64,000 nucleotides of DNA from a virus. The stretch is taken from the IMG/VR virus record IMGVR_UViG_3300017613_001755, positions 1-64,000 of that record; one strand, written 5' to 3'. Below the pieces are notes generated by a model that was not told the DNA's origin, ran no database searches, and worked only from the letters and a program-made list of their open reading frames with translations. Both the position numbers and the translations under genes were made by a program. Shown here one piece after another: positions 1 to 64,000 of this stretch (within the stretch, counting starts at the first letter, position 1; every line of letters starts with the position of its first letter).

Positions 1-1332
1 GGTATCCAGGTGGTTCACATTGGGGGTACCGAACTGCAGGCCCGAGATGGATACGCCTACTACGCAGGCGACCAGACCAAAGATGGGGTGCAGGGGCTAG
101 TTCGCCGCCGCCCATTCAACGAGATGCTTGCTTCTGAGCCTATGGTGACGAAGACAATTCTAAAAAGTGGCAGTAAAATTGAGATTAGAACTGGTGGCTC
201 GGAGAAGTCGGTTTCCGGCCCCCACCCAAACATTCTGGTAGTCGATGAGCTAGACCATATTACCTGGCCCGTACTTAATACAGCTTTACAGATGCCCATG
301 ACAAGCAGGGGCTACGACGCCATGACGCTCATGGCATCAAGCCAGTATCACAGCTATGGTACGATGCAGGCCCTGCGCTCGGAATCCAAGAAGCGCGGGA
401 TTGAACTTTACGAATATGACATCCTGGATGTAATGGAGTCTTGCGGCAAGAGCTACCCGGCTGAGTGCAAGGAATGCCCTCTCTACACATGGGAAAATCC
501 TTATACCGGAGTGGAGGAAGAGCTTTGCGCTGGACGTGGAAGCCAGGCGGTTGGACACTATAGATTCCGGGATGTCATTTCCAAATTCGTGAGCACTGAT
601 CCAGAGACCTTCGCGCTACAGAACCTTTTGATGCGCGGTCAAAGCCAGGGGATGGTTTATCCCCAGTTCTCACGAGTGAGACACATCAAGCCGTTCCCTC
701 CTGAGGGGGCCAGTCTAGACAAATGGACTGCTTTTGCTGGGGTCGACCTGCGCTCTCGAGGCCGGGTTGTAGTCATTGCGCAAGCTCCCGGAACTCTCGA
801 TAATGGCAAGAGATTGAGATGGTGCATTGATGAGTGGTCAGATGACGCAGCCACACCAAGTACTATCCGGCGCGCTGCCCGCGAGATCAGGGAAAGGGTG
901 ATTCAACAATGGGGACTACACATCTCTGTGTTTTGGATGGAGCGCACCGCCAGCGACGAGGCAAAAGACTGGGTAGACGAGGGCCTAAACGGCAGAACCG
1001 TACAGAAAGAGCGGTCAAACGTATCTTATGGAATCGGGTATTGCCGGGACTACTTGAGGGACGTAAGCAGCACAACGTCCGTCTATTTCGACAAGAAGTG
1101 CCACGGCTTGATAACTAGCCTGGCAGACATTTATCACTGCAAGCGGATCAAGGATGCATCTGGGAACCTGGCTTATGACCGGGATACACCGGACGATGAG
1201 GGGAGCGACTTTCCCGACGCTTGGAGATACGCGATGGTTGGTGGGAGCTTAGGTGCCGCCCATCTACCAGACCACGGAGGCGATGATGAAAGAGGCACCA
1301 GATCAAAGTGGGTTCCATATGGAAGGAGGTAG
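1..1332 (+). CDS. terL: terminase large subunit, 5'-truncated by window edge
   Basis: ATPase-nuclease motor that packages phage DNA into the prohead through the portal. The frame is open from base 1, so the GTG at 10 is probably internal and the Walker A part lies upstream. Visible motifs are a Walker B strand ILVVDELDHI (about residue 75 from the GTG), then an RNase-H-like nuclease region with FAGVDLRSRG (about residue 240), an acidic WMERTASDEAKDW stretch and the terminal DFPDAWRYAM, which would supply the third metal ligand. A strong Shine-Dalgarno for the next gene overlaps the 3' end. Gene order (terminase, small membrane protein, portal) supports the call; no small terminase subunit is in view. 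Confidence 0.88.
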   Translation, partial: GIQVVHIGGTELQARDGYAYYAGDQTKDGVQGLVRRRPFNEMLASEPMVTKTILKSGSKIEIRTGGSEKSVSGPHPNILVVDELDHITWPVLNTALQMPMTSRGYDAMTLMASSQYHSYGTMQALRSESKKRGIELYEYDILDVMESCGKSYPAECKECPLYTWENPYTGVEEELCAGRGSQAVGHYRFRDVISKFVSTDPETFALQNLLMRGQSQGMVYPQFSRVRHIKPFPPEGASLDKWTAFAGVDLRSRGRVVVIAQAPGTLDNGKRLRWCIDEWSDDAATPSTIRRAAREIRERVIQQWGLHISVFWMERTASDEAKDWVDEGLNGRTVQKERSNVSYGIGYCRDYLRDVSSTTSVYFDKKCHGLITSLADIYHCKRIKDASGNLAYDRDTPDDEGSDFPDAWRYAMVGGSLGAAHLPDHGGDDERGTRSKWVPYGRR

Positions 1333-1334
1333 AG

Positions 1335-1724
1335 ATGGCAGAGTTTCTAGCAGGTTTGCTTGAGCAGAATGCCGTTCGTGAGTTTCTGATGTATGTCATT
1401 GGTGGTGGTGGAGCAACCGTACTCGTTCACTGGTTCCTAAACACACCAGCGGGCGAAGCCCTGGCGACCAGGGTTGCGGGATGGTTGGCAATCTTTGGTG
1501 TAGCTGGCCCTAGCGAGACCACAAGGCTACTAGCAGTCATTTTTTCTGCTATAGTGGCTACTGCCGCATATGGTGTGGCAGGCGCACTGGCCTTTGTTCC
1601 CCTGCCGCCCGATCTGATGGGCTGGATCAATCTGATTCTAGCACTAGGTGGTATCGGGTTTACCGGGGCTACAGTTAGGCACGGACGTACATCACTGCGA
1701 GTACGTGATCGCTTGAACGCATAA
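1335..1724 (+). CDS. small membrane protein, possible holin
   Basis: A 129-residue protein starting at ATG 1335, chosen because GGAAGGAGG lies just upstream; an upstream ATG at 1308 would overlap the terminase and has no such site. I see three hydrophobic segments: one after EFLMYVIGG, one around LLAVIFSAIVATAAYG and one at GWINLILALGGIGF. A basic tail (RTSLRVRDRL) follows. Size, several membrane spans and a charged C-terminus fit holins, but the position between terminase and portal is also used for uncharacterised membrane proteins. Function is inferred only from topology. Confidence 0.6.
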   Translation: MAEFLAGLLEQNAVREFLMYVIGGGGATVLVHWFLNTPAGEALATRVAGWLAIFGVAGPSETTRLLAVIFSAIVATAAYGVAGALAFVPLPPDLMGWINLILALGGIGFTGATVRHGRTSLRVRDRLNA

Positions 1725-1738
1725 TTGAATAGCGGGAA

Positions 1739-1761
1739 GGGGGATGGTTCTGCCATCCCCC
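1739..1761 (+). other. GC-rich intergenic hairpin
   Basis: GGGGGATGG and CCATCCCCC form a perfect 9-bp stem around TTCTG in the gap before the portal gene. No T-tract follows, so it is not a standard terminator. It is one of a series of such hairpins in structural-gene gaps. Confidence 0.7.
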
Positions 1762-1782
1762 CAACCGCGCAGAAGGTGAAAC

Positions 1783-3879
1783 ATGGCAAATGGAGTAAGA
1801 TTTGGGGAACTAGGCATTACGGGCCTAGATGAATATAACGGTTACGTCACCGAGCAATGGGTGGCTGATCTACGGACCAACTCGCAAAGGGTTAAGGTCT
1901 GGGATGAGATTTCGCGGCTTGATCCTACGGGCGCGGCAATTATGTCAATGGCTGCTATGTTTATGCGCCAGGCCGACATTCGCGCCATACCTGCGAGTAT
2001 GAGTGCGCAAGACCTTTCGGCTGCAGAGTTCCTTGAGTCCTGTCTGCACGATATGAGCAAGTCGTTTCCAGAGACTATGGCCGACATTGTACAGTTTCTG
2101 GCTTACGGGTTCTTCGATGCCGAGCTAGTTTACAAGCGCCGTGATGGGAAAAAGTCCCAGTTCAGCGATGGCCGGATTGGGTGGCGCAAGTGGGCACCTC
2201 GTCACCCCGTAACCTTGGGCTATTGGGCACTGGATAGGAACGGCGGCTTGCAGGGCATGTGGCAGCAGACGGATATGAGCATGGTCTTCATTCCTATTAA
2301 GAAGCTGTTGCACTTTACAACCACCGGAGCAGGGAAGAACAACCCTGAGGGCCGTAGTATTTTCGAGGGTGGGTACACCTCCTGGTTCTTTGCAAAGAAC
2401 CTGCGTATTCAGACTGCTATTGTGATCGAGCGTATGTCTGGTACCCCTGTGATCGTGATGCCCGAAGGGGCTACGATGGATGCGACGGATTCCAACTCTG
2501 ACCTATCTCGCGCAAAGAAAGTAGTGCGCCTGGTTAAGGTTGGCGACGATATGGGCATGACGCTTCCGGCCGGATGGGAGTTCAAGTATGAAATGCCCCA
2601 AGGAACGCCCCCTGTCGATCCACTCAGCACCATTTTGCATCACCAGCGCGATATGGCGCGGGTGCTTATGGCTGACTTTATTTTGCTGGGAGGCGGGGAT
2701 CAGGGAAGCTGGGCAATGCACAAGGATAAGTCCGGCTTGTTCGTGAAGGGTATCAATGGCTACCTGAGACAGATAGCCTCTGTCATCAACCGTCATGGTG
2801 TACCCCGCTTGTTTGATGTAAATGCTTTTAGCGGGCTGTCTGCTCTTCCCGAGGTGCACTTTACACCAATCACCAAGATTGACATTGGCGATTTTGCGGA
2901 AGTTGTCAGTAGCCTATTCAACTCTGGCGCAATCACTTATGACCTAGAGACAGAGCTTGCAGTTCGTCGCCAGGCCGGGTTGCCAGAGATTGAGGAGCCA
3001 GGTCTACTACTAAAGCCTAACTTGCCAGCGCAGCCGCCAGCGACGGCTATCCACCCCGAGATTCCTGCCAGCGCCAGCACTCCTAAGAAGGAAAAAGAGG
3101 AAGAGGAAGAGGAGCTATCTGATCTGACCACTTTCACCGAGTCTATTCCTTACAGTGATGCAGTAGACTATGTTAAGAGGATCGGCCGCAGCCTGGTCAG
3201 GGATTACGATAGGCTTGTGAGCACCACAATCTCTGAACTCAATGAGGCCAAAACCGAAGACGAGTGGGCAGACATAGTGGACTCTTTCCTCTCCGCTCTA
3301 TCGAGGATAATGAGAGGTAGACTCAGAATGGGAATGCTGCATATGTGGGACCTAACCACAGAGAGCGACCCTTCCACACAGGGCTTGGGAGTTATCACTG
3401 CCGAGCTAGCTAATCAAGAGCGCTTTATGGAAGACAAGCTAAACCCCGCTGTGCGCAAAGCGACTCTAGAACTAATGCATCGTCTAAGGGATGATGGCGC
3501 AGATGATGCTGCTGTGATTATGGCTCTACGAGGGACCTTTAGTACCTTCAGACACCGAGTTGGGTCTTATTCGGGCAGTATCTACAAGATTCATGCCAAT
3601 CACGGCAAGGCGCTTGCAATCCTGGATGATATGCAACCAGCGATCCAAAAGAGTGGCGCTGATATATCCCTTGATTGGAGTCGCGGTACGCTGATGGGGC
3701 TTGGCGTTGTGGCACGCTACCATGGCCCAGATGACACGCGGACCTGCCCGGAGTGTGCTGATGTAGTGGGAGCGGGCTGGATGGGCGCTAGTGCGATTCC
3801 CCCGATTGGTAGCCTGAGATGTAATGTAAACTGTCGTCATACAATCGAATATAAGTTCAAGCGAAAAGTCTATCGTTAG
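1783..3879 (+). CDS. portal protein fused to MuF-like head morphogenesis domain
   Basis: A 698-residue protein. The first ~420 residues resemble Mu gp29-type (DUF935) portals: an N-terminal segment with DPTGAAIMSMAAMFMRQADI, a central NNPEGRSIFEG motif and GGDQGSWAMHKDKSGLF. A Pro/Glu-rich linker follows (about 425-450, with a KKEKEEEEEE run). The C-terminal ~250 residues end in a MuF-like signature with two Cys pairs, DTRTCPECADV and RCNVNCRHTIEY. In most phages portal and MuF are separate genes, so the fusion would place a minor head protein on each subunit of the 12-mer portal ring. A Shine-Dalgarno AGAAGGTG precedes ATG 1783. Confidence 0.82.
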   Translation: MANGVRFGELGITGLDEYNGYVTEQWVADLRTNSQRVKVWDEISRLDPTGAAIMSMAAMFMRQADIRAIPASMSAQDLSAAEFLESCLHDMSKSFPETMADIVQFLAYGFFDAELVYKRRDGKKSQFSDGRIGWRKWAPRHPVTLGYWALDRNGGLQGMWQQTDMSMVFIPIKKLLHFTTTGAGKNNPEGRSIFEGGYTSWFFAKNLRIQTAIVIERMSGTPVIVMPEGATMDATDSNSDLSRAKKVVRLVKVGDDMGMTLPAGWEFKYEMPQGTPPVDPLSTILHHQRDMARVLMADFILLGGGDQGSWAMHKDKSGLFVKGINGYLRQIASVINRHGVPRLFDVNAFSGLSALPEVHFTPITKIDIGDFAEVVSSLFNSGAITYDLETELAVRRQAGLPEIEEPGLLLKPNLPAQPPATAIHPEIPASASTPKKEKEEEEEELSDLTTFTESIPYSDAVDYVKRIGRSLVRDYDRLVSTTISELNEAKTEDEWADIVDSFLSALSRIMRGRLRMGMLHMWDLTTESDPSTQGLGVITAELANQERFMEDKLNPAVRKATLELMHRLRDDGADDAAVIMALRGTFSTFRHRVGSYSGSIYKIHANHGKALAILDDMQPAIQKSGADISLDWSRGTLMGLGVVARYHGPDDTRTCPECADVVGAGWMGASAIPPIGSLRCNVNCRHTIEYKFKRKVYR

Positions 3880-3899
3880 ACTCACCCTAAGGAGGGGCT

Positions 3900-5114
3900 G
3901 TGTCGGACTACAACTGGGAACATATTGCTACGTGGGTACAGGAACTAATAGGTGACACAGACACTTTTAAGGAGCTAATTGCAGCACTTACCAATCGCCT
4001 TGGGACACCAATACCAAAGACAACGTTGCGAGATGGACTAGTTAGGACGTTCGGAGAGTATAATTCTTTTACAACACTAAAATCCAGGCTAGAGGGAACT
4101 GAGAAGGAGATGTCCGAGTTGGAGCAGGACATTCTACAGAGGCTCAGGGTCAAGGGGCGTGTCCGCGCGCTCTCCTTGCTTGACCTCAGCAACTATCTAG
4201 ATCGTTCACCGTTGAGCGTAATGGAAGCTGCGGACATGCTCGTAAGGCGGGGCTATAACGTCAAGGTGACAGATGACTCATCTTTGTTGATGCCCTCTGC
4301 GCCCCAAAAGAGCAGTTGGTCTATCCCGGTCACCGAGTATTTGAGTGGTAAGTGTTACCGCTTTGGCATTGTCTCTGACAACCATCTCGGCAACCGGGCC
4401 TCGCGGCTCGATGTACTTGATGCCCTCTACGATATTTTCGAGGAAGAGGGGATAGAGATAGTGCTAAATGCTGGCAACCTGGTCGCGGGGGAATCTCGTC
4501 TCAACTCTCAAGAGTTGGTTGCCCATGGAGTTGAGGGGCAACTGATGTATGTTCAGGAGAACTATCCTCAGAAAGAGGATATGGTTACCAAGTTCATTAC
4601 CGGGAGTTGCCATGAGGGCTGGTGGGCAAAGGACCTGGGGCTGGATGTAGGACGTTACATGCAGTTGACCTTTGAGGACAATGGCAGGCAGGATTTGCAA
4701 TGGATAGGGCATGTCGAGGCAGACTTATTGCTGGACGATCTCGATACTCCCTCGGTCTTGCGAGTTCTGCACCCTGGCGGAGGCACTGCTTATGCTCTGA
4801 CGTACAAGCCGCAGAAGATTGTGGAGAGCCTGAGCGGAGGCGAGAAGCCAGCAATAATGGTATTCGGCCACTATCACAAGTTTTTCACGGCCCATACCAG
4901 GGGGGTTTACATCGTGGGAGCAGGAACAACCTGTGACCAGACCATTTGGATGCGCAAGCAGCATATCGAGGCCCACGTGGGCGGCGCGATCCTTGAGGTT
5001 CAGATGACGCCAATGGGTGGCGTGGGCCACATCACACATCGTTGGATACCGTTCTATGATTCAGGGTATTACCGCCGATGGGACTATAGGAGTGCGCATG
5101 AGCAAGAGAATTGA
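3900..5114 (+). CDS. calcineurin-like metallophosphoesterase
   Basis: A 404-residue protein with a GTG start at 3900 preceded by AAGGAGGGG. The first ~150 residues are helical and contain repeated winged-helix-like segments (for example SPLSVMEAADMLVRRGY). The metallophosphoesterase core follows with SDNHLG (about residue 160), NAGNLV, GSCHEGWW and GHYHKFF, matching the family's metal-binding DxH, GN, GNH and GHxH blocks; the third block has Ser in place of the usual Asn. It could cleave phosphodiesters or phosphomonoesters; the substrate is unknown. Its place between portal and protease genes, with matching direction and tight spacing, suggests late expression with the head genes. Confidence 0.8.
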   Translation: MSDYNWEHIATWVQELIGDTDTFKELIAALTNRLGTPIPKTTLRDGLVRTFGEYNSFTTLKSRLEGTEKEMSELEQDILQRLRVKGRVRALSLLDLSNYLDRSPLSVMEAADMLVRRGYNVKVTDDSSLLMPSAPQKSSWSIPVTEYLSGKCYRFGIVSDNHLGNRASRLDVLDALYDIFEEEGIEIVLNAGNLVAGESRLNSQELVAHGVEGQLMYVQENYPQKEDMVTKFITGSCHEGWWAKDLGLDVGRYMQLTFEDNGRQDLQWIGHVEADLLLDDLDTPSVLRVLHPGGGTAYALTYKPQKIVESLSGGEKPAIMVFGHYHKFFTAHTRGVYIVGAGTTCDQTIWMRKQHIEAHVGGAILEVQMTPMGGVGHITHRWIPFYDSGYYRRWDYRSAHEQEN

Positions 5115-5316
5115 CATGTCCCGCGTTGCACGCTGGCTAGTGCGCTATGGTGCGTTGATGGACTATCTCGACCAGACCACAGGGTATGGTCAGTATGTTG
5201 TCACGCTACATGGCAGGCATGCGGTGTCAGTCTCCGCCTCCGGCCCAAGGGAAACATTACCATCACAGGGAGATTGGGCCGTGGAGCTTGCGGATGGCAG
5301 TAAAGAGCCAGATTGA
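5098..5316 (+). CDS. small hypothetical protein
   Basis: A 72-residue protein whose ATG (5098) lies inside the 3' end of the phosphoesterase gene, with AGGAG seven bases upstream, so translation is probably coupled. The N-terminus is basic (MSKRIDMSRVARWLVR) and the rest has no motif I recognise. It is the last gene before a terminator. Confidence 0.6.
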   Translation: MSKRIDMSRVARWLVRYGALMDYLDQTTGYGQYVVTLHGRHAVSVSASGPRETLPSQGDWAVELADGSKEPD

Positions 5317-5400
5317 CATTTCTAGTCTCCGTGGTAGACTTGTGGCTATATGACCGATACTGAAGATTGTCATATACAGCAGAATATAAGTATTACTTTT

Positions 5401-5457
5401 AACGCCCGGCCGTGATGTCGGGCGTTAACTATCTCTAAGGCCATTTTGGCCTTTTTT
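5401..5457 (+). terminator. double hairpin with rho-independent terminator
   Basis: AACGCCCG (5401-5408) pairs with CGGGCGTT (5419-5426). A second stem, AAGGCC-ATTTT-GGCCTT (5437-5452), is followed by a T run. Together they close the terminase-portal-phosphoesterase transcript. Confidence 0.85.
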
Positions 5458-5458
5458 G

Positions 5459-5467
5459 TGCTATAAT
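5459..5467 (+). promoter_or_regulatory. extended -10 promoter for the M23 gene
   Basis: TGCTATAAT is a perfect extended -10 (TGnTATAAT) directly after the terminator. No good -35 is visible. Predicted transcription start is about 5474, a few bases before the ribosome-binding site of the next gene. Confidence 0.6.
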
Positions 5468-5486
5468 GGCAGATTGGAGGGGCTAT

Positions 5487-6107
5487 ATGAGTGTAATAGT
5501 AGTAGTAATGACGTTTACGACGACCGTTACGATGACTTCCACGGCGACTGTAGATGCGGAGGTTCCCTGGATACCCCCACTAGGCACAGTCGAACATCCG
5601 ACTTCTGAGTGGTTCTGTACCACTTGGCACGATCCATGGGCAACGCTCTGGACCCAGACGGCCTGGTATGGAGGGGGCCATTCAGGCATTGACCTGAGCC
5701 TTGATGCATCTCCCTGGCATGAGGTGGAGCGCGGTGAGCCAGTCTATGCAGTGTCAGATGGCACCGTACACAGCATGGGGTCCAGCACGGGATGGCTTGG
5801 CGTGGTAGTTGTAAAGCATGCCCTGCTTGATGGCGGGTGTGTTTTTCTTCGTTATGCCCACCTGGACCCGGCTAGCATTGCACACCTGATAAAGGGACAG
5901 TTAGTGGCGCGCGGCGAACGCCTTGGGGTTATCGGGAACTACACGAGCGATCCAGGGGAAGATCACCTTCACTTTGATGCTGCGTTGGTTCCCTTTGACT
6001 GGAATGTCTGGCTTGCAGAAGACATAGAATGGGTAAATCCGATACCAATACTGCAAGAAAATATGAATGATGACGCTCTACTAATGGGAATGATAGAGCT
6101 AGAATAA
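5487..6107 (+). CDS. M23-family metallopeptidase (LytM-like), candidate endolysin
   Basis: A 206-residue protein. ATG 5487 is chosen because TTGGAGGGG precedes it; an earlier ATG at 5466 lies within the -10 box. The zinc site is visible: GGGHSGIDLS gives the H-x3-D pair (about residues 70-75) and GEDHLHFD gives the H-x-H pair (about 160). M23 enzymes cut peptide crosslinks of peptidoglycan. The first ~25 residues are hydrophobic and Thr-rich (VIVVVMTFTTTVTM) and lack the usual positive start of a signal peptide, so export is uncertain. It has its own promoter and is flanked by terminators, as expected for an independently timed lysis gene. A virion-associated role is the alternative. Confidence 0.82.
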   Translation: MSVIVVVMTFTTTVTMTSTATVDAEVPWIPPLGTVEHPTSEWFCTTWHDPWATLWTQTAWYGGGHSGIDLSLDASPWHEVERGEPVYAVSDGTVHSMGSSTGWLGVVVVKHALLDGGCVFLRYAHLDPASIAHLIKGQLVARGERLGVIGNYTSDPGEDHLHFDAALVPFDWNVWLAEDIEWVNPIPILQENMNDDALLMGMIELE

Positions 6108-6131
6108 CCCAAAGGAAAGTTGGATTTAACC

Positions 6132-6160
6132 TTGCGCTGTGTTACTTTTTTCCATATACT
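6132..6160 (+). promoter_or_regulatory. sigma-70-like promoter
   Basis: TTGCGC (6132-6137) and TATACT (6155-6160) with a 17-base spacer. The predicted start near 6167 leads straight into a terminator about 95 nt downstream. Confidence 0.6.
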
Positions 6161-6166
6161 ATACAA

Positions 6167-6263
6167 TAACGGGGGAAGTAAAGTTCTGGGAAGCTAGTTT
6201 TTAGTTAGTCGCGTATCTGATTCGAGCAGCAGGTGCGATTTTTTGCACTTGCTGCTTTTTTTG
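6167..6263 (+). ncRNA. candidate short transcript or attenuated leader
   Basis: The stretch between the 6132 promoter and the 6226 terminator holds no convincing reading frame. A transcript of about 97 nt would end in a strong hairpin. It may be a small RNA, or an attenuator controlling entry into the protease/scaffold/capsid operon that starts 90 nt further on. Inferred only from signal spacing. Confidence 0.4.
6226..6263 (+). terminator. rho-independent terminator
   Basis: AGCAGCAGGTGC (6226-6237) pairs with GCACTTGCTGCT (6245-6256), with one G-T wobble and a T-rich loop, and is followed by seven T. It lies between the M23 gene and the capsid operon. Confidence 0.85.
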
Positions 6264-6351
6264 TTACCTAAATGCGCCAGTAAGATGATGAAGCAAGGCG
6301 TTCCAAATAGCCAAAGACTGGCGCAAAAACGGGGAGGGCGAATGGATTAAG

Positions 6352-7593
6352 ATGAGTGAAATGAGATACTTTATTCCGTTTGACGCAACTGATACTGACT
6401 GGAGGCTGTTTTTCCCGGTGGGTACGGTCTGGCACCGAGGCAAGCGCATCAAATTTACAAAGACCGATGCGAGTGAGCTAGTATCAAACTTCAAGAAGAA
6501 GGTGCCTGACTACGATCTCCCCATCAACATGCTTCACAAAGACGAACACGGTGTGTTTGGATATGTTGGTGACCTGAGAGTGGGAGATACCGGGAATGTT
6601 GAGTGGAAGCCAGAGTTTAGAGATGAGAAAGCCGAAGAGATCAAGAGCAAGGGCTATAAGTATGCAAGCCCCGAGATTCAGTTCAGGCAGTATCAGGCTC
6701 TAGACGGCAAGACACACAACAATGTGGCTGTAGGTGTGGCCCTGACTCCAAGGCCTCGCCTGGGAAGGCAAGCAGCCGTGTTTTCCGATGGAGAATGGGT
6801 TGTCGAAGACGACCCAGCAGAGGAGGAAACTATGAGTTTGGATTTTAGCGAACAGCTAAAGGCTTTCGTAGCTCCTATTGCATTTGGGCTTGCTGAATTG
6901 AAGGTCAAGTTCGATGAGCTAGCTACCGCAGTAACAGCGGAGCCTGAGCCAGCACCGGAACCGGAGGCGGAACCAATAGTGGAACCGGAACCAGTAGTTG
7001 AGCCAGTAGTAGAGCCAGAAGCAACACCAGTGGTAGAAAAAGAACCTACCGAGGACGAAGAGGAGGACGAAGAAATGAGTAAGGAACTAGAAGCCAAGGT
7101 CGATGAGCAGGCCGCAGAGCTAGAGGACAAGGTAACTGAGATTACCACTCTATCCGAGCAGCTAGCTGAGGCCCAAGCACAGCTTGAGACCCACACTGCA
7201 AAGTTGGCCGAGGCAGAGCACGCGGAAAGACTCCGCCAGTTCTCCGACGAGCTTTCTGAGATCGAGACACTACCTGTCGAGGTCGAGAAGGTTGCTCCTT
7301 TGATGCTCGAATTTGCCGACAAGGTTGGCGAGGCAGAGTACAAGGACTTGTTGGCGATTATGAAGGCGATGGGTAATGCCGCAGAGGTTGGAGCTTTGAG
7401 CGAGGTTGGTAGTGATAGCACAAACAACGATGCAACCAGCAGGTTCGATGCTGCAGTCCGCAAGCACGCGGAAGAGTCAGGCAAGAGCTATGCAGATGCA
7501 ATCGAGGTTGTAGCTGTACAGGAGCCAGAGCTTTACGCAGAATACGACAAGGCTACTACCAAGGCCATGCGTCAGATGCAGGAGGTTGAGTAA
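6352..7593 (+). CDS. Mu I-like prohead protease with C-terminal scaffold region
   Basis: A 413-residue protein. The N-terminal ~150 residues resemble the Mu gpI protease family (MLHKDEHGVFGYVGDL, then GYKYASPEIQF and VGVALTPRPRLG). The rest is scaffold-like: an acidic Pro/Glu/Val-rich stretch (about 200-240, PEPEAEPIVEPEP pattern) and a long coiled coil (about 240-310). The protease would trim head proteins and itself during maturation; the coiled-coil part would organise capsid assembly. Two in-frame ATGs inside the gene have strong ribosome-binding sites. A two-codon frame, ATG GAT TAA at 6342-6350, sits between the Shine-Dalgarno and this start and ends one base before it. Confidence 0.82.
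   Translation: MSEMRYFIPFDATDTDWRLFFPVGTVWHRGKRIKFTKTDASELVSNFKKKVPDYDLPINMLHKDEHGVFGYVGDLRVGDTGNVEWKPEFRDEKAEEIKSKGYKYASPEIQFRQYQALDGKTHNNVAVGVALTPRPRLGRQAAVFSDGEWVVEDDPAEEETMSLDFSEQLKAFVAPIAFGLAELKVKFDELATAVTAEPEPAPEPEAEPIVEPEPVVEPVVEPEATPVVEKEPTEDEEEDEEMSKELEAKVDEQAAELEDKVTEITTLSEQLAEAQAQLETHTAKLAEAEHAERLRQFSDELSEIETLPVEVEKVAPLMLEFADKVGEAEYKDLLAIMKAMGNAAEVGALSEVGSDSTNNDATSRFDAAVRKHAEESGKSYADAIEVVAVQEPELYAEYDKATTKAMRQMQEVE
6821..6834 (+). promoter_or_regulatory. internal ribosome-binding site and in-frame start
   Basis: AGGAGG at 6821-6826 lies five bases before an in-frame ATG at 6832. Initiation here would give a 253-residue product that lacks the protease part, like the Mu Z scaffold made from within gene I. 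Confidence 0.55.
7061..7077 (+). promoter_or_regulatory. second internal ribosome-binding site and in-frame start
   Basis: AGGAGG at 7061-7066 lies eight bases before an in-frame ATG at 7075 that opens the coiled coil (MSKELEAKVDEQ). The site falls in Glu codons, so chance is possible. Confidence 0.4.
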
Positions 7594-7979
7594 TGGCGAA
7601 ACAGTATGATGGACAGGACGTAAGTTTCAAGGCCGAGAATGATCTATCGAGTAAGCAGTACTACTTTGTTGAGATTTCCGGCAATGGTCAAGTTGATGCC
7701 TGCGATGGTACGACAGATAATGCCATCGGTATTCTGCAGAACAAGCCCACAACTGGTCAGGAAGCCCTAGTTAGGATTTTCGGCCACTCGAAGGTTTCTG
7801 CAGACGAGGCCCTGAGCGCTAATGACCCAGTTGGTGTTAGCACAGATGGTCAGGCGGCAGTTGTTGTTCCCGGCTCCGATGCCGGAGAACGCTGGCTTGG
7901 TGTATGCACCTACGGATGCGGCTCTGCAGGCGATATTGCAGAGATCGTATTCTTCGGTTGCTCATACCTAGCTACATAA
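7593..7979 (+). CDS. capsid decoration/stabilising protein
   Basis: A 128-residue protein whose ATG overlaps the scaffold stop (TAATG). It is rich in Gly, Ala and Val with a beta pattern, and contains the GILQNKP and VRIFGHSKVSADEALSAND segments typical of DUF2190-like capsid cement proteins. Such proteins sit on the outer shell at local three-fold axes and are usually encoded between scaffold and major capsid genes, as here. Confidence 0.72.
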   Translation: MAKQYDGQDVSFKAENDLSSKQYYFVEISGNGQVDACDGTTDNAIGILQNKPTTGQEALVRIFGHSKVSADEALSANDPVGVSTDGQAAVVVPGSDAGERWLGVCTYGCGSAGDIAEIVFFGCSYLAT

Positions 7980-7997
7980 TAAGGGAGGTAATGAAAA

Positions 7998-8969
7998 ATG
8001 GCCGTAATTATGCCAGCAGCCAGCGATCTTCACGTAAATAAGATGTTGACCAATCTTTCATTGGCTTACATCAACGAAACGTACATCGCTGATGAGATTT
8101 TCCCGCTTGTTCTAGTGAGCAAGCAAACTGACATCATCCCCGAGTATGACCAGTCACACTGGTTCAGGGATGAAGCAGACCGAATCGCTGAGACCGGGAT
8201 TGCACCATCCAGCGGTTTCAAGGTTACAACCACGGCGACATACTACTGCGACCGCTTCGGTCTCAGGTACTTTGTTTCCGATGACCAGCGCATCAACCAG
8301 GACAGTCCTTTCGAGATTGACCGCGATGCGACTGAGTTCGTAACCGACAAGCTACAGATGAGGCGCGAGAGGGCTTTCGTTGCCGACTTCTGGAAGACTG
8401 GTGTATGGACAACCGATGTGACCGGAACAACCACAGTGACCAAGTGGTCAGACTTTGGTGCATCCGATCCTATCGTGGACCTTCGTACCTACAAGCGCAC
8501 TTCCCGTAGAATGATCGCCCGTACCCCCAACACTCTAGTTTTGGGCGACCTAACCTTCGACAAGCTACTTGACCACCCAGACGTTTTGGACAGGATCAAG
8601 TACACTCAGACTGGTATTGCCAACAAGGACTTGCTGGCAACCCTATTCGGCGTGGACAAGGTTTTGGTAGGCACCTCATTCTACACCGCTGACGAGGAAG
8701 GTCTTGCTGAAGGTAGCGTGACCTACTCCGCGAACTGGGATGACGACGCACTTCTTCTGTACGTTCCTCAGCGCCCATCCCTAATGAACCCAGCAGCAGG
8801 CTACACTTTCGTGTGGCAGACTTCTGGCAACGCAGGCCGTGGCCCACAGTGGATTCGCAAGTACCGCGACACTGAGCGTCTAGGTGACTATGTTGAGGTT
8901 CGCTCGTACTTCGACCAGAAGGCGACTGTGGCAAACGCAGGCGTTTTCTTCAGCGATATCGTAGACTAG
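7998..8969 (+). CDS. major capsid protein
   Basis: A 323-residue protein behind AAGGGAGGTAATG, the strongest ribosome-binding site of the head module. The HK97-fold layout is suggested by the N-terminal arm (NKMLTNLSLAYINETYIADEIFPLV), the YYCDRFGLRYFVSDDQR region, helices with DKLQMRRERAFVADFW, and a C-terminal beta sheet ending in VRSYFDQKATVANAGVFFSDIV. Position directly after scaffold and decoration genes supports the call. A perfect palindrome, AGACTAGTCT, overlaps the stop codon. Confidence 0.88.
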   Translation: MAVIMPAASDLHVNKMLTNLSLAYINETYIADEIFPLVLVSKQTDIIPEYDQSHWFRDEADRIAETGIAPSSGFKVTTTATYYCDRFGLRYFVSDDQRINQDSPFEIDRDATEFVTDKLQMRRERAFVADFWKTGVWTTDVTGTTTVTKWSDFGASDPIVDLRTYKRTSRRMIARTPNTLVLGDLTFDKLLDHPDVLDRIKYTQTGIANKDLLATLFGVDKVLVGTSFYTADEEGLAEGSVTYSANWDDDALLLYVPQRPSLMNPAAGYTFVWQTSGNAGRGPQWIRKYRDTERLGDYVEVRSYFDQKATVANAGVFFSDIVD

Positions 8970-8998
8970 TCTAGCAAGCAACTCTTGTTCTGAGAAAA

Positions 8999-9018
8999 GG
9001 GCGGGGTAACACCCGCCC
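8999..9018 (+). other. GC-rich intergenic hairpin after capsid gene
   Basis: GGGCGGG and CCCGCCC enclose GTAACA. There is no T-tract. It may protect or attenuate the capsid mRNA. Confidence 0.65.
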
Positions 9019-9041
9019 CCTAGTCTCGAAAGGAGATCAAA

Positions 9042-9290
9042 ATGAGTACATTAGCATACGCCGAGCGTGATTACGTGTATGGCGGGAAGCAGCTAGACCG
9101 TGGACAGGTCTTTGAGATGAAAGGTCTCAAGAATGATGCGGGGCTACTGCGCAACGAGCTAGCTCGTCTTCTTGAAGCAAGTGGAATCAAAGAGGGCGAC
9201 CTATTCCAGTGTAGCGAGTGTGGCGCTAGGTTTGTTCTTCCCGGCCACCTCGAACAGCACGGCAATTCACGACACGCCGAGAGCGAATAA
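9042..9290 (+). CDS. small protein with C2H2 zinc-finger motif
   Basis: An 82-residue protein behind AAAGGAGATC. Residues 56-78 show the classical pattern: CSEC, twelve residues, then HLEQH and NSRH, giving C-x2-C...H-x(3-5)-H ligands. The N-terminal half (YVYGGKQLDRGQVFEMKG) looks like a small beta domain and precedes a helix LLRNELARLLEASG. It may be a nucleic-acid- or protein-binding factor made with the capsid. No specific family is recognised. Confidence 0.7.
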   Translation: MSTLAYAERDYVYGGKQLDRGQVFEMKGLKNDAGLLRNELARLLEASGIKEGDLFQCSECGARFVLPGHLEQHGNSRHAESE

Positions 9291-9326
9291 CAAAGAGCGG
9301 GTTTTCCGTCTCTGAATATCGACCCT

Positions 9327-9403
9327 GTGCAGAGGTCTATAGTCTGCACCGACCTTACGCGGAGGTCTGTTTCCGCGCCTATGTGGGGCGCATCTAGCGC
9401 CCC
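9327..9403 (+). other. three tandem hairpins
   Basis: GTGCAG/CTGCAC (9327-9349), CGCGGA/TCCGCG (9358-9377) and GGGGCGC/GCGCCCC (9385-9403) lie in a row in the 134-base gap. The first two loops share AGGTCT. No T-tract follows; AAGGAG for the next gene comes directly after. Confidence 0.7.
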
Positions 9404-9424
9404 GCAGTCTTTAAGGAGAAAGAA

Positions 9425-9799
9425 ATGACAAGAAAGTGGCAAATGACCGAGGTATTCCGTGGTCCTGTGAAGTTCGGCTACAACGCTGATACCAGCACCC
9501 GCGATATCACTATCTATACTCACACAACTGGCTCGTCAATCCTGTTTGACATGAGTCTAGACAAGATGATTATGACTAATGCCGAGCTAGAGATTTCTGC
9601 CAAGAACACTAGTACACTAGCGCTTGATGCGGGTGGCTGGTGCGACATTGGTTATCTGAACGCCGTAGCAGTTGGCGGCACGCCGGACACTGGTGCTGTT
9701 CGTATTCTGAAGGGTACCAACGACAAGTGGTTCCTGGCATGTCACGTTGGCAGTGGTAGCTACAAGTACGTCGCAATCGCAACAACTTCCACTGTATAG
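9425..9799 (+). CDS. hypothetical virion-associated protein
   Basis: A 124-residue protein behind TTAAGGAGAAAG. It is beta-rich with repeated Thr/Ser and short strands (DITIYTHTTGSSILFDMSL, YKYVAIATTSTV), consistent with a capsid or connector accessory protein. It is the last gene before the promoter of the sugar island. No family is recognised. Confidence 0.55.
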   Translation: MTRKWQMTEVFRGPVKFGYNADTSTRDITIYTHTTGSSILFDMSLDKMIMTNAELEISAKNTSTLALDAGGWCDIGYLNAVAVGGTPDTGAVRILKGTNDKWFLACHVGSGSYKYVAIATTSTV

Positions 9800-9828
9800 T
9801 TGACAACCAGTGTATCACACTGTACAAT
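9800..9828 (+). promoter_or_regulatory. strong sigma-70 promoter of the sugar island
   Basis: TTGACA (9800-9805) and TACAAT (9823-9828) with a 17-base spacer. The spacer carries CAGTG-TATCA-CACTG, an inverted repeat that includes AGTGTATCAC. The same ten bases lie at the same spacer position in the promoter at 54699-54727, suggesting a shared operator. Confidence 0.8.
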
Positions 9829-9863
9829 AGACTTACCGCTATTAGCGGTATGGAGACAGAGCC

Positions 9864-9980
9864 ATGCCGAATTATCCAGCAGAAAGAACCGTAGGCTATT
9901 CTGAGAATGGTCTACGGTTATCTTTTTACAGGGCGGGAAACCCGCCTTTCCAGAGGGGCTTACGCCCCGTTCAGGGGTGA
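9864..9980 (+). CDS. possible leader peptide ORF
   Basis: A 38-codon frame from ATG 9864 to TGA 9980, ending two bases before the next start, with GGAG eight bases upstream of the ATG. It begins MPNYPAERTVGYSENG and is basic overall. It runs through the terminator hairpin at 9887-9927, so a translating ribosome would open that hairpin. It could be a regulatory leader peptide, a small real protein or chance. Confidence 0.4.
   Translation: MPNYPAERTVGYSENGLRLSFYRAGNPPFQRGLRPVQG
9887..9927 (+). terminator. terminator-like hairpin in the island leader
   Basis: AACCGTAGGCTATTC (9887-9901) can pair with GAATGGTCTACGGTT (9905-9919), 15 pairs including two wobbles, followed by ATCTTTTT. It lies about 55 nt after the predicted transcription start. 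Two further stems, GGCGGG/CCCGCC (9932-9946) and GGGGC/GCCCC (9955-9968), follow before the first gene. Confidence 0.7.
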
Positions 9981-9982
9981 CT

Positions 9983-10657
9983 ATGACAGTACCTTCGGTA
10001 GCACTACTTGTTATTTTCCCGGAATTGATCCACGCAAAGTTTGTGGTCGAGACGCTGGTTCCCCTTATGGGTCTGCCACACATCAGCATGCTTCTCACTA
10101 AGATTGGAATGCGCTCGGAGTATGCTCGAGAGGTCTTGATTAGGCAGTTCCTTGAGATGCCCGAGTATGAATGGCTTTTTATTGTTGACTGTGATATGCT
10201 TATACCTCAGGATGCTCTTCCAAAGCTACTGAATAGTGGCAAAAAGGTCATTAGTGGATTGTACTTCTCTCGTGGAGACCGGACCTGGCCTATAGTGTTC
10301 CGGGAAGAAGAGCCAGTGGGACGATTTCCAATGTCTCGCTGGTTTGACTATCCAGACGGCGGGGTATATCCTGTGGGGGCAACCGGACATGGCTGCCTGC
10401 TGATTCACAAAAGCGTTTTGGAGCAACTTGAGCCACCCTACTCTCAACTAGGGCCGTTTATGGACGAGCCTCTTGTTGGCAGCGATGTAAGGCTTTGTCT
10501 CAAGATAAGAGATGAAACCAACGAGAAAATTTGGTGTGACTTTTCTGTGAGGTGCGGGCATCTGACGACAAGAGCAGTTGAGGAAAAGGACTGGGAAGCT
10601 ATAAAAGAACAATCAATAGCAGAATGGACAAATTATCTAAGGGAGAGAGAAAAATGA
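9983..10657 (+). CDS. glycosyltransferase, GT-A fold type
   Basis: A 224-residue protein; ATG 9983 follows CAGGGGTGA. The nucleotide-sugar/metal site is visible as FIVDCDMLIP (DxD type), followed by YFSRGDRTWPIVF, ATGHGCLLIHKSVLE and a C-terminal VRCGHLTTRAV. It resembles the protein at 19454-20197 in layout (DxD, LYF-R, G-x-GC-LI, V-CGH) and both may belong to one phage glycosyltransferase family. It is the first gene of the island. Donor and acceptor are unknown. Confidence 0.75.
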   Translation: MTVPSVALLVIFPELIHAKFVVETLVPLMGLPHISMLLTKIGMRSEYAREVLIRQFLEMPEYEWLFIVDCDMLIPQDALPKLLNSGKKVISGLYFSRGDRTWPIVFREEEPVGRFPMSRWFDYPDGGVYPVGATGHGCLLIHKSVLEQLEPPYSQLGPFMDEPLVGSDVRLCLKIRDETNEKIWCDFSVRCGHLTTRAVEEKDWEAIKEQSIAEWTNYLREREK

Positions 10658-10866
10658 CACAGTTAACCGGAAATCACTTGGTCCAAATGAGACAGCAACA
10701 CCTGGCAAGGAAAGACCAGATAGAGGATCAGATAGAGGACCTGATAGGTGAATTGAACCAGCACAAGGGCGCTGTTGCAGCCCTCGATCAGATTCTTCTG
10801 CTTGGCAAGCAGCTAGCAGAGGACGTTAATCCGGCCACAGACCCTAATGCTGAAAGCGACCAATGA
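10654..10866 (+). CDS. small coiled-coil protein
   Basis: A 70-residue protein starting in an ATGA overlap with the preceding gene, with GGGAGAGA upstream. It is almost entirely helical with heptad-like spacing (QHLARKDQIEDQIEDLIGEL) and an acidic tail. It may be a scaffold or subunit for neighbouring enzymes. No family is recognised. Confidence 0.6.
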   Translation: MTQLTGNHLVQMRQQHLARKDQIEDQIEDLIGELNQHKGAVAALDQILLLGKQLAEDVNPATDPNAESDQ

Positions 10867-11450
10867 TATGTAAAGAGTTCATCCACATAGGAATGGGCGA
10901 TACTGGGGAGGGCATGATTCGCTATGCCCTTCACACGCATATGGCGGGAAAGGTCGCCTGGATTGACAGTCAGGCACACCGCTGGCTGACAGATGCGCGC
11001 AAGTACTCTGATGCTCCTGCTTTTTCCTTTGTCCGCAATCCATTTGACTGGTATATCTCGTTCTGGATTCATGAATTAAAACTACAGCGATGGCGCGGGG
11101 ACTTTGGTAGCTGGCTGGTTGGTTACAATGGCAAGGGTGTGTGTATGGCAAATTACTGGGATAATTTTACAAAGCCCGGCATAGAGCATGTAGGGCAGTT
11201 TGAATCCCTGGCAGAGGACCTGTCAAACATCTTGCCGGAGATAGCACCGGGCCTGGTGACTAAGGTGGAGGTGCTTAGCTGGTTCCCAGATGCATACAGG
11301 CAGTGGGGTACCCGGCCCTGGATAGAGAGTATCGAGCAGTATATGCGAGACGAACTTTATGCACCCTGGATGGTTGATCGTGTATACCTTCAGGACGCCG
11401 AGATTTTCGAAAAGTGGGGTTATAGATATGAGGATCGGTATATCTTCTAG
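10863..11450 (+). CDS. sulfotransferase-like protein
   Basis: A 195-residue protein starting in an ATGA overlap. It shows the two cofactor signatures of PAPS-dependent sulfotransferases: an N-terminal P-loop-like IHIGMGDTGEGM (phosphosulfate end) and SFVRNPFDWYISFWIHE (3'-phosphate site). The length fits the short Sulfotransfer_2/3 type. It would move sulfate from PAPS to a sugar or protein hydroxyl; in this island a glycan is the likely acceptor. PAPS would come from the host. Confidence 0.7.
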   Translation: MICKEFIHIGMGDTGEGMIRYALHTHMAGKVAWIDSQAHRWLTDARKYSDAPAFSFVRNPFDWYISFWIHELKLQRWRGDFGSWLVGYNGKGVCMANYWDNFTKPGIEHVGQFESLAEDLSNILPEIAPGLVTKVEVLSWFPDAYRQWGTRPWIESIEQYMRDELYAPWMVDRVYLQDAEIFEKWGYRYEDRYIF

Positions 11451-11988
11451 TGCCGTTGTCCTGGCAGCGGGCCTGCAAACCCGCTTTGGCGAGGATGAGG
11501 CACCTAAATGCTTGCAGCGGCTAAACGGACAAACAATCCTCGGCCGTCTTGCACGCCAGCTTAATATGCCCATTGTAACTGTGGTCGGGGCAACTTGGGA
11601 CGGTTCCCATATAGCAGAGGCCGCAGAATTCGGGCAGGTGGTAAAGATGGACCCAGGACTATCCATCGGCCACTCGGTTGCAGCCGGACTAGAGGCTTCA
11701 CGGGAGGCTGACCAGTCCCTGATAATTGCGGCCGACACCGTGATTCCTGGTCATATCGACCGCGTTCCACGTGGCCTCAAGTGGGCTATCCTTGATCCTT
11801 GGGAGTGGATAGTGCTCTATGCTCTCAAGCCCAACCAGGACACAATAGATGATTGCCGGGACCGTTGCGAGGACCGGGTTGAGTACTTGTGGCAGGCAAG
11901 GATGCCTGTAGACATTATCAAAACCGGATGGATAAATGTGAACACCAGGAAGGACCTGGAAAGGGCTAGGGAACTATGCTCGGGATAA
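11428..11988 (+). CDS. MobA/sugar-nucleotidyltransferase-like protein
   Basis: About 186 residues from ATG 11428, overlapping the previous gene by 23 bases. The N-terminal signature AVVLAAGLQTRFGEDEAPKCL is the NTP-transferase motif with its conserved Lys, and TILGRLARQL and IIAADTVI follow. Related enzymes make NDP-sugars from sugar-1-phosphates, or molybdopterin cofactors. The neighbours favour activation of a sugar or similar precursor. It is shorter than full nucleotidyltransferases (250-300 residues) and nearer MobA/IspD-like size. Confidence 0.72.
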   Translation: MRIGISSSAVVLAAGLQTRFGEDEAPKCLQRLNGQTILGRLARQLNMPIVTVVGATWDGSHIAEAAEFGQVVKMDPGLSIGHSVAAGLEASREADQSLIIAADTVIPGHIDRVPRGLKWAILDPWEWIVLYALKPNQDTIDDCRDRCEDRVEYLWQARMPVDIIKTGWINVNTRKDLERARELCSG

Positions 11989-12731
11989 AGGCGCGTTGGC
12001 GAAGATTGTTTGGCACCCTTGAGGTTTCAGTTGTTGTAGCCACGTGGAATAGGCTTCGGCTTCTAAAGAAGTGTATCAAGAGTGCCCGCCGTTCTACCAA
12101 ATGGCTCAGCTATGAGATCGTTGTTGTCGACGGAGGCTCAGATGATGGCACGCAGCGCTGGTGTCTTGCACAGCCCGATGTGGTTCTGATCGCGCAAAAG
12201 GAATTGGTTGGGGCCATTCGCGCATTCAACACTGGATTCGCACACGCTAGGGGCCGATACGTGGTCCACCTCAATGATGATTGCGAGGTTGTGGGTGACT
12301 GTATCTACGATGCCTGGGAGTTTCTTGAAAATGAGGATTCCTGGAACGTCGGGCAGTTAGCCTTCCCGTTCCGTGATCCGGGACAAGAATATAAGTTGCA
12401 ACTGGTCTCCCACCGTCCCTATGCAAACTTTGGCATGACCAGGAGATGGCTGGGGAACCACGTGGGATGGTGGGGCACACGCGCGCACACCTACTCTGGT
12501 GACCCCGAGTTGAGCCTTTCAATCCAGGCCCGAGGCTTCAGGGTGGTGGGAAGTAATAATTGTGTGGTGGACCATCTCCGCCACCATGATACTCTTCGTG
12601 CAAGGTACCAGATAAACAAAGATAACGAGCAGCTATACGCGCGCTGGGGGCGTGACTGGTTCCCTTGCCCCGAGTACCCACTACTGACAGAGAAACAGTA
12701 CGAGAGCGGAGACCTGCCGTTCATCTCATAA
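11976..12731 (+). CDS. family 2 glycosyltransferase
   Basis: A 251-residue protein overlapping the previous gene by 13 bases. The GT2 core is clear: VSVVVATWNRLRLLKKCIKS, IVVVDGGSDDGT, GAIRAFNTGFAHARG and the HLNDDCEV metal site. A basic N-terminus (KARWRRLFG) may touch membrane or acceptor. It would transfer one sugar, with inversion, to an unknown acceptor. Confidence 0.85.
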   Translation: MLGIKARWRRLFGTLEVSVVVATWNRLRLLKKCIKSARRSTKWLSYEIVVVDGGSDDGTQRWCLAQPDVVLIAQKELVGAIRAFNTGFAHARGRYVVHLNDDCEVVGDCIYDAWEFLENEDSWNVGQLAFPFRDPGQEYKLQLVSHRPYANFGMTRRWLGNHVGWWGTRAHTYSGDPELSLSIQARGFRVVGSNNCVVDHLRHHDTLRARYQINKDNEQLYARWGRDWFPCPEYPLLTEKQYESGDLPFIS

Positions 12732-12735
12732 GACT

Positions 12736-13599
12736 ATGCCCAAGATAACTTTCCAAATGATAGTGTTCAACGGGGATCATGTTCTCGAGCAGGTCTTGCA
12801 GTCCATTCTTCCCTTTGGCCCCCTGGTCGTTACTGAGGGGCCAGTGGACTACTGGCGCAGTCGCGGTTTTACTGGTAGCACTGACAGAACCCTGGAAATT
12901 CTAGAGGAATACCGGAACTATGGGCATGGGATACTAGGGGTAGTGAGCGGTGCATTCATCGAGAAAGACTATATGATGAATGCTGCTATGCATCTGGTCC
13001 CTGATGACACCACGCACCTGTGGATGGTCGACTCTGACGAAGTGTATAAGCCGGATGACCTAGAATTTATCGTTCAACAGATAGATGAATATGGATATGA
13101 CAGCGTAGAGTTTAAGCCCTACTCATTCTATGGGGGCTTTGATTACTACATGACCGGACATGAGGAAAAGGCCATTTGGCGCAGGGTGCAACGGTATTAC
13201 CCAGGGGCCAAGTGGTTGACACATCGCCCTCCAACAATTCTCCTGCCAGACGGCGATAAACCAAGCACCCTGGGCGGTCAGACCCTGCTTCAGTATGACC
13301 TGAGAATCTATCATTACAGTTATGTTTTCCCATCTCAGGTCAAGACAAAGACTGAATACTACTTCCAGAGATCGCCACAGCGGACTATCCCGGACTACTT
13401 TAACCGGGTTTACCTTCCCTGGGTTCTGGGAAAGAGGGAAGAAGTCGAGGAACAGTACGATGGAGTCCACGAGCTATGGCCTGTGAACAGAATGCATAGC
13501 AGGACCGAGCCATTCAAAGGGGAGCATCCCGAGGTCATCAGTCTAGCGATAGACTCGCTACAGGAGCGACTGGACCGCGAGTTGGAGAAACACACATGA
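12736..13599 (+). CDS. family 2-like glycosyltransferase
   Basis: A 287-residue protein. It opens with ITFQMIVFNGDHVLEQVLQS, has GSTDRTLEIL, and a metal motif at MVDSDEVYKPDDL. The C-terminal half is Tyr/Trp-rich with HRPPTILLP and a basic SQVKTKTEYYFQR. It resembles GT2 proteins that act on cell-surface glycans. It overlaps the next gene by ATGA. Confidence 0.75.
   Translation: MPKITFQMIVFNGDHVLEQVLQSILPFGPLVVTEGPVDYWRSRGFTGSTDRTLEILEEYRNYGHGILGVVSGAFIEKDYMMNAAMHLVPDDTTHLWMVDSDEVYKPDDLEFIVQQIDEYGYDSVEFKPYSFYGGFDYYMTGHEEKAIWRRVQRYYPGAKWLTHRPPTILLPDGDKPSTLGGQTLLQYDLRIYHYSYVFPSQVKTKTEYYFQRSPQRTIPDYFNRVYLPWVLGKREEVEEQYDGVHELWPVNRMHSRTEPFKGEHPEVISLAIDSLQERLDRELEKHT
13540..13555. repeat. 16-bp inverted repeat, copy 1
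   Basis: AGTCTAGCGATAGACT, six-base arms around GCGA. An identical copy is at 21938-21953 and a 15/16 match at 55172-55187. All lie inside coding regions and read L-A-I-D in their frames. Confidence 0.6.
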
Positions 13600-14204
13600 A
13601 ATTACACTTAGGTTGTGGAACAGTTTATCTGGATGGGTACTGCAATGTAGACATTATTGGACATTTGGCGGTCGACCGCCCCGATCTTGTCGAAGTAAAC
13701 TGTACAACGCTCGACAATTACTACAAGTTACCAGTGAAGGAGGCAATCAAGGCTGCTCCTACAAGAGAGGTGGTCGTAGATTTCCGTGATGACATTGTTC
13801 ATCTTGACACTTTTATGTCATTTGGCTACAGTTCTCAGGAGGCAACAGAGATAGTGGCAATCCAGGCGCTTGAGCACTTTGTGCCAGAGGATGCGAAGAT
13901 AGCACTGGAAACCTGGTATCTCACCCTAAAGCATGGTGGGCACCTCTTGCTCTCCGTACCCGATTTTCCAGAAGTTGCACGAATGTACTTGATGGCAGAA
14001 ACCGAGGAAGAAAAGGATTGGTGCTTGCGTCAAATCTACGGGAGCCACAAGGATGATTACGCTCATCACTATGATGGATACTCGCTAGCCAAGCTGACTA
14101 GAATGCTTGAGGAGGCTGGCTTCACTGACATTGAGCCGCAGCGCAACTTCCATGACTATCCCGCGATAGTGATAAAGGCTACAAAATGCGCCATGACCAC
14201 ATAG
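13596..14204 (+). CDS. SAM-dependent methyltransferase (COG4627-like)
   Basis: A 202-residue protein starting in an ATGA overlap. It has the short opening KLHLGCGTVYLDGYCNVDI typical of methyltransferases found in glycan clusters, then IQALEHFVPEDA, HGGHLLLSVPDF and YDGYSLAKLTRMLEEAGF. It would methylate a sugar hydroxyl or similar group using S-adenosylmethionine. Confidence 0.78.
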   Translation: MKLHLGCGTVYLDGYCNVDIIGHLAVDRPDLVEVNCTTLDNYYKLPVKEAIKAAPTREVVVDFRDDIVHLDTFMSFGYSSQEATEIVAIQALEHFVPEDAKIALETWYLTLKHGGHLLLSVPDFPEVARMYLMAETEEEKDWCLRQIYGSHKDDYAHHYDGYSLAKLTRMLEEAGFTDIEPQRNFHDYPAIVIKATKCAMTT

Positions 14205-14830
14205 TCCAAGCCTGGCAAGCTCCCGAGGTTGCACAGGCGCAACTAGGCCTCGTGAGAAAGGAACTTGTGAACCCGCTGGATGTGGCCCCATTCAGGTTCT
14301 TTCTTGAGACCATGCAAGAGATGCACGAGACAGACTTAATGCCTCGCAAGCTACTGGATGTGGGCTGTGGCGTAGGCCATTACTCAGAACTATTGCGGAG
14401 GTTCTACCCGGAAGTGGAGTACACTGGCATTGACTTCTCGGAATCAATGATAGAGCTTGCGCAGGCAGAGTTCGGAAATAATGGCACATTTCTCGCCACC
14501 GATCTATTTGACTTTGATTTCACTGGATTTGATACAGTGCTAGCCTCTTCTGTGGCTGACGTTACAAATGAGCATATGGCATATATGAACCATATTGCAT
14601 CGCGGGCCGAGGGAACTATTATCTGGCATCGAGTGAAAGCTTCTGCATGTCCCACATATGTGGAATTGCGCCCTAGTTATGAAAAGAAGCTAACCTATTC
14701 TGTCACATACAATCAAGGAACGTTTGTAAATCTCTTTGCGGAGTTCGGATTCACACACTGCCTACGAGTCAGGTGGGGCAGGGGCGACATTGGCACATAC
14801 GTGATATGGAGGGAAGATGACCGAGCTTGA
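14186..14830 (+). CDS. class I SAM-dependent methyltransferase
   Basis: A 214-residue protein overlapping the previous gene by 19 bases. SAM-binding motif I is LLDVGCGVGHYSELL, followed by YTGIDFSESMIELA (motif II) and LASSVADV. Substrate unknown; sugar O- or N-methylation fits the context. Confidence 0.8.
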   Translation: MRHDHIVQAWQAPEVAQAQLGLVRKELVNPLDVAPFRFFLETMQEMHETDLMPRKLLDVGCGVGHYSELLRRFYPEVEYTGIDFSESMIELAQAEFGNNGTFLATDLFDFDFTGFDTVLASSVADVTNEHMAYMNHIASRAEGTIIWHRVKASACPTYVELRPSYEKKLTYSVTYNQGTFVNLFAEFGFTHCLRVRWGRGDIGTYVIWREDDRA

Positions 14831-15449
14831 TTTAGGTTTGCCGGAAGAGAATTGGTTTAACCATATGCGACCGTTCACATTTCTTCTGGACAGGTTCGTG
14901 GGGGAACCTGGCGTGGAGTTCTTAGAGCTTGGTTCTTGGAAGGGACGGAGCGCGATCTGGCTTGTGGAAAACATTCTGACCGGGAAGGGCAGTCAGGTAT
15001 CCTGCGTGGACACCTGGGATGTGGGCAAGTGGGAGGACAGCAATCCCTCAAAAGAGCGCTTCGAGGGTCTGAAAGACAAGTACAGAACAGATGAATTGTA
15101 CGAGATTTTCTTGCACAACATCAAGGGCTTTCAGGACAAGATCGTTCCGTACAGAATGCTGACGACCGAGGCCCTGGCGTTGTTCGCACGCGATGGCATG
15201 CTGTTCGACTTTATCTATATTGATGCAGACCACAGCACGGTGGCTGTCATCGAGGACTTTAGGAGTGCCCTTCATTGCATCAAAGATAACGGTATTATTT
15301 TCTTTGACGACGTAAAGTGGAGTGTCGACGGAGTGGCACCTGTCAGCGTGGCTATTGAGTACATTAAAGAGGAGTATGGCATTGTAGTTATGCCCATAAG
15401 CGAAAATGGATCATATTACCAGCACAAACCCGTTCGAACACACTCGTAG
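14817..15449 (+). CDS. class I SAM-dependent methyltransferase (Methyltransf_24-like)
   Basis: A 210-residue protein overlapping the previous gene by 14 bases. Motif I is FLELGSWKGRSAIWL, with VSCVDTWDVGKW as the ribose-binding region and DFIYIDADHSTVAVIEDF followed by GIIFFDDV, typical of the family that includes macrocin- and cephalosporin-type enzymes. It probably methylates a sugar hydroxyl. Confidence 0.78.
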   Translation: MTELDLGLPEENWFNHMRPFTFLLDRFVGEPGVEFLELGSWKGRSAIWLVENILTGKGSQVSCVDTWDVGKWEDSNPSKERFEGLKDKYRTDELYEIFLHNIKGFQDKIVPYRMLTTEALALFARDGMLFDFIYIDADHSTVAVIEDFRSALHCIKDNGIIFFDDVKWSVDGVAPVSVAIEYIKEEYGIVVMPISENGSYYQHKPVRTHS

Positions 15450-16110
15450 TGTTGCTATTGAGCTATCCAATCAGTGCAGTTATGCTCCTTTGCACCCTCG
15501 CTGTCCGGCACACTATGTAAAGGAACCAATTACTCTGCCAGTTTCAACTGCCGAGACTGTTATCGAGACTCTTGGTCGGTATGAGTATTCAGGCGAACTG
15601 GCTTTCCATCTGTACAATGAGCCTTTGGAAGACCCCCGGCTATTCTACCTGTTAAATTTTGCGATTGAGGCATGTCCTTTCGCTGACCCGTATGTTGTAA
15701 CTAATGGAGGGCGGCTAACCGAGGTAATGCTGAGAGAATTGCAGGACTACGGGGCCAAGGTACTTGTTACGCCCTATAAGCCAGAGGTGAGAGATCGCAT
15801 AGTGCCGTGGGTGAGAAATGGAGATGTCTCTACAATGAACGTGGGGCTAGACTCGCGCCTGGGTATCTACGATGGACTATATGTGGACCTGGACCTTCCC
15901 TGTCTTGCCCCGCTGAACCAAGTCATCATTACTTGTGATCGGCAGGTAGGTCTATGTTGTATGGACCACGCGCGCAAGCATACACTAGGGCCTGCCGACA
16001 GATTGGCCGAGGTGCTATTGGGTGATAAAGCCAATGGAATTTACCAGGCTCTTAGCCAAGGACATAGAGGCATACTGGACATATGCAGGAGATGCCAATG
16101 GACGAGATGA
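15406..16110 (+). CDS. radical-SAM/SPASM-like protein with atypical cysteine spacing
   Basis: A 234-residue protein overlapping the previous gene by 44 bases. The start resembles radical SAM proteins (VAIELSNQCSYAPLHPRCP), but the cluster motif reads C-x8-C instead of C-x3-C-x2-C. A barrel-like middle (ELAFHLYNEPLEDP, VVTNGG) and a Cys-rich SPASM-like end (CLAP...ITC...GLCCMDH...CRRCQ) follow. It may be an active variant with unusual ligands or a degenerate relative. The context suggests a sugar- or peptide-modifying role. Confidence 0.6.
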   Translation: MDHITSTNPFEHTRSVAIELSNQCSYAPLHPRCPAHYVKEPITLPVSTAETVIETLGRYEYSGELAFHLYNEPLEDPRLFYLLNFAIEACPFADPYVVTNGGRLTEVMLRELQDYGAKVLVTPYKPEVRDRIVPWVRNGDVSTMNVGLDSRLGIYDGLYVDLDLPCLAPLNQVIITCDRQVGLCCMDHARKHTLGPADRLAEVLLGDKANGIYQALSQGHRGILDICRRCQWTR

Positions 16111-16967
16111 TACATTTAGCAACGCTGTTTGATTCACACTATCTAGACAGAGGAGTTGCATTCATCTCCTCGCTCCAACACCATCTCAAATCATATCGGC
16201 TGTATGTACTGGCTTGTGACGACCTGACTGCGGCGTGGTTCCAGAACAATCCGGCCGAGAATGTAATTGTTATGCCGTTGTTTCATCTGAATGTAGAGGG
16301 ACTAAAGGAAGCCCACGAGGGCAGGACCCACACCGAGTTCATGTGGACCCTAGCTTCAGTGTGGTCTAATGTCTGTCTATCCGGGCTGGGCGCGCCTCAT
16401 ATCACCTATGTTGACGCTGACTGTTTTCTGTTCGGGGACCTCGCCCCGCTCTACCAAGAGATTGGAGGCGCGAGTGTGGCAATCACTCCGCACAGGTTCC
16501 CTCCAGCGCTGAAGCATAAGGCGATCAATGGGACCTTCAATGTTGGGGTAGTTTACTTTAAGAATGACCCGGTAGGCCGCGAGTGTGCAAAGACTTGGAG
16601 TGACCAGTGTATTGAGTGGTGCTATTACCGAAACGAGGATGGCAAGTTTGGCGACCAAATGTATCTGGATACCTGGCCCCAAGATTATGGCGCGCACATT
16701 ATCCAGCATCTGGGGGTGAATCTGGCCCCCTGGAACCAGGAGCAGTATATTTATACTGTTGCAGGCAGCAAGATGTTTGTGAACACGGACCAGGTGTTGA
16801 TCTACCATTTTCACAGATTCTTACAAAGCCAGTGGGCCACATATCAGCTTAATCCGATAGTGCATGAGTATTTGTATACGCCATATGCAGAATTGCTACA
16901 AGCAATTGGGGAGAAGATACATGCAGCGGGAGCGGGAGATAACCTTACACGCGGACAAGAGGGGTAA
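16098..16967 (+). CDS. glycosyltransferase, GT8-like
   Basis: About 289 residues. ATG 16098 has GGAG six bases upstream; ATG 16107, overlapping the previous stop as ATGA, is the alternative. Features are LATLFDSHYLDRGVAFISSL at the start, ITYVDADCFLFGDLAPL (DxD metal site), then FNVGVVYFKND and GDQMYLDTWP, an order seen in GT8-type nucleotide-diphospho-sugar transferases. A C-terminal HFHRFLQSQW may bind metal or acceptor. Confidence 0.75.
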   Translation: MDEMIHLATLFDSHYLDRGVAFISSLQHHLKSYRLYVLACDDLTAAWFQNNPAENVIVMPLFHLNVEGLKEAHEGRTHTEFMWTLASVWSNVCLSGLGAPHITYVDADCFLFGDLAPLYQEIGGASVAITPHRFPPALKHKAINGTFNVGVVYFKNDPVGRECAKTWSDQCIEWCYYRNEDGKFGDQMYLDTWPQDYGAHIIQHLGVNLAPWNQEQYIYTVAGSKMFVNTDQVLIYHFHRFLQSQWATYQLNPIVHEYLYTPYAELLQAIGEKIHAAGAGDNLTRGQEG

Positions 16968-17379
16968 CCTGTTTGAGCTATTCCGAACGGCCGAACACGA
17001 TGTTGCTATGGCGTACTGTGTCACCACCAAGGTCAGACAGGCGAGGGATGCCAAGGTGTGGCACTTTCATAAGCACAAGACAGAGACCTTTATCCCGGTG
17101 AAGGGTGTCTCTGAGATATTGGTCGCCACATATCCCAACAAGGGATTGGGCGCACTGATCCGGTACAGGCTCGATGCACAGTTACCATGGGCCATCACTG
17201 TGCTCCCCGGCGAGCTACACTCCGTGAGAACACCGGATGGATTCGGGTCTGCAACGCTAGTTGTTTTGTGTGACAAAGTTTATGATCCAGAGGACGAGCA
17301 TCGTTTAGAGATGACTTCTGACTGGGGGTGGGGAGATGTTGGCTTACGCCGATCCGAAACGAAGCTACCTGGAACATAG
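16921..17379 (+). CDS. cupin, sugar-epimerase/isomerase-like (RmlC/WxcM type)
   Basis: A 152-residue protein; ATG 16921 follows GGGGAGAAG and overlaps the glycosyltransferase. It opens with the sugar-nucleotide signature DKRGNLFELFR and has a cupin metal motif in VWHFHKHKTETFIPVKG and a second one near LPGELHSV. Such proteins epimerise or isomerise 4-keto-6-deoxy-NDP-sugars. The aminotransferase directly downstream suggests the pair makes an amino-deoxy sugar, as FdtA/FdtB do. The exact reaction is not determined. Confidence 0.7.
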   Translation: MQREREITLHADKRGNLFELFRTAEHDVAMAYCVTTKVRQARDAKVWHFHKHKTETFIPVKGVSEILVATYPNKGLGALIRYRLDAQLPWAITVLPGELHSVRTPDGFGSATLVVLCDKVYDPEDEHRLEMTSDWGWGDVGLRRSETKLPGT

Positions 17380-18457
17380 GTATGCAATAGGCGATGCAAT
17401 TCTTGCAGAGCTTGAGGCTGGGCAGTACATACTGGGCGAGTCTGTTGAGAGATTCGAAGAGGAATTCGCAGATTTTTGCTCAGCGGGCTATGCTATTGGC
17501 GTTAATTCTGGGACTGACGCACTTGCCATTTGCCTCATGGCATGTGACGTAGGGCCAGGGGATGAGGTAATTGTTCCGGGCCATACTGCTCCGCCTACAG
17601 TCTCGGCTGTCAAGCAGGTGGGGGCAACGCCAGTGTTTGTCGACATCACTGCGACCTGTCTCATTGACATAGACCGAATAGAAGAAGCAATCACGCCCCA
17701 GACCAGGGCTATCATCCCAGTTCATTTGTATGGATGTCCGGTTGATATGTCCCGGATGATCCGGGTGGGCACAAAGCATGGCATTAAGATTATCGAGGAC
17801 TGCGCACAGGCCGTAGGCTCCGCTTGGTTCGGGTCACCCGCAGGGTCCTGGGGAGACATGGCGGCATTCTCTTTCTACCCCACCAAGAACCTGGGTGCCT
17901 TGGGAGATGGTGGTGCTGTAGTGACCAGCGATCTCTTGCTTGCTGAGAGGGCCATAGAGCTTCGGCAATATGGATGGGAAGCGCTGGGGTCACGCTCCTA
18001 CCAGCAGATTTGTCATGATAGGGGAATCAACTCACGCCTGGATTCCCTCCAGGCTGCCATTCTGCGAGTTAAGCTAAGTAATATCAAGTATGACCTACAC
18101 CGCCGCCGAATCATTGCCAGGACATATCGAAATTATCTACTGGATACCTCCTACGGGTTACCGAGTGACCCGCCAGGAGGCCTGCACTCCTACAATATGT
18201 ACGTGATTGCTACCAGCGACCGGGATAATGTCAGGCGCATATTGAGGGAAAGGGGCATTCATTGTGGCGTGCATTACTATCCGCCAGTTGCAACGCACCC
18301 AGCGTTTTGGTCTATGGCAGAGCCAATTGAGCAGTGTTTAGACTGGACATGGGAGGCGGCCGGGACGGTGCTTTCGCTGCCAATGTTCCCGCAGCTTACA
18401 GAAGAAGAACAGGATATGGTCATTCAAGCATTGTATCAAGCTGATCCGGGAGGATAA
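17336..18457 (+). CDS. DegT/DnrJ/EryC1-family sugar aminotransferase
   Basis: A 373-residue protein overlapping the cupin gene by 44 bases. The PLP fold is clear: GVNSGTDALAICL, IPVHLYGCPVDM, IIEDCAQAVGSAW, AAFSFYPTKNLGALGDGG with the Schiff-base Lys, and GINSRLDSLQAAIL. Full length for the family. It would transfer an amino group from glutamate to a keto-NDP-sugar, giving an amino sugar for the island's glycosyltransferases. Confidence 0.9.
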   Translation: MLAYADPKRSYLEHRYAIGDAILAELEAGQYILGESVERFEEEFADFCSAGYAIGVNSGTDALAICLMACDVGPGDEVIVPGHTAPPTVSAVKQVGATPVFVDITATCLIDIDRIEEAITPQTRAIIPVHLYGCPVDMSRMIRVGTKHGIKIIEDCAQAVGSAWFGSPAGSWGDMAAFSFYPTKNLGALGDGGAVVTSDLLLAERAIELRQYGWEALGSRSYQQICHDRGINSRLDSLQAAILRVKLSNIKYDLHRRRIIARTYRNYLLDTSYGLPSDPPGGLHSYNMYVIATSDRDNVRRILRERGIHCGVHYYPPVATHPAFWSMAEPIEQCLDWTWEAAGTVLSLPMFPQLTEEEQDMVIQALYQADPGG

Positions 18458-18458
18458 T

Positions 18459-19439
18459 ATGAGTTTCTGGGAAGGAAAGAAAGTGTTAGTTACGGGCGGG
18501 GCCGGGATGATCGGCCACCAGCTTGTGAGGCTGTTGTGTGAGGAGAACGCAGAAGTTACCGTGCTGGATAACTTCAGCCGGGGCAGAAGGGAGAATCTAG
18601 AGGACCTTCCCTGTGGTGTTGTTGACCAGGATGCTTGCAAGACACCCTTTGATTATGCAGGAAAGGATGCTGTGTTTAATCTGGCCGCCAGGGTCACTGG
18701 CATGCACTTCAACCGAAAGAACCATGACGAGATGTTTCGCCAGAATATGCTTCTACAGACTACCCCCTTGCACTATGCCATACTAGCCAAGGTGCCACTA
18801 TTCTTGCAGGCCAGTACGGTGTGTGTGTATCCCCATGATATGATGTATCCTGTCCCAGAGGAAGAGGGACATAGAGGGGAGCCAGAACCGACCAACGCTG
18901 GCTATGGATGGGCCAAAAGGATGGGTGAGCGGTATGCTCAGTGGGCTGCAGAGAAGCACCCTATAAAGGTGGGGATCACGCGCTTTGCTAACTGTTATGG
19001 GCCATCTGACTACTTTGACCACGAGACATCTCACGTCATCCCCGCGCTCATCCGCAAAACAGACGAGAATGACACCGTGCATGTCTTTGGGTCGGGAAAT
19101 CAGCGGCGTGAGTTTCTTTACAGCACGGATGCCGCGATTGGGGCAATGAAGGTGCTAGAGCACTATCCAGAAGCCGATCCTGTAAACATCGGGACAGGGC
19201 AGGATGTCTCTATCAGAAGACTCCTTCATACAGTTTGGGATGTGATGGGAGCGGAGGGCAAGACAGCTTACTATGATACCGGTAAACCAGAGGGCTACCC
19301 GCGCCGGAAGAACGACATCACAAAGATGATGAAGGTAACGGGCGGCTGGTGTCCCTCCTTTGCCCTCCGAGAGGGTTTAATGGGAACAGTGAAGTGGTAT
19401 CGGGATAACCTTGCCATTGGATCACCCCAACCCTTATAA
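18459..19439 (+). CDS. NAD(P)-dependent epimerase/dehydratase, GDP-fucose-synthase-like
   Basis: A 326-residue extended short-chain dehydrogenase. The Rossmann motif is VLVTGGAGMIGHQL, the catalytic motif is YGWAKRMGER, and NLAARVTGMHFNRKNH together with QASTVCVYPHDMMYP resembles GDP-L-fucose synthases. It would epimerise and reduce an NDP-4-keto-6-deoxy-sugar. I see no 4,6-dehydratase beside it, so the keto-sugar may come from the host. Confidence 0.85.
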   Translation: MSFWEGKKVLVTGGAGMIGHQLVRLLCEENAEVTVLDNFSRGRRENLEDLPCGVVDQDACKTPFDYAGKDAVFNLAARVTGMHFNRKNHDEMFRQNMLLQTTPLHYAILAKVPLFLQASTVCVYPHDMMYPVPEEEGHRGEPEPTNAGYGWAKRMGERYAQWAAEKHPIKVGITRFANCYGPSDYFDHETSHVIPALIRKTDENDTVHVFGSGNQRREFLYSTDAAIGAMKVLEHYPEADPVNIGTGQDVSIRRLLHTVWDVMGAEGKTAYYDTGKPEGYPRRKNDITKMMKVTGGWCPSFALREGLMGTVKWYRDNLAIGSPQPL

Positions 19440-19453
19440 TAGGAGCTAGTACA

Positions 19454-20197
19454 TTGAAAAAGCGGAAGAAAAAGATGAGGAAACAGGGAAACCCTGCCCG
19501 GAAGGACAAGATCGTTGTTGTGACACTACGAGAGCGATTCGGTATGTGGGAGTATGTTGATTCGCTTGATGCTGCTCTTACTTATCTGTCCCGCCAAAAT
19601 GTATCGTGGACCGTGGGGGCGATACAGCCAACCTACATTCACGAGGGTCGGGAACAGATGACGAAGGAGTTCCTGAAGATTGAGGACGCTACACACCTCT
19701 GTTTTATTGACAGCGATATGGTGCTTCCGCCAGGGGCTATCTACACCCTATACCAGCACAAGTTGCCAATGGTCGGTTCGCTATATTTCGGGAGGCGCAA
19801 GTCACCGTTTGCCCTGGTTTATGAGGCCACCGAGGATGGCGGCACAATGTCCATGAGCCAGGAGGTTCTGGATTGGTTTGAGGAATATGAAGTTCCCATC
19901 GTTCTCGAGCCTGCCGTGATGCAGTTCCAGAACAGCTTGATGGAATGCGACTCCATGGGGTTTGGTTGTGTTCTTATTGAACGCAAGGTTGTAGAGGCAA
20001 TAAAGGTGCCTCGTTACTTGGGGCCAAACCCGGCAACTGGCGAAGATGTAGTATTTTGCCGCAAGGCCGGGGAGGCTGGTTTCAAAGTGTATTGTGATCT
20101 TAATGTGCAGTGTGGTCATATAGGTAATTCCGTGATAACACAGGCTCATTTCCGCCAGTACAAAGCTTGGGAGAAGAACTATCAGAGGAAAGAGTAA
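19454..20197 (+). CDS. glycosyltransferase, GT-A type, TTG start
   Basis: A 247-residue protein. TTG 19454 is the likely start: AGGAG lies eight bases upstream. The N-terminus is very basic (KKRKKKMRKQGNPARKDK). The core has EYVDSLDAALTYLS, FIDSDMVLPPGAIYTLY (DxD), GSLYFGRRKSPFAL and SMGFGCVLIERKV, and ends VQCGHIGNSVITQ. The layout matches the island's first gene at 9983. Confidence 0.75.
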   Translation: MKKRKKKMRKQGNPARKDKIVVVTLRERFGMWEYVDSLDAALTYLSRQNVSWTVGAIQPTYIHEGREQMTKEFLKIEDATHLCFIDSDMVLPPGAIYTLYQHKLPMVGSLYFGRRKSPFALVYEATEDGGTMSMSQEVLDWFEEYEVPIVLEPAVMQFQNSLMECDSMGFGCVLIERKVVEAIKVPRYLGPNPATGEDVVFCRKAGEAGFKVYCDLNVQCGHIGNSVITQAHFRQYKAWEKNYQRKE

Positions 20198-20754
20198 TGG
20201 GAAGCAAGGCGGATAAAACAATAAGTTGGGACGGTACTACAAATCAGGGCGTTGACAGTAAGGTTGGTGCAGGTGAGGGCATTCTTGTTGCACATGCAGA
20301 GGTGCATGAGGCCGGGATGTACCATGCCTCGCATCTGTACACAACGATTGGGGATGATGCAAATGCGGATATGTTGATTAAGGTTGGGGCAAATAAGGAA
20401 CTGCACTCCGCTATAGCCGTGGTTGCTGGTGGGGATGCTTATTTCTATCTTTACTCAGGGACCACAACATCTGCCATAGGCACAGCAATTACCCCCAGGA
20501 ATATGAATCGAGAGGATGGAACCGATGCATCTGATGCCGATGTGCGTCACACTCCCACCGTTAGTAGTGCTGGAACACAGTTGGCTGCTGGGTTTATACC
20601 AGGCGGCCAGAAGAATCAGGCCGTTGGGGGAGATGCCCGCTCTGGCGCAGAGTGGATACTTGCCAAGTCCACCGACTATTTAGCCAGGGTGACAAATAAG
20701 GCCGGGTCCGCAAAGGATATCTCCATCGTGTTAGAATACTACCAGGAGAGCTAG
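20197..20754 (+). CDS. virion surface-like protein inside the sugar island
   Basis: A 185-residue protein whose ATG overlaps the previous stop (TAATG). It is Gly/Ala/Thr-rich and beta-predicted, with repeated short strands (ISWDGTTNQGVDSKVGAG, AYFYLYSGTTTSAIG). It resembles decoration or fibre-head proteins and no enzyme motif is visible. It may be an acceptor of the glycans made by its neighbours. Confidence 0.55.
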   Translation: MGSKADKTISWDGTTNQGVDSKVGAGEGILVAHAEVHEAGMYHASHLYTTIGDDANADMLIKVGANKELHSAIAVVAGGDAYFYLYSGTTTSAIGTAITPRNMNREDGTDASDADVRHTPTVSSAGTQLAAGFIPGGQKNQAVGGDARSGAEWILAKSTDYLARVTNKAGSAKDISIVLEYYQES

Positions 20755-20757
20755 TAA

Positions 20758-21126
20758 ATGAGTGACCAAAGAATTAGACGACGTTATCAGGCAAAGAGTG
20801 TGGTGATTGCGCAGGGTGCCAGCTTGTCAGCAGAACTAAATACTGATGGCTTGCCACTGGCCGGGATTATCATGCCAGCAGCGTGGACTTCAGCCAACCT
20901 GACATTCCAGGCGGCAGACAAGTCAAGCGGCACATTTGCCAATGTGTATGATGGAGCAGGCACTGAGCTAAACGTGACCGCAGGAGCTTCGCGCTCGATT
21001 GGCCTGACTACATCTGACATGGATGCGCTAGGCGCGTTCCAGTATATGAAGATTCGCTCTGGTACCGCAGGCACGCCTGTGACACAGGGTGGGGCAAGGA
21101 CAATCATAGCAATTCTCAGATCATAA
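20758..21126 (+). CDS. virion decoration-like protein inside the sugar island
   Basis: A 122-residue beta-rich protein (RYQAKSVVIAQGASLSAELN, GIIMPAAWTSANLTFQAADK, YMKIRSGTAGTPVTQGG). I recognise this pattern from small phage structural proteins that look like a single jelly-roll or Ig-like domain. It is a probable surface component co-expressed with sugar enzymes. Confidence 0.6.
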   Translation: MSDQRIRRRYQAKSVVIAQGASLSAELNTDGLPLAGIIMPAAWTSANLTFQAADKSSGTFANVYDGAGTELNVTAGASRSIGLTTSDMDALGAFQYMKIRSGTAGTPVTQGGARTIIAILRS

Positions 21127-21145
21127 CCAATTAAAAAGGAGCAGG

Positions 21146-22414
21146 ATGAAAAGAATCGGCATTCTGACCGACTTTGCATCCCCAGACCCCACATATTCTC
21201 TAACGATTGTGGCGGAAGAGCAATTGGGGATGTTGCTACGAGCGGGCTATGAGCCTGTGGCAATTGTGGAAGAGGGATTCTCGCCAGAGCGTGTGTGGTG
21301 TGATGTTGAGCTACGTCACATTCCTTCTGTGCGCAAGTCAAACAAGATTGAGTTCTATGAGGGCTGGGAGGACAATGTAACCAAGTTGCGCGAGAGCTTT
21401 AATGCTGCTCTCAATGGCCTGGACGTTGTTATTACCCACGACCTGATCTATCAGGCAGCCCTTATGTGTCACAACTTTGCTGCGCACGATTATGCAAGGG
21501 AGCATCCAGATGTGGGCTGGCTTCACTGGATACACTCCGCTTCCCCTAGCCCCATGTGGGCAGTGAATCCCAAACTGGCCCCTGTACAGATTCACCCAGA
21601 GCGCACCAATATTATTTTCCCTAATGCCTTTGATGTTCCCCGCGTTGCCAGAAACTTCCGCTGTGAGATAGATACGGTAGCTGTCGTACCCCACTCCACC
21701 GATGTGTGTGGCTATCTTGGCTTCCAGGACATCACAAAGAAACTGGTGTATGAGAAGCGGTTGCTCGAAGCTGACGCAATCCTTTTGTATCCAGTGAGGC
21801 TAGATAGGGGTAAACAGGTTGAGTACGTGATCCGCACAGGGGCTGCGCTCAAGAAGCTTGGTCGAAGCGTGCGGGTTATCTGTGCCGATTTTCATAGCAC
21901 TGGTGGGGATAAGGTCAACTACCGTGAACACCTCGCCAGTCTAGCGATAGACTTGGGCCTAGATGACAATGAGATGACATTCCTGTCACAGTTCGATGAC
22001 AGCCTAAAGACTAGATCGCCCCGTGAGGTTATCCGCGATCTGATGCTTCTGTGCAACGTGTTTGTAATGCCCAGTCGCTCTGAAACGTACAGTCTTATTG
22101 CCCAAGAGGCTGCTCTGTGTGGGGCAATGCTTATTCTCAATCGGGACTTCCCACCAATGCGCTCCATCTACGGCCCGGATGCAGCCTATTACCAGTTCTC
22201 ATCCAACATTGACGCACTCACTGGCAATGACGGCACGACCACAACAGAGTACGAGGATGTGGATGACTATTTCCACTCGATTGCTCTCCGGGTTGCTTAT
22301 GAGCTACAGCACAACATAGTACTGGCTCAACAGCGCAGGATTCGACAGGAGCGCAATCCAGACTATGTGTTCAAAAAGTTTATTGAACCGCTGTTCCATA
22401 CCTGGGAGGGATAA
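21146..22414 (+). CDS. family 4-like (GT-B) glycosyltransferase
   Basis: A 422-residue protein behind AAAAAGGAGCAGG. The N-terminal Rossmann half starts MKRIGILTDFASPDPTYSLT; the C-terminal donor half has LLYPVRLDRGKQVEYVI and NVFVMPSRSETYSLIAQEAALCGAMLI, the GT4 E-x7-E type donor-site region. Retaining transferase; donor unknown. Confidence 0.85.
   Translation: MKRIGILTDFASPDPTYSLTIVAEEQLGMLLRAGYEPVAIVEEGFSPERVWCDVELRHIPSVRKSNKIEFYEGWEDNVTKLRESFNAALNGLDVVITHDLIYQAALMCHNFAAHDYAREHPDVGWLHWIHSASPSPMWAVNPKLAPVQIHPERTNIIFPNAFDVPRVARNFRCEIDTVAVVPHSTDVCGYLGFQDITKKLVYEKRLLEADAILLYPVRLDRGKQVEYVIRTGAALKKLGRSVRVICADFHSTGGDKVNYREHLASLAIDLGLDDNEMTFLSQFDDSLKTRSPREVIRDLMLLCNVFVMPSRSETYSLIAQEAALCGAMLILNRDFPPMRSIYGPDAAYYQFSSNIDALTGNDGTTTTEYEDVDDYFHSIALRVAYELQHNIVLAQQRRIRQERNPDYVFKKFIEPLFHTWEG
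21938..21953. repeat. 16-bp inverted repeat, copy 2
   Basis: AGTCTAGCGATAGACT, identical to the copy at 13540-13555, inside the GT4 gene. Confidence 0.6.
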
Positions 22415-22609
22415 ATGGACACCTTTCTACAATGCTTAGGATGTCATAGGCTACTGGAAAAGGAAACGGCTGTGCCAGTGCGGGTGCTTCGCTATCGAGG
22501 TGATGCACTCAGCCTTATCAAACGCACTGTGCTGGTTTGCCCTACGTGTCGAGACAAAGCTGTGAGGCTAAGTGATGACTTCCGAGTCCAACGCGAAACC
22601 CAAGTTTAG
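22415..22609 (+). CDS. small zinc-ribbon protein
   Basis: A 64-residue protein directly after the GT4 gene, with TGGGAGGG upstream. Two CxxC knuckles (QCLGCHRL near the start, VCPTCRDK near residue 42-45) would bind one zinc. Possible regulator or structural subunit; no partner is evident. Confidence 0.65.
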   Translation: MDTFLQCLGCHRLLEKETAVPVRVLRYRGDALSLIKRTVLVCPTCRDKAVRLSDDFRVQRETQV

Positions 22610-23330
22610 CATTATCATTCCTACTTACAACCGGATGGAGGGCGGGAAGCTTGACCGCTGCCTGAAATCCATCCAGGATCAGACCTTTAGGAATTTCGAG
22701 TGTGTTGTGGTAGATGATGGGTCTACCGATGACACAGCGGAACTTCTTCTATGGTTTGAGCGGTTTGATGAGCGATTTAAGCCATTTGGGATAGAGCATC
22801 AGGGTCGCATCTTCGCCAGAAATGCCGGAATGGAGGCAGCACAAGGCGAATGGTTCTGTTGGCTAGATTCGGATGACGCTTATGACCCAATGTATCTAGC
22901 TACTTTGGCTCATAACATTGAGCAAGAGCCAGATGTGCGACTGTGGGTGTTGGGCGCGGTTGTGCATGGGATTCACAAAGAAAACGGCACACATACAGTC
23001 CCGCGCTGGACAAAGCTTCGTAAGGCTTGGATGCCTCCGGTAGACACGAATGGTGTCCACTCCCACTTCCCTTCTGGGAAGATTGGGACTGGAATGTTCG
23101 TACACCACCGTGAGTGCTACGAGAAGATCGGTCCCCTTCCCCCCTGGACAAATCACAATAAGGTGGCTGATGGTGTGGACGAGTGGCTGGGTTACGAGAC
23201 TGGCTATGGCTCTGCCAAGAAACTGGTGGGCAACCCGTGGGGTGACGACTGGGCCTACTTTAGGAAGCTGACAATGCACTACCGAGTGCATTTGATAGAT
23301 GCCTGCCTATATACTCACTATGTGAGGTAA
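22575..23330 (+). CDS. family 2 glycosyltransferase
   Basis: A 251-residue protein overlapping the zinc-ribbon gene by 35 bases; a GTG at 22572 is an alternative start. Classical GT2 motifs: FSIIIPTYNRMEGGKLDRCLKS, VVVDDGSTDDTAELL, GRIFARNAGMEAAQGEW and WLDSDDAYDPMYL. Inverting transferase of unknown specificity. Confidence 0.88.
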   Translation: MTSESNAKPKFSIIIPTYNRMEGGKLDRCLKSIQDQTFRNFECVVVDDGSTDDTAELLLWFERFDERFKPFGIEHQGRIFARNAGMEAAQGEWFCWLDSDDAYDPMYLATLAHNIEQEPDVRLWVLGAVVHGIHKENGTHTVPRWTKLRKAWMPPVDTNGVHSHFPSGKIGTGMFVHHRECYEKIGPLPPWTNHNKVADGVDEWLGYETGYGSAKKLVGNPWGDDWAYFRKLTMHYRVHLIDACLYTHYVR

Positions 23331-23331
23331 G

Positions 23332-24114
23332 ATGATAGATATAGCAGTTCTAACCTGCAATCGCAAGCGCATTCATGAGATTTCCCTGCGAGAGATTCGT
23401 AAGCGCACTCTCATGGATCATCGCCTGATTGTGTGTGATAATGGTTCGGAAGACGGAACGCCAGAGATGCTGACAGCCCTGAAAGCCGAGGGGATCATAG
23501 ATGAGTTGATTCTGCTGAATGAGAATACGGGTGTTCACTGGGGCCACAATGTACTTTTGGAGCATGTGGGGACACAGTTATATGTGTCTGCTGATGGCGA
23601 CCTGATACCACAAACAATGCGTTACTACGAGCTAGACCATACAGTGCTTGAGCTTACGTATGACTGGCTTGAGGCGCTGGAAACAGTATTCCTGCGACAT
23701 TACCATACAGAGAATTACGCCGCTATAGCCTGTCGCCCCCATGTGATGATAGGGGATTCCGCCAGCAAGATGTTCGAGAGTGCTCCTGTGATTGTCGAGC
23801 GCGCGCATGTGGGAGCAGTGCTGCGACTGATGCGCACCGAGGCCGTTCGCGCCGTAGGAGGATGGAAGCAGGTTAAACGACCCTCTCGGAATGGGGAGGA
23901 GCGATACATCTGCGGAAAGCTACGCAAGGCTGGCTGGAAGGTTGGGTATGCCAGGGATGTCCGCGCCATACACCTCTTCGGCAAAGAGGAGTTCGGGGAA
24001 GACCCATGGGGCTACCCGGAAGGCTCGGAGCATGGGCACCGGGATGTATGGCCGCCCGTGAACCACTTTGGTTGGGAGAGGCTGGGAGTGAATTGGGAGA
24101 CGTGCAGTGACTAA
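23332..24114 (+). CDS. family 2 glycosyltransferase
   Basis: A 260-residue protein one base after the preceding stop. Motifs: DIAVLTCNRKRIHEISLREI, IVCDNGSEDGTPEML, NTGVHWGHNVLLEHV and the SADGDLIPQ metal site. The C-terminal part has GAVLRLMRTEAVRAVGGW, the usual acceptor-side region. Confidence 0.85.
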   Translation: MIDIAVLTCNRKRIHEISLREIRKRTLMDHRLIVCDNGSEDGTPEMLTALKAEGIIDELILLNENTGVHWGHNVLLEHVGTQLYVSADGDLIPQTMRYYELDHTVLELTYDWLEALETVFLRHYHTENYAAIACRPHVMIGDSASKMFESAPVIVERAHVGAVLRLMRTEAVRAVGGWKQVKRPSRNGEERYICGKLRKAGWKVGYARDVRAIHLFGKEEFGEDPWGYPEGSEHGHRDVWPPVNHFGWERLGVNWETCSD

Positions 24115-25261
24115 TACCTGGTGGGATCAGAACATATCCAATCATAAGACCTACATTCGGAGCTATGGCGAGTGTGTGGATACTCTAAGCCATATCTGGA
24201 CCCTTTCCTGTATCAACGATGGGGAAAGCCTGTTGGACATAGGGTGTGGCCCAGGTTGCGTGTACGAGAACCTAGTCCGTCACAACAGGGATGTGGAGTA
24301 TCAGGGTATTGACTACTGCCAGAGCTTTGTGGATGCCTGCCTGGAGCTTTTCCCAGAGGCGTGCTTTACCTTAGGGGATGCGCGGTCACTCGACTTCCCG
24401 GATGGTTCATTCGACACCGTGCTCTTACGGCATGTGCTAGAGCACGTCCCTGGCTACCGCGAGTCTATTGCAGAGGCTGTCCGCGTAGCTCGTCGCCGCG
24501 TTATTATTGTTAAGTGGCGACCCCTGTTCTCCCTGGAGGACAAGATAGATGACCTGGGAGACGACAGTTACACCTCTGACTACAACGCCAAGCAGTTTCT
24601 CACTTACATACATTCCTACCATTTTCCCGTGGAGTTTCAGGAGTTCCCCGGTGACCGCAAGAACTGGGGCTGGGCGATCCGCAAGTACTTGGATGATTCT
24701 ATCTTTGACCTGGACGATCTATGTGATGATGCTCCCAACCAGGAGTTACTTTTTGCTCTTAAAGAACAGCACCCCGATCTCAAGGTGACACTATTTGCCA
24801 TGCCTTCAGCATCAACTGCCAAGCACCTGTACCCCCTTTCTGAGTTGGACTGGGTGGAGATAGCAGTACATGGCTGGACACACACGCCGAACACCGAGTG
24901 CCTGGAATGGACAGAAGCAGAGATGCACGAATGCTTGGACAAAGCTGAGGCAATGGGTGTGTTTGTCAAGGGGTTCAGGCCCCCCGGATGGCAGATCAGT
25001 CAGGATGCGGTGAATGTTCTGGCCGAGCGTGGTTACTGGGTCAGTCTACAGCCACGGGACAAGGGCAAGGCGAAGACTGCCGGAATACCTGTGTACTATG
25101 CAGGAGGTCACCCCTGGTCGGTACACGGTCATTTTCAAGATATTCGCAGTAACAACTGGGCATTACGCAATGGCCTCAAGCAGCTAGTGGAGGAACGCGG
25201 GCTTCCTTGGGACGAGAAAACACGGTTCCACTTTGTGGGGGAAATATGCCAGGATGGATAA
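24107..25261 (+). CDS. methyltransferase / polysaccharide-deacetylase-like fusion
   Basis: A 384-residue protein with a GTG start overlapping the preceding stop. Residues 1-190 form a class I methyltransferase: SLLDIGCGPGCVYENL, VEYQGIDYCQSFVDACL and LRHVLEHVPGYRE. Residues ~190-384 look like a NodB-fold deacetylase: YLDDSIFDLDD, VTLFAMPS, EIAVHGWTHTPNTE (HxxxH metal type) and GFRPPGWQISQDAVN. One chain may methylate and de-N-acetylate the same sugar. The deacetylase motif 1 is less canonical than TFDDG, so activity is unproven. Confidence 0.68.
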   Translation: MTNTWWDQNISNHKTYIRSYGECVDTLSHIWTLSCINDGESLLDIGCGPGCVYENLVRHNRDVEYQGIDYCQSFVDACLELFPEACFTLGDARSLDFPDGSFDTVLLRHVLEHVPGYRESIAEAVRVARRRVIIVKWRPLFSLEDKIDDLGDDSYTSDYNAKQFLTYIHSYHFPVEFQEFPGDRKNWGWAIRKYLDDSIFDLDDLCDDAPNQELLFALKEQHPDLKVTLFAMPSASTAKHLYPLSELDWVEIAVHGWTHTPNTECLEWTEAEMHECLDKAEAMGVFVKGFRPPGWQISQDAVNVLAERGYWVSLQPRDKGKAKTAGIPVYYAGGHPWSVHGHFQDIRSNNWALRNGLKQLVEERGLPWDEKTRFHFVGEICQDG

Positions 25262-25788
25262 ACCCGGTCGCGTATGGATATCAGTCCCGCCAGTGGCTGG
25301 GTCATACCTTTCGCTATTATCTAGCAAAGGGCTTTGTCAACGAGTATGACAACGTGCTAGATGTAGCCTGCGGGACAGGATATGGCAGCGCATTTCTTGC
25401 CAGTATCGCTAGTGGGGTCACAGCAATTGACATTGACATTGAGGCTCTAAAGATTGCTCATAAGCAATGGCCCAGAACGAACATTGAGTATGTACAAATG
25501 GACTTGTGCGAAATTGACAAGCTTCCTGACTGCACCGTCGCTGTATCGTTTGAGACCATTGAGCATCTGGGTTGTCCACCCGAGCATTTTGTGGGGATGT
25601 TGAAGGCCGCTACGAGAAACCTGATTATTCTTAGTGCGCCAGTCATTCCCACGGTACATGCCAACCCGCATCACGAGCACGATTTTACGGAGGGGGAGTT
25701 GCAAGGGCTAATACTGGATGAGGAATGGATATTGTGGGAGAAGATAAGACAGGGACCGTATATGATCATAGTGGCATACCGAAAATAG
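25246..25788 (+). CDS. class I SAM-dependent methyltransferase
   Basis: About 180 residues from ATG 25246, overlapping the fusion gene by 16 bases. Motif I NVLDVACGTGYGSAFLA, then VTAIDIDIEALKIA and AVSFETIEHLG, give a standard small-molecule methyltransferase. A HEHDFTEGEL segment is typical of glycan-cluster enzymes. Confidence 0.8.
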   Translation: MPGWINPVAYGYQSRQWLGHTFRYYLAKGFVNEYDNVLDVACGTGYGSAFLASIASGVTAIDIDIEALKIAHKQWPRTNIEYVQMDLCEIDKLPDCTVAVSFETIEHLGCPPEHFVGMLKAATRNLIILSAPVIPTVHANPHHEHDFTEGELQGLILDEEWILWEKIRQGPYMIIVAYRK

Positions 25789-26783
25789 AGCACATTGAGT
25801 TCCCCGGCACCCTTGCGCCTGTCACCAAGCGACAGCAGGGTGTCTACACTTTCATTGCTCACAACGAGCAAATAGAACAGCAACTCCTCTCGCGTTACGG
25901 CCGCCCCGCCCTGTGTCTCAAGGTATTCAAACTAGACACTCTGCAGTGGGGCACCAATCCCCTGATTGACTGTACCAGAATACAGAATATCTTTGCCATG
26001 CGCGACTTGGCCCCCAGAGTGTACGCCATAGTCCGAGCGAATGATCAGTATGCCCAGGTTACCGACTACCTCTCGGGTGAGGGTGAATGGAAACCCGAGT
26101 GCATCAAAGAGATCATGCGCCACGCTCATGTCAGAGCCTCCTGGGATATGAACCCTAAGAACTGGGTGGCTGGCAAGCTGGTTGATTTCCAGCCCTGGAC
26201 TTTCACTCACCCCCAGCGCTATGTACAACAGTTAATTGACAGCGCGTTCGAGTATGCAGCTTGGGGATCGCGTCCCGAGCCTTACCAGTCTGTCTTTGAT
26301 GTTGGAGGCCAACGCGACTTCCAACACCGTGCAGAGATGATGGAACTGGACAAGCTCTCCTTTGAGGGAAAGACCGTGCTGGATATTGGTTGCAATCTAG
26401 GCCTGTTCTGTTACGAGGCTACCAGGCAGAAAGCAGGGCGCGTGGTAGGAATTGACTTGCCCCACGTTACCAGTGTCGCCGCAGAACTAGCTAACTGGAA
26501 CTGCTACTGGAACATAGATTTTTTGGGCTTACATCTTCCTGACGAGCAACATCCCGCACTAGATCAGCAATATGACATTGTGTTTGCCCTTTCTGTCGAC
26601 CGCCAGGTTGGATACAGCGAATGGATGGCGAACCTGTGTGCGGATGTGTTCTACTTGGAGGGCCACGTACCAGACAGAGAGGAAACATTCCGACCGAGAC
26701 TCGAGCAACATTTCCGAGAGGTGGAATTCCTGGGGATGACAAGGGATCACGGCCCCCGCCCTCTATTTAGGTGCTTAAAATGA
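25725..26783 (+). CDS. kinase-like domain fused to SAM methyltransferase
   Basis: A 352-residue protein overlapping the previous gene by 64 bases. The N-terminal ~165 residues look like a reduced protein-kinase/aminoglycoside-phosphotransferase fold: ALCLKVFK (VAIK-type Lys), SWDMNPKNWVAGKLVDFQPW (D-x4-N catalytic loop and DF metal motif). The C-terminal half is a methyltransferase: TVLDIGCNLGLFCYEA and VVGIDLPHV. It may phosphorylate and methylate a glycan end. The kinase assignment rests on three motifs and needs structural support. Confidence 0.62.
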   Translation: MDIVGEDKTGTVYDHSGIPKIEHIEFPGTLAPVTKRQQGVYTFIAHNEQIEQQLLSRYGRPALCLKVFKLDTLQWGTNPLIDCTRIQNIFAMRDLAPRVYAIVRANDQYAQVTDYLSGEGEWKPECIKEIMRHAHVRASWDMNPKNWVAGKLVDFQPWTFTHPQRYVQQLIDSAFEYAAWGSRPEPYQSVFDVGGQRDFQHRAEMMELDKLSFEGKTVLDIGCNLGLFCYEATRQKAGRVVGIDLPHVTSVAAELANWNCYWNIDFLGLHLPDEQHPALDQQYDIVFALSVDRQVGYSEWMANLCADVFYLEGHVPDREETFRPRLEQHFREVEFLGMTRDHGPRPLFRCLK

Positions 26784-27670
26784 AACTATATGCTTGCTGT
26801 AACTGGAGACTAAAGTTCCTTGGCCCTATCCTAGATGCTTGGAGGGCCAATGGTCACGAGGTGGAGTACACAATGGGCTACGATCCAGCCAAGCATGAGT
26901 GGGCCGATGTGTGTCTCATTGATGTGTGTGACCATAATGCCAATGTCGGAAGCACGTACAAGTTCGAGGGATCGCGCCTCGTGATTCGGGCGATTGATAT
27001 TGAGTGCTGGGTTAGACAGCCTCGCGCTGTGACCTGGGAGAATGTGGACGCGCTCATCTTTGGTGCCAAGCACATTGAAGAGTTGGTTCGATCATACACC
27101 GACCTACCTGAATCCCTGGAGGTCGCCCACGTCCCCTTTGGGGTTTTACCTTCCCTGTGGGGTTTCCGGGTCAGGAATGGCGCAGGGAGAAACATGGCGT
27201 TTGTGGCACACCAATGGTCGGCCAAGGGTCTTCCCCTGCTATTTCAGGTGATGGCTAAACTGCCAGGCTGGAAGCTTCATGTTCTGGGCACTGAGAACAC
27301 AGAGCGCTGGTTACACTGGTACAAGAGACACATTATTGACGAGATGAGGCTAGATGTAGAGTTCACCGCCAGTGTTGAATCTGTGGACGAGTGGCTTGAG
27401 GATAAGGACTACCTAATAGTCTCGAGTCAGAAGGAAGCATTCAGTTACGTCACTGCGGAGGCTGCCCTGAAGGGTATCAAGCCTTTGGTTCACAACTTTT
27501 GGCGCGCCAAAGATATCTGGCCCGAGTCCTGGGTATGGACAACAATAGACGAGTGTATAGAGATGATTCACGGGCCGTATGACAGTCATGAGTACCGCGA
27601 TTTCGTTATGCAAAACTACACCTTAGATCACATGATGGAGGGCATCAACCGAGTATGTCGAATCTCATAA
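26780..27670 (+). CDS. GT-B glycosyltransferase
   Basis: A 296-residue protein starting in an ATGA overlap (ATG 26780; GTG 26771 is possible). The N-terminal half begins KLYACCNWRLKFLGPILDAWR; the C-terminal half has WKLHVLGTENTERWL and YLIVSSQKEAFSYVTAEAALKGIKPLV, the GT4-type donor-binding stretch. Short for the family. Confidence 0.78.
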   Translation: MKLYACCNWRLKFLGPILDAWRANGHEVEYTMGYDPAKHEWADVCLIDVCDHNANVGSTYKFEGSRLVIRAIDIECWVRQPRAVTWENVDALIFGAKHIEELVRSYTDLPESLEVAHVPFGVLPSLWGFRVRNGAGRNMAFVAHQWSAKGLPLLFQVMAKLPGWKLHVLGTENTERWLHWYKRHIIDEMRLDVEFTASVESVDEWLEDKDYLIVSSQKEAFSYVTAEAALKGIKPLVHNFWRAKDIWPESWVWTTIDECIEMIHGPYDSHEYRDFVMQNYTLDHMMEGINRVCRIS

Positions 27671-28479
27671 ATACCTTTGTGTTTCCTATTATTCGCCAGG
27701 ATTTCATTCTTCCCGCGCTATCAACCTTGCGCGAGGTCACACCCAGCAACTATAATACTATAGTGGTCAATCAGACTAAACCCGCTCCCGAGTTCGAGCA
27801 GGAGTTGCGAGAGCAGGCCGATGTCGTGGTTACTACGAGTAAGAACTATGGGTTTGCACAGGCTGCCAACATAGGGGTGCGGCTATGTCAGACCGAGTAC
27901 GTTACCATAGCCAATGACGATGTGATCTTTCTTCAGGGCTGGTGGCCTGGCATTATTGAGACCTTTGAGAGGTTTGACAATGCCATAGCTGTAGCCCCTA
28001 TGTCGCCCAAAGAGCCGGGATGGGGGTATGGTGAGGAAGGATACCGAATACATCTCAGCTTAAAGGATGCCCGGCACCCAGAGAACATTCAAAGGCTCAG
28101 GGAAGAGAAGAAGGGTGCGGTTGTCGATGGCATAGCTATGTGGATGGTCACATTTAGAAGGAAGGAATGGATCGAGAAGGTTGGGCTTTTTGACGAGCGG
28201 TTCTTTCCAGGAGGTGGTGAGGATTATGATATGGACTCTCGTATTTACCAGGCGGGATTTCGCGCCCTGTCCACCAGCTATTCATGGATTTGGCATCATT
28301 GGGGACAGTCCAAGGATGAACCCACGGGTTACAATGTGGCACTGCCCCACGCTCGGCCCTTTTGGAACAAGCTGTCCACCAAGGGCTTTGGAGATGAGGG
28401 GTTGTGGGACCCGGACTGTGATGTCTGGGGCAAGAGTGGGGTAAGGACAGACCCCGAGATATATAGAGAGTATTTGTAG
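27655..28479 (+). CDS. family 2 glycosyltransferase
   Basis: A 274-residue protein overlapping the previous gene by 16 bases; last gene of the main island. Motifs: TIVVNQTKPAPEFEQ, NYGFAQAANIGVRLC, TIANDDVIFLQGWW (metal site) and the rhamnosyltransferase-like end GLFDERFFPGGGEDYDMDSRI. Confidence 0.85.
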   Translation: MSNLINTFVFPIIRQDFILPALSTLREVTPSNYNTIVVNQTKPAPEFEQELREQADVVVTTSKNYGFAQAANIGVRLCQTEYVTIANDDVIFLQGWWPGIIETFERFDNAIAVAPMSPKEPGWGYGEEGYRIHLSLKDARHPENIQRLREEKKGAVVDGIAMWMVTFRRKEWIEKVGLFDERFFPGGGEDYDMDSRIYQAGFRALSTSYSWIWHHWGQSKDEPTGYNVALPHARPFWNKLSTKGFGDEGLWDPDCDVWGKSGVRTDPEIYREYL

Positions 28480-28514
28480 GCCGCTCAAGCGGCCAGGAGG
28501 GGGCTGCCGCCCCC
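28479..28514 (+). other. two tandem GC-rich hairpins
   Basis: GGCCGC-TCAA-GCGGCC (28479-28494) begins on the last base of the stop codon and is followed by GGGGGC-TGCC-GCCCCC (28499-28514). No T-tract. They separate the sugar island from the virion genes. Confidence 0.7.
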
Positions 28515-28528
28515 ATAAGGGAGAAACA

Positions 28529-28813
28529 ATGGCACAACTATCGGATGAAGACAGGAAACGGGTGTGGCGTGGCCTAATGCGCTTTTGGAGCAGGGACAGG
28601 GAGCTTATGGCCCTGGACAAGCCCGAGCTTAGGGCGGCTGTGGATGCTACGGATACCTGGATTGAAGACAACCAAGCATCATTTAACGCGGCATTGCCAC
28701 TGCCTGCGCGTACCGATCTAACCGCTACGCAGAAAACGTTTATCTTTGTGGCAGTAGCAGCGACGAGAATGAGCGTGGCGTTTGCGCGCAGACTATTTGG
28801 AAATGTTGACTAA
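28529..28813 (+). CDS. small helical hypothetical protein
   Basis: A 94-residue protein behind TAAGGGAGAAAC. Mostly helical, with DEDRKRVWRGLMRFWSRDRE at the start and a basic end (ATRMSVAFARRLFGNVD). The position before virion genes suggests a structural or assembly role; no family is recognised. Confidence 0.6.
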   Translation: MAQLSDEDRKRVWRGLMRFWSRDRELMALDKPELRAAVDATDTWIEDNQASFNAALPLPARTDLTATQKTFIFVAVAATRMSVAFARRLFGNVD

Positions 28814-28824
28814 AGGAGTAGATA

Positions 28825-29322
28825 ATGGCTAGTGGCGATACACTTATAATCTTTACCCCGTTGCATAACGAACCGCCTGCAAGCAACCCTGCAACGCTAG
28901 ACACCCGTAATCAGCACGCGGTACTGGACTTTGATGCTGACACAGATGAGGCGGCGGTGTTTGGTGCTGTGATGCCCCGCAACTATGCTGGCACAACTGG
29001 TGTTACTGTGAGCTTGGTTTGGCTTGCATCCACGGCAACTGCCGACAATGTAATCTGGGACGTGTCCTTCGAGCGTCACCAAGATGACACCACAGACCTG
29101 GACTCGGACAGCTTCGCGGCTGTGCAATCAGCAACTGCTGCTACGGCAAGTGCGAGTGGCGAGCCACAGTACACTGACATTGCGTTCACCGATGGTGCGG
29201 AGATGGACAGCGTGGCTGCTGGCGAGTCATTCAGACTCAAGGTAAACAGGGATGCAAACAACGGGTCTGATAACATGACTGGTGATGCCGAGCTTCTACG
29301 GGTCGAAATCAGGGAAACATAG
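28825..29322 (+). CDS. virion surface protein, beta-rich
   Basis: A 165-residue protein behind AAAGGAGTAG. Alternating strands and Asp/Thr-rich loops (AVLDFDADTDEAAVFGAVMP, VTVSLVWLASTATADNVIW) resemble a single jelly-roll domain of phage head or tail fibres. It recalls the repeats in the N-terminus of the large Thr/Ser protein nearby. Confidence 0.6.
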   Translation: MASGDTLIIFTPLHNEPPASNPATLDTRNQHAVLDFDADTDEAAVFGAVMPRNYAGTTGVTVSLVWLASTATADNVIWDVSFERHQDDTTDLDSDSFAAVQSATAATASASGEPQYTDIAFTDGAEMDSVAAGESFRLKVNRDANNGSDNMTGDAELLRVEIRET

Positions 29323-29342
29323 TAGCTAAATAGGCGGGGTAC

Positions 29343-30476
29343 ATGGCTAGAGGGTTTGATGATGGCAGTTCTCAATATCTAGAGGGCACTTCGCTTGTCA
29401 CGGGCACCCCTATTTCCATAGCTGCGGTTTTTCAAACCGATTCGCTCACGTTGCGTCAGGTTGTGGCATCAGTCGGGGATGACAGCGATAACGATATGTG
29501 CGCCATGGCTATTCGGGGTGACGTACTTAACGACCCGCTCGAAGCATACACCTACGGCGGTGCTGGGGCGAAGAATGCACAGGTGGCAAGTGTGCTATCG
29601 ACTAACACTTGGCACTATGGCCTTGCTGTGTTTGCCTCTACCTCTAGTCGCACCATTTACTGTGATGGGGTGAATACGACCACCAACACAGATAATACAT
29701 CCGTAGCAGACCTAGACCAAGTGCGGGTGGCCCGTGCTACATTCAGTTTTGCCGATCTGTACCTGTCTGGTATGGCAGGCGAGGTGGCTATCTGGAACGT
29801 GGCTCTGACCGCTGCCGACGCACTGATTTTGGCGGCTGGGTACTCACCCCTATTTGTCAAGCCAGAAAACCTAGTTCACTACTACCCGCTGATTCGGGAT
29901 GGTGACCAGGATCGAGTTAGTGGGCAGCATCTGGCTGACTCTGGTAGCCCCACAATTGTTGATCACCCTGCGGTTATTTACCCTGCAACCTCGATGCTGT
30001 CTTATAAGACTGGTGCCACAACTAGTACTAGCACAAGCACATCTACCACCACAACTTCGTCTAGTACCAGCACATCAACCAGCACTACGACAACCACCAC
30101 GCTGGCTCCAACAGGTGGCTTGGCATTTGGTGAGGAGTCTCCTACAGAGGGAGAGACCGCTGTTAGCTGGCAGACCTGGAGCGATGGTGCCGCTGGAACA
30201 CCTACTATTGACGGTGACTCGGATTGGGGCAAGCTAGAACTTAATTTCAATGAGGAGGGGCGTAGCGCGGTCTATGATTTTGGCAACTCGGATGTCCGCA
30301 CTTATACCCTTACTGAGAATAGATATGGTGCAGGCCAAGAGGATGCAACCTTACAGATTCGGGGTGATACTAGCACATTTGCCCAGGATGATGTAAACCC
30401 AGCTTGGACAACCTATTCCGCGCCCCTGGATCGGGAGTGGCGCTACGTGCAGGTCAGGGAGATATACGATAGCTAA
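29343..30476 (+). CDS. LamG-like surface protein with Thr/Ser linker
   Basis: A 377-residue protein. Residues 1-~215 form a concanavalin A/LamG-like domain (FDDGSSQYLEG, ISIAAVFQTDS, AGEVAIWNVALTAADALILAAG), which binds sugars in other phages. Residues ~221-255 are an almost pure Thr/Ser tract. The rest is a beta-rich domain (EGETAVSWQTWSDGAAGTP...WRYVQVREIY). A tract of the same style, much longer, occurs two genes downstream, so both are candidate glycan carriers. Confidence 0.75.
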   Translation: MARGFDDGSSQYLEGTSLVTGTPISIAAVFQTDSLTLRQVVASVGDDSDNDMCAMAIRGDVLNDPLEAYTYGGAGAKNAQVASVLSTNTWHYGLAVFASTSSRTIYCDGVNTTTNTDNTSVADLDQVRVARATFSFADLYLSGMAGEVAIWNVALTAADALILAAGYSPLFVKPENLVHYYPLIRDGDQDRVSGQHLADSGSPTIVDHPAVIYPATSMLSYKTGATTSTSTSTSTTTTSSSTSTSTSTTTTTTLAPTGGLAFGEESPTEGETAVSWQTWSDGAAGTPTIDGDSDWGKLELNFNEEGRSAVYDFGNSDVRTYTLTENRYGAGQEDATLQIRGDTSTFAQDDVNPAWTTYSAPLDREWRYVQVREIYDS

Positions 30477-30820
30477 TGAACAATAGCGGACTGCCCAAGA
30501 AGCTTGTAGAATGGCTATTCTGTGTTAATAGCTATGGTGACCGCATGGTTGAAGACTGGGAGTTTCCGTACATTGTTGCTCGGTGGCATCAGATCAAGGA
30601 CGAGATTACTATTATCGAGGGGTCTATTGAGGAGAATCAGCCCAACGCTATACTGGTTGATATAAGTCATATCAAGAACCAGAAGGAGGGCAGGAAAGAC
30701 AAGGCCTATCTCACCCTGGCCCATTATCTGCGCCCTTGCCCCTGCGATGAGTGCCCCCATGATTGGCAGTATGAGTGTTTCTTGGTAAATTGCAAGTGCT
30801 GTACAGAGGTCTGTAACTAA
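30476..30820 (+). CDS. small cysteine-rich protein
   Basis: A 114-residue protein whose ends overlap its neighbours by one base. The C-terminal 30 residues hold nine Cys, all after RPCPCDECPHDW, ending CKCCTEVCN, suggesting disulfides or zinc. The N-terminal part is a helical/strand mix. It could cap or crosslink the surface proteins on either side. Confidence 0.6.
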   Translation: MNNSGLPKKLVEWLFCVNSYGDRMVEDWEFPYIVARWHQIKDEITIIEGSIEENQPNAILVDISHIKNQKEGRKDKAYLTLAHYLRPCPCDECPHDWQYECFLVNCKCCTEVCN

Positions 30821-33800
30821 TGCCTATTGGTGATACCGCAAAATATAGGGTAGGCACCTTCGCGCTCCCAACGTCAGAGGATAGCTGGGAAGGCGTGGAG
30901 TTTTCTGCTCCTGTCGGTACGCCAGCGGCCATTTTTGTCCAAGATGCCAATGACATAGATGTACAAATAGATGAGACTGGGTATTACCTGGCGATCTATC
31001 GGGTGAGGACTGTTGGCGAGTCAGATAGCCGCATGATTGGTGCTGTTCGGGCCTTGTGGAACAGTAGCGAGATCGTAGGCGGTCGCAGCGCCAACTTTAT
31101 GCGGCAGAATGAAGATGACGAGATTTGTGCGGGGGGCCATTGTATCTTCAAGGTAACCAGCACGGGTGCAGACTTCCGCGTGGAGTACATGACCCGTGGA
31201 GAGGATTCCACTCCCACAGACGATGCAACCGCAGACTCGGAGCTAGCACTAATCAAGCTGGCTGATGTTACACCCGCTGTTGCGTTTGGGTTGTACGCCG
31301 AGGGCACCGACACTGGTGCCTACAACTCCGGTTCCTTTGCCCCGCTGATGTTCGACACCACAACCGAGGAAACCGACACGGGCGTAATTGAGATTCAGGG
31401 AGTTGACAACGAGGCCATCACGCTCAAGTCGATAGCACGGTATTTGGTAGCGTACAATGTGACATTTGCGGGCACCGCTCGTGCGGCAAGGGTTGTCTGT
31501 GCCACGCTAGATGGAACGATTATTCCGCAGAGTAACAGTGCGCTGTATTTGCGTGACACCGACACAGACTATGAGACTGCATCCTGTATTTTCATTGTAG
31601 ACAATGACACCGAGAATCTAGACCTACAAATAGAGGTGTATCAGGGCGCTAGCAGCACTTCTGGTGCCAGAAGTGCTACGGCTGGGTGGGAGAGTGGCCT
31701 GTTTGTGATGGAGCTACCAAGCTCCGCCGAGGTTGTAATTGGCAACGATGCAACAGGTGCGCAGGAAACAACCGCCACTGGCTACCTCAATGCGTGCAGA
31801 ACTACCCCAACGATAGATGCAGCTTCATTCACAAGGAATGACAATACCACCATTGAGGTAGAGGTTGAGGATGATTATTTGTTCACGGTTGGGGCTAGGA
31901 TCAACCGTGCATCTTCCACGGGTACACGTAGCCAGCATGGTCTAAGGTGGACTAACAACGACGCGAATCAGGAAGAGATTTCCATTAAGTATATGCGAGG
32001 GTTGCAGAGCAGCACCGCCACATACGATGCCGCTTTTTCTGGCAGCTTCATGGCCGCCCTCGCGGTTGATGACGAGATTGAGTTTGAGTTCTTTCAGGCT
32101 TCCTCGGCTGGTCTAGGACAGACGGTGGGCGACAGTGTTGGAATGTCTGCACTCAGGATTAGTACTCTGGTCGCCGCCGCGACTACATCTACCTCAACCA
32201 CAACTTCGACTTCTACATCCACCACAACCACATCAAGCTCGACCTCAACTTCAACCTCGACATCCACATCAACTACCACCACATCGTCTAGTACATCGAC
32301 AACTACAAGCACATCGACCAGTACCACTACTACCTCGTCGTCTACATCTACCAGTACTACGACAACGCTGCCATACCAAGTGGATGATGTGATCCTGGAA
32401 TGGGCAACTACGTCCACGAGCACCACCACCAGCACTTCTACGAGCACCACTACAACGAGTTCTAGTACGTCTACCACGACCTCTACCTCCACTAGCACGA
32501 CAACCACGTCATCGTCTACCAGCACTACCACATCCTCATCTACATCAACCAGTACTACCACTACATCATCTTCGACTTCCACGACAACTAGCACGAGTAC
32601 TTCTACTACCACTACATCATCGTCAACTTCTACATCTACTAGCACGACCACAACTAGTAGCTCAACCAGCACCAGCACGTCTACTACCACCACATCCTCA
32701 TCTACGTCTACGACAACTAGCACCAGCACATCTACTACTACAACCAGTAGCTCGACTAGCACGACGACATCTACGAGCACGTCTACTACTACCACATCGT
32801 CATCTACGAGCACGTCTACTACAACATCGACTTCAACCAGCACAACTACAACGTCAAGCTCTACCAGTACAACCACATCCACCAGTACTAGCACAACCAC
32901 TACATCGTCATCTACGAGTACCAGCACGAGCACGAGCACTACTACCACGTCGTCATCTACGTCTACGAGCACTAGCACGAGCACTACCACCACGTCAAGC
33001 TCGACATCTACAAGTACGTCAACTAGCACTAGCACAACTACTACATCCTCGTCCACATCAACTACAACCAGCACAAGCACGTCTACTACTACTACGTCAA
33101 GTTCTACCAGCACGTCTACGAGTACATCCACCACCACAACCAGTAGCTCAACCAGCACAACTACCACGTCATCGTCTACGTCAACTACAACCAGCACAAG
33201 CACATCTACCACCACAACTTCGTCCAGCACCAGCACCTCAACCTCGACTACCACTTCGCTCACAAGCACATCTACTACCTCGACTACCTCAACATCGACC
33301 AGCACCACTACTACCTCGTCGTCTACCTCGACCTCGACTACCACGACAAGCTCAAGTACTTCTACCACGACCAGTACGAGCACTAGCACCTCGACTACTA
33401 CCACGTCGAGTTCTACAAGCACGTCAACGAGCACATCAACTACCACAACCAGTAGCTCGACCAGCACATCAACTAGCACCACCACGACCAGTAGCTCAAC
33501 CAGCACAAGCACGTCAACTACCACCACGAGTAGTTCAACTAGCACAAGTACGTCAACTAGCACAACCACAACTAGTTCATCCACATCTACGAGCACATCC
33601 ACTTCAACTACGACCACATCGAGCAGTACAAGTACGTCTACATCTACAACCACCACATCAAGTAGTACGTCAACTAGCACCAGTACTACGACCACCACGT
33701 CAAGCAGTACGTCAACCAGTACCAGTACTACGACAACTTCTTCAAGTACTTCGACCAGTACTTCGACCACTACAACCAGTTCGAGTACATCCACCTCGAC

Positions 33801-34101
33801 CTCAACTTCGACTAGTACGACTACAACCAGTAGTTCTACCAGTACATCAACTACAACCAGCACTACAACATCTAGCTCGACCTCGACAACTACAACGCTA
33901 ACAAGTACAACTACAACACTGCTGGAATACACGGAAAGCACGGAGGTGCGCCTCACGGCGACTTCGGATGCAGAGGCACGCCTAACGGGCACTTCTGACG
34001 CAAAGATAAAGTCAACAGTAACAAGCAACGTCAGCGTAAAGATCACTGGTACCAGCAATGTGAAGGTACGCGTCACCGGGACAGCTAACACAGAGTACTA
34101 A
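30820..34101 (+). CDS. giant virion protein with mucin-like Thr/Ser tract
   Basis: A 1093-residue protein. Residues 1-~450 contain about three consecutive beta-sandwich repeats (each with a VGTFALPTS/AFGLYAEGT-like start and a hydrophobic-alternating core), like C1q/jelly-roll phage head-fibre domains. Residues ~453-1032 are almost only Thr and Ser, built from about 35 variations of TTTTSSSTST, broken near 517-530 by LPYQVDDVILEWA. The C-terminal ~60 residues (EVRLTATSDAEARLTGTSDA and similar) form short imperfect repeats. The tract would be an extended stalk and an ideal O-glycan acceptor. No enzyme motif. Confidence 0.8.
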   Translation: MPIGDTAKYRVGTFALPTSEDSWEGVEFSAPVGTPAAIFVQDANDIDVQIDETGYYLAIYRVRTVGESDSRMIGAVRALWNSSEIVGGRSANFMRQNEDDEICAGGHCIFKVTSTGADFRVEYMTRGEDSTPTDDATADSELALIKLADVTPAVAFGLYAEGTDTGAYNSGSFAPLMFDTTTEETDTGVIEIQGVDNEAITLKSIARYLVAYNVTFAGTARAARVVCATLDGTIIPQSNSALYLRDTDTDYETASCIFIVDNDTENLDLQIEVYQGASSTSGARSATAGWESGLFVMELPSSAEVVIGNDATGAQETTATGYLNACRTTPTIDAASFTRNDNTTIEVEVEDDYLFTVGARINRASSTGTRSQHGLRWTNNDANQEEISIKYMRGLQSSTATYDAAFSGSFMAALAVDDEIEFEFFQASSAGLGQTVGDSVGMSALRISTLVAAATTSTSTTTSTSTSTTTTSSSTSTSTSTSTSTTTTSSSTSTTTSTSTSTTTTSSSTSTSTTTTLPYQVDDVILEWATTSTSTTTSTSTSTTTTSSSTSTTTSTSTSTTTTSSSTSTTTSSSTSTSTTTTSSSTSTTTSTSTSTTTTSSSTSTSTSTTTTSSSTSTSTSTTTTSSSTSTTTSTSTSTTTTSSSTSTTTSTSTSTTTTSSSTSTSTTTSTSTSTTTTSSSTSTTTSTSTSTTTTSSSTSTSTSTSTTTTSSSTSTSTSTSTTTTSSSTSTSTSTSTSTTTTSSSTSTTTSTSTSTTTTSSSTSTSTSTSTTTTSSSTSTTTTSSSTSTTTSTSTSTTTTSSSTSTSTSTTTSLTSTSTTSTTSTSTSTTTTSSSTSTSTTTTSSSTSTTTSTSTSTSTTTTSSSTSTSTSTSTTTTSSSTSTSTSTTTTSSSTSTSTSTTTTSSSTSTSTSTSTTTTSSSTSTSTSTSTTTTSSSTSTSTSTTTTSSSTSTSTSTTTTTSSSTSTSTSTTTTSSSTSTSTSTTTTSSSTSTSTSTSTSTTTTSSSTSTSTTTSTTTSSSTSTTTTLTSTTTTLLEYTESTEVRLTATSDAEARLTGTSDAKIKSTVTSNVSVKITGTSNVKVRVTGTANTEY
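32183..33920 (+). repeat. Thr/Ser low-complexity coding repeat
   Basis: The DNA encodes about 580 Thr/Ser residues. The protein motif recurs about 35 times, yet codons vary freely: all four Thr codons and all six Ser codons appear, so nucleotide repeats are broken up. A long open frame on the opposite strand (32094-34091) is a by-product of this composition. Confidence 0.85.
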
Positions 34102-34153
34102 CCTTGCCATCGGATTGTTCCGGCGTTAGAATTAGGGGTATAGGAGTAGCTTC

Positions 34154-34468
34154 ATGAGCTTAGACGATCTAGTAGAAGACGGTTCCGGGCAAGTGATAAT
34201 CTTGACCGTTACCGAAGATGATAGCGCCAAGGATATTTCTGGTTTTACCACAACCAAGGAAATTCTCTTTAAGGGGCTGGATGGCAAGCTGGTCACCAAG
34301 ACAGCATCATTTACGACTGATGGCACTGATGGAAAGATTCAGTGCACCTTAGCAGCCGGGGATATAGACCAGAAGGGAGAATGGGAGGTTCAGGCCTACG
34401 TTGTGTCTGCTGCCCAGGAAATCTACAGCGTGGCAGTAAAATTCACCGTAGGTAAGAGGTTGCAGTAA
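34154..34468 (+). CDS. small virion protein, Ig-like
   Basis: A 104-residue beta-rich protein (GQVIILTVTEDDSAKDISGFT, KGEWEVQAYVVSAAQEIYSV). The pattern resembles the N-terminal domain of BppU-type baseplate proteins, but the family call is weak. TAGGAG lies upstream of the start. Confidence 0.6.
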   Translation: MSLDDLVEDGSGQVIILTVTEDDSAKDISGFTTTKEILFKGLDGKLVTKTASFTTDGTDGKIQCTLAAGDIDQKGEWEVQAYVVSAAQEIYSVAVKFTVGKRLQ

Positions 34469-35481
34469 TGAAACTACTAGAGTACACCACGCAGAACGCA
34501 GGGGTTGATCTCACTAGCACGGGGGCCGATCAGCAGCTAGGCCAGCGGTTCAGGCTACATCGAGCCGCGCCCATTGGCCGCGTCTCCCTTTACCTGAAGA
34601 AGGTCGGCTCTCCTGCTGGCTATCTAGTTGTAGACCTTCAGTACACATCCTCTGACAACCCTTCTGGCTCAGTAATTGGTAGCTGCACCTCCACTCCTGT
34701 CATTATGTCCGGCGTTGGCACAGGCTATACTTGGGTGGACTTTGACATTCTAGATGATGCGCGAGAGATTATATCCCCGTTGACCAGCTACCATGTGGTT
34801 CTCCGCTCGAGTGGATATACTTATGCAAATGGCGTCACCGAGATTGTTTGGGGTTGTGACCAGACCGCCCCAATCTATTTGGATGGTGAGGGGGAGGCAT
34901 ACAGCGGTTCGGCCTGGAGCAACATAGGTACAGACACTGATTTCTGCTTCAAGCTTTTCAGCCGCGAGCGTGTTGTGTACACTAGCCTGTCTGAGATCGA
35001 GGCGTCAACACGTCACCTAACCGATAAGGGTAAATATAACACTGACTCCGCAGTCTCTATCATGGCGGTAATGGACTTTGAAGAGGATACCTGCAACGAG
35101 GTGGATTCCTGGCTGGCTGGCGCTGGATTTGATACACCGCTCACAGATGATACTGCCATCAAGCTAATTAGGAGCTATGCTAACTTTGGCGTGGCAATGA
35201 GGTGTGAACTCACACAGCGCACAGCCGGATTTACCATAGGCGAGACTGACACTCGCGCAGGTGCATTCCGCTCACAGTATTACTATCTGCGGGACGAGTT
35301 GCAGGATGGCGGTGCGATGGTTGATATGCTTGTCTCTATTGGGTTGGATCGCACAACCTCAACAAAGCTGAGTTCCGGGCTAACTGCCGGACACATTGAT
35401 GTGGACGAGCGGGACGATTACAGGGACGACGAAGATATAATCTCGCCAACATTCAAGACTGATATGTGGGATAATAACTAA
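34468..35481 (+). CDS. virion protein with carbohydrate-binding-like N-terminus and connector-like C-terminus
   Basis: A 337-residue protein whose start overlaps the preceding stop. Residues 1-~165 look like a beta-sandwich module found in phage surface proteins (LGQRFRLHRAAPIGRVSLYLKKVG). Residues ~175-337 are mostly helical (SLSEIEASTRHLTDKGKYNT, MDFEEDTCNEVDSWLAGAG) and resemble head-tail connector/adaptor proteins. The neighbouring tail-completion gene supports a connector function for that half. Confidence 0.6.
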   Translation: MKLLEYTTQNAGVDLTSTGADQQLGQRFRLHRAAPIGRVSLYLKKVGSPAGYLVVDLQYTSSDNPSGSVIGSCTSTPVIMSGVGTGYTWVDFDILDDAREIISPLTSYHVVLRSSGYTYANGVTEIVWGCDQTAPIYLDGEGEAYSGSAWSNIGTDTDFCFKLFSRERVVYTSLSEIEASTRHLTDKGKYNTDSAVSIMAVMDFEEDTCNEVDSWLAGAGFDTPLTDDTAIKLIRSYANFGVAMRCELTQRTAGFTIGETDTRAGAFRSQYYYLRDELQDGGAMVDMLVSIGLDRTTSTKLSSGLTAGHIDVDERDDYRDDEDIISPTFKTDMWDNN

Positions 35482-36050
35482 TGTCAGGGGTAATGGTTGT
35501 TAAAATTAATCAGCGAGAATTGATTCGGTTTGCTGCTAACTTGAAGCGCGCTGAAGCAAAGTTTCCGGCACTCTCTAGATCAGTGCTGTCTTTCTTGGGT
35601 GACCGCCTTACACAGGTCATGCGCAGGGAATCAAGACCTATCCGCTACACCGGGGCATTTGAATCATCAATCAACTACAGGCTTTTGAATGATAATGTCG
35701 CTGTTGTGGGACCGAATGTTAGGGGCGTAACAGTCCCCTGGATTACTGTAAAGTGGATTCATTTTGGCGGCCCCCCTCGCAACGAGGACATTAACGATCT
35801 GATGGATTGGGCCGAGTTCAAGCTGGGGGACCGTATGGCGGCATACCCAATTCAGGAAATGATTCGCCAGAGAGGAACCTCTCAGTGGCAAGTGCAGCAG
35901 CATGGCGATCCCGGCTTTCCATTTTTGGAATTAACTATGAACTCTAAGGATACACTCAAGGCGGGAATCTATGCATCTAAGCGTCTCGGGCGCGCGATAA
36001 TAATGTCCATAACTGGCAAATCTGGCGGAGTTCGTTTTGTAGGAGTGTAA
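35481..36050 (+). CDS. HK97 gp10-like tail completion protein
   Basis: A 189-residue protein starting in TAATG. It has the family pattern of an N-terminal basic helix (RELIRFAANLKRAEAKFPAL), a beta core around RPIRYTGAFESSINYRLL and PWITVKWIHFGGPPR, and a later PFLELTMNSKDTL helix. Such proteins join head and tail; they usually sit just before the tail terminator, as here. Confidence 0.72.
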   Translation: MSGVMVVKINQRELIRFAANLKRAEAKFPALSRSVLSFLGDRLTQVMRRESRPIRYTGAFESSINYRLLNDNVAVVGPNVRGVTVPWITVKWIHFGGPPRNEDINDLMDWAEFKLGDRMAAYPIQEMIRQRGTSQWQVQQHGDPGFPFLELTMNSKDTLKAGIYASKRLGRAIIMSITGKSGGVRFVGV

Positions 36051-36051
36051 A

Positions 36052-36522
36052 ATGGGAACAGCAAAAGGCGTACTCGAAGGGGCGGCGGCAGTAACACGGA
36101 AGGCAAGTAACTACGACAAGACTAACGTGTCTATTGCGGATCATAAAGTGATTGACAAGGGGCTGAAACGGGCAGTAGTCTTGGAGCGGCTGGCCCCCTT
36201 TACCCACGGACCCGAGGGCGGCCAACTGGGCATGATGGGTTTTTATGCAGCCGAGCATGAGTATGCTCTATACGTTTATCGGAAGTACGAGGAAGACGGC
36301 GACACTTATACCAACTTGGTTGATGATGTAGATGTCATAGTGGCCGAGTTCGACAAGTACCCAACACTGGATAGCACTACTGGTGTATCATTGGCATATA
36401 TCTCTCAAGGATTGGAGCCAGAGGCCGTCATGGACCGCGACACAGGCAAGGGGCCGTACTTTCTTAGACAGCAGCTTGTGCTAACAGTACAACTACAAGT
36501 AGCAAGAACGTCATCAGAATAG
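36052..36522 (+). CDS. tail terminator-like protein
   Basis: A 156-residue alpha/beta protein. Its place after the gp10-like gene, its size and a central VDDVDVIVAEFDKYPTLDS segment fit tail terminator proteins, which cap the tail tube and bind the connector. The sequence match is weak; the call is mainly positional. Confidence 0.5.
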   Translation: MGTAKGVLEGAAAVTRKASNYDKTNVSIADHKVIDKGLKRAVVLERLAPFTHGPEGGQLGMMGFYAAEHEYALYVYRKYEEDGDTYTNLVDDVDVIVAEFDKYPTLDSTTGVSLAYISQGLEPEAVMDRDTGKGPYFLRQQLVLTVQLQVARTSSE

Positions 36523-36531
36523 GAGTGATGC

Positions 36532-36861
36532 ATGGCAGGTATTAGCAACACGGAGTTGAAGAAGTTGATTGAGCAGAATTTTGGTCATCTAGCCAAAAAG
36601 ATTGAGGGCTATCGCAAGGAATCAGTTACAGAAATAAAGGGACTACGAGAAGATCACCACGAACTATGTGGGCGTATGATTACGCTGGAAGAGCGGCAGT
36701 TGGGTCACACCACCAACGAACACAAGCATATCACTGAGACACTTTCAACGCTGGCGGAAGGGCAAAAAAGTAATACCGCGCGCCTATTCGATCAGGGGGT
36801 TCGTCTAGCAGAGCTTGCGGCCCTAGTTGCTGCTGTTGCAAAGCTAGCGGGGTTATGGTAG
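36532..36861 (+). CDS. coiled-coil protein with hydrophobic C-terminus
   Basis: A 109-residue protein behind AGGAGTG. Long helix with heptads (LKKLIEQNFGHLAKKIEGYRK ... ITETLSTLAEGQKSN) ends in the hydrophobic LAELAALVAAVAKLAGLW. The layout recalls XhlA-type membrane-associated lysis helpers; an alternative is a tail assembly factor. Overlaps the next gene by 7 bases. Confidence 0.55.
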   Translation: MAGISNTELKKLIEQNFGHLAKKIEGYRKESVTEIKGLREDHHELCGRMITLEERQLGHTTNEHKHITETLSTLAEGQKSNTARLFDQGVRLAELAALVAAVAKLAGLW

Positions 36862-37544
36862 AAATAGCAGTTGTCGTACCAACACACAACGAAAGAAAGC
36901 GCATCATCCCTCTCCTAGAGGGGATGCCAGAGTACTGTCACCCCATCATTCTTGACGACAGTACTGACAACACAGCCCAGCTTGCCAAGGAGAGGGGGGC
37001 CACTACTGTATCCTTTCCTAATGTGGCCTGGCAGTTTATTCCCCTGAAGTATCTTTATGGGCTAAAGTATGCGCGGCAGTCAGGGTACGATTGGGCATGC
37101 ACTATGGACAGCGGCGAGAACTTTGACCCCGATTGGATCAACAAGTTGGTTATAGCAAACACTGACGGCGTGGCCGATATAGTGATTGGGGCCAGGGAGT
37201 TCCATGGTCGTGGCTTGCGCCGACTGATTTCCAACATTGCCTCGCGTATCACAGGGCTGGGCCTGCCCGACAGCACAAGCGGGTTCCGGCTCTACCGTCT
37301 AGACAGTCTAAATCTGGAAAGGTTTCAGTCTCGTACCCCACATGCCTTCCAGGTTGAATTGCTACTCAAACACAAGAATCACAACATTAGGTCTGTACCA
37401 ATCCCTTACCGTGCTCCAAAGAACAGCACCATGTCTTTAGGGACATTCCTTGACTGGGCACGGATGTATCTTGCAACTAAAGGAGGCGCGGGTGAAAGCA
37501 TCCGTGAACATAGCGGCAGCAGACTGGAAGATAGGCACCTTTAG
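36855..37544 (+). CDS. polyprenol-phosphate-type family 2 glycosyltransferase (DPM1-like)
   Basis: A 229-residue protein. Motifs of dolichol/undecaprenol-phosphate sugar transferases: EIAVVVPTHNERKRIIPLL, IILDDSTDNTAQLAKE, TMDSGENFDPDWINKL and DSTSGFRLYRLDSL. No transmembrane segment follows, as in DPM1-type enzymes. It could load a sugar onto a host lipid carrier, linking the phage's sugar genes to membrane steps. Confidence 0.78.
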   Translation: MVEIAVVVPTHNERKRIIPLLEGMPEYCHPIILDDSTDNTAQLAKERGATTVSFPNVAWQFIPLKYLYGLKYARQSGYDWACTMDSGENFDPDWINKLVIANTDGVADIVIGAREFHGRGLRRLISNIASRITGLGLPDSTSGFRLYRLDSLNLERFQSRTPHAFQVELLLKHKNHNIRSVPIPYRAPKNSTMSLGTFLDWARMYLATKGGAGESIREHSGSRLEDRHL

Positions 37545-38244
37545 AAACACGTGGGCCTCTCTTCTACAACAGACGTACTCCCCACTAGAAGTCTCTCTGG
37601 TAATCGTCGAGCGCAACGGCGCTGTGCGGGAGTGGCTTGACAAACAAGATCGTCCACCATTCGAGATAAAGGTCCAAGTTTGTGAGTGTCCTTCTCTCCA
37701 TGGTCGAGCCACACACAACCAGATGGCCCTCGACATCCAAGAAGGAGATGTGTACCTGGGAGCGCAGGATGATATGGTATATCCTCCCGAGTGGGTTGAG
37801 AGCCATATACCCTGGCACACAAGCAGCAATGGCCCCTGGCTTGTTTTCAATCCCTTCGTTTCCGAGCTTTCAGATGGCTCATTGGGATTCGACCATGCGT
37901 GGTGGAACCGAAGAATGGACCCTGTGCAGACCCCCGTTGTCCTGCGCTGGCAATATATGAGCGGGCATGGTCTCTCTGTTCCAATGGATAAGGCAAGGCT
38001 CGTGGGGCATGAGAGCGCCTTCGATGGGAAATATGGCTACGAGGATTTGCATTTTTCCTATCTACTGTTTGACGCTGGCTGCAAGTGCGTCTTTGATGTG
38101 AAGGTCAAGCCAATGCACCAGTACCATGGCTATCCCTGGGAAAAGCCCTGGGACGAATATATAGACTGGATCAGACAAAAGACAGCAAACAAACATCTGT
38201 TTGAGGAATTGAATGGCGTAACTCCAGAGTATGGGCATATCTAA
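37492..38244 (+). CDS. family 2-like glycosyltransferase
   Basis: A 250-residue protein. GTG 37492 is the start because AAAGGAGG lies five bases upstream; it overlaps the preceding gene by 53 bases. Motifs: ASLLQQTYSPLEVSLVIVE, GRATHNQMALDIQEGDVYLGAQDDMVYPPEW (metal site QDD) and GYEDLHFSYLLFDAG. It runs into a convergent HNH gene with a 4-base overlap of ends. Confidence 0.72.
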   Translation: MKASVNIAAADWKIGTFRNTWASLLQQTYSPLEVSLVIVERNGAVREWLDKQDRPPFEIKVQVCECPSLHGRATHNQMALDIQEGDVYLGAQDDMVYPPEWVESHIPWHTSSNGPWLVFNPFVSELSDGSLGFDHAWWNRRMDPVQTPVVLRWQYMSGHGLSVPMDKARLVGHESAFDGKYGYEDLHFSYLLFDAGCKCVFDVKVKPMHQYHGYPWEKPWDEYIDWIRQKTANKHLFEELNGVTPEYGHI

Positions 38245-38990
38245 TCAGTCCAGCTTGCCAATAGCCCTTCCCTGTTTGTAAAAATCTGCTGCTCTATCTT
38301 GGGATGGCATTGACGACATAAAGCAACTAGATTGGACATTCTGTTGGCCTGGACGTAATCGTCGCCAAACTCTCTAAAGGGAACAATATGGTGAACTACA
38401 AGTTGGGCACCAAGCACATCTTCGCTGGCCCCACAGAATTCACACTTGTATTCCGCGCGATAGCGTGCATTTCTTCGCTGCTGGCCCCAGCTTGGTCCCC
38501 TGCGTCCATCGTCCTTGATTTTATACACATGTCCACTCCAGCGGCTTTTCATGTTTGCCTTTGCAGCCTCACTCAGGGCCTGCTTGGTCTTTTTGGCTCC
38601 GAGGTGATTGGCCCGAACCGCAATTTGCTGGGCGGTAAATCTGGGAAAGAACTCCCGAAGCTTCTTGGATACCAGGCGGGGATAGAGGCTAACAAGCAGC
38701 CTGTCTTCCTCTCTCGACCAGGGGGTATGGGAGCGCACCAGATTTTCTCGCCAAGCCTCGCTGAAAGACGGACGAGAACTCCCGATCAGCGTGCGTGCGA
38801 GATGCTTCGGAAGAAACCTTCTTCTTTTTGGAGTTTTCCCGCTGTACAGGTACCAGCTTTTGACGGGATTGCCGCACCCACATTCGCATGGATGGGTTGC
38901 TTCTTGACAAGCCTTGCAAAATCCCCTAAACTGAGTTTTGGGATTGAGGGTAGAATCACACACTTTGCACTGTAAATATCTAATAGGCAT
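38241..38990 (-). CDS. HNH endonuclease, free-standing
   Basis: A 249-residue protein on the opposite strand to its surroundings. The N-terminus has a zinc region (CKVCDSTLNPKTQFRGFCKACQ and CECGCGNP). The middle carries a DNA-binding-like REEDRLLVSLYPRLVSKKL (SANT/Myb-like) segment. The C-terminus is the HNH nuclease: CEFCGA, LVVHHIVPF, MSNLVALCRQCHPKIE. It has its own promoter with nearly no leader. This is a typical mobile homing-type gene; I see no intron around it. Confidence 0.88.
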   Translation of the reverse strand: MPIRYLQCKVCDSTLNPKTQFRGFCKACQEATHPCECGCGNPVKSWYLYSGKTPKRRRFLPKHLARTLIGSSRPSFSEAWRENLVRSHTPWSREEDRLLVSLYPRLVSKKLREFFPRFTAQQIAVRANHLGAKKTKQALSEAAKANMKSRWSGHVYKIKDDGRRGPSWGQQRRNARYRAEYKCEFCGASEDVLGAQLVVHHIVPFREFGDDYVQANRMSNLVALCRQCHPKIEQQIFTNREGLLASWTD

Positions 38991-38999
38991 GATACGTTT

Positions 39000-39028
39000 A
39001 TGATAACATCATATTGCGATTATGTCAA
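39000..39028 (-). promoter_or_regulatory. sigma-70 promoter of the HNH gene
   Basis: On the minus strand TTGACA (39028-39023) and TATCAT (39005-39000) are 17 bases apart. The predicted start, about 38993, is three bases before the ATG, so the transcript would be almost leaderless. Confidence 0.7.
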
Positions 39029-39039
39029 ACAGGAGACCC

Positions 39040-40071
39040 ATGACAATCAAACATATAGCTGTTGTTTTTCCCGCCACTGCATCTGGCCCAAAGGATGTTG
39101 CAGTAGGCTACCTAGACGCCTTCAGGAATATGGGCCTGCAGGCCAACGCGATAGACTTCCATAGCCTAGTCACCCTATGGCACCAGACCTTAACTTTTCG
39201 CGGTCTCTTCGACAGCAAGGCTAAGCCAGAGGTCGACAAGCAGGGAATCCTGGAAAGGGCTAGTGGCGATGTCGCATTCCAGGCCATGCGCACATTCCCC
39301 GATCTAATAGTTGTAATTGACGGAACACAGGTACATCGTCTGGCCTGGAACACGTGGGAGCGTGTAGGTATTCCTACAGCCCTAGTGATGACCGAGTGTC
39401 CCTACCGCGACCCTATACATGGTTATCTGGCAAAGGTTGCTGACTTTGCGTTTGCCAATGACAGGGCAAGCGCGCGGACCTTTGGAATTCCCTATCTCCC
39501 CACAGCCTGTGACCCAGAGATTCATCATCCAATGATTGTGTCGTCAAGGCACAAAAAGGATGCTGTGTTTGTAGGAAGCGGGTGGAAAGAGCGCATCGAG
39601 ATGCTTGAGGGAGTGAACTGGGATGGCATTGATTTCACTCTGATAGGACAATACCCGTTCGATCACGAGCATCCACTGGGGAAGCATTATCATCGAGCCA
39701 TTGTCGCTAACCCGGAGGCTGCAATGTTCTACAACGGTGCTAAGGTGAATATGAATCTTTCCCGCACCAGTGTGGACTATGCTGGCGAGGAAACTGTTGT
39801 GGAGGCGGAGAGTATTAACCCACGATGCTACGAGCTAGCAGGTTGCGGCTCATTCTTTGTATCGCAGAAGGGCCGCCCGGAACTCGAGGAGATATTTGGC
39901 GACCTGGTTCCAACCTTTGATACTGCCGAGGAACTTGAGGCACTTATCCGAGAGTGGATACCGCGCGAGGAGGATAGGAAAGAGATTGGAAGAGAGCTAA
40001 ACCGTATTGCTTTTGCTGGACATACTTATGAGGACCGCGCGGCCCGACTGCTCGAGGGGATCGCGCTATAG
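39040..40071 (+). CDS. CgeB-like GT-B glycosyltransferase
   Basis: A 343-residue protein; ATG 39040 is preceded by CAGGAG, while an earlier ATG at 39022 lies in the HNH promoter. N-terminal KHIAVVFPATASGPKDVAVGYL, central KKDAVFVGSGWKERIEML and C-terminal NPRCYELAGCGSFFVSQKGRPELEEIF (donor site) match the CgeB/DUF3880 family of glycosyltransferases. It lies between the HNH gene and the lysin gene. Confidence 0.8.
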   Translation: MTIKHIAVVFPATASGPKDVAVGYLDAFRNMGLQANAIDFHSLVTLWHQTLTFRGLFDSKAKPEVDKQGILERASGDVAFQAMRTFPDLIVVIDGTQVHRLAWNTWERVGIPTALVMTECPYRDPIHGYLAKVADFAFANDRASARTFGIPYLPTACDPEIHHPMIVSSRHKKDAVFVGSGWKERIEMLEGVNWDGIDFTLIGQYPFDHEHPLGKHYHRAIVANPEAAMFYNGAKVNMNLSRTSVDYAGEETVVEAESINPRCYELAGCGSFFVSQKGRPELEEIFGDLVPTFDTAEELEALIREWIPREEDRKEIGRELNRIAFAGHTYEDRAARLLEGIAL

Positions 40072-40080
40072 GAGAATAAG

Positions 40081-43000
40081 ATGGCGGAGAATCTTTTAGT
40101 AAACGGGGACTTTGAGACCGAGTGGGCTGATGACCATGAGGTTCTAATTCTCCCGGTCGACGCAGACCTTGACCCAACCGGGCCGGGATATATCGCTGAG
40201 CGCGGGAGTATCTTCACTCCCCCTGGCTGGCTTTCCTGGTTCTCCCACGACCCGGACGTATGGGATCAGCCAGAAATAAGGGATGCCTGGATTCATGAGG
40301 ACCCTGCACGTGTGTATCAGGGACAAAAGGCAATCCACCTATTTACCTTTAACCGCAAGCATGACGCAGGCTTTCTACAGCAGGTGAATGTTGGCTCTGG
40401 CACATCTGTCCGCTTTTCAGCCAGGCCACAAGCTTGGAGCAATCACCTGGACCCCGCGCACCCTGACTGGTATCCACACCCTGATGATCCAAGATGGTCA
40501 GAGGGAGAGCATGTTGGGTTTGGCATTGTGGCATATGATGAGGGCGAAGGGGGGCTGGACATCAATGACTCCAACATTACCTTCTGGGTTGGAATAGACC
40601 CAACGGGTGGGGTTGATCCACACTCCCCCAATGTCATTTGGTCGGGTGGCAAGCACTGCTACAATGGCTATGTGACCCTGCGGGAAGTGGAGGCTGTGGC
40701 CGAGAATGATATTGTAACAGTATTCTTGCACTCGCGCACCATCATGCCCTTCAAGCACAATGATGTGTACTGGGATGATGCTTGGCTGGTAGTGCTCGGG
40801 GACGTACCAGAGCCTCCCGAGCCTCCTGTGGAGATAACTTCTCCGAAGACCTGGCCTTACCCAGAACTTAGTGGTTCCCTGTTTGGCCCCCATGCCTGCT
40901 ACTCGAAGGCGGTTCCCGAGATCATACGGGCCGCCGAGGCCGGAGCACCGATAGTCGCGGTCAAGGCTGTAGACGACCTGGGGTGGCTGCTAGATGTTAG
41001 AGCGGGTAGTCCCGAGACCCTTTTGGTAGGGCGCTTTGCCCACGATCTGGATGGCGTGCCTGCTATCCACAACCCCGATACCGACCTAGAGGCCTATGCG
41101 GAGCAGGTAATCGGGATTATCATTCAAAAGGCTATAGCGATTGACCCCGAGCTACTGAACGAGGTCAACTGGTTTGAGGTCATAAACGAGCCGCTGGGTG
41201 CTGGGGTGCCAGTAGAGACCTATGTCCGCCTGGCAGAACTGATGAAGCACTGCATGACCATAGCAGAGCGGGAAGGGTTCCGTATCGGTATCTTTAGCTT
41301 TGCTACGGGCAACCCGGAACTCGAGATGATAGAGCCAATTATCAACACTGGGGTGTTTGAGCAAGCACAGAAAGGTGGGCATATCTTTTGTGTACACGAA
41401 GGCCCAGCCCAGCCTGGCGTGCCAATTGACCTGGGGTATGACTATGAAACTGGTGCAGGAGACTTGCACTATCGCCTGGAACACTGGTTCAAGGTACTTC
41501 ACCAGCGCGGCGAACAGGTACTCACCCTGAACTCTGAGTGGTATGGTGATGCCTACACGGGCGAGGGGTATGACCCGAGCGTGATTGTAGAGCGGTTCGC
41601 GTGGTGGGACGAGATAGCAGGCCAGAAGTGGTGGATACTCGCGGGCCAGCCCTTCACCTTCTCACCGACTCCGGCATGGGATGATGCGGGCGTAGATTAT
41701 GACCCATCACTTTCTCTGTTTGTAGATCATGTTATAGCGATGAAGGACCGGGTGTTACCGCCTGTTCCAGAAGGGGATTCTCCTGATCCGCCAGACCCAG
41801 AGCCTCCGGTGGACTGCACACAATGCCCAGGCTATCCACGCGAACAGTACTCTAGGGTATATGTACTACTGCCCCCTCTAGGAAATGAGGGGCTAGTAAA
41901 TCGCATTGTCGATGCGTCGTGGAATACTTGGAGATACACCATTGGCAACAGTGCCGATGATGCTGGGATAGGTGCCCTAGAGGACAGGCGCATCATTGCT
42001 ATCAACCCAGAAGACTGGCAGGATGATCTAGAGGGCTTCTTCGAGGAGCATTATCCAGGCGCGGATTATCTGCCGATGAAGGGGGGAACCGAGTATCAGT
42101 TGCGAGGAAGGTTTGTTGCGGCCGAATTACTCAGAATGGGCGTTGAGCTTCTTTACCCCACCACGCACACCCACAATGTGGGCATAACGGCTAGTGGAGA
42201 GTTTGGCAACCTACGAGATGGCTATGTTCACAACGGACTAGATATCCGGTCATCCTGGTCTGTGTGGGGTGACGAGATTCTAGCTGCCATGAGTGGCGAG
42301 GTCATCATGGCCGGGGTAGACCCGCAAGAGAACTGGTTTGGGTATCAGGTGAAGACCATCACGGAACTCGACAATGAGGGCATTATCACGATACGCTATG
42401 CCCATCTGACTCCCGATCTGTATGTCCAAGTTGGGGAGCGCGTCCAGGCCGGACAGCAACTTGGCCGACCAGACAACACGGGCAACTCAACAGGCGATCA
42501 TCTTCACATTGATGTGAAGTATCAGCAGGATTATGTTGATCCCGAAATGCTAATCGCGTGGCCGGACTCCAATCCGCCAGACCCGCCAGACCCAGACCCC
42601 ACCATCATTAGGGTTGGATTGAATGACCCGGATGAACAGGGAGGGGGCGACTGGATGATAGCTAATGCTCCTTTTGGTTTGCTGTATGTACCACTGGCAA
42701 TCGGCCCTCATGAACGGGTGCTTGACTTTACCGCTGAGTTTGAGGCCGGGATAGATGTATATGTCAATCTCCGGTTTGGGTGGAGTACAGAAACTGGCGA
42801 GGGCACATTGCCCAGGCCAGATCAGGCGGATGACTTTGTAACAGCCTGTCTGAACACCATTCACAACAGTCACGGAGTTATGGGTTGGACAATCGCCAAT
42901 GAGATGAATAACCCCCGAGAGTGGCCTGTTGGACACACGGTCACGCCAGACTACTTTGCTGAGATATACAACCAGATATATAACAACACTGACGTGACAC

Positions 43001-43488
43001 GGCTTTCGCCGGGAGCGATTGATCCATATAATGGGCAGGCTGGCGACAGTCGAATCTGGTTCCAGGAAATGTGGGAGGCAATAGATGGTGCTGACTACAT
43101 AGACTTGCATGGTTACATTCGGGGGCCTGACAGGACTCTGTGTTGGAGTGATGATGAGTTTCAGGACGCCCCGCTTCTAGGAATGGGGCTGAACTATCTG
43201 AGGTGTTGTACCGACCTGCTCCCATATCTGCCGGGGTGGGCCACTAACTTGCCCTTCGTGGTTTCTGAGTGGAACCACCTGTACCCCGAGGTTGAACCTG
43301 AGTGGGGCTGGGTGAATGACGAGCGCGGGCGAGAGGTTGTGCTTGCAGCTTATGACCGGGCTTTGGACTGGAATAGTAGCAATGGGGCCAACCAGTGTGT
43401 AGGTCTAGCGATGTACCGCTGGCGCGGCGATGAATGGGAGGTTCACGACAAGCCGCAAGTACTAACTGCTATCGCTGAGTTGAGCTAG
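40081..43488 (+). CDS. four-module lysin: binding, glycosidase-like, M23 and glycosidase-like domains
   Basis: A 1135-residue protein. Order: residues 1-~240 CBM4/9-like beta sandwich (NLLVNGDFETEW); ~265-560 TIM-barrel glycosidase-like (acid/base candidate in NWFEVINEPLG, nucleophile candidate in LNSEWYGD); a Pro/Asp linker (SPDPPDPEPPV); ~600-835 M23 peptidase with HNGLDIR and GDHLHIDV; a second linker (NPPDPPDPDP); ~840-1135 a second GH5/39-like barrel (GWTIANEMNNPREWP, VVSEWNHLY). It would degrade both sugar and peptide bonds of a wall or capsule, probably as a tail component. The 3' end overlaps the convergent MazG-like gene by 27 bases. Confidence 0.78.
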   Translation: MAENLLVNGDFETEWADDHEVLILPVDADLDPTGPGYIAERGSIFTPPGWLSWFSHDPDVWDQPEIRDAWIHEDPARVYQGQKAIHLFTFNRKHDAGFLQQVNVGSGTSVRFSARPQAWSNHLDPAHPDWYPHPDDPRWSEGEHVGFGIVAYDEGEGGLDINDSNITFWVGIDPTGGVDPHSPNVIWSGGKHCYNGYVTLREVEAVAENDIVTVFLHSRTIMPFKHNDVYWDDAWLVVLGDVPEPPEPPVEITSPKTWPYPELSGSLFGPHACYSKAVPEIIRAAEAGAPIVAVKAVDDLGWLLDVRAGSPETLLVGRFAHDLDGVPAIHNPDTDLEAYAEQVIGIIIQKAIAIDPELLNEVNWFEVINEPLGAGVPVETYVRLAELMKHCMTIAEREGFRIGIFSFATGNPELEMIEPIINTGVFEQAQKGGHIFCVHEGPAQPGVPIDLGYDYETGAGDLHYRLEHWFKVLHQRGEQVLTLNSEWYGDAYTGEGYDPSVIVERFAWWDEIAGQKWWILAGQPFTFSPTPAWDDAGVDYDPSLSLFVDHVIAMKDRVLPPVPEGDSPDPPDPEPPVDCTQCPGYPREQYSRVYVLLPPLGNEGLVNRIVDASWNTWRYTIGNSADDAGIGALEDRRIIAINPEDWQDDLEGFFEEHYPGADYLPMKGGTEYQLRGRFVAAELLRMGVELLYPTTHTHNVGITASGEFGNLRDGYVHNGLDIRSSWSVWGDEILAAMSGEVIMAGVDPQENWFGYQVKTITELDNEGIITIRYAHLTPDLYVQVGERVQAGQQLGRPDNTGNSTGDHLHIDVKYQQDYVDPEMLIAWPDSNPPDPPDPDPTIIRVGLNDPDEQGGGDWMIANAPFGLLYVPLAIGPHERVLDFTAEFEAGIDVYVNLRFGWSTETGEGTLPRPDQADDFVTACLNTIHNSHGVMGWTIANEMNNPREWPVGHTVTPDYFAEIYNQIYNNTDVTRLSPGAIDPYNGQAGDSRIWFQEMWEAIDGADYIDLHGYIRGPDRTLCWSDDEFQDAPLLGMGLNYLRCCTDLLPYLPGWATNLPFVVSEWNHLYPEVEPEWGWVNDERGREVVLAAYDRALDWNSSNGANQCVGLAMYRWRGDEWEVHDKPQVLTAIAELS

Positions 43489-43809
43489 CTTACATTCGAT
43501 CTTTCGGCGCAGGGCAGCTAGGGGAAAAATCCCCTCAACGATACCTGCAACAATGATCATCATAATAGCATCCCCCAGTTCTTCGGCCAGTTTCTGGTTG
43601 TCGAATGGGGGATGTTCTTCTGGGTTGTTCCGAGTCCATCCACCCTTACGGGCTAACAGGAGTTCGTAGGCTTCCGCAAGTTCGGTCTGTGCCCACATCA
43701 GGGCTTCGTCAGCGTTCTCAGGCCACTTCAGACCACGCTCATGGAAATAGTTTCCTACCATCGTAACAATGTCGTAATCTACAAACCCCTCACAGCCTCT
43801 TATTGGCAT
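43462..43809 (-). CDS. MazG-like nucleotide pyrophosphohydrolase
   Basis: A 115-residue protein. ATG 43809 has GAAGGA upstream; an earlier ATG at 43857 lacks a site. The all-alpha signature is visible: ALMWAQTELAEAYELLLARKGG (ExxE half) and KLAEELGDAIMMIIVAG (ExxD half). These enzymes hydrolyse NTPs or (p)ppGpp-like nucleotides. Last gene of the leftward operon. Confidence 0.8.
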   Translation of the reverse strand: MPIRGCEGFVDYDIVTMVGNYFHERGLKWPENADEALMWAQTELAEAYELLLARKGGWTRNNPEEHPPFDNQKLAEELGDAIMMIIVAGIVEGIFPLAALRRKIECKLAQLSDSS

Positions 43810-43882
43810 CTTTTTTAATCCTTCGCCCACTTTTCTGCTCAACCCGGTATCCAGCATTAGCCAGAAACTGCTGAATCAGCAT
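43790..43882 (-). CDS. possible 30-residue ORF
   Basis: ATG 43882 to TGA 43790 encodes MLIQQFLANAGYR... with a basic end (KSGRRIKKDANKRL). It fills the gap between the interrupted gene and the MazG-like gene and overlaps the MazG start. No Shine-Dalgarno is evident. May be chance. Confidence 0.3.
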   Translation of the reverse strand: MLIQQFLANAGYRVEQKSGRRIKKDANKRL

Positions 43883-43895
43883 GTGCTTTAGTGCG

Positions 43896-44117
43896 TTATT
43901 TCCCTTTTTCTTCACGATACTCTATCCAGTTTGCACAGATTGTGGAGATTTGCAGTAGCTCCCAGTCTACAGGCCCTTTGTGTAGGCCAATAAGAGCAAA
44001 GCCCAGTTCTACGAACTCTTCCAGCAGGGAGAAAAACCAATACCGCTCGGGCTTATCGCGCCAGGTGTTTTTGTGTTGTGCCTATAGCTCGATTATGCGC
44101 ACTATCACGCTTCTCAT
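43896..44117 (-). pseudogene. small gene interrupted by an in-frame amber codon
   Basis: The ATG at 44117 overlaps the adenine methyltransferase stop as ATGA, the coupling used throughout this operon. After 11 codons (MRSVIVRIIEL) an in-frame TAG stands at 44084-44082. The frame then continues for 61 protein-like codons (AQHKNTWRDKPERYW, SLLEEFVELGFALIGLHKG, NWIEYREEKGK) to TAA. A single C-to-T change of CAG would explain it. TAG ends many other genes here, so general recoding is unlikely. Possible readthrough, decay or sequencing error. Confidence 0.6.
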
Positions 44118-44689
44118 TTCGGATCAATCACCCTCCCAACTGTTTGAAACTCTCGGCGGAAAGCATAGGTGTGTGGGCCATAGTACCAGAATGAGGATGC
44201 AGCCTTACTCAGCTTTCTCGGGTCATATGCCCCCAGGTCTACCGCACCACCCGGAGATAACAGTACATCCGTGGGCCTGACAAAGGGTATGCGGCCCCGC
44301 GTGATACATACTGGCCCAGGCCAAAGCCCATTGAACATATCATCCCACCACTGGTACCCTGGCACCGTCTTGGTCAGCAAGATCGCTTCAATTACATTCC
44401 CAATCCTGATTTCATCGACCAGGTACTGGCCCCAGATATGTTGATTGCTTTTGCTTCCGGTTTTCCCATACGGTGGATTGCAAAAAATTCTACCGCTCCA
44501 TGTCTTGGACAACCCATCATCTTTCTCTGTGTAGTACTTCTCGGCCTGAATCCAAGTCTGACACACAGGATGACTCGCAGGGTCCAGGTCAATGCGACCC
44601 AAGACCCTGCGGCATCTCTCTATCCATTCAGGTGGAGTATACCATTCGGTAGTCTCGTGTGAGACCAGCACTTGCATGGATTGTTTCAT
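44114..44689 (-). CDS. dam: phage N6-adenine DNA methyltransferase
   Basis: A 191-residue protein starting in an ATGA overlap with the vWA gene. It matches the phage Dam family: TTEWYTPPEWIERCRRVLG, RIDLDPASHPVCQ, the FCNPPYGK catalytic tetrad (NPPY) and EAILLTKTVPGYQWW. It would methylate adenine in phage DNA, probably against host restriction. Confidence 0.88.
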   Translation of the reverse strand: MKQSMQVLVSHETTEWYTPPEWIERCRRVLGRIDLDPASHPVCQTWIQAEKYYTEKDDGLSKTWSGRIFCNPPYGKTGSKSNQHIWGQYLVDEIRIGNVIEAILLTKTVPGYQWWDDMFNGLWPGPVCITRGRIPFVRPTDVLLSPGGAVDLGAYDPRKLSKAASSFWYYGPHTYAFRREFQTVGRVIDPK

Positions 44690-45771
44690 ACAGGCTCGTA
44701 TAGTAGTCGAGTGCTAGGTGGTAGTATCCTGTTCCAGGATGTGCTTTGGATGAACACGTCGTAGTCGGGCAAGAACGCCGGGGTGATTTTCAGCCGCTCA
44801 CCGTAGGGGCAGCCAATCATATCTCGCGCCTTGTGGCCTGTGAACATATCGCCAGAGCGCTTGTGTACCAACACCACCTCCTTGGTCTCCTGGACAAGCT
44901 CTTTCTTGACATGCTCGTAGAACCCGTGTCCTATCTTGAAGTCGGCCCCGGTTTCCTCCACAAAGTGCTTGATCCCGATACGGCTATCGGCATGGAGAAT
45001 CTGGAACCTGCCCAAAGGCACCGCCTCAAGGTCTATTGCTCCGTGGTCTATGGTATAGGTCACCTTGTTGCCAGATAGAATGTCCAGGAACCCAGCGATT
45101 GCGCGGGTGATTTCTCCCTTTGATTCTAGCTCGTTGGCATATCCCTGCAGAGCCTCGCCGCCAGCCTGCTTGTAAGCCACGGCGTGGATTAGCTCTACGA
45201 TGTTGCTGAACTGGTGGAGTTCGACCCTGACACCGTTACCGATCTGGGCAATGCCCTTCCAGAAAAAGTCGGCCCAGTGCTTGCGTAGACACTGGACTCC
45301 ATAGATCAGAATGCCTCTCCCGGCCAAGTTCTGAGCCTCGTTTGTCCAGTCGAGATGCAGAAAGTTCTGGTCTTCCTCCGCTCGGTGGGGTACTTCATCA
45401 CCCACCATGACCAGCACCTTCTCTGCATCATCCCGCCAGCTAAACTGGTTTGCCTCGTGCAGCACAAGCTCATAGCACTCGGCCTCGTCGCCACCGTCTG
45501 TCCGGCCCACCTTCTTTACAAAGTCTACTACGGTAGGTGAGTCAGCCGTAAAGTCTATCCATTGGGTCACGTAGGCTTTGTCGCGGTCACAGTAGTCTCC
45601 ATGTGCCAGTATCGCAACCCGGAGACCGGGAAGGTCTTTGAACAGGCGCTTTGTGGTTTCTGTGATACGCCGTCTGACTTCGAAAATGCATGGGGACATT
45701 GAACCCGTAGTGTCGAATGTAAAGGCCAAATCTATGTTTCTATTTGAGCTATCCAACGGCCCGCTAGTCAT
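44686..45771 (-). CDS. von Willebrand factor A domain protein
   Basis: A 361-residue protein. A MIDAS motif opens the domain (LAFTFDTTGSMSPCIFEV), followed by GRTDGGDEAECYELVLHEA, with the conserved TDGG, and KVLVMVGDEVPH. Residues ~220-361 form a further domain (VKKELVQETKEVVLVHKRS, RDMIGCPYGERLKITPAFLP, QSTSWNRILPPSTRL) that I do not recognise. vWA proteins usually act in complexes. A 106-residue protein is translationally coupled immediately upstream and may be its partner. Confidence 0.8.
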   Translation of the reverse strand: MTSGPLDSSNRNIDLAFTFDTTGSMSPCIFEVRRRITETTKRLFKDLPGLRVAILAHGDYCDRDKAYVTQWIDFTADSPTVVDFVKKVGRTDGGDEAECYELVLHEANQFSWRDDAEKVLVMVGDEVPHRAEEDQNFLHLDWTNEAQNLAGRGILIYGVQCLRKHWADFFWKGIAQIGNGVRVELHQFSNIVELIHAVAYKQAGGEALQGYANELESKGEITRAIAGFLDILSGNKVTYTIDHGAIDLEAVPLGRFQILHADSRIGIKHFVEETGADFKIGHGFYEHVKKELVQETKEVVLVHKRSGDMFTGHKARDMIGCPYGERLKITPAFLPDYDVFIQSTSWNRILPPSTRLLYEPV

Positions 45772-46088
45772 TTGATGTTCGCCTCGATGTGGGCAATGAG
45801 GGCCAAAAGTGTCCTATTCTTGAATAGGGCAATGATACCGTCCCTGAACTCTTTTGGCTCTGCGAGGTGTGCCTGTAGTCTATCTGCTGCTTCCCGCATC
45901 ATCTTGAGCACAGCATTCTGGGCGTGGTGGACATTCATATTTGCGATAGGAGTAGCCCCATCCTTCTCCGAGTAGTAAACTATTCCATCTCCACCTACGG
46001 CCTTGATGGTAGCCAGAAACTCGTCACTTGTGGGATCGCCCCTAATCTCGGTTCCATCATCCAGTGTTACTGTTACCCTCCTAGCCAT
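45768..46088 (-). CDS. small partner protein of the vWA gene, hypothetical
   Basis: A 106-residue protein; ATG 46088 is preceded by GGAGGGTGGAG. It has an N-terminal beta hairpin (ARRVTVTLDDGTEIRGDPTSDEF) and a C-terminal helix bundle (NAVLKMMREAADRLQAHLAEP, LLALIAHIEAN). Its stop overlaps the vWA start as ATGA. No family is recognised; the name reflects context only. Confidence 0.6.
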   Translation of the reverse strand: MARRVTVTLDDGTEIRGDPTSDEFLATIKAVGGDGIVYYSEKDGATPIANMNVHHAQNAVLKMMREAADRLQAHLAEPKEFRDGIIALFKNRTLLALIAHIEANIK

Positions 46089-46278
46089 CTCCACCCTCCT
46101 CGATCTTGAACTGTGCAAACCACGCTACCAGTTCGTCGGTGCAGCCTGGGCATAGGCCATCCCTTTCCAGCAAGTACGACTTTTGCCGCCTCTTTGTTTC
46201 TTCCATCTTGAGAAACAAAGTGCTACCCTCATCCTCTCCGTACACCTCTCTACATCTGTCACACATCTTCGCGTTCAT
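46081..46278 (-). CDS. small zinc-binding protein
   Basis: A 65-residue protein behind AGGAGGAAATAG. Two pairs, MCDRCREV and LCPGCTDEL, are placed to hold one zinc ion; a basic TKRRQKSY stretch lies between. Overlaps the next gene by 8 bases. Confidence 0.65.
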   Translation of the reverse strand: MNAKMCDRCREVYGEDEGSTLFLKMEETKRRQKSYLLERDGLCPGCTDELVAWFAQFKIEEGGDG

Positions 46279-46429
46279 CTATTTCCTCCTGCTTAGCTTT
46301 AATATAGTCTTTCAGGGGGCATTCTTCAACAGCGTTTGCGATCTCAAACCCGCACTCTTTCTGTCTTGGTTCGTCGCGCCCTCGTCGTTGCTTCCAGCAT
46401 ATGTCTCTTATCGGGCAACTCCATCTCAT
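46259..46429 (-). CDS. 56-residue cysteine-containing protein
   Basis: ATG 46429 overlaps the previous stop as ATGA; TGA ends at 46259. It begins MRWSCPIRDICWKQRRG and contains four Cys (two N-terminal with five residues between, then ECGFEI and ECPLKD), suggesting a metal site. Start and end overlaps with both neighbours support it as a real gene. Confidence 0.6.
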   Translation of the reverse strand: MRWSCPIRDICWKQRRGRDEPRQKECGFEIANAVEECPLKDYIKAKQEEIDEREDV

Positions 46430-46647
46430 CTAGGGGGTAACTGCTCGGCCAGAAATAGCCAGATTTTGTGCACAAGCTCATTGGCCCCCACCTCCCCAAC
46501 CTTGTTGATGTTTTCCATCACACTTTGGGCCTGGCGCTTGGCACTTCCCCCTCCGATCCTTTCCAGGTGCCTTTTGGTTTGTTCTGCTTTTGCATCAGCC
46601 GGAAGCTGGTCGATTGCGTTGAGTATATCATGTCTTGTGGTATTCAT
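46426..46647 (-). CDS. small helical protein, first gene of leftward operon
   Basis: A 73-residue protein. ATG 46647 coincides with the predicted transcription start of the promoter at 46654-46662, so it would be read from a leaderless message. Mainly helical and charged (TRHDILNAIDQLPADAKAEQTKRHLERI). It may be a regulator; no family is recognised. Confidence 0.6.
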   Translation of the reverse strand: MNTTRHDILNAIDQLPADAKAEQTKRHLERIGGGSAKRQAQSVMENINKVGEVGANELVHKIWLFLAEQLPPR

Positions 46648-46653
46648 AGGTAC

Positions 46654-46662
46654 ATTATACCA
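46654..46662 (-). promoter_or_regulatory. extended -10 promoter, leftward
   Basis: On the minus strand TGGTATAAT, an extended -10, ends six bases before the ATG at 46647. No good -35. The word CTATGGTATAAT recurs at 59745-59756 on the same strand. It drives the accessory operon and is divergent from the tail-module promoter. Confidence 0.65.
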
Positions 46663-46710
46663 TAGATTTCCCGATTTTCGCTTAGAGTTGGGCAACTGGT
46701 GTAATTAACC

Positions 46711-46740
46711 TTGCCCTTGGTTCCTCTCGTCGCGTATAAT
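46711..46740 (+). promoter_or_regulatory. sigma-70-like promoter of the tail module
   Basis: TTGCCC (46711-46716) and TATAAT (46735-46740), 18-base spacer. The leader (from about 46747) contains an imperfect hairpin AGGGCAGA/TCTGCTCT and a weak stem followed by TTTTTT (46787-46792), then AGGAGGT for the tail gene. Confidence 0.7.
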
Positions 46741-46807
46741 ACTAGTTAGGGCAGATATTCTGCTCTATGGGGCTAGGAACGCCACATTTTTTCAGGAGGT
46801 ATGCAGC

Positions 46808-47203
46808 ATGGCGTACAAAGCAGGACTAGATGGCGCGCTATACATTGACGGTGTTATTCTAGAATATGTTTCATCCATTACCATTGGCATTGACCGTGAG
46901 GTTGCCGAGGCAGCGGTTATGGGTGACGAGTCTGGAATCAGTCGTGTTGGTGTGTATCGCTCCGAGTTCAGTGGTACGGCACTAATGAACACCGCTTCCA
47001 ATACCATTTTTGACGAAGTAACTGGGTCTGCAACCACAACCAGTGTTATCAGCGTCTACCCCGACCGAACCAACACAACCAATGGCTGGTGGTTCAATGG
47101 TCAGTTCAGTCGCTGGAACGTAAGTGCAGGGACAGGGGACTTCTGGTCAATCGACTTTGGCGGCGTGTGCGAAGGTGATGTTACCGCACTAGGATTCTCA
47201 TAA
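46808..47203 (+). CDS. major tail tube protein
   Basis: A 131-residue protein behind a full AGGAGGT site with a strong promoter. Tail-tube pattern: an N-terminal AGLDGALYIDGVILEYVSSITIGIDREVAEAAVMGD with alternating strands, a central SEFSGTALMNTASNTIFDEV and a C-terminal Gly-rich sheet. It is short compared with many tube proteins. Followed by the chaperone pair and the tape measure, the canonical order. Confidence 0.8.
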   Translation: MAYKAGLDGALYIDGVILEYVSSITIGIDREVAEAAVMGDESGISRVGVYRSEFSGTALMNTASNTIFDEVTGSATTTSVISVYPDRTNTTNGWWFNGQFSRWNVSAGTGDFWSIDFGGVCEGDVTALGFS

Positions 47204-47212
47204 ATCCTTTAG

Positions 47213-47231
47213 GCTGGGGCTACTCCCCAGC
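47213..47231 (+). other. GC-rich hairpin after tail tube gene
   Basis: CTGGGG (47214-47219) and CCCCAG (47225-47230), extended by a G-C pair, around CTACT. No T-tract; likely mRNA stabiliser or partial attenuator. Confidence 0.65.
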
Positions 47232-47302
47232 TTCCAAACAACTAGCCCGTTTCAAGCAGCAGCTAGACTGCTGAACCTAAGAAACAGGGAGGATATAGAA
47301 AG

Positions 47303-47749
47303 ATGGCAAAACGAGCACCGCTCATTATCAGCAAGAGTGATGACTTTGTGCTAGAGCATGACGACAAGAAATACTACCCCCACAAGGGAGAAAAGGTAGT
47401 GTTTCGTCGTCGTATTTCGCCGCGCAATCTCATGGCCCTGCTAAAGGTACAGGGGTTCGGTGAGGATTCCGAGGATACACAAGCAATGGCAGAATTCATG
47501 TACAGTGATGTATGTGAGATTCTGCCATCTGTTATCCAAAGCTGGACTTGGACTGACCCCTACAGCGAGAATGCAAAGGAACCAACCAAGTACCCCAAAC
47601 CATCGGCCGAGGCGCTGCGTGATATAAGCCTGGACGAGTTGCAGTACCTGATCGGCAAGTGGGTTGAGGTAACAGGGGGCGCGTCGGAGGGCGAGGAAAA
47701 AAACCCGCCGCAACCCTCGTCAGAACCATCATCACAGGACGAGGGGTAA
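47303..47749 (+). CDS. tail assembly chaperone, short form
   Basis: A 148-residue protein behind GGGAGGATATAG. An N-terminal beta region (IISKSDDFVLEHDDKKYYPHKGEKVVFRRR) and a helical core fit siphovirus gpG-like chaperones, which coat the tape measure during tail assembly. The C-terminal Pro/Ser/Glu tail starts at the slippery site, so the residues after it exist only in the unshifted form. Confidence 0.78.
   Translation: MAKRAPLIISKSDDFVLEHDDKKYYPHKGEKVVFRRRISPRNLMALLKVQGFGEDSEDTQAMAEFMYSDVCEILPSVIQSWTWTDPYSENAKEPTKYPKPSAEALRDISLDELQYLIGKWVEVTGGASEGEEKNPPQPSSEPSSQDEG
47698..47745 (+). promoter_or_regulatory. -1 programmed ribosomal frameshift signal
   Basis: The heptamer A AAA AAC (47698-47704) is in phase with the chaperone frame. 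Nine bases later CCCTCGTC (47714-47721) pairs perfectly with GACGAGGG (47738-47745). After a -1 slip the frame stays open to 48024. Slip site, spacing and stem all match known signals. Confidence 0.88.
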
Positions 47750-48024
47750 TTCCGCCTTCTGCATTTCTCCTACAACTATGTCAGGTGTTCCATTGCCTTC
47801 CCTCTGATCTAGAGGGGCAGGATGGCCTGCTGTTGATGGAGATGCTGGAAATGAAATACTGGAGCGAAATAGCGCACCAGTTCAAAGAAGACCCCGCCAA
47901 AGTTGAGGGGGAGGATCGAATTCGCATACAGTTCGCCTGCGAAGGGGACGATAAAGCCCTTACGAGGCCAGGAGATGAGTTTACTGTTGAACTAATGGCT
48001 GAGTTGAGACAGAAGCAAGAATGA
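47704..48024 (+). CDS. tail assembly chaperone, frameshift extension (gpT-like)
   Basis: The -1 frame from 47704 adds 106 residues to give a product of about 240 (47303-47704 joined to 47704-48024). It reads KPAATLVRTIITGRGVIPPS and then a domain with LLLMEMLEMKYWSEIAHQF, typical of GT-type chaperones. A GTG at 47785 could start a shorter form but has no ribosome-binding site. Its stop overlaps the tape-measure start as ATGA. Confidence 0.8.
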   Translation, partial: PAATLVRTIITGRGVIPPSAFLLQLCQVFHCLPSDLEGQDGLLLMEMLEMKYWSEIAHQFKEDPAKVEGEDRIRIQFACEGDDKALTRPGDEFTVELMAELRQKQE

Positions 48025-51000
48025 ACTTCAATCTAAGTATCGTTATCACCCTAAAAGAAAAGCTGACTCCTGCTCTCAAGAAGGCAGTCGCCCAAACAAG
48101 GCTAGCCACTTCTGGGATCAAGAAGTTTGGTGATGCGCTAAAGAAACTCCGCGCCCCCGGTCTCAAGGGGATTGGCCGCGCCCTAAAAAGCATTGGCACT
48201 GTCATCGCGGGACTTATCGGGTATCATGGATTGCGCGCTCTTGGGCGGGCCATAGGCGACTTGGCAAGCCAGGTCGGGCCGATCCAGTCTGTTCGCATAG
48301 CCTTCGAGAACTTTACAGAAGCTGCCCGCGCCTCCGTTCCTGAATTTTCCGGCACCGCAAGCTCATTGCTGAGTGATATGCGGGACATCACCAACGGCGC
48401 AATCTCCGCCACCGATATGATGAAGAGCGCCAACCTGGCGTTCCTATTGGTTGGTGATCAGGTGGCAACCCGCTTGCCCCAAATGCTTCAAACGGCCCAG
48501 GCCGCTGCTCTAGCCACGGGGCAGGACCTGGACTACATGTTCGAGTCCTTGATCAAGGGTGTTGGCCGTCTGTCTACTCGCTGGCTGGACAACCTGGGTA
48601 TCTCGATATCTCTGACCGAGGCTTATGCCGACTACGCTGACGAGCTTAATGTACTTCCCGAGGCCCTAACCCACACCCAGCGTGTAACTGCGGTTCTAAA
48701 CGCCGCTATGGCGCAGGGCGAAAACATCATAATGCGGATGGGTAATGTCAGCTTGCTTCTCTCAACCCGCATGGCATCACTTCGCAACTCGTTTGTCGAC
48801 ACCCGCGATACCATACTGAATGATTTCGCTCCCGTATTTTCGGTGCTGGCGCAATCAATCCAGCACGCGACCGGGCCTATCCTACAAGCTGCAGAGGACT
48901 GGGTAACGGGCTTTGTTGATGGCCTTTCACAGATACCAGCAAGCACAAAGAACGCGGCTCAGGGAATGGGCAACGAGCCAGCCCAGTGGGCCATGGAAGC
49001 ACTGGTCTGGGGTACCAATGTAGGTGTTAACTTCGGCATTGGTATCATAGAAGGGTTTACCGCAATATTTGTCACTGTAATGAATGCCATTACGGCGTTG
49101 CTGACCTGGGCGTTTGCTCCCGGTTCACCTCCGAATGTTGCGCCCCAGATTGACACTTGGGGCAAGCTTACAATGCAGGAGTGGGTGAACGGTTTACTGG
49201 AAGGCTCCGAGGAAATGGACCTGTCCGGCATCACCGCCTCTCTGCAAGCCCAGCTTGAGGGTGGAGTCAAGCCTGCCCTTTTGCAAATGGGCATTGATGC
49301 TATGGCAGCTTGGACTGAGGGCCTAGCCATCATTGACCTAGAGTTCTTGACCAACGCAGTTGAAAGCCAGCTAGACAGAGCCAAGAAGAAGTTCGATGCC
49401 CTAACGGGTGTGATGAAGAAGCAGCGTGGTGAACTATTCCGCCTACAGATTCTCAACAAAGACCCCACGGCAATCAGGAACAAGATCAAGGAGGTCAACG
49501 CAACCCAGGATGCGCTGGACGAACAGAAGTCAGAAATTGATATCCTGGAAGAGCGCAAAGACCTACTGAAAGAGCAGCTTGACATAATGCGCTTGCTACT
49601 GAGAGCTATTAGGGAAACAGCCTCAGCATCTAGTGGCGCAGGTGGCGGCGGAGGTGGTGGCGGTGGCGGTATCTCAGTACCCGAGCTTGACATCGGTGCT
49701 GGTTTTGGCGCAGGTGGCGGGCTAGATTTGGCCGAACGCCTAAAGAGAATTCGTGATACCTTTGCAGAAGTTTCGGGCCAGATTCAGGCGGAGCTAAAGA
49801 GACTTCGGACATCCTGGGATGAGAGTACCGCAGAGATGGGAGAGGCGTGGGCAGGTTTCGCTGAAGCCTTGGGAATTGATACCGTTACTAGCAAGGACTG
49901 GGCTGATATGGCGTCGATCTTTGGTACCATAATTGGGATGGCGGGCGGCCTGAAGCTCATCGGAGTGTTAATTGGAATAATCTGGACCCCGATTGGTATT
50001 CTCGTTACCGGGCTGCTTGGGGCTGTTGCCCTGATGAACCATTATGGCAATAAAGACCTACCCAGACTCTCTGACAAACTAACCTGGTTCCAGAAGACTG
50101 TCATGAACTTACTGAGGTTCGGGGAGATGTTCGGCCGCGCGATCATGCTGGTACCAAGGGCTATTGTCTACGCCGTTGCCCGCATGATCGAGCTTGTTGG
50201 AAGTGGAATAAATGCAGTGGGACGAATGTTTGACGAGGTGGCGGGAAGGATCAACGAAGCGTTCGGGGAAGAAGTAATTTCCGGTGCGGGTATGGGAGCC
50301 ACCTGGGGCCAGGGATATATAGATGCCGCCCAGGAGATGCGTACCAATGTTGACCAGGCCATTATGGATTTAGATGTGGGTTACGGCGACCATGTGTATG
50401 CTCTTGAAACTGGGGCTGCGGCTGCAGGAGAGGCTGTGAAGGGAGAGGCAAAAGCCTTTGCAGATGCCTTCGACGCAATGGGCGGAAAGGTACATGACTG
50501 GTCAAAGAGTGTTAGGAAATCCTACAACGAGGTGGCTGGCACTCAGCGCGCCAATCATGGCAAGCTGCAAGAACAAAACGCCATGACTATCAGCGACCTG
50601 AAAAAGCAGATTGACGTTTATGGTGAGTGGGAAGATAATATTAAAGAATCGGTTGGTGAGGTGTCTGGCACCCTGCGCGCCAATCATGGCAAGCTACGGG
50701 CTACTACTAGCGCTACAAATAGCAACCTAAGGAAACAGCAAGCCTCATTCAAGGAGTGGAGAGGTGTGGTAAAAGATCAGCTTTCATTGGTATCAGGTGC
50801 CATTGATGGCAACCACAAAAAGCTAGATGGCTTGCACGGTGGGCTGAAAAACATGAACAACTTCCTTAAAAACACCAAGTTCACGGTAGACTTTGAGTGG
50901 CCTGGACCACCCCCGGACTATCTCGATGACTATGGCACCCCTGGACCGCAGCAGTACAGAGGGGTGGTGCCAGGGTTGGGAGGTGGAGGGGGGACAGTCG

Positions 51001-51152
51001 GGGGGAAGGGGGGGGGCGGTACGGTGGTCAATATTAATGCCCCTCTAATGGAGAATGTGATGGTGCCCAACATGCAGGTGGGCCGTGAGCTATCCGAGCA
51101 AATCGCCCAGGACATTGGCAGAATGGCTCGGGATCAGAAGCGACCAGCGTAG
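48021..51152 (+). CDS. tape measure protein
   Basis: A 1043-residue protein following the chaperones, as in siphoviruses. N-terminal amphipathic helices (KLTPALKKAVAQTRLATSG), a coiled coil near 440-520, a run of about ten Gly near 540, membrane-like hydrophobic segments (LKLIGVLIGIIWTPIGILVTGLLGA) near 650, and a C-terminal region with two near-repeats NEVAGTQRANHGKLQ / GEVSGTLRANHGKLR and a Gly-rich tail. At the usual 0.15 nm per residue, the tail would be roughly 150 nm. Confidence 0.88.
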   Translation: MNFNLSIVITLKEKLTPALKKAVAQTRLATSGIKKFGDALKKLRAPGLKGIGRALKSIGTVIAGLIGYHGLRALGRAIGDLASQVGPIQSVRIAFENFTEAARASVPEFSGTASSLLSDMRDITNGAISATDMMKSANLAFLLVGDQVATRLPQMLQTAQAAALATGQDLDYMFESLIKGVGRLSTRWLDNLGISISLTEAYADYADELNVLPEALTHTQRVTAVLNAAMAQGENIIMRMGNVSLLLSTRMASLRNSFVDTRDTILNDFAPVFSVLAQSIQHATGPILQAAEDWVTGFVDGLSQIPASTKNAAQGMGNEPAQWAMEALVWGTNVGVNFGIGIIEGFTAIFVTVMNAITALLTWAFAPGSPPNVAPQIDTWGKLTMQEWVNGLLEGSEEMDLSGITASLQAQLEGGVKPALLQMGIDAMAAWTEGLAIIDLEFLTNAVESQLDRAKKKFDALTGVMKKQRGELFRLQILNKDPTAIRNKIKEVNATQDALDEQKSEIDILEERKDLLKEQLDIMRLLLRAIRETASASSGAGGGGGGGGGGISVPELDIGAGFGAGGGLDLAERLKRIRDTFAEVSGQIQAELKRLRTSWDESTAEMGEAWAGFAEALGIDTVTSKDWADMASIFGTIIGMAGGLKLIGVLIGIIWTPIGILVTGLLGAVALMNHYGNKDLPRLSDKLTWFQKTVMNLLRFGEMFGRAIMLVPRAIVYAVARMIELVGSGINAVGRMFDEVAGRINEAFGEEVISGAGMGATWGQGYIDAAQEMRTNVDQAIMDLDVGYGDHVYALETGAAAAGEAVKGEAKAFADAFDAMGGKVHDWSKSVRKSYNEVAGTQRANHGKLQEQNAMTISDLKKQIDVYGEWEDNIKESVGEVSGTLRANHGKLRATTSATNSNLRKQQASFKEWRGVVKDQLSLVSGAIDGNHKKLDGLHGGLKNMNNFLKNTKFTVDFEWPGPPPDYLDDYGTPGPQQYRGVVPGLGGGGGTVGGKGGGGTVVNINAPLMENVMVPNMQVGRELSEQIAQDIGRMARDQKRPA

Positions 51153-51161
51153 GAGAAATAG

Positions 51162-53081
51162 ATGGCTAGGACTGATGTTTTTAGGCTAAGTGATGGAACT
51201 ACAACGATAGACTTGTACTATGATACAAGCGCGCCGGGGTTCCAAATGATGACAGGCGGGAATGAATTTGGGTTGCCCCAACACAGCCACCTCTACCACA
51301 GCAGTGATTGGCAGGATGGAGATGAGATTGTAAGAGAGCGGCTGACCAACCGCACTTGGCCTATGAAGCTAAAGATAGAAACAAGTGACGTGGACGATAT
51401 CCCAGATCACCTAGCAACATTGAATAAACTTGTCAGAAATGCCCGCCGACACTGGATAGAGAGAGATGTGGATGAGGTTTATCTCGAAATTCAGCTTGAG
51501 GGTGCAGCCAACTGGACGCGCTATGGCGTGGTTGATGTGAAATATAATCGCCTTGACCTGTGGGACTATTTCAACCGCCAGGGCAATGATATTGCATTTG
51601 GGGATGCCTTCAAGGTCACAGTGGTGACCACCCCTGATGGATATGGTGCAGTCGAAACTCTGAAGAACTCGCTTGGCACCCCTCACTTTGAGGAGGATGA
51701 AGACGCGGATGGCCTAGCAGATCACTGGGCCGGAAACGGATCGCCAACCACTACTCTTGACACATCTATCTATTTGGTAGGTACTCAGAGCCAGAAGGTG
51801 GTCACCGACAACTCGGGTACTGACGGCATCTACAGCGACACGGTGGCTACAAGTGGCGTGCAAAACTTTGTGTCGTATGCTTGGGTATATCGAAGCTCCG
51901 CGAATGACGACATCACGCTGGATGTCCAGGCTGATGGCAGTGGTAGTATCGGGACAGCTTCCTATGATGCCGCTGTACCAACAGCGGAGGGGGCTGGCGG
52001 TAACACCTGGAAGCGGCTGGATGTGATTGGGGCAACAACTACTGGTGATACAACCTTGACCATGAGGCTCGAGCGGCTAACTGGCGATGCCAGCGAGAAC
52101 ACAACATTCTACGCCGACAAGACATATCTGCAGTTGGGGGCTACAACTAGGCCAAAGGCTTGGGCCAGTGGAGCGGCCCTGAGAAACCACTATCAGAGTG
52201 ACGGCGAGGGATGTATCAACTATCTGGACATGGCAGATGTATTGGGCGATCTTCCCGCGCACACTAAATTCACCCTAAATCCCACCACATCCGGGGCAAT
52301 GTCCACAACCGCTATTCGAATGTTCCACAAGAAGAATGGACTAGCAGCACAGGGTAATTATGTAGAGAATGAATCCGGGGTTGCAGATACCGACTTCTCT
52401 GGTGGAGCATATCGTTCGGCTTCTATTACCCCTAGCGCTGCCAGTAAAACGGCCATTGCAACATTGAATGATACCTCGTCACCAACCATGGCCCCCTATG
52501 GCGGCATGGCGCAAGTGTACTGCTATATAAGAGATAATGGCTCGGATGGTACACTATATGGTAGCCTGAACGTGCTTGTGGGCGGGTCTGACCCGAGCGC
52601 TGAATATGACGAGGTTGTGATAACCGATGATGCACAAAGCAACTGGGTTGAAGCATACTTCGGAACAATAGATTTGGGCTATCCGCTACGTGACAAAACT
52701 CAGGTAGTGGATACACTCAAGATTGAGGCTTATTGCAGACGTAGTGTTGGTGCCACCACCGCCACTGTGTTCTGTGACTATATGCTGATCCTGCCCATTG
52801 ATACTATGTATGCCGAAATACAAAACGTGAACGATGGAGGATATCTAATCGAGGCCGACTCCGAAAGCCAAGAGGTTTGGAGCGAGGGTGGCACTGCAGA
52901 TGAGTTTTATGCAAAGTGGCCCCTTGTTGGCAGTGTACCAGAGGCCGACCCGTTCAATGACCAGCGATTCATTGTCTTGCAGGTGCATGAATTTGGCTCA
53001 GATGATCGGCTACCAAAGAACTATGTGTCAGACGTTACCGTAGCCTACAAGCCCCGCACAGAATTCTTGATTGGTTCGTAA
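51162..53081 (+). CDS. distal tail-like protein with carbohydrate-binding-like insert
   Basis: A 639-residue protein. The first ~165 residues (VFRLSDGTTTIDLYYDTSAPGF, LATLNKLVRNARRHW) look like a distal tail protein N-terminus. Residues ~180-330 form a CBM-like sandwich (NSLGTPHFEEDEDADGLADHW, the start of a CBM4/9-type domain). Further beta domains follow to the end. Such decorated distal tail proteins help the tip bind cell-surface glycans. Confidence 0.68.
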   Translation: MARTDVFRLSDGTTTIDLYYDTSAPGFQMMTGGNEFGLPQHSHLYHSSDWQDGDEIVRERLTNRTWPMKLKIETSDVDDIPDHLATLNKLVRNARRHWIERDVDEVYLEIQLEGAANWTRYGVVDVKYNRLDLWDYFNRQGNDIAFGDAFKVTVVTTPDGYGAVETLKNSLGTPHFEEDEDADGLADHWAGNGSPTTTLDTSIYLVGTQSQKVVTDNSGTDGIYSDTVATSGVQNFVSYAWVYRSSANDDITLDVQADGSGSIGTASYDAAVPTAEGAGGNTWKRLDVIGATTTGDTTLTMRLERLTGDASENTTFYADKTYLQLGATTRPKAWASGAALRNHYQSDGEGCINYLDMADVLGDLPAHTKFTLNPTTSGAMSTTAIRMFHKKNGLAAQGNYVENESGVADTDFSGGAYRSASITPSAASKTAIATLNDTSSPTMAPYGGMAQVYCYIRDNGSDGTLYGSLNVLVGGSDPSAEYDEVVITDDAQSNWVEAYFGTIDLGYPLRDKTQVVDTLKIEAYCRRSVGATTATVFCDYMLILPIDTMYAEIQNVNDGGYLIEADSESQEVWSEGGTADEFYAKWPLVGSVPEADPFNDQRFIVLQVHEFGSDDRLPKNYVSDVTVAYKPRTEFLIGS

Positions 53082-53082
53082 A

Positions 53083-54225
53083 ATGTCTTTTCAAGCCATT
53101 GTCTACACCAATAATCTCAGTAGCCCAACACACAAGGGCACATATACGCGCGTTTCGGAAGTCAACATTCATTGGGCAATCCATGGCGGCGTACAAACAT
53201 ACGACCTTATAATCTATTTGAATCAGGCAGAGGCATGGGATTTCTTCAGGAACCGTTGCGGCTTTCGCCTTCTGGTTGTGGATAGGTTTGTGGATATTCC
53301 AGTAGCGGATGGGTTTATTTACACAGTCACCCTCATCCCAGAGGGGGTTCGGGTTGGCTGCCGTGGTTTCTGGGAGCGCCACTTCGATGAGTATTATGTC
53401 AATGTTGTCACTGATACTGATTCCACATCTGAAGTGCTCAAGGATATACTGACAACCAATGTTCCGGCAATCTCAAGTGACCAGGATCATATTGGTGAGA
53501 CAAACACAGTGATTGGATTCTGGGAACCTCCTGATGAGGGTATGTTCCCAGGCGATGTGATCCAAATGCTGGCTGCCCTGTCAGATACGAACGATGCCCA
53601 GTGGAACTACTGGCTGTTGAATGGGCCACTCGATGGAATAAACCCGGCAAAGCCTGTCCCCTACTTCAAGGCGCAGGTCAATGATGGTACATTTAACTGG
53701 CAGATATGGAGGCGCGACTTGACACAAGGTTCCCTTGTGCTGTCACGAGATATTTCCCAGCTAGCCAATGATGTGCAGGTTCTCCACACCGATCCAAAGG
53801 GTTACTTAGCTGTTACTGCGGCCGGAACAGATAGTGATAGCGATGCAGATTATTGGACGCGCGAGGCCCACATCACTATTGGGGACTGCGAGGATGATGT
53901 TGCACCATATTACCGCGATCTCTATTTGGATAAGTACAAGCAGCCTCTGCTACAGTACGAGTTCACCATAAGCGCGGGGTCTATTATGGACAACAACCAG
54001 AGCAAGTGGCCTATCTGGATGCCCATAAAGCGTGGTGGGGGCTACATGCGGATGAACGACATTCTTCCCGATTCAGTACTGTTTGACACATCTTGGGATA
54101 GGCTACGTGTCGGTCAGATCATGGAAATGCAGTACTCAAGCAAAGATAACTCTCTTAATGTCTCCCTAGATCAAGAGTCTTTTGCCATTGATGCTGTAAT
54201 TAGCCGGATGGATGCTCTGAGGTAA
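53083..54225 (+). CDS. tail hub / tail-associated protein
   Basis: A 380-residue protein; ATG 53083 follows the preceding stop by one base and has no Shine-Dalgarno, so translation is probably coupled. Motifs such as FRNRCGFRLLVVDRF and TLIPEGVRVGCRGFWERHFDEY, with a C-terminal beta domain, resemble baseplate hub proteins of siphoviruses (Gp37-like). It would sit below the distal tail protein at the tube end. Confidence 0.62.
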   Translation: MSFQAIVYTNNLSSPTHKGTYTRVSEVNIHWAIHGGVQTYDLIIYLNQAEAWDFFRNRCGFRLLVVDRFVDIPVADGFIYTVTLIPEGVRVGCRGFWERHFDEYYVNVVTDTDSTSEVLKDILTTNVPAISSDQDHIGETNTVIGFWEPPDEGMFPGDVIQMLAALSDTNDAQWNYWLLNGPLDGINPAKPVPYFKAQVNDGTFNWQIWRRDLTQGSLVLSRDISQLANDVQVLHTDPKGYLAVTAAGTDSDSDADYWTREAHITIGDCEDDVAPYYRDLYLDKYKQPLLQYEFTISAGSIMDNNQSKWPIWMPIKRGGGYMRMNDILPDSVLFDTSWDRLRVGQIMEMQYSSKDNSLNVSLDQESFAIDAVISRMDALR

Positions 54226-54227
54226 AC

Positions 54228-54698
54228 ATGAAAGCCCCTTTTAGAACTAACGTAAAGCAACTGGTCTCGGCACTCTCAACATACTTCGTGCGCCGTCCCA
54301 GCGTGCCAGCTAGGCATAACTCTACTGCCACCCTCAATCTTTCCACAAGCTACCAGGATATCCCAGGAATAACTACCGGCTCATTCACCCCACAGACCAA
54401 TGAGTATGCAGTTTGTTTCGCTCATGTATTCATCAATCAGGGGACGGGAACTGCTGCTTGCAATGTGGGTGACGATCTCAGGATTGCACTCGATGTCAAT
54501 GGGGTAGATAATGGGGTACTGGGATTTGTTGAGGCACAGACCACAGGGGGTAGGTCGGAGGTAAGTCAAACCTGGGTTATTGAACTAACAGGTGGAACTG
54601 CCTATACTCTCAAGATTCAAGCCACAAACTCTACCGGGAATAGGGGAAAGGTGGTCGCACACAGCGGCATGGTTGTCTGGCGCGTTTCTCGTAGGTAG
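54228..54698 (+). CDS. tail fibre tip-like beta protein
   Basis: A 156-residue protein. After a basic start (FRTNVKQLVSALSTYFVRR) it is a single beta-sandwich of C1q/jelly-roll type (ATLNLSTSYQDIPGITTGSF, GTAYTLKIQATNSTGNRGKVV). Position at the end of the tail module suggests a fibre or tip protein that contacts the host. Confidence 0.6.
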   Translation: MKAPFRTNVKQLVSALSTYFVRRPSVPARHNSTATLNLSTSYQDIPGITTGSFTPQTNEYAVCFAHVFINQGTGTAACNVGDDLRIALDVNGVDNGVLGFVEAQTTGGRSEVSQTWVIELTGGTAYTLKIQATNSTGNRGKVVAHSGMVVWRVSRR

Positions 54699-54727
54699 TT
54701 GAATATAAGTGTATCACGCGCTATAAT
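54699..54727 (+). promoter_or_regulatory. strong sigma-70 promoter with leaderless output
   Basis: TTGAAT (54699-54704) and TATAAT (54722-54727), 17-base spacer. The predicted start falls on the A of the ATG at 54734. The spacer contains AGTGTATCAC at exactly the position it has in the promoter at 9800-9828. Confidence 0.78.
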
Positions 54728-54733
54728 ATAGGT

Positions 54734-55525
54734 ATGACCAACTGCCTCTTAGGCGTAACCACTACCAGACAAATAGACGAGGCCGATACTGCTGTATTAC
54801 ATGTGGCAGGAGTGAGGGCCATCAAGACATCGGTAGGATACCCGGTGTATGCGGACAATCTCTCCCTTGTTCTATACTCCATAGGAGTAACCCCCGCACC
54901 CCCGATCCAGTACTGTGACTTTGCCCTTGACTACATAAGCACTGCTTATTCAATGGGAGGGCGGCTCTTCGAGATTCAACCCCACCCCAATCTGCACAAG
55001 ATGGGATTTGGGGATACCTGGACAAATGGGCACGATTTTGCTGCCTGGTGGATAGAGGTCAGGGAAGCATTAGCAGAGGAGTTTCCAGGATGCCAGTGGG
55101 GATTCCCTTCTCTGCGCGCTGGTGGGCGCGGGGCAGGTTACGTGGACTCGGAAACCTTTCTCTTTGAGGCCAATCTAGCGATAGACTTGGCAGACTTTAT
55201 CTGCGAACAGGCTTTCTGGAAAGACTGCAATACGAGAGACGACTACCATCCCCACGTCTGGCGCATTGGGTACCGCGTTCTAACTCTTAGAAAGCCAGTC
55301 TATGTGGAGTTCTCCAACACCTCAGCTATAGTAAAGAAAGAAGTCAAAGCGAGACAATACCTTGACTTCTGGCGAGAAATGGAGCGTTATAACGGCCGCG
55401 TTGTCGCGGCTTTTTGCGGCACTCTCAGTTCGGCTAACCGGAGTGATAAGTGGATCACCTGGCGGGGGGAGTTGAACGACGCGCCCAACTCCATCCCCTT
55501 AATCATAGGCTCCCGCTCAACCTGA
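54734..55525 (+). CDS. TIM-barrel glycosidase-like protein, candidate endolysin
   Basis: A 263-residue protein read from a predicted leaderless message. Features of a glycosidase barrel: ALDYISTAYSMGGRLFEIQPHPNLH (where other barrels have an NEPN-type acid/base), WIEVREALAEEFPGCQWGFPSL, ADFICEQAFW and the nucleophile-like VYVEFSNTS. The acid/base motif reads QPHPN, so activity may be altered or absent. Its own promoter and position at the end of the tail module suggest lysis or late remodelling. Its end overlaps the convergent gene by 9 bases. Confidence 0.6.
   Translation: MTNCLLGVTTTRQIDEADTAVLHVAGVRAIKTSVGYPVYADNLSLVLYSIGVTPAPPIQYCDFALDYISTAYSMGGRLFEIQPHPNLHKMGFGDTWTNGHDFAAWWIEVREALAEEFPGCQWGFPSLRAGGRGAGYVDSETFLFEANLAIDLADFICEQAFWKDCNTRDDYHPHVWRIGYRVLTLRKPVYVEFSNTSAIVKKEVKARQYLDFWREMERYNGRVVAAFCGTLSSANRSDKWITWRGELNDAPNSIPLIIGSRST
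55172..55187. repeat. 16-bp inverted repeat, imperfect copy 3
   Basis: AATCTAGCGATAGACT, one base from the copies at 13540 and 21938. Confidence 0.5.
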
Positions 55526-56428
55526 GATTCTTAGGCGCTTCCTGAGCCAGGCATCTATCTCTGGTTCCAGGATGTCTGTCACGTCCTCTTTCTTCTCGTC
55601 GTAGATTCTCATAGTAAAACGCTCTGGCACCTTAATCGTCCAACCCTCTCCTGCCCCCTCTGGGTATTCGATGTATATTCCAAAGCAATTTATATCGTAG
55701 TCGTAGTAGGCCGATATAGCTGGCTTCTGCAAAAGAGTACGTCTGACCTCGCGCATAGTTTGGCGGGGAAGCTGCTGAGCCTCATCCATCCCCGACTGCA
55801 GCGGGGTGATAAAGTTCTCATAAGCTTCAGCCACTAGCTGCACCTGTTCATCCAGTTCCTCGGGTAAGTCAACATCTGATAGGTCTGGTAGGCGCTTGGC
55901 AGCTTCTTCCCGGACTCCGGTGACTATGCTCTCCTTAGTAAAATCGTCTTTGCCAAACTCAAACACAGCATCTTGAGCTACCTCAACAGAGGCTGGCGAA
56001 AGCATAGTACGTCGCACCAGGCCCAGTAGTTCAGTCGGCCCCATCAACTCTCCGTGCGCCTTCTCCCAAATTGCAATCCCTCTCTCAATGGGCTTGTGTC
56101 TTTTGAAAAAGGTGGAGTACCGCAAGCCGAACTGCTCCATGTCTCTCAGAAAGTCTCTCTGGGTATCATAGACTCTCTTAGCGGATACAACTGCCCTGAT
56201 CTCGAGGGGAATATCACTTTCGTGTGCATACTCCCTCCCGGTCTCATAGTCGTACCAAATCTTCGCCTGAGTCCACAGGCCCTTGAGAACTATCCAGGAT
56301 GCGTGAAGCTGGGCGATTATTGCCGCACCCTTCTGGCCCTCAAGGGCCTTCATTAGCCGACTGAACTCAGCATCAAAGTCGTCGGTTAGGACTATGGTTT
56401 TAGGCGGCTGAACTTTCAGCATCGACAT
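55517..56428 (-). CDS. hypothetical replication-region protein
   Basis: A 303-residue protein; start ATG 56428 has GAGG six bases upstream and overlaps the gene before it by 29 bases. Acidic and helical (FDAEFSRLMKALEGQKGAAI, LPEELDEQVQLVAEAYENF), with an aromatic beta stretch near the end (SAYYDYDINCFGIYIEYPEG). Coupling to a possible recombination protein suggests a role in DNA metabolism. No family is recognised. Confidence 0.6.
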   Translation of the reverse strand: MSMLKVQPPKTIVLTDDFDAEFSRLMKALEGQKGAAIIAQLHASWIVLKGLWTQAKIWYDYETGREYAHESDIPLEIRAVVSAKRVYDTQRDFLRDMEQFGLRYSTFFKRHKPIERGIAIWEKAHGELMGPTELLGLVRRTMLSPASVEVAQDAVFEFGKDDFTKESIVTGVREEAAKRLPDLSDVDLPEELDEQVQLVAEAYENFITPLQSGMDEAQQLPRQTMREVRRTLLQKPAISAYYDYDINCFGIYIEYPEGAGEGWTIKVPERFTMRIYDEKKEDVTDILEPEIDAWLRKRLRISG

Positions 56429-57563
56429 TGGTTGCCTCAATCATCTTTCTGGCGGCGTCTTCTTCCATTCCACCAGTTATTGCTGCGGCAAATCTGTTCA
56501 ATGTTCTCACCTGCTCTAGAGTGCAATCCTCTAGTTGTGGTTTCTCGAAAAGACTCTCGAGAAGGTCTTTGCGTTTCTTTCTGGTATCGAATCCTGCCCC
56601 ATCCAGGTTCTCAATCAGTGTGTCCATAAAAACCTTGTAATCTGGGGCGGACTTGCGGACCTCTCTGAACATCACCGAGCCGTCCATCCCGCTCATACTC
56701 TTGCCAGCTAGGAACTCTCTCATTGCATCCCCAACCGAGTTATCAGTGACATTCTGGATCATCCACTGGCAATAACCCTTATCTTTCTCCCAAAGCTGGG
56801 CGACGGTTGGTGTGTTCCCGCCAAACATTTCTTTGGCCCTTTTGAATGGAACCAGAACCTCGCCAGGGCCTGCGGGAGCAGACACGCCCCCACTGGGGCT
56901 GGCATTGTTGAGTGGCACTACATCCGTGCCGCCGAACAAGGTCTCGATATCCATTTCCTCTGCTAGTGTTGGCAGTGACTTGCCATCCATAAGCAAAAGG
57001 GCCTTCTTTCCTCTCAGCCTGGCTCGGGTTGCGGCATGCATTTTGAGGTAGGCCAGGCTCTCGCTTGCCTCGCTGTAACCGCTACCCCCCGGTCGGCTCT
57101 TTTGGTTGCGGCCAACAGGGCTGTCCGAGTAGGCCGCCCAACCAGGCTCACCAGTAGGAATAAGCTGGTCGTTAATTATCAGCGGGTCTTTCGTTCCTAC
57201 CTCTTTGAGTGCTCCGTCCGCTGTGCGGACTGCTATGTAGGTGTCATAGCCCACCACCCGGTGAGGTTTGCCTTCTATGTCGTGGGTACCAGGGGCTAGA
57301 TCGCGCAACTGGAAAGCTTCAAACTCATAGCCCATCTCTTCCATGTGCTCGGACCACTTCTCTGAAATCCCCTGCTGGTTCACGTGGCCCCGGTTCTGGA
57401 TCATTGTGATACCCAGCGGGCTTACTCCATAGTAGGTAGCCCAGATTAGTTGCAACTGGGTAATGTTTAGTGCATTAGCATGGTCTCTAATGAACGTCTG
57501 CACTGCCTCCTCTGATCCTTGCGCGGCTGCCTCTTCAACAATCGCTTCATTTTTCTCACTCAT
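56400..57563 (-). CDS. hypothetical protein, possible recombination/annealing protein
   Basis: A 387-residue protein. The N-terminal half has NALNITQLQLIWATYYGVSP, VGYDTYIAVRTADGALKEVG and AYLKMHAATRARLRGKKALLL, an arrangement reminiscent of phage annealing proteins. A short segment GYCQWMIQNVTDNSVGDAM resembles the ExoX-like C-terminal motif. The position between a helicase operon and other replication genes fits. The assignment is tentative. Confidence 0.5.
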   Translation of the reverse strand: MSEKNEAIVEEAAAQGSEEAVQTFIRDHANALNITQLQLIWATYYGVSPLGITMIQNRGHVNQQGISEKWSEHMEEMGYEFEAFQLRDLAPGTHDIEGKPHRVVGYDTYIAVRTADGALKEVGTKDPLIINDQLIPTGEPGWAAYSDSPVGRNQKSRPGGSGYSEASESLAYLKMHAATRARLRGKKALLLMDGKSLPTLAEEMDIETLFGGTDVVPLNNASPSGGVSAPAGPGEVLVPFKRAKEMFGGNTPTVAQLWEKDKGYCQWMIQNVTDNSVGDAMREFLAGKSMSGMDGSVMFREVRKSAPDYKVFMDTLIENLDGAGFDTRKKRKDLLESLFEKPQLEDCTLEQVRTLNRFAAAITGGMEEDAARKMIEATNVDAESSAA

Positions 57564-57915
57564 TATTTTCTCCTCTCTGATGGCTCACCTCGTGACCGAT
57601 CAGCGCATGATACTGCTCTCTTGTTGGCATCTCGACCTCTCCCCACAATGCTAGTCGCGCAAGACAGAACACGTAGTAACCGATGGGGCACATTTGCTCC
57701 CACTCTTTGGTCTGGCTGTTTAGCATCTCTATCTTATTGTGGGATAAGCCGGGGGTTTCGCAGTCACAGGGATCATCCGTGGGTCGCCATTGGCCGAGTG
57801 ATGCTGCGGTTTCTGCGCGGCGTTTCTCGGCCGCCACTTGTTTTTGATAGTTCCTGCGCCAAACGGCCCTCTGAGAGAGCCGGATATCCAAGCTAGCTTC
57901 TGTGACCTCATTCAC
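57556..57915 (-). CDS. hypothetical protein
   Basis: A 119-residue protein overlapping the next gene by 8 bases and following the helicase by 9. The N-terminal half is a basic helix (LSQRAVWRRNYQKQVAAEKRRAE); the middle has DDPCDCETPGLSH and MCPIGYYVFC, four Cys that could bind metal. Probable replisome accessory; no family is recognised. Confidence 0.6.
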   Translation of the reverse strand: MNEVTEASLDIRLSQRAVWRRNYQKQVAAEKRRAETAASLGQWRPTDDPCDCETPGLSHNKIEMLNSQTKEWEQMCPIGYYVFCLARLALWGEVEMPTREQYHALIGHEVSHQRGENNE

Positions 57916-57924
57916 TTTACTCTC

Positions 57925-59334
57925 CTAGAACTCTGATTTGGCAGGGTAGGAGTTGAGTAACAAGTTGTCCGTTATGATACTGAGAGCCGGATCAAACTCG
58001 AATGTCCCCCAGACGGCGCGCGCCGTATCGTATCGGTTCTTCTGGCGCTGAATAACTGTTGCTGTGTTGAACCGGGGGTCATACTCTCCATACTCATCCT
58101 TGCCATTGTGGCGGCACGAAACCACCACATAGTCCGCCCACATCCTGATACCACGCGACCCACGGGCATCTGCTCTGTGGGTAAAGTTCTTCTTTCTCAG
58201 TTCGGTTTCCATTTCCACTGGAACCTGGGAAAATACAAGCAGGCATACATCCTGTCTCATAGCCAATTGCTTGAGGCTCTTGGCAACCTGCTCCAGGTCT
58301 CTTGACCAGTTCCCTGCCCCGCTGTCCAAGGCAGAGATGTGGTCCAGGACTACCAGCATTGGGGAGTTCTTTCCGAACTGTGTTTTGTGTCGCCTGATCT
58401 TGGTCTCGATATCCGCCATATTGGAGAACTCGTAGGCAAACACATACTTATTGGCTATCTCCATTGCGGTGGCCTTCGCCTCTTCCTCTTCCTTCCCGGA
58501 AGGGTTTAGAAACGCATGAGCAGGCAAGCCTGAAACCGCACTAAAGACACGGAGCGCCACGCTTGCGGTGGATTCCTCGGCGGTGAGGAAAATAGTAGGT
58601 CTGCCAGCAAGTGCCTGACGAGAGGCCAATGAGGCTGCAACGCTTGTCTTGCCGTGACCGCTTGGGGCCATCCAGATAATCAGACTCCCAAAAGAAAACC
58701 CGCCACTGTTTGTGAACCTGTTCCACAGTACCTCTTTGTCTAGCCATCTGTAGCCAGTTGAGGTAGACTGCTTGAACTGTGCTTCCTCAAGGGCACTGGT
58801 CAGCGTTACCGCTTCGTTGTTGCTGGACTCTGCTAGGCCCAATAGGAAGTAACCGAATCCGGCTAGCTCGTCCGCCAACTTGTTCTGCGACTGAGCCTTG
58901 CGTATTCTCTCACTAAAATCTGGGAGTTCCTTTTTAATTGCTTTCTTAATTCCTGATGTCATAAGCACCTGGGCTGCACTCCTTGGACTTCCTACTAGAG
59001 ATTTATCCAGGCCATCGACTTTATCCCTCCACTGCCCGACCAGATTGGCGGCGTTATCCTCATGTCCATTGGTTCGGTACTCTAGCTCAAGAGTGGTGAA
59101 TACCTCTGGCAGCCCAAAGATAACACCATTCTGCGCGCTGTCGACGTAGAGCCTTTGAAATACTTGGTAGGCCAAGCGAAGGTGTTCTGAACCAAAAAAA
59201 GAGGAGTTCAGGCCCACTTGGTCCATGAGAACCTTAATGGTTTCCTGTTTCCCCTCTCTAGCATCAACGAACAGATTTTGTATGACTGCCCTTTGGGCAT
59301 CTAGATACTTGTCTGAACTTTGGGAAGCACTCAC
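57925..59334 (-). CDS. dnaB: DnaB-like replicative helicase
   Basis: A 469-residue protein; GTG 59334 is preferred because AAGGGGG lies upstream. An N-terminal helical domain (DKYLDAQRAVIQNLF) is followed by the RecA-like core: Walker A WMAPSGHGKTSVAASLASRQ, PTIFLTAEES, Walker B PMLVVLDHISALDS, a sensor-like LLVFSQVP and an arginine-finger-like region RHNGKDEYGEYDPRFN. It unwinds the fork as a hexamer. The upstream 116-residue protein overlaps the 5' region. Confidence 0.88.
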   Translation of the reverse strand: MSASQSSDKYLDAQRAVIQNLFVDAREGKQETIKVLMDQVGLNSSFFGSEHLRLAYQVFQRLYVDSAQNGVIFGLPEVFTTLELEYRTNGHEDNAANLVGQWRDKVDGLDKSLVGSPRSAAQVLMTSGIKKAIKKELPDFSERIRKAQSQNKLADELAGFGYFLLGLAESSNNEAVTLTSALEEAQFKQSTSTGYRWLDKEVLWNRFTNSGGFSFGSLIIWMAPSGHGKTSVAASLASRQALAGRPTIFLTAEESTASVALRVFSAVSGLPAHAFLNPSGKEEEEAKATAMEIANKYVFAYEFSNMADIETKIRRHKTQFGKNSPMLVVLDHISALDSGAGNWSRDLEQVAKSLKQLAMRQDVCLLVFSQVPVEMETELRKKNFTHRADARGSRGIRMWADYVVVSCRHNGKDEYGEYDPRFNTATVIQRQKNRYDTARAVWGTFEFDPALSIITDNLLLNSYPAKSEF

Positions 59335-59345
59335 ACCATACCCCC

Positions 59346-59693
59346 TTACTCCTGTGCGATGATAGCCCACACATCGTAGATCGGCGGTGCTTCTTCCCCC
59401 TCTACTGCGATCTCATAGTAGGTCTGGCTCTCGCCCCGAGGCTTCCAACTCATCGCGCTCCAAATTCCGGGCGGTTTACTCCGAAGGAACAATCCGTCGT
59501 CCTTCATCGTCTCAAGGGCAGACCGCAGGGCATCTATGTCGAGATCATCAAACTGTTTAATTACCCGAGATGCTTCCCCAAGGTAACGACGGAACCCGGT
59601 TGTGCGCCAGGGGTCGCGCTGTTCCTCAAGTATCTCGGTCCAAAAGAAAAGTGCAAGTTGTTGAGAGGGGGCAAACTTTTTTCGCCGTGTCAT
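59346..59693 (-). CDS. hypothetical protein upstream of the helicase
   Basis: A 115-residue protein (two adjacent ATGs at 59696 and 59693). Basic start (TRRKKFAPSQQLALFFWTEIL), helical middle (ASRVIKQFDDLDIDALRSALE) and a C-terminal ESQTYYEIAVEGEE segment. It may be a helicase loader or winged-helix DNA-binding protein by position; no family is recognised. Confidence 0.6.
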   Translation of the reverse strand: MTRRKKFAPSQQLALFFWTEILEEQRDPWRTTGFRRYLGEASRVIKQFDDLDIDALRSALETMKDDGLFLRSKPPGIWSAMSWKPRGESQTYYEIAVEGEEAPPIYDVWAIIAQE

Positions 59694-59694
59694 C

Positions 59695-59723
59695 ATTATC
59701 CATGTGGCCTAGTGTTGTGTCAA
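59695..59723 (-). promoter_or_regulatory. sigma-70-like promoter at the helicase operon
   Basis: Minus-strand TTGACA (59723-59718) and GATAAT (59700-59695), 17-base spacer. The predicted start (about 59688) would fall just after the two ATGs, so either the real start site is closer or this promoter is not the one used. Confidence 0.45.
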
Positions 59724-59744
59724 GGTTGATTCCAACGCGGGATT

Positions 59745-59753
59745 ATTATACCA
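59745..59753 (-). promoter_or_regulatory. extended -10 promoter at the helicase operon
   Basis: Minus-strand TGGTATAAT within CTATGGTATAAT, the same word as at 46654-46665. The predicted start (about 59738) gives a 42-45 nt leader. Confidence 0.55.
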
Positions 59754-59796
59754 TAGTTTTTGGGGAAACTCGGACCAATTGGCTTAGAGTTCATGC

Positions 59797-59822
59797 AAAA
59801 GGGGGCGGACATAGCCGCCCCC
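59797..59822 (-). terminator. rho-independent terminator after ssb
   Basis: On the minus strand GGGGGCGG and CCGCCCCC form an 8-bp GC stem around CTATGT, followed by TTTT. It separates the ssb transcript from the helicase operon. Confidence 0.85.
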
Positions 59823-59852
59823 CTCGCTAGCACTCTCTCCCGATTCAGTTTA

Positions 59853-60242
59853 TTAGAAGGGTATTTCTTCCTCTGCCTCTGTTGGTGGGCCACCTTCCCC
59901 ATCCCCTCGGGGCTTGGTCCCGCCAATGATGCGAAGGTCTTTGACGGTGATTTCGAAACTGGCGTTGGCCTTGCCATCAGAGCCAGACCAAACGCGAGGG
60001 TTGCCCTCACCGTCATCAACAAGCTTGCCAGTGATAAGCATAGTGGTACCCTTCGTGACCATTCTCTCGCACACTTCGGCCAGCTTTCTCCAGGCTGCAA
60101 CTCGGAACCAGAGAGTCTTTTGGTTGTCTCCAAATCCCTCATTTACAGCCAGAGTAAAATTGGCTACTTGGGCATCTGCCGAGGTCATTCTAACCTCGGG
60201 GTCTGCTGTCGCCCTACCTAGTACAGTTATTTGATGGTACAT
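59853..60242 (-). CDS. ssb: single-stranded DNA-binding protein
   Basis: A 129-residue protein behind AATAGGAGAAAA. OB-fold order: HQITVLGRATADPEVRMTSADAQVANFTLAV, TLWFRVAAWRKLAEVCERMV and KGTTMLITGKLV. The intact acidic tip EEEIPF is the bacterial SSB tail that recruits replication partners. Full length for a phage SSB. Confidence 0.93.
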   Translation of the reverse strand: MYHQITVLGRATADPEVRMTSADAQVANFTLAVNEGFGDNQKTLWFRVAAWRKLAEVCERMVTKGTTMLITGKLVDDGEGNPRVWSGSDGKANASFEITVKDLRIIGGTKPRGDGEGGPPTEAEEEIPF

Positions 60243-60647
60243 TTTTTCTCCTATTCAGTTTATCGTTTAGGGGAGAGAGCACCAGCATTATACAACAATC
60301 TCGCGCGAAGCGCGAGAGGCCGCCAGTGGCGGCCTTTGATACTGCCATTTAATGACTAGTCACCAGACAAAGTTCGCCCTCCTACAGGATCACTCCACCA
60401 ATGACTGTGGCAGAGGCTTGCGCCTCTCCTACTTGCTTGTGCGCTCAGGAGCGCGGCCATCCGATTGGGGTATATGGCCTTCTCTAGAGAATACACTTTC
60501 GGCACCAATAGGGCTTTGCTCGTTTCAGAGCGGAATCGGTTGGCACCCACCTTCCGGGTATCTCCCCCCAGAAGGCTTCTGTGATAAGTCAGGGTTTCAG
60601 GCTTCGCCCTGCTGCCGAGGTTATATCGGCCCTCGCCGTGACAAAGA
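60243..60647 (-). ncRNA. candidate large structured RNA, about 400 nt
   Basis: This gap has no convincing protein frame on either strand but is dense in stems. Minus-strand pairings (plus coordinates): 60614-60618/60626-60630; 60550-60558/60567-60575 (nine pairs, one G-U); 60518-60521/60528-60531; 60455-60460/60474-60479; 60441-60445/60450-60454; 60412-60417/60422-60427 with a GCAA tetraloop; 60318-60324/60328-60334; 60299-60306/60310-60317. Bases 60461-60466 can also pair with 60534-60539, forming a pseudoknot. A U-G pair and a GNRA loop occur only in the minus orientation. A TATAAT (60292-60287) for ssb lies at its 3' side. Class unknown. Confidence 0.55.
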
Positions 60648-61394
60648 TTAAAGTAGCTTTGCCAAGTCGTCTTTAACTAGAAAATCCTTACCAAGGGACT
60701 CTAGTAGTTTTATTGCATCTCGACCAAATCGGCCCCAGTCTATACCCATGACCTCACTCTTGAGATCGTCGGGCAGTGAATTCTGGTAGTTCATCTTGCC
60801 GACTTTGTACATATCAACCCAGCGGTGAGTCAGCCGGATTAGCCTTAGTGTCCACTCCGGTCTAATGACTGGTTCCAGGCTTACCCATGTAGGAATGTCT
60901 GCTCGATGAAAGGCCTCCAGTGCCACAAGTCTGTCCTGTGGAGTCGCCGCTCCCGGTTCCCATCTGAGGCTGTCGCCAACATCCAGGCAGGTGAGGGAGC
61001 AGGCAAAGGCATCTTTGGGAGTCATAAGGTCAATGTCCCTGAGCGCGCGGGTCCCACCCTTGGTCAGGATACAAACGTGCTGGCCATTGCGGTGCAGGGC
61101 ATTGATGCAGGCACGGGTGATCCCGGTCTCTGCATCCAGGGGCTGGTAGTCATCACAAACGAAACTCAGAAGAACCTGCTCGGTCTGTCCCCTACGTGCC
61201 AGGTTGGCGGCCGCCTGGCCCATACGGACAACAATGTCATCTTTGGCTCGGGGTACATCGAACTCTTCTCTGGGCATCCGTAGGACTTTAGCGCCGTAAC
61301 AGTAACGGCATTTGTGGGAACAACCAACATAGAGGTTAGCTGCCCAGTCTGCGTACTCTCCTGCGCGTCCCTTTGGCTGGTATATTACACTCAT
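60648..61394 (-). CDS. radical SAM protein, SplB-like
   Basis: A 248-residue protein. The [4Fe-4S] motif is canonical: LYVGCSHKCRYCYGAKVL (C-x3-C-x2-C). The rest of the barrel has LLSFVCDDYQPLDAETGITR, VCILTKGGTRALRD and TWVSLEPVIRP, as in COG1533 (spore photoproduct lyase-related) proteins. It may repair DNA or modify a nucleic acid; phages carry related enzymes. It starts two bases after the stop of the preceding gene. Confidence 0.82.
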   Translation of the reverse strand: MSVIYQPKGRAGEYADWAANLYVGCSHKCRYCYGAKVLRMPREEFDVPRAKDDIVVRMGQAAANLARRGQTEQVLLSFVCDDYQPLDAETGITRACINALHRNGQHVCILTKGGTRALRDIDLMTPKDAFACSLTCLDVGDSLRWEPGAATPQDRLVALEAFHRADIPTWVSLEPVIRPEWTLRLIRLTHRWVDMYKVGKMNYQNSLPDDLKSEVMGIDWGRFGRDAIKLLESLGKDFLVKDDLAKLL

Positions 61395-61395
61395 T

Positions 61396-61602
61396 TTATA
61401 CTCCTAGCCGGGATATGGACATGATGACGATAGTGGTATCGTCATTGAATTCATCATGGTGATCCCTGATAGTCTGTTTTACCTCGTCAATCTCCGCTTT
61501 GTTTGTGACAAGACGGTGGACAGTGAGGGTGACATCGCCCCAGCCCTCTACCCTATTGTCTAGTTTGAAGTAATACGCGACTTGGTAGGTAAGTTGTGAC
61601 AT
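61396..61602 (-). CDS. small hypothetical protein
   Basis: A 68-residue protein behind AAGGAGG. Beta-alpha-beta pattern (LTYQVAYYFKLDNRVEGWGDVTLTV, IDEVKQTIRDHHDEF, TTIVIMSISRL), a compact ferredoxin-like fold at most. It is first in the transcript from the consensus promoter at 61740. Confidence 0.6.
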   Translation of the reverse strand: MSQLTYQVAYYFKLDNRVEGWGDVTLTVHRLVTNKAEIDEVKQTIRDHHDEFNDDTTIVIMSISRLGV

Positions 61603-61619
61603 CTGATCCTCCTTAGTAC

Positions 61620-61653
61620 GGAAGCGGCGAACTCATTAAGAGCCGCCGCTTCC
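61620..61653 (-). other. leader hairpin upstream of 61602 gene
   Basis: GGAAGCGGCG and CGCCGCTTCC form a perfect 10-bp stem with a 14-base loop, ending five bases before the AAGGAGG ribosome-binding site (61614-61608) in a leader of about 100 nt. Confidence 0.65.
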
Positions 61654-61711
61654 CGGAGGGTAAAGCCATGGGCCTGAACTCCTTGGCAGGAGTATGGCCT
61701 GGGCTACCCAT

Positions 61712-61740
61712 ATTATAGCAAAACGGCAGTCAAATGTCAA
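61712..61740 (-). promoter_or_regulatory. perfect consensus sigma-70 promoter
   Basis: Minus-strand TTGACA (61740-61735), 17-base spacer, TATAAT (61717-61712): both boxes match consensus fully. The -35 overlaps the 3' end of the upstream gene. It drives the small gene and the radical SAM gene. Confidence 0.85.
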
Positions 61741-62057
61741 GTACTTTCCGCAATTTTTAGGCCCACTTCTTCTACTGCCGCCCGGAAACTCTCCTGGGTT
61801 AGCTCGGTAAGGAGCGGGTAGTCCTGATTATTTCTAAAAAAGACCTGTTGAATTCTATTGTAGTGAGGACTCTCGGGATCGGCGTCAAATGTTGCCACTC
61901 GCCAGCCCTTGAACTCGTTAGTCCAATTGTCCCATACGTTACAGGGCCTGGCTATTGGCTGGCTGAGGCCGGAACCTTTACCCGACCAGGCATCAGCGGA
62001 TGCGCCCTTTAGAGGAATGGTGTACTTGTCTAGTTCCTCTCTACTCAGGGGTTTCAT
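61737..62057 (-). CDS. hypothetical protein
   Basis: A 106-residue protein behind GGGAGGAGAGAG, overlapping its upstream neighbour by 17 bases. Contains NVWDNWTNEFKGWRVATFDADPE and a helical end (LTQESFRAAVEEVGLKIAE). No family is recognised. Confidence 0.6.
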   Translation of the reverse strand: MKPLSREELDKYTIPLKGASADAWSGKGSGLSQPIARPCNVWDNWTNEFKGWRVATFDADPESPHYNRIQQVFFRNNQDYPLLTELTQESFRAAVEEVGLKIAEST

Positions 62058-62259
62058 CTCTCTCCTCCCAGGCCCAGCAAAACCATATACCTTTGATTAC
62101 TTCCTCAGCTAGCTCGTCTTCCGTGATGCTACCATACCCCGCTTTACAGATATAGAATGCTGGTTGCCTTGCCCCCTTTTTTATCTTAGAGGGAGTGCGG
62201 GGATAGTGTTCCGCGTGTTCACAGAATTCACAGGTGCGGGGCACGGTAGATTCTGCCAT
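62041..62259 (-). CDS. small zinc-binding protein
   Basis: A 72-residue protein; ATG 62259 has TTGGAG upstream. Cys ligands in RTCEFCEHAEHYPRT, FYICKAG and IWFCWAW resemble small phage zinc proteins. Function unknown. Confidence 0.6.
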   Translation of the reverse strand: MAESTVPRTCEFCEHAEHYPRTPSKIKKGARQPAFYICKAGYGSITEDELAEEVIKGIWFCWAWEERDETPE

Positions 62260-62261
62260 TG

Positions 62262-62516
62262 TTACTCCAAGGGAATACAGTCCATGTCTACGTCGTTGTA
62301 TGTTGCTATCCAGCACACTCGATTGTACTCTCTATCTACAACCCGAATGAGTTCGCCGTAGTTGATATCTGCTAGCTCGGTGACTTGCCCTGTATATACA
62401 GTCGATCCGCTTGGATCATAGCCTTCTGGTGTGCATGAGGCGGTCAGGGCAAAGATTACAATTACAACTGCTACATAGGCCCACCAGGGGCCAGGGAACT
62501 TAGTTCTAAAGTGCAT
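62262..62516 (-). CDS. small lipoprotein or membrane protein
   Basis: An 84-residue protein; ATG 62516 follows TTGGAGG. Residues 1-~25 form a signal or anchor (KFPGPWWAYVAVVIVIFALTASC) whose Cys could be a lipid attachment site, though the -3 position is not ideal. The rest is acidic and probably outside the membrane. May act in superinfection exclusion; unproven. Confidence 0.55.
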   Translation of the reverse strand: MHFRTKFPGPWWAYVAVVIVIFALTASCTPEGYDPSGSTVYTGQVTELADINYGELIRVVDREYNRVCWIATYNDVDMDCIPLE

Positions 62517-62563
62517 GATGACCTCCAAGTGGGGGCGGAGCCGAAACCCCGCCCCCGTTAGAC

Positions 62564-63610
62564 TTACTGAGTTGGTAGTTGGAGTAGGGGGGTAATGCCA
62601 GTGTCTGGCATAATACCCCAGTTCACATGGTCCAGTGTGAGGATGAACTCTAGTTGCAACATCTCTGGGTAGGCACGAAGTGCCCCCCCGCGAGTCTCGA
62701 TGCTGTAGGCCTCTGCATCTGCCATCAACCTTTGCTGATCGGCGTTAGCCTGAGCCGTAAGTCTTGTGCGCTCTGCTTCGGACTGCGCCAGCAATACTGC
62801 GCGCCTTGCGTCCGCTTCTGCTAGGGTGTTTAGGCGGTCACGCTCGTTCTCAGCAGCCATGGCGTTGTAAAGCTGAGTTTCGATATTCTCCTCGGCAATC
62901 TGCTGAGCCTCAATAGCATCAATGTACTCTTGGGCGAAGTCGATCTTGCGGATTAGAAAGTCAACCATTGTGATGCCATAGGGCGCGAATCCGTCTTCAA
63001 GAGCCTGATACACAGTATCCCGATAGCCCACGATACCATCGCCACTATACAGTGCGTCGGCAGTGTAGTTTTGTGCTAGTACACGGGACTGGGAACGACT
63101 CTGGGCCTTCACGATGTTCTCCACAACCTCATTGATGTCACCGATGTTGTCTACTACGCTGACAACATTTTCAGCGTCGATGCGAAAGATTACGGTATAC
63201 TTAATCACGATTTGCTGACCGTCAATGGTCTGTGCTGTCACGGGGATATCAGTAAAGTCAGCCCGTGATTCATTAGGAGCATCGCCAGTCTCATAACTCC
63301 TGATTGCTGTGGGGATTACGACGGTGCGCTCGATGAATGCGGCTTTCCAGTGCAGTCCTGGCTCAAAGACCTCGCCAGTCAGTCTACCCCATCTGGTAAT
63401 TACCTCCACCGTCCGAACATCCACGGGGTTGTAGGCACTAATGGCATAACCTGCACCGAAGACTACCATGAAGGCCACTACGAAAGCTAGTAGCCCGGCA
63501 ATCCCGCTCCGGGTCATCGAGTAGAGACCCACTCCTGCCAGCAATGACAGGAAAAAGGAAATTGCCAGCGCTGGCCCTGCTGCTCCAAGAAATGCTAGAA
63601 AGTTACCCAT
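62564..63610 (-). CDS. SPFH/prohibitin-family membrane protein
   Basis: A 348-residue protein; ATG 63610 follows GGAGGGAAGG. Two to three hydrophobic segments at the N-terminus (LAISFFLSLLAGVGLY, IAGLLAFVVAFMVVFGAGYAI) precede a band-7 domain (DVRTVEVITRWGRLTGEVFEPGLHWK...IDGQQIVIKYTVIFRID). A long helical coiled coil (EENIETQLYNAMAAENERDR...) closes it. Such proteins form membrane rings and scaffold proteases or transporters. Phage versions are known but their role is unclear. Confidence 0.85.
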   Translation of the reverse strand: MGNFLAFLGAAGPALAISFFLSLLAGVGLYSMTRSGIAGLLAFVVAFMVVFGAGYAISAYNPVDVRTVEVITRWGRLTGEVFEPGLHWKAAFIERTVVIPTAIRSYETGDAPNESRADFTDIPVTAQTIDGQQIVIKYTVIFRIDAENVVSVVDNIGDINEVVENIVKAQSRSQSRVLAQNYTADALYSGDGIVGYRDTVYQALEDGFAPYGITMVDFLIRKIDFAQEYIDAIEAQQIAEENIETQLYNAMAAENERDRLNTLAEADARRAVLLAQSEAERTRLTAQANADQQRLMADAEAYSIETRGGALRAYPEMLQLEFILTLDHVNWGIMPDTGITPLLQLPTQ

Positions 63611-63710
63611 TTGCCTTCCCTCCATTTTTCTTTCTGATTGCTAGCTGGTGCCCTACGGCTGCGCTAGCCACGAGTATCAATGCTCCTACGATCATCCAGG
63701 ATGCTTCCAT
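63603..63710 (-). CDS. 35-residue single-span membrane protein
   Basis: ATG 63710 to TAA 63603, with a near-ideal GGGAGGTGAC site. It is a single hydrophobic helix (WMIVGALILVASAAVGHQLAI) followed by a basic end (RKKNGGKANG). Its stop overlaps the SPFH start. A probable partner or regulator of the SPFH protein. Confidence 0.65.
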   Translation of the reverse strand: MEASWMIVGALILVASAAVGHQLAIRKKNGGKANG

Positions 63711-63711
63711 G

Positions 63712-64000
63712 TCACCTCCCTATTTTGCGTATCTGCTTCTTAATCTCCGCACAAGTCCCGCTTACCTCTACTAGAGGAACAAAGGCTGTGCAGATAAGAG
63801 AGCCTTCAGGGGCGTGCCAGGCTTTATCTCCCGCTGCTGTGCTGAGGTTGGAGAGAAATACCGACCGAATCTCTTCCGCGTCATGGTCAAAAAGAGTTAT
63901 CCCCTGCTTTCTTATGCGGTGATACTCTTCCCAGAACTTTCGGACGCTTGTGGGAGTAAGGAAATTATACCCCATGATCGCCCGACATGGTTCTGGGTTG
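63712..64000 (-). CDS. hypothetical protein, 5' end outside the window
   Basis: The frame is open to base 64000, and no Shine-Dalgarno precedes the ATG at 63975, so the gene probably begins beyond the window. Visible residues include NFLTPTSVRKFWEEYHRIRKQ and HDAEEIRSVFLSNLSTAAGDKAW. Its stop lies one base before the small membrane gene's ATG. Confidence 0.55.
   Translation of the reverse strand, partial: NPEPCRAIMGYNFLTPTSVRKFWEEYHRIRKQGITLFDHDAEEIRSVFLSNLSTAAGDKAWHAPEGSLICTAFVPLVEVSGTCAEIKKQIRKIGR

Follow-up and report, generated by a model that had tools for sequence, protein, structure and literature searches.

A recurrent glycosyltransferase cassette paired with giant Thr/Ser-rich proteins suggests a mucin-like sugar coat in uncultivated tailed phages

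Glycosylation of phage virions has been proven in few systems. Among these are the mycobacteriophages (Freeman et al., 2023, as cited in PMC12619734 and PMC13313380), in which the glycans are placed at the C-termini of capsid and tail-tube subunits. In the locus described here, by contrast, many enzymes form one cassette, which includes methyltransferases, sugar-nucleotide genes and a deacetylase-like domain and is tied to long mucin-like proteins. Chlorovirus PBCV-1 uses its own glycosyltransferases (GTs) to build complex glycans on its particle protein independently of host organelles (PMC7826918). The virus-encoded GTs are a shared feature, and a fold search with one of ours matches a GT of chlorovirus NY2A, but PBCV-1 is a eukaryotic virus with N-linked glycans on its major capsid protein and no Thr/Ser tract. 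The Megavirinae, giant viruses of amoebae, have clusters of 6-33 genes that combine GTs with nucleotide-sugar enzymes and provide rare amino sugars for surface fibrils (PMC10117803). We claim no acceptor homology between these viruses and our locus.

Animal mucin domains resemble the longest tract of our locus in their very long, repetitive Thr/Ser-rich stretches, which are expected O-glycan acceptors. Our tract is nearly free of proline (one in 582 residues), so it does not have the Pro-Thr-Ser composition of mucin domains, and there is no homology. BclA-type exosporium glycoproteins have C1q/TNF-like heads and a Thr-rich stalk with O-linked deoxy- and amino-sugars. The BclA-type glycan has been described (PMC6222408). 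The N-terminal repeat of our tract protein shows a weak resemblance to the TNF/C1q-like fold, a lead only because the model is of low confidence (pLDDT 56.5); BclA-type proteins are bacterial spore proteins with collagen repeats, of which our protein has none.

The window, that is, the whole stretch of DNA analysed, comprises bases 1-64,000 of a 64,083-base IMG/VR virus record and thus nearly all of it; the linear record is possibly incomplete. Judged by its portal, major head protein (phrog_1005) and tape-measure protein, it is a tailed phage. The portal is at most 34% identical to portals of isolated phages, and a peptide pattern taken from it had no match in viral contigs. Megablast of the cluster against 50,697 phage records yielded no DNA match. 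Tblastn of two central GTs (21146 and 27655; genes are named by their start positions) against the same number of phage records was also without a match, so for these two GTs no homologue of the mycobacteriophage type was found.

The cluster (Table 1) is located among virion genes between 9,977 and 40,071. GTs were called with Pfam curated cut-offs, PHROGs and motif inspection. Nine are above the Pfam cut-off, two were assigned by PHROGs only (9977 and 19454), and two are weak (37450, sub-threshold, and 16083, which has a DxD motif and no family match). The figure of about 13 GTs given in the preliminary description is therefore fair, with 11 well supported by Pfam or PHROGs, and the six methyltransferases it listed are all above the Pfam cut-off (13596, 14186, 14817, 24107, 25207, and 25725). 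No convincing transmembrane segment was detected in the cassette GTs (9977 is borderline at 1.68), and a flippase, polymerase or membrane GT was looked for among the cluster genes and none was found. None of the cassette enzymes showed likeness to a characterised protein O-glycosyltransferase in particular.

Table 1. Predicted features of the glycosyltransferase cluster and neighbouring genes, in window coordinates
Feature	Coordinates	Strand	Basis
GT-like (phrog_12406), DxD motif	9977..10657	+	PHROGs, motif
Sulfotransferase-like, weak	10863..11450	+	Pfam E=0.0043, below cut-off
MobA-like NTP transferase, possible sugar-nucleotide synthesis	11359..11988	+	Pfam above cut-off
GT2 glycosyltransferase	11976..12731	+	Pfam above cut-off
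GT2 glycosyltransferase	12736..13599	+	Pfam above cut-off
SAM methyltransferase (Methyltransf_23)	13596..14204	+	Pfam above cut-off
SAM methyltransferase (Methyltransf_25)	14186..14830	+	Pfam above cut-off
SAM methyltransferase (Methyltransf_24)	14817..15449	+	Pfam above cut-off
Possible radical-SAM/SPASM protein	15406..16110	+	Pfam sub-threshold
Possible GT, DxD only	16083..16967	+	no family match
Cupin, Polysacc_synt_C / FdtA-like sugar isomerase candidate	16864..17379	+	Pfam
DegT/DnrJ/EryC1 sugar aminotransferase	17336..18457	+	Pfam E=7.5e-101
NAD-dependent epimerase	18459..19439	+	Pfam E=1.2e-48; closest solved relatives GDP-L-fucose synthases
GT-like (phrog_12406/1574)	19454..20197	+	PHROGs
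Putative virion protein, phage phrog_5335	20167..20754	+	PHROGs
Small putative virion protein, immediately before core cassette	20758..21126	+	position; homologue in L058
Core GT4, GT-B fold, EX7E	21146..22414	+	Pfam, model, motif
Core GT2	22572..23330	+	Pfam above cut-off
Core GT2	23332..24114	+	Pfam above cut-off
Methyltransferase fused to polysaccharide-deacetylase-like domain	24107..25261	+	Pfam, motifs
SAM methyltransferase	25207..25788	+	Pfam above cut-off
Protein with C-terminal SAM methyltransferase (FtsJ-like)	25725..26783	+	Pfam above cut-off
Core GT4	26771..27670	+	Pfam above cut-off
Core GT2	27655..28479	+	Pfam above cut-off
Putative virion protein, between cassette and Thr/Ser proteins	28825..29322	+	position only, no family match
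LamG-domain protein, 377 residues, short Thr/Ser tract ~30010-30105	29343..30476	+	Pfam
1093-aa mucin-like protein	30820..34101	+	composition, repeats
GT2 glycosyltransferase	36855..37544	+	Pfam above cut-off
GT2-like	37450..38244	+	Pfam sub-threshold
Glyco_trans_1_2 glycosyltransferase	39022..40071	+	Pfam above cut-off
GTs above Pfam cut-off	starts 11976, 12736, 21146, 22572, 23332, 26771, 27655, 36855, 39022		

The sugar-nucleotide genes are found in the upstream half of the cluster. The sugar enzymes named in the preliminary description hold up: the DegT aminotransferase is certain, with the sugar aminotransferase QdtB among its best solved relatives and the PLP lysine present, the fucose-synthase-like epimerase is well matched, and the NTP-transferase is MobA-like. 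For the cupin, PF14667 is above cut-off and FdtA below it, and a comparison with solved structures returned spurious kinase matches only. The identity of the proposed sulfotransferase (10863) is doubtful, because its match is below cut-off and the N-terminal PAPS-binding motif was not recognised. The stretch from 9977 to 19439 is much less conserved than the genes that follow, and may have a target other than the Thr/Ser proteins. A possible SPASM protein (15406) and the deacetylase-like domain of 24107 had been missed earlier, and an HNH endonuclease ORF lies antisense at 38241-38990.

The core cassette (21146-28479) contains two GT4 (21146 and 26771) and three GT2 enzymes (22572, 23332, and 27655). 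Catalytic motifs of the core enzymes are intact. The structure-based search suggested earlier for each transferase was run for 21146, whose model (pLDDT 91.9) has a GT-B fold with the EX7E motif of retaining enzymes intact. Its GT-B relatives are MshA/BshA and the chlorovirus GT, matched at high probability and low overall TM (~0.35), the latter perhaps due to domain orientation. In 24107, the deacetylase-like domain is just below the Pfam cut-off and has the D-D, HxxxH and RPPG motifs; its methyltransferase and deacetylase-like parts are separate genes in one relative (L098).

Of the two proteins credited earlier with long Thr/Ser tracts, the 1093-residue protein qualifies, while the 377-residue LamG protein has a tract of only ~30 residues. 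The larger protein consists of three diverged N-terminal repeats, the tract (residues 453-1034; 32176-33921) and a short C-terminal tail. In the tract, 564 of 582 residues (97%) are Thr or Ser (321 Thr and 243 Ser), and the amino-acid autocorrelation reaches 0.63-0.68 at lags 13, 15, and 17 against 0.32-0.34 at neighbouring even lags. All four Thr and all six Ser codons are used, and codon agreement between Thr-Thr pairs at the same three lags is ~0.25, equal to the shuffled rate. Since the amino-acid pattern is periodic and the synonymous codons are random, the target of selection appears to be the protein. Going by its codons, the tract is old relative to synonymous drift and is kept as protein; the random synonymous codons led us to reject a recent DNA repeat expansion, as in a young microsatellite. 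The tract is mucin-like in the sense of being long, repetitive, Thr/Ser-rich and conserved at the protein level. Tblastn of the N-terminal part of this protein against isolated phages gave no match, nor did an N-terminal peptide pattern in viral contigs.

A search of viral contigs with a degenerate DNA pattern encoding TTTTSSSTSTST gave the first relatives. In L098, a Thr/Ser protein comes after GT, methyltransferase and deacetylase-like genes that are 25-36% identical to those of the window. In L089, the major capsid gene and a GT4 gene, whose product is 44% identical to 21146, enclose the genes of two small Thr/Ser-tailed proteins. Alignments of the GTs from these two loci led to at least 39 GT4 loci and at least 48 GT2 loci on partly overlapping contigs. 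The core GTs thus recur in dozens of uncultivated phage contigs at ~25-50% identity, flanked by Thr/Ser-tract genes and with a recurrent cassette gene order. One locus (L058) holds a homologue of the small 20758 protein together with a GT4 homologue.

Among the matches listed, we compared 20 distinct GT4 loci (38-51% identity to 21146, <90% mutually). Thr/Ser-tract ORFs were present in 16 of these, always on the same strand, with the nearest tract ORF 61-2,678 bases upstream of the GT4; in at least some of the four loci without a tract, the contig stops shortly past the cassette. By comparison, tract ORFs were absent from all 48 viral loci of a random sample (drawn with an arbitrary 14-mer, 377 kb in total) and from all eight viral loci bearing DegT homologues (Fisher's test, phylogeny ignored: 3e-12 and 2e-4, respectively). 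Among the matches listed, 18 loci with homologues of 27655 (29-41% identity) have 3 kb or more of sequence downstream, and in 17 of them a Thr/Ser protein follows, starting within 3 kb. Distant homologues (22-24% identity) had a downstream tract in none of eight cases, which represent only three distinct sequences (Fisher's test, phylogeny ignored: 6e-6, or 0.003 after near-duplicate removal). These frequencies are rough, since they come from the matches listed and the contigs are incomplete. In the relatives, 27655 is typically the final cassette gene ahead of the giant Thr/Ser proteins. Tracts near the cassette extend to ~1,570 residues at >98% Thr/Ser, the longest downstream of a GT2 gene being 1571 residues of a 1,607-residue reading frame. 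The enzymes are genetically tied to their presumed acceptor. As in the window, the tracts of 10 of 12 relatives have a periodic amino-acid pattern with random synonymous codon choice (|z| <2); some residual DNA-level repetition is present in L258 (z 4.5) and L236 (z 2.6). The 834-residue product of one gene in L162 combines a methyltransferase domain with a Thr/Ser tract.

The linkage reads differently from the tract side. Among the 44 tract-bearing loci of the pattern sample, which are short (~8.5 kb), core-GT homologues were found only in L098 and L089, so the tract does not require these enzymes. GT-positive ORFs in this sample come largely from the same two loci, and the 25 commonest families of control ORFs include no GT. 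Since no GT was detected near the tract in most loci of this sample, we do not take a Thr/Ser tract by itself to indicate glycosylation.

The cassette appears to be modular. Window proteins with matches in 48 loci found through the GTs are only GTs, methyltransferases and sugar enzymes; head and tail proteins of the window had no match there. Head modules differ, with the phrog_1005 major capsid protein in the window and a gpT-like major capsid protein plus SU10-type portal in L144/L089, and the cassette is found with two or more unrelated head modules. Its comparable position in phages with unrelated heads is as expected of a functional module. A genome-collection scan added at least six MAG matches. 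One, from a Desulfobacteraceae MAG (L223), is a prophage-like region that encodes proteins with Thr-rich tails and has probable GT genes; gammaproteobacterial-type chromosomal loci among these matches are without tracts.

Could the GTs act instead on other virion proteins, such as capsid, tail tube or fibres, with the tracts as unglycosylated flexible spacers in the same late operon? The mycobacteriophage glycans are reported on capsid and tail-tube subunits (as cited in PMC12619734), and viral contigs and phage loci with no adjacent cassette detected commonly contain short Thr/Ser linkers. Yet tract genes flank the cassette far above the control level, the longest tracts exceed by far the needs of a spacer, and the Thr/Ser pattern is conserved at the protein level; we regard this explanation as rather unlikely.

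Two further targets, the host surface and phage DNA, had been named in the preliminary description as outcomes that would overturn its reading, and gene content disfavours both. Alteration of O-antigen, capsule or a similar polymer, leading to superinfection exclusion or serotype conversion, would be in keeping with the weak-score likeness of the 22572 GT2 to phage families labelled GtrB-like O-antigen conversion (PHROGs), and O-antigen sugar pathways typically include DegT, cupin and epimerase genes. It is nevertheless very unlikely given the missing flippase, polymerase and membrane GT, the lack of convincing transmembrane segments, and the position of the genes among virion genes, tied to Thr/Ser proteins in divergent phages. 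Phage GTs are also known to modify DNA, and a predicted DNA alpha-glucosyltransferase is among the weak viral fold matches of 21146. Glycosylation of hypermodified bases is still hardly credible here: among the proteins scanned from this possibly incomplete record, thymidylate-synthase-like, hydroxymethylase and dioxygenase genes were not recognised and the one gene for DNA modification was a Dam methylase, and the number, diversity and placement of the GTs beside tract genes fit poorly.

The reading we consider probable is that the cassette acts as a cytosolic module which O-glycosylates mucin-like virion proteins. Self-glycosylation is best supported because the cassette is accompanied by Thr/Ser-tract genes across divergent phages. 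The earlier proposal that the phage glycosylates its own virion surface thus gains support as regards the Thr/Ser proteins as targets, with the glycans themselves still putative. The purposes put forward earlier, mimicry of host glycans, hiding from receptors or survival outside cells, are candidates between which our results do not discriminate. From the linkage we infer that the tract is the acceptor; that tract proteins belong to the virion is likewise a proposal, as are the reaction order, the sugar types and any benefit. The soluble cassette would be active in the cytoplasm of the infected host, where DegT, cupin, epimerase and NTP-transferase may supply unusual nucleotide sugars, possibly of amino-deoxy or fucose type. 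Ahead of particle assembly or in its course, GT4 and GT2 enzymes would attach sugars to Thr and Ser of the mucin-like virion proteins and then extend them; in this phage the acceptors would be the 582-residue tract and the much shorter one of the LamG protein. With no convincing transmembrane segment, flippase, polymerase or membrane GT, direct transfer to protein in the cytosol is likelier than lipid-linked assembly. The 21146-family GT4, being closest to the upstream tract genes in the GT4 loci, is a candidate for adding the first sugar. The methyltransferases and deacetylase domain could decorate the chains, and the end product would be a glycan brush over the particle surface.

The same cassette-tract pairing in dozens of otherwise different phages suggests a mucin-like sugar coat. 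Virus-encoded virion glycosylation is already known, whereas a cassette that is consistently paired with giant Thr/Ser proteins appears to be new; we found no description of a GT-methyltransferase-deacetylase cassette paired with such phage proteins in the literature searched, most subscription journals being outside it. We lean slightly towards the broader view that many uncultivated tailed phages have true viral mucins, virion proteins that can be >98% Thr/Ser over >1,000 residues, and with them an exchangeable glycosylation cassette, which passes between phages whose capsids are unrelated and covers the particle with a decorated brush of sugars. The pairing turns genes that are usually annotated as scattered auxiliary genes into a testable enzyme-acceptor pair. 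If correct, the recurrent cassette and giant Thr/Ser proteins would amount to a mucin-like coat for phages, a source of O-glycosyltransferases that function in the bacterial cytoplasm, and possibly a general means of adjusting adsorption, diffusion, stability or recognition.

In L162, a comparison locus, a single reading frame with a virion-like N-terminus includes both a SAM-methyltransferase domain and a ~280-residue Thr/Ser tract. Its product is possibly an enzyme and acceptor fused in one protein. In another such locus, L250, a Thr/Ser ORF is located ~1.8 kb downstream of a GT2 relative, and its tract occupies 1571 of 1607 residues, with short N- and C-terminal ends. Frames resembling this 1607-residue frame are encoded in L246 and L255.

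Among other genes of the window (listed below with features of the comparison loci) is an HNH endonuclease ORF, and by eye HNH-like genes are also present in the cassettes of L098 and L168. These genes may aid cassette movement. The sequences flanking the M23 domain in the larger of the two peptidase proteins appear, by eye, glycoside hydrolase-like.

Features of the window and comparison loci
Locus	Feature	Position	Strand
Window	Second M23 protein	5466-6107	
Window	HNH endonuclease ORF, antisense inside GT region	38241-38990	-
Window	1135-residue protein with M23 peptidase domain	40081-43488	+
Window	VWA-domain protein	44686-45771	-
Window	Radical-SAM protein	60648-61394	-
Window	SPFH/prohibitin-type membrane protein in appearance (by eye)	62564-63625	-
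L162	Methyltransferase-bearing frame	14510-17011	+
L222, Anaerolineales MAG	GT4 homologue	9998-11293	+
L223, Desulfobacteraceae MAG	Prophage-like region	6683-15718	
L250	GT2	9771-10469	+

GT4 homologues are also encoded in two MAGs. The genes adjoining the Anaerolineales homologue resemble, by eye, a phage-tail-like apparatus. In the Desulfobacteraceae MAG, Thr-rich protein tails are followed by the GT4 homologue and further probable glycan genes, and this prophage-like region offers a lead towards an inducible system.
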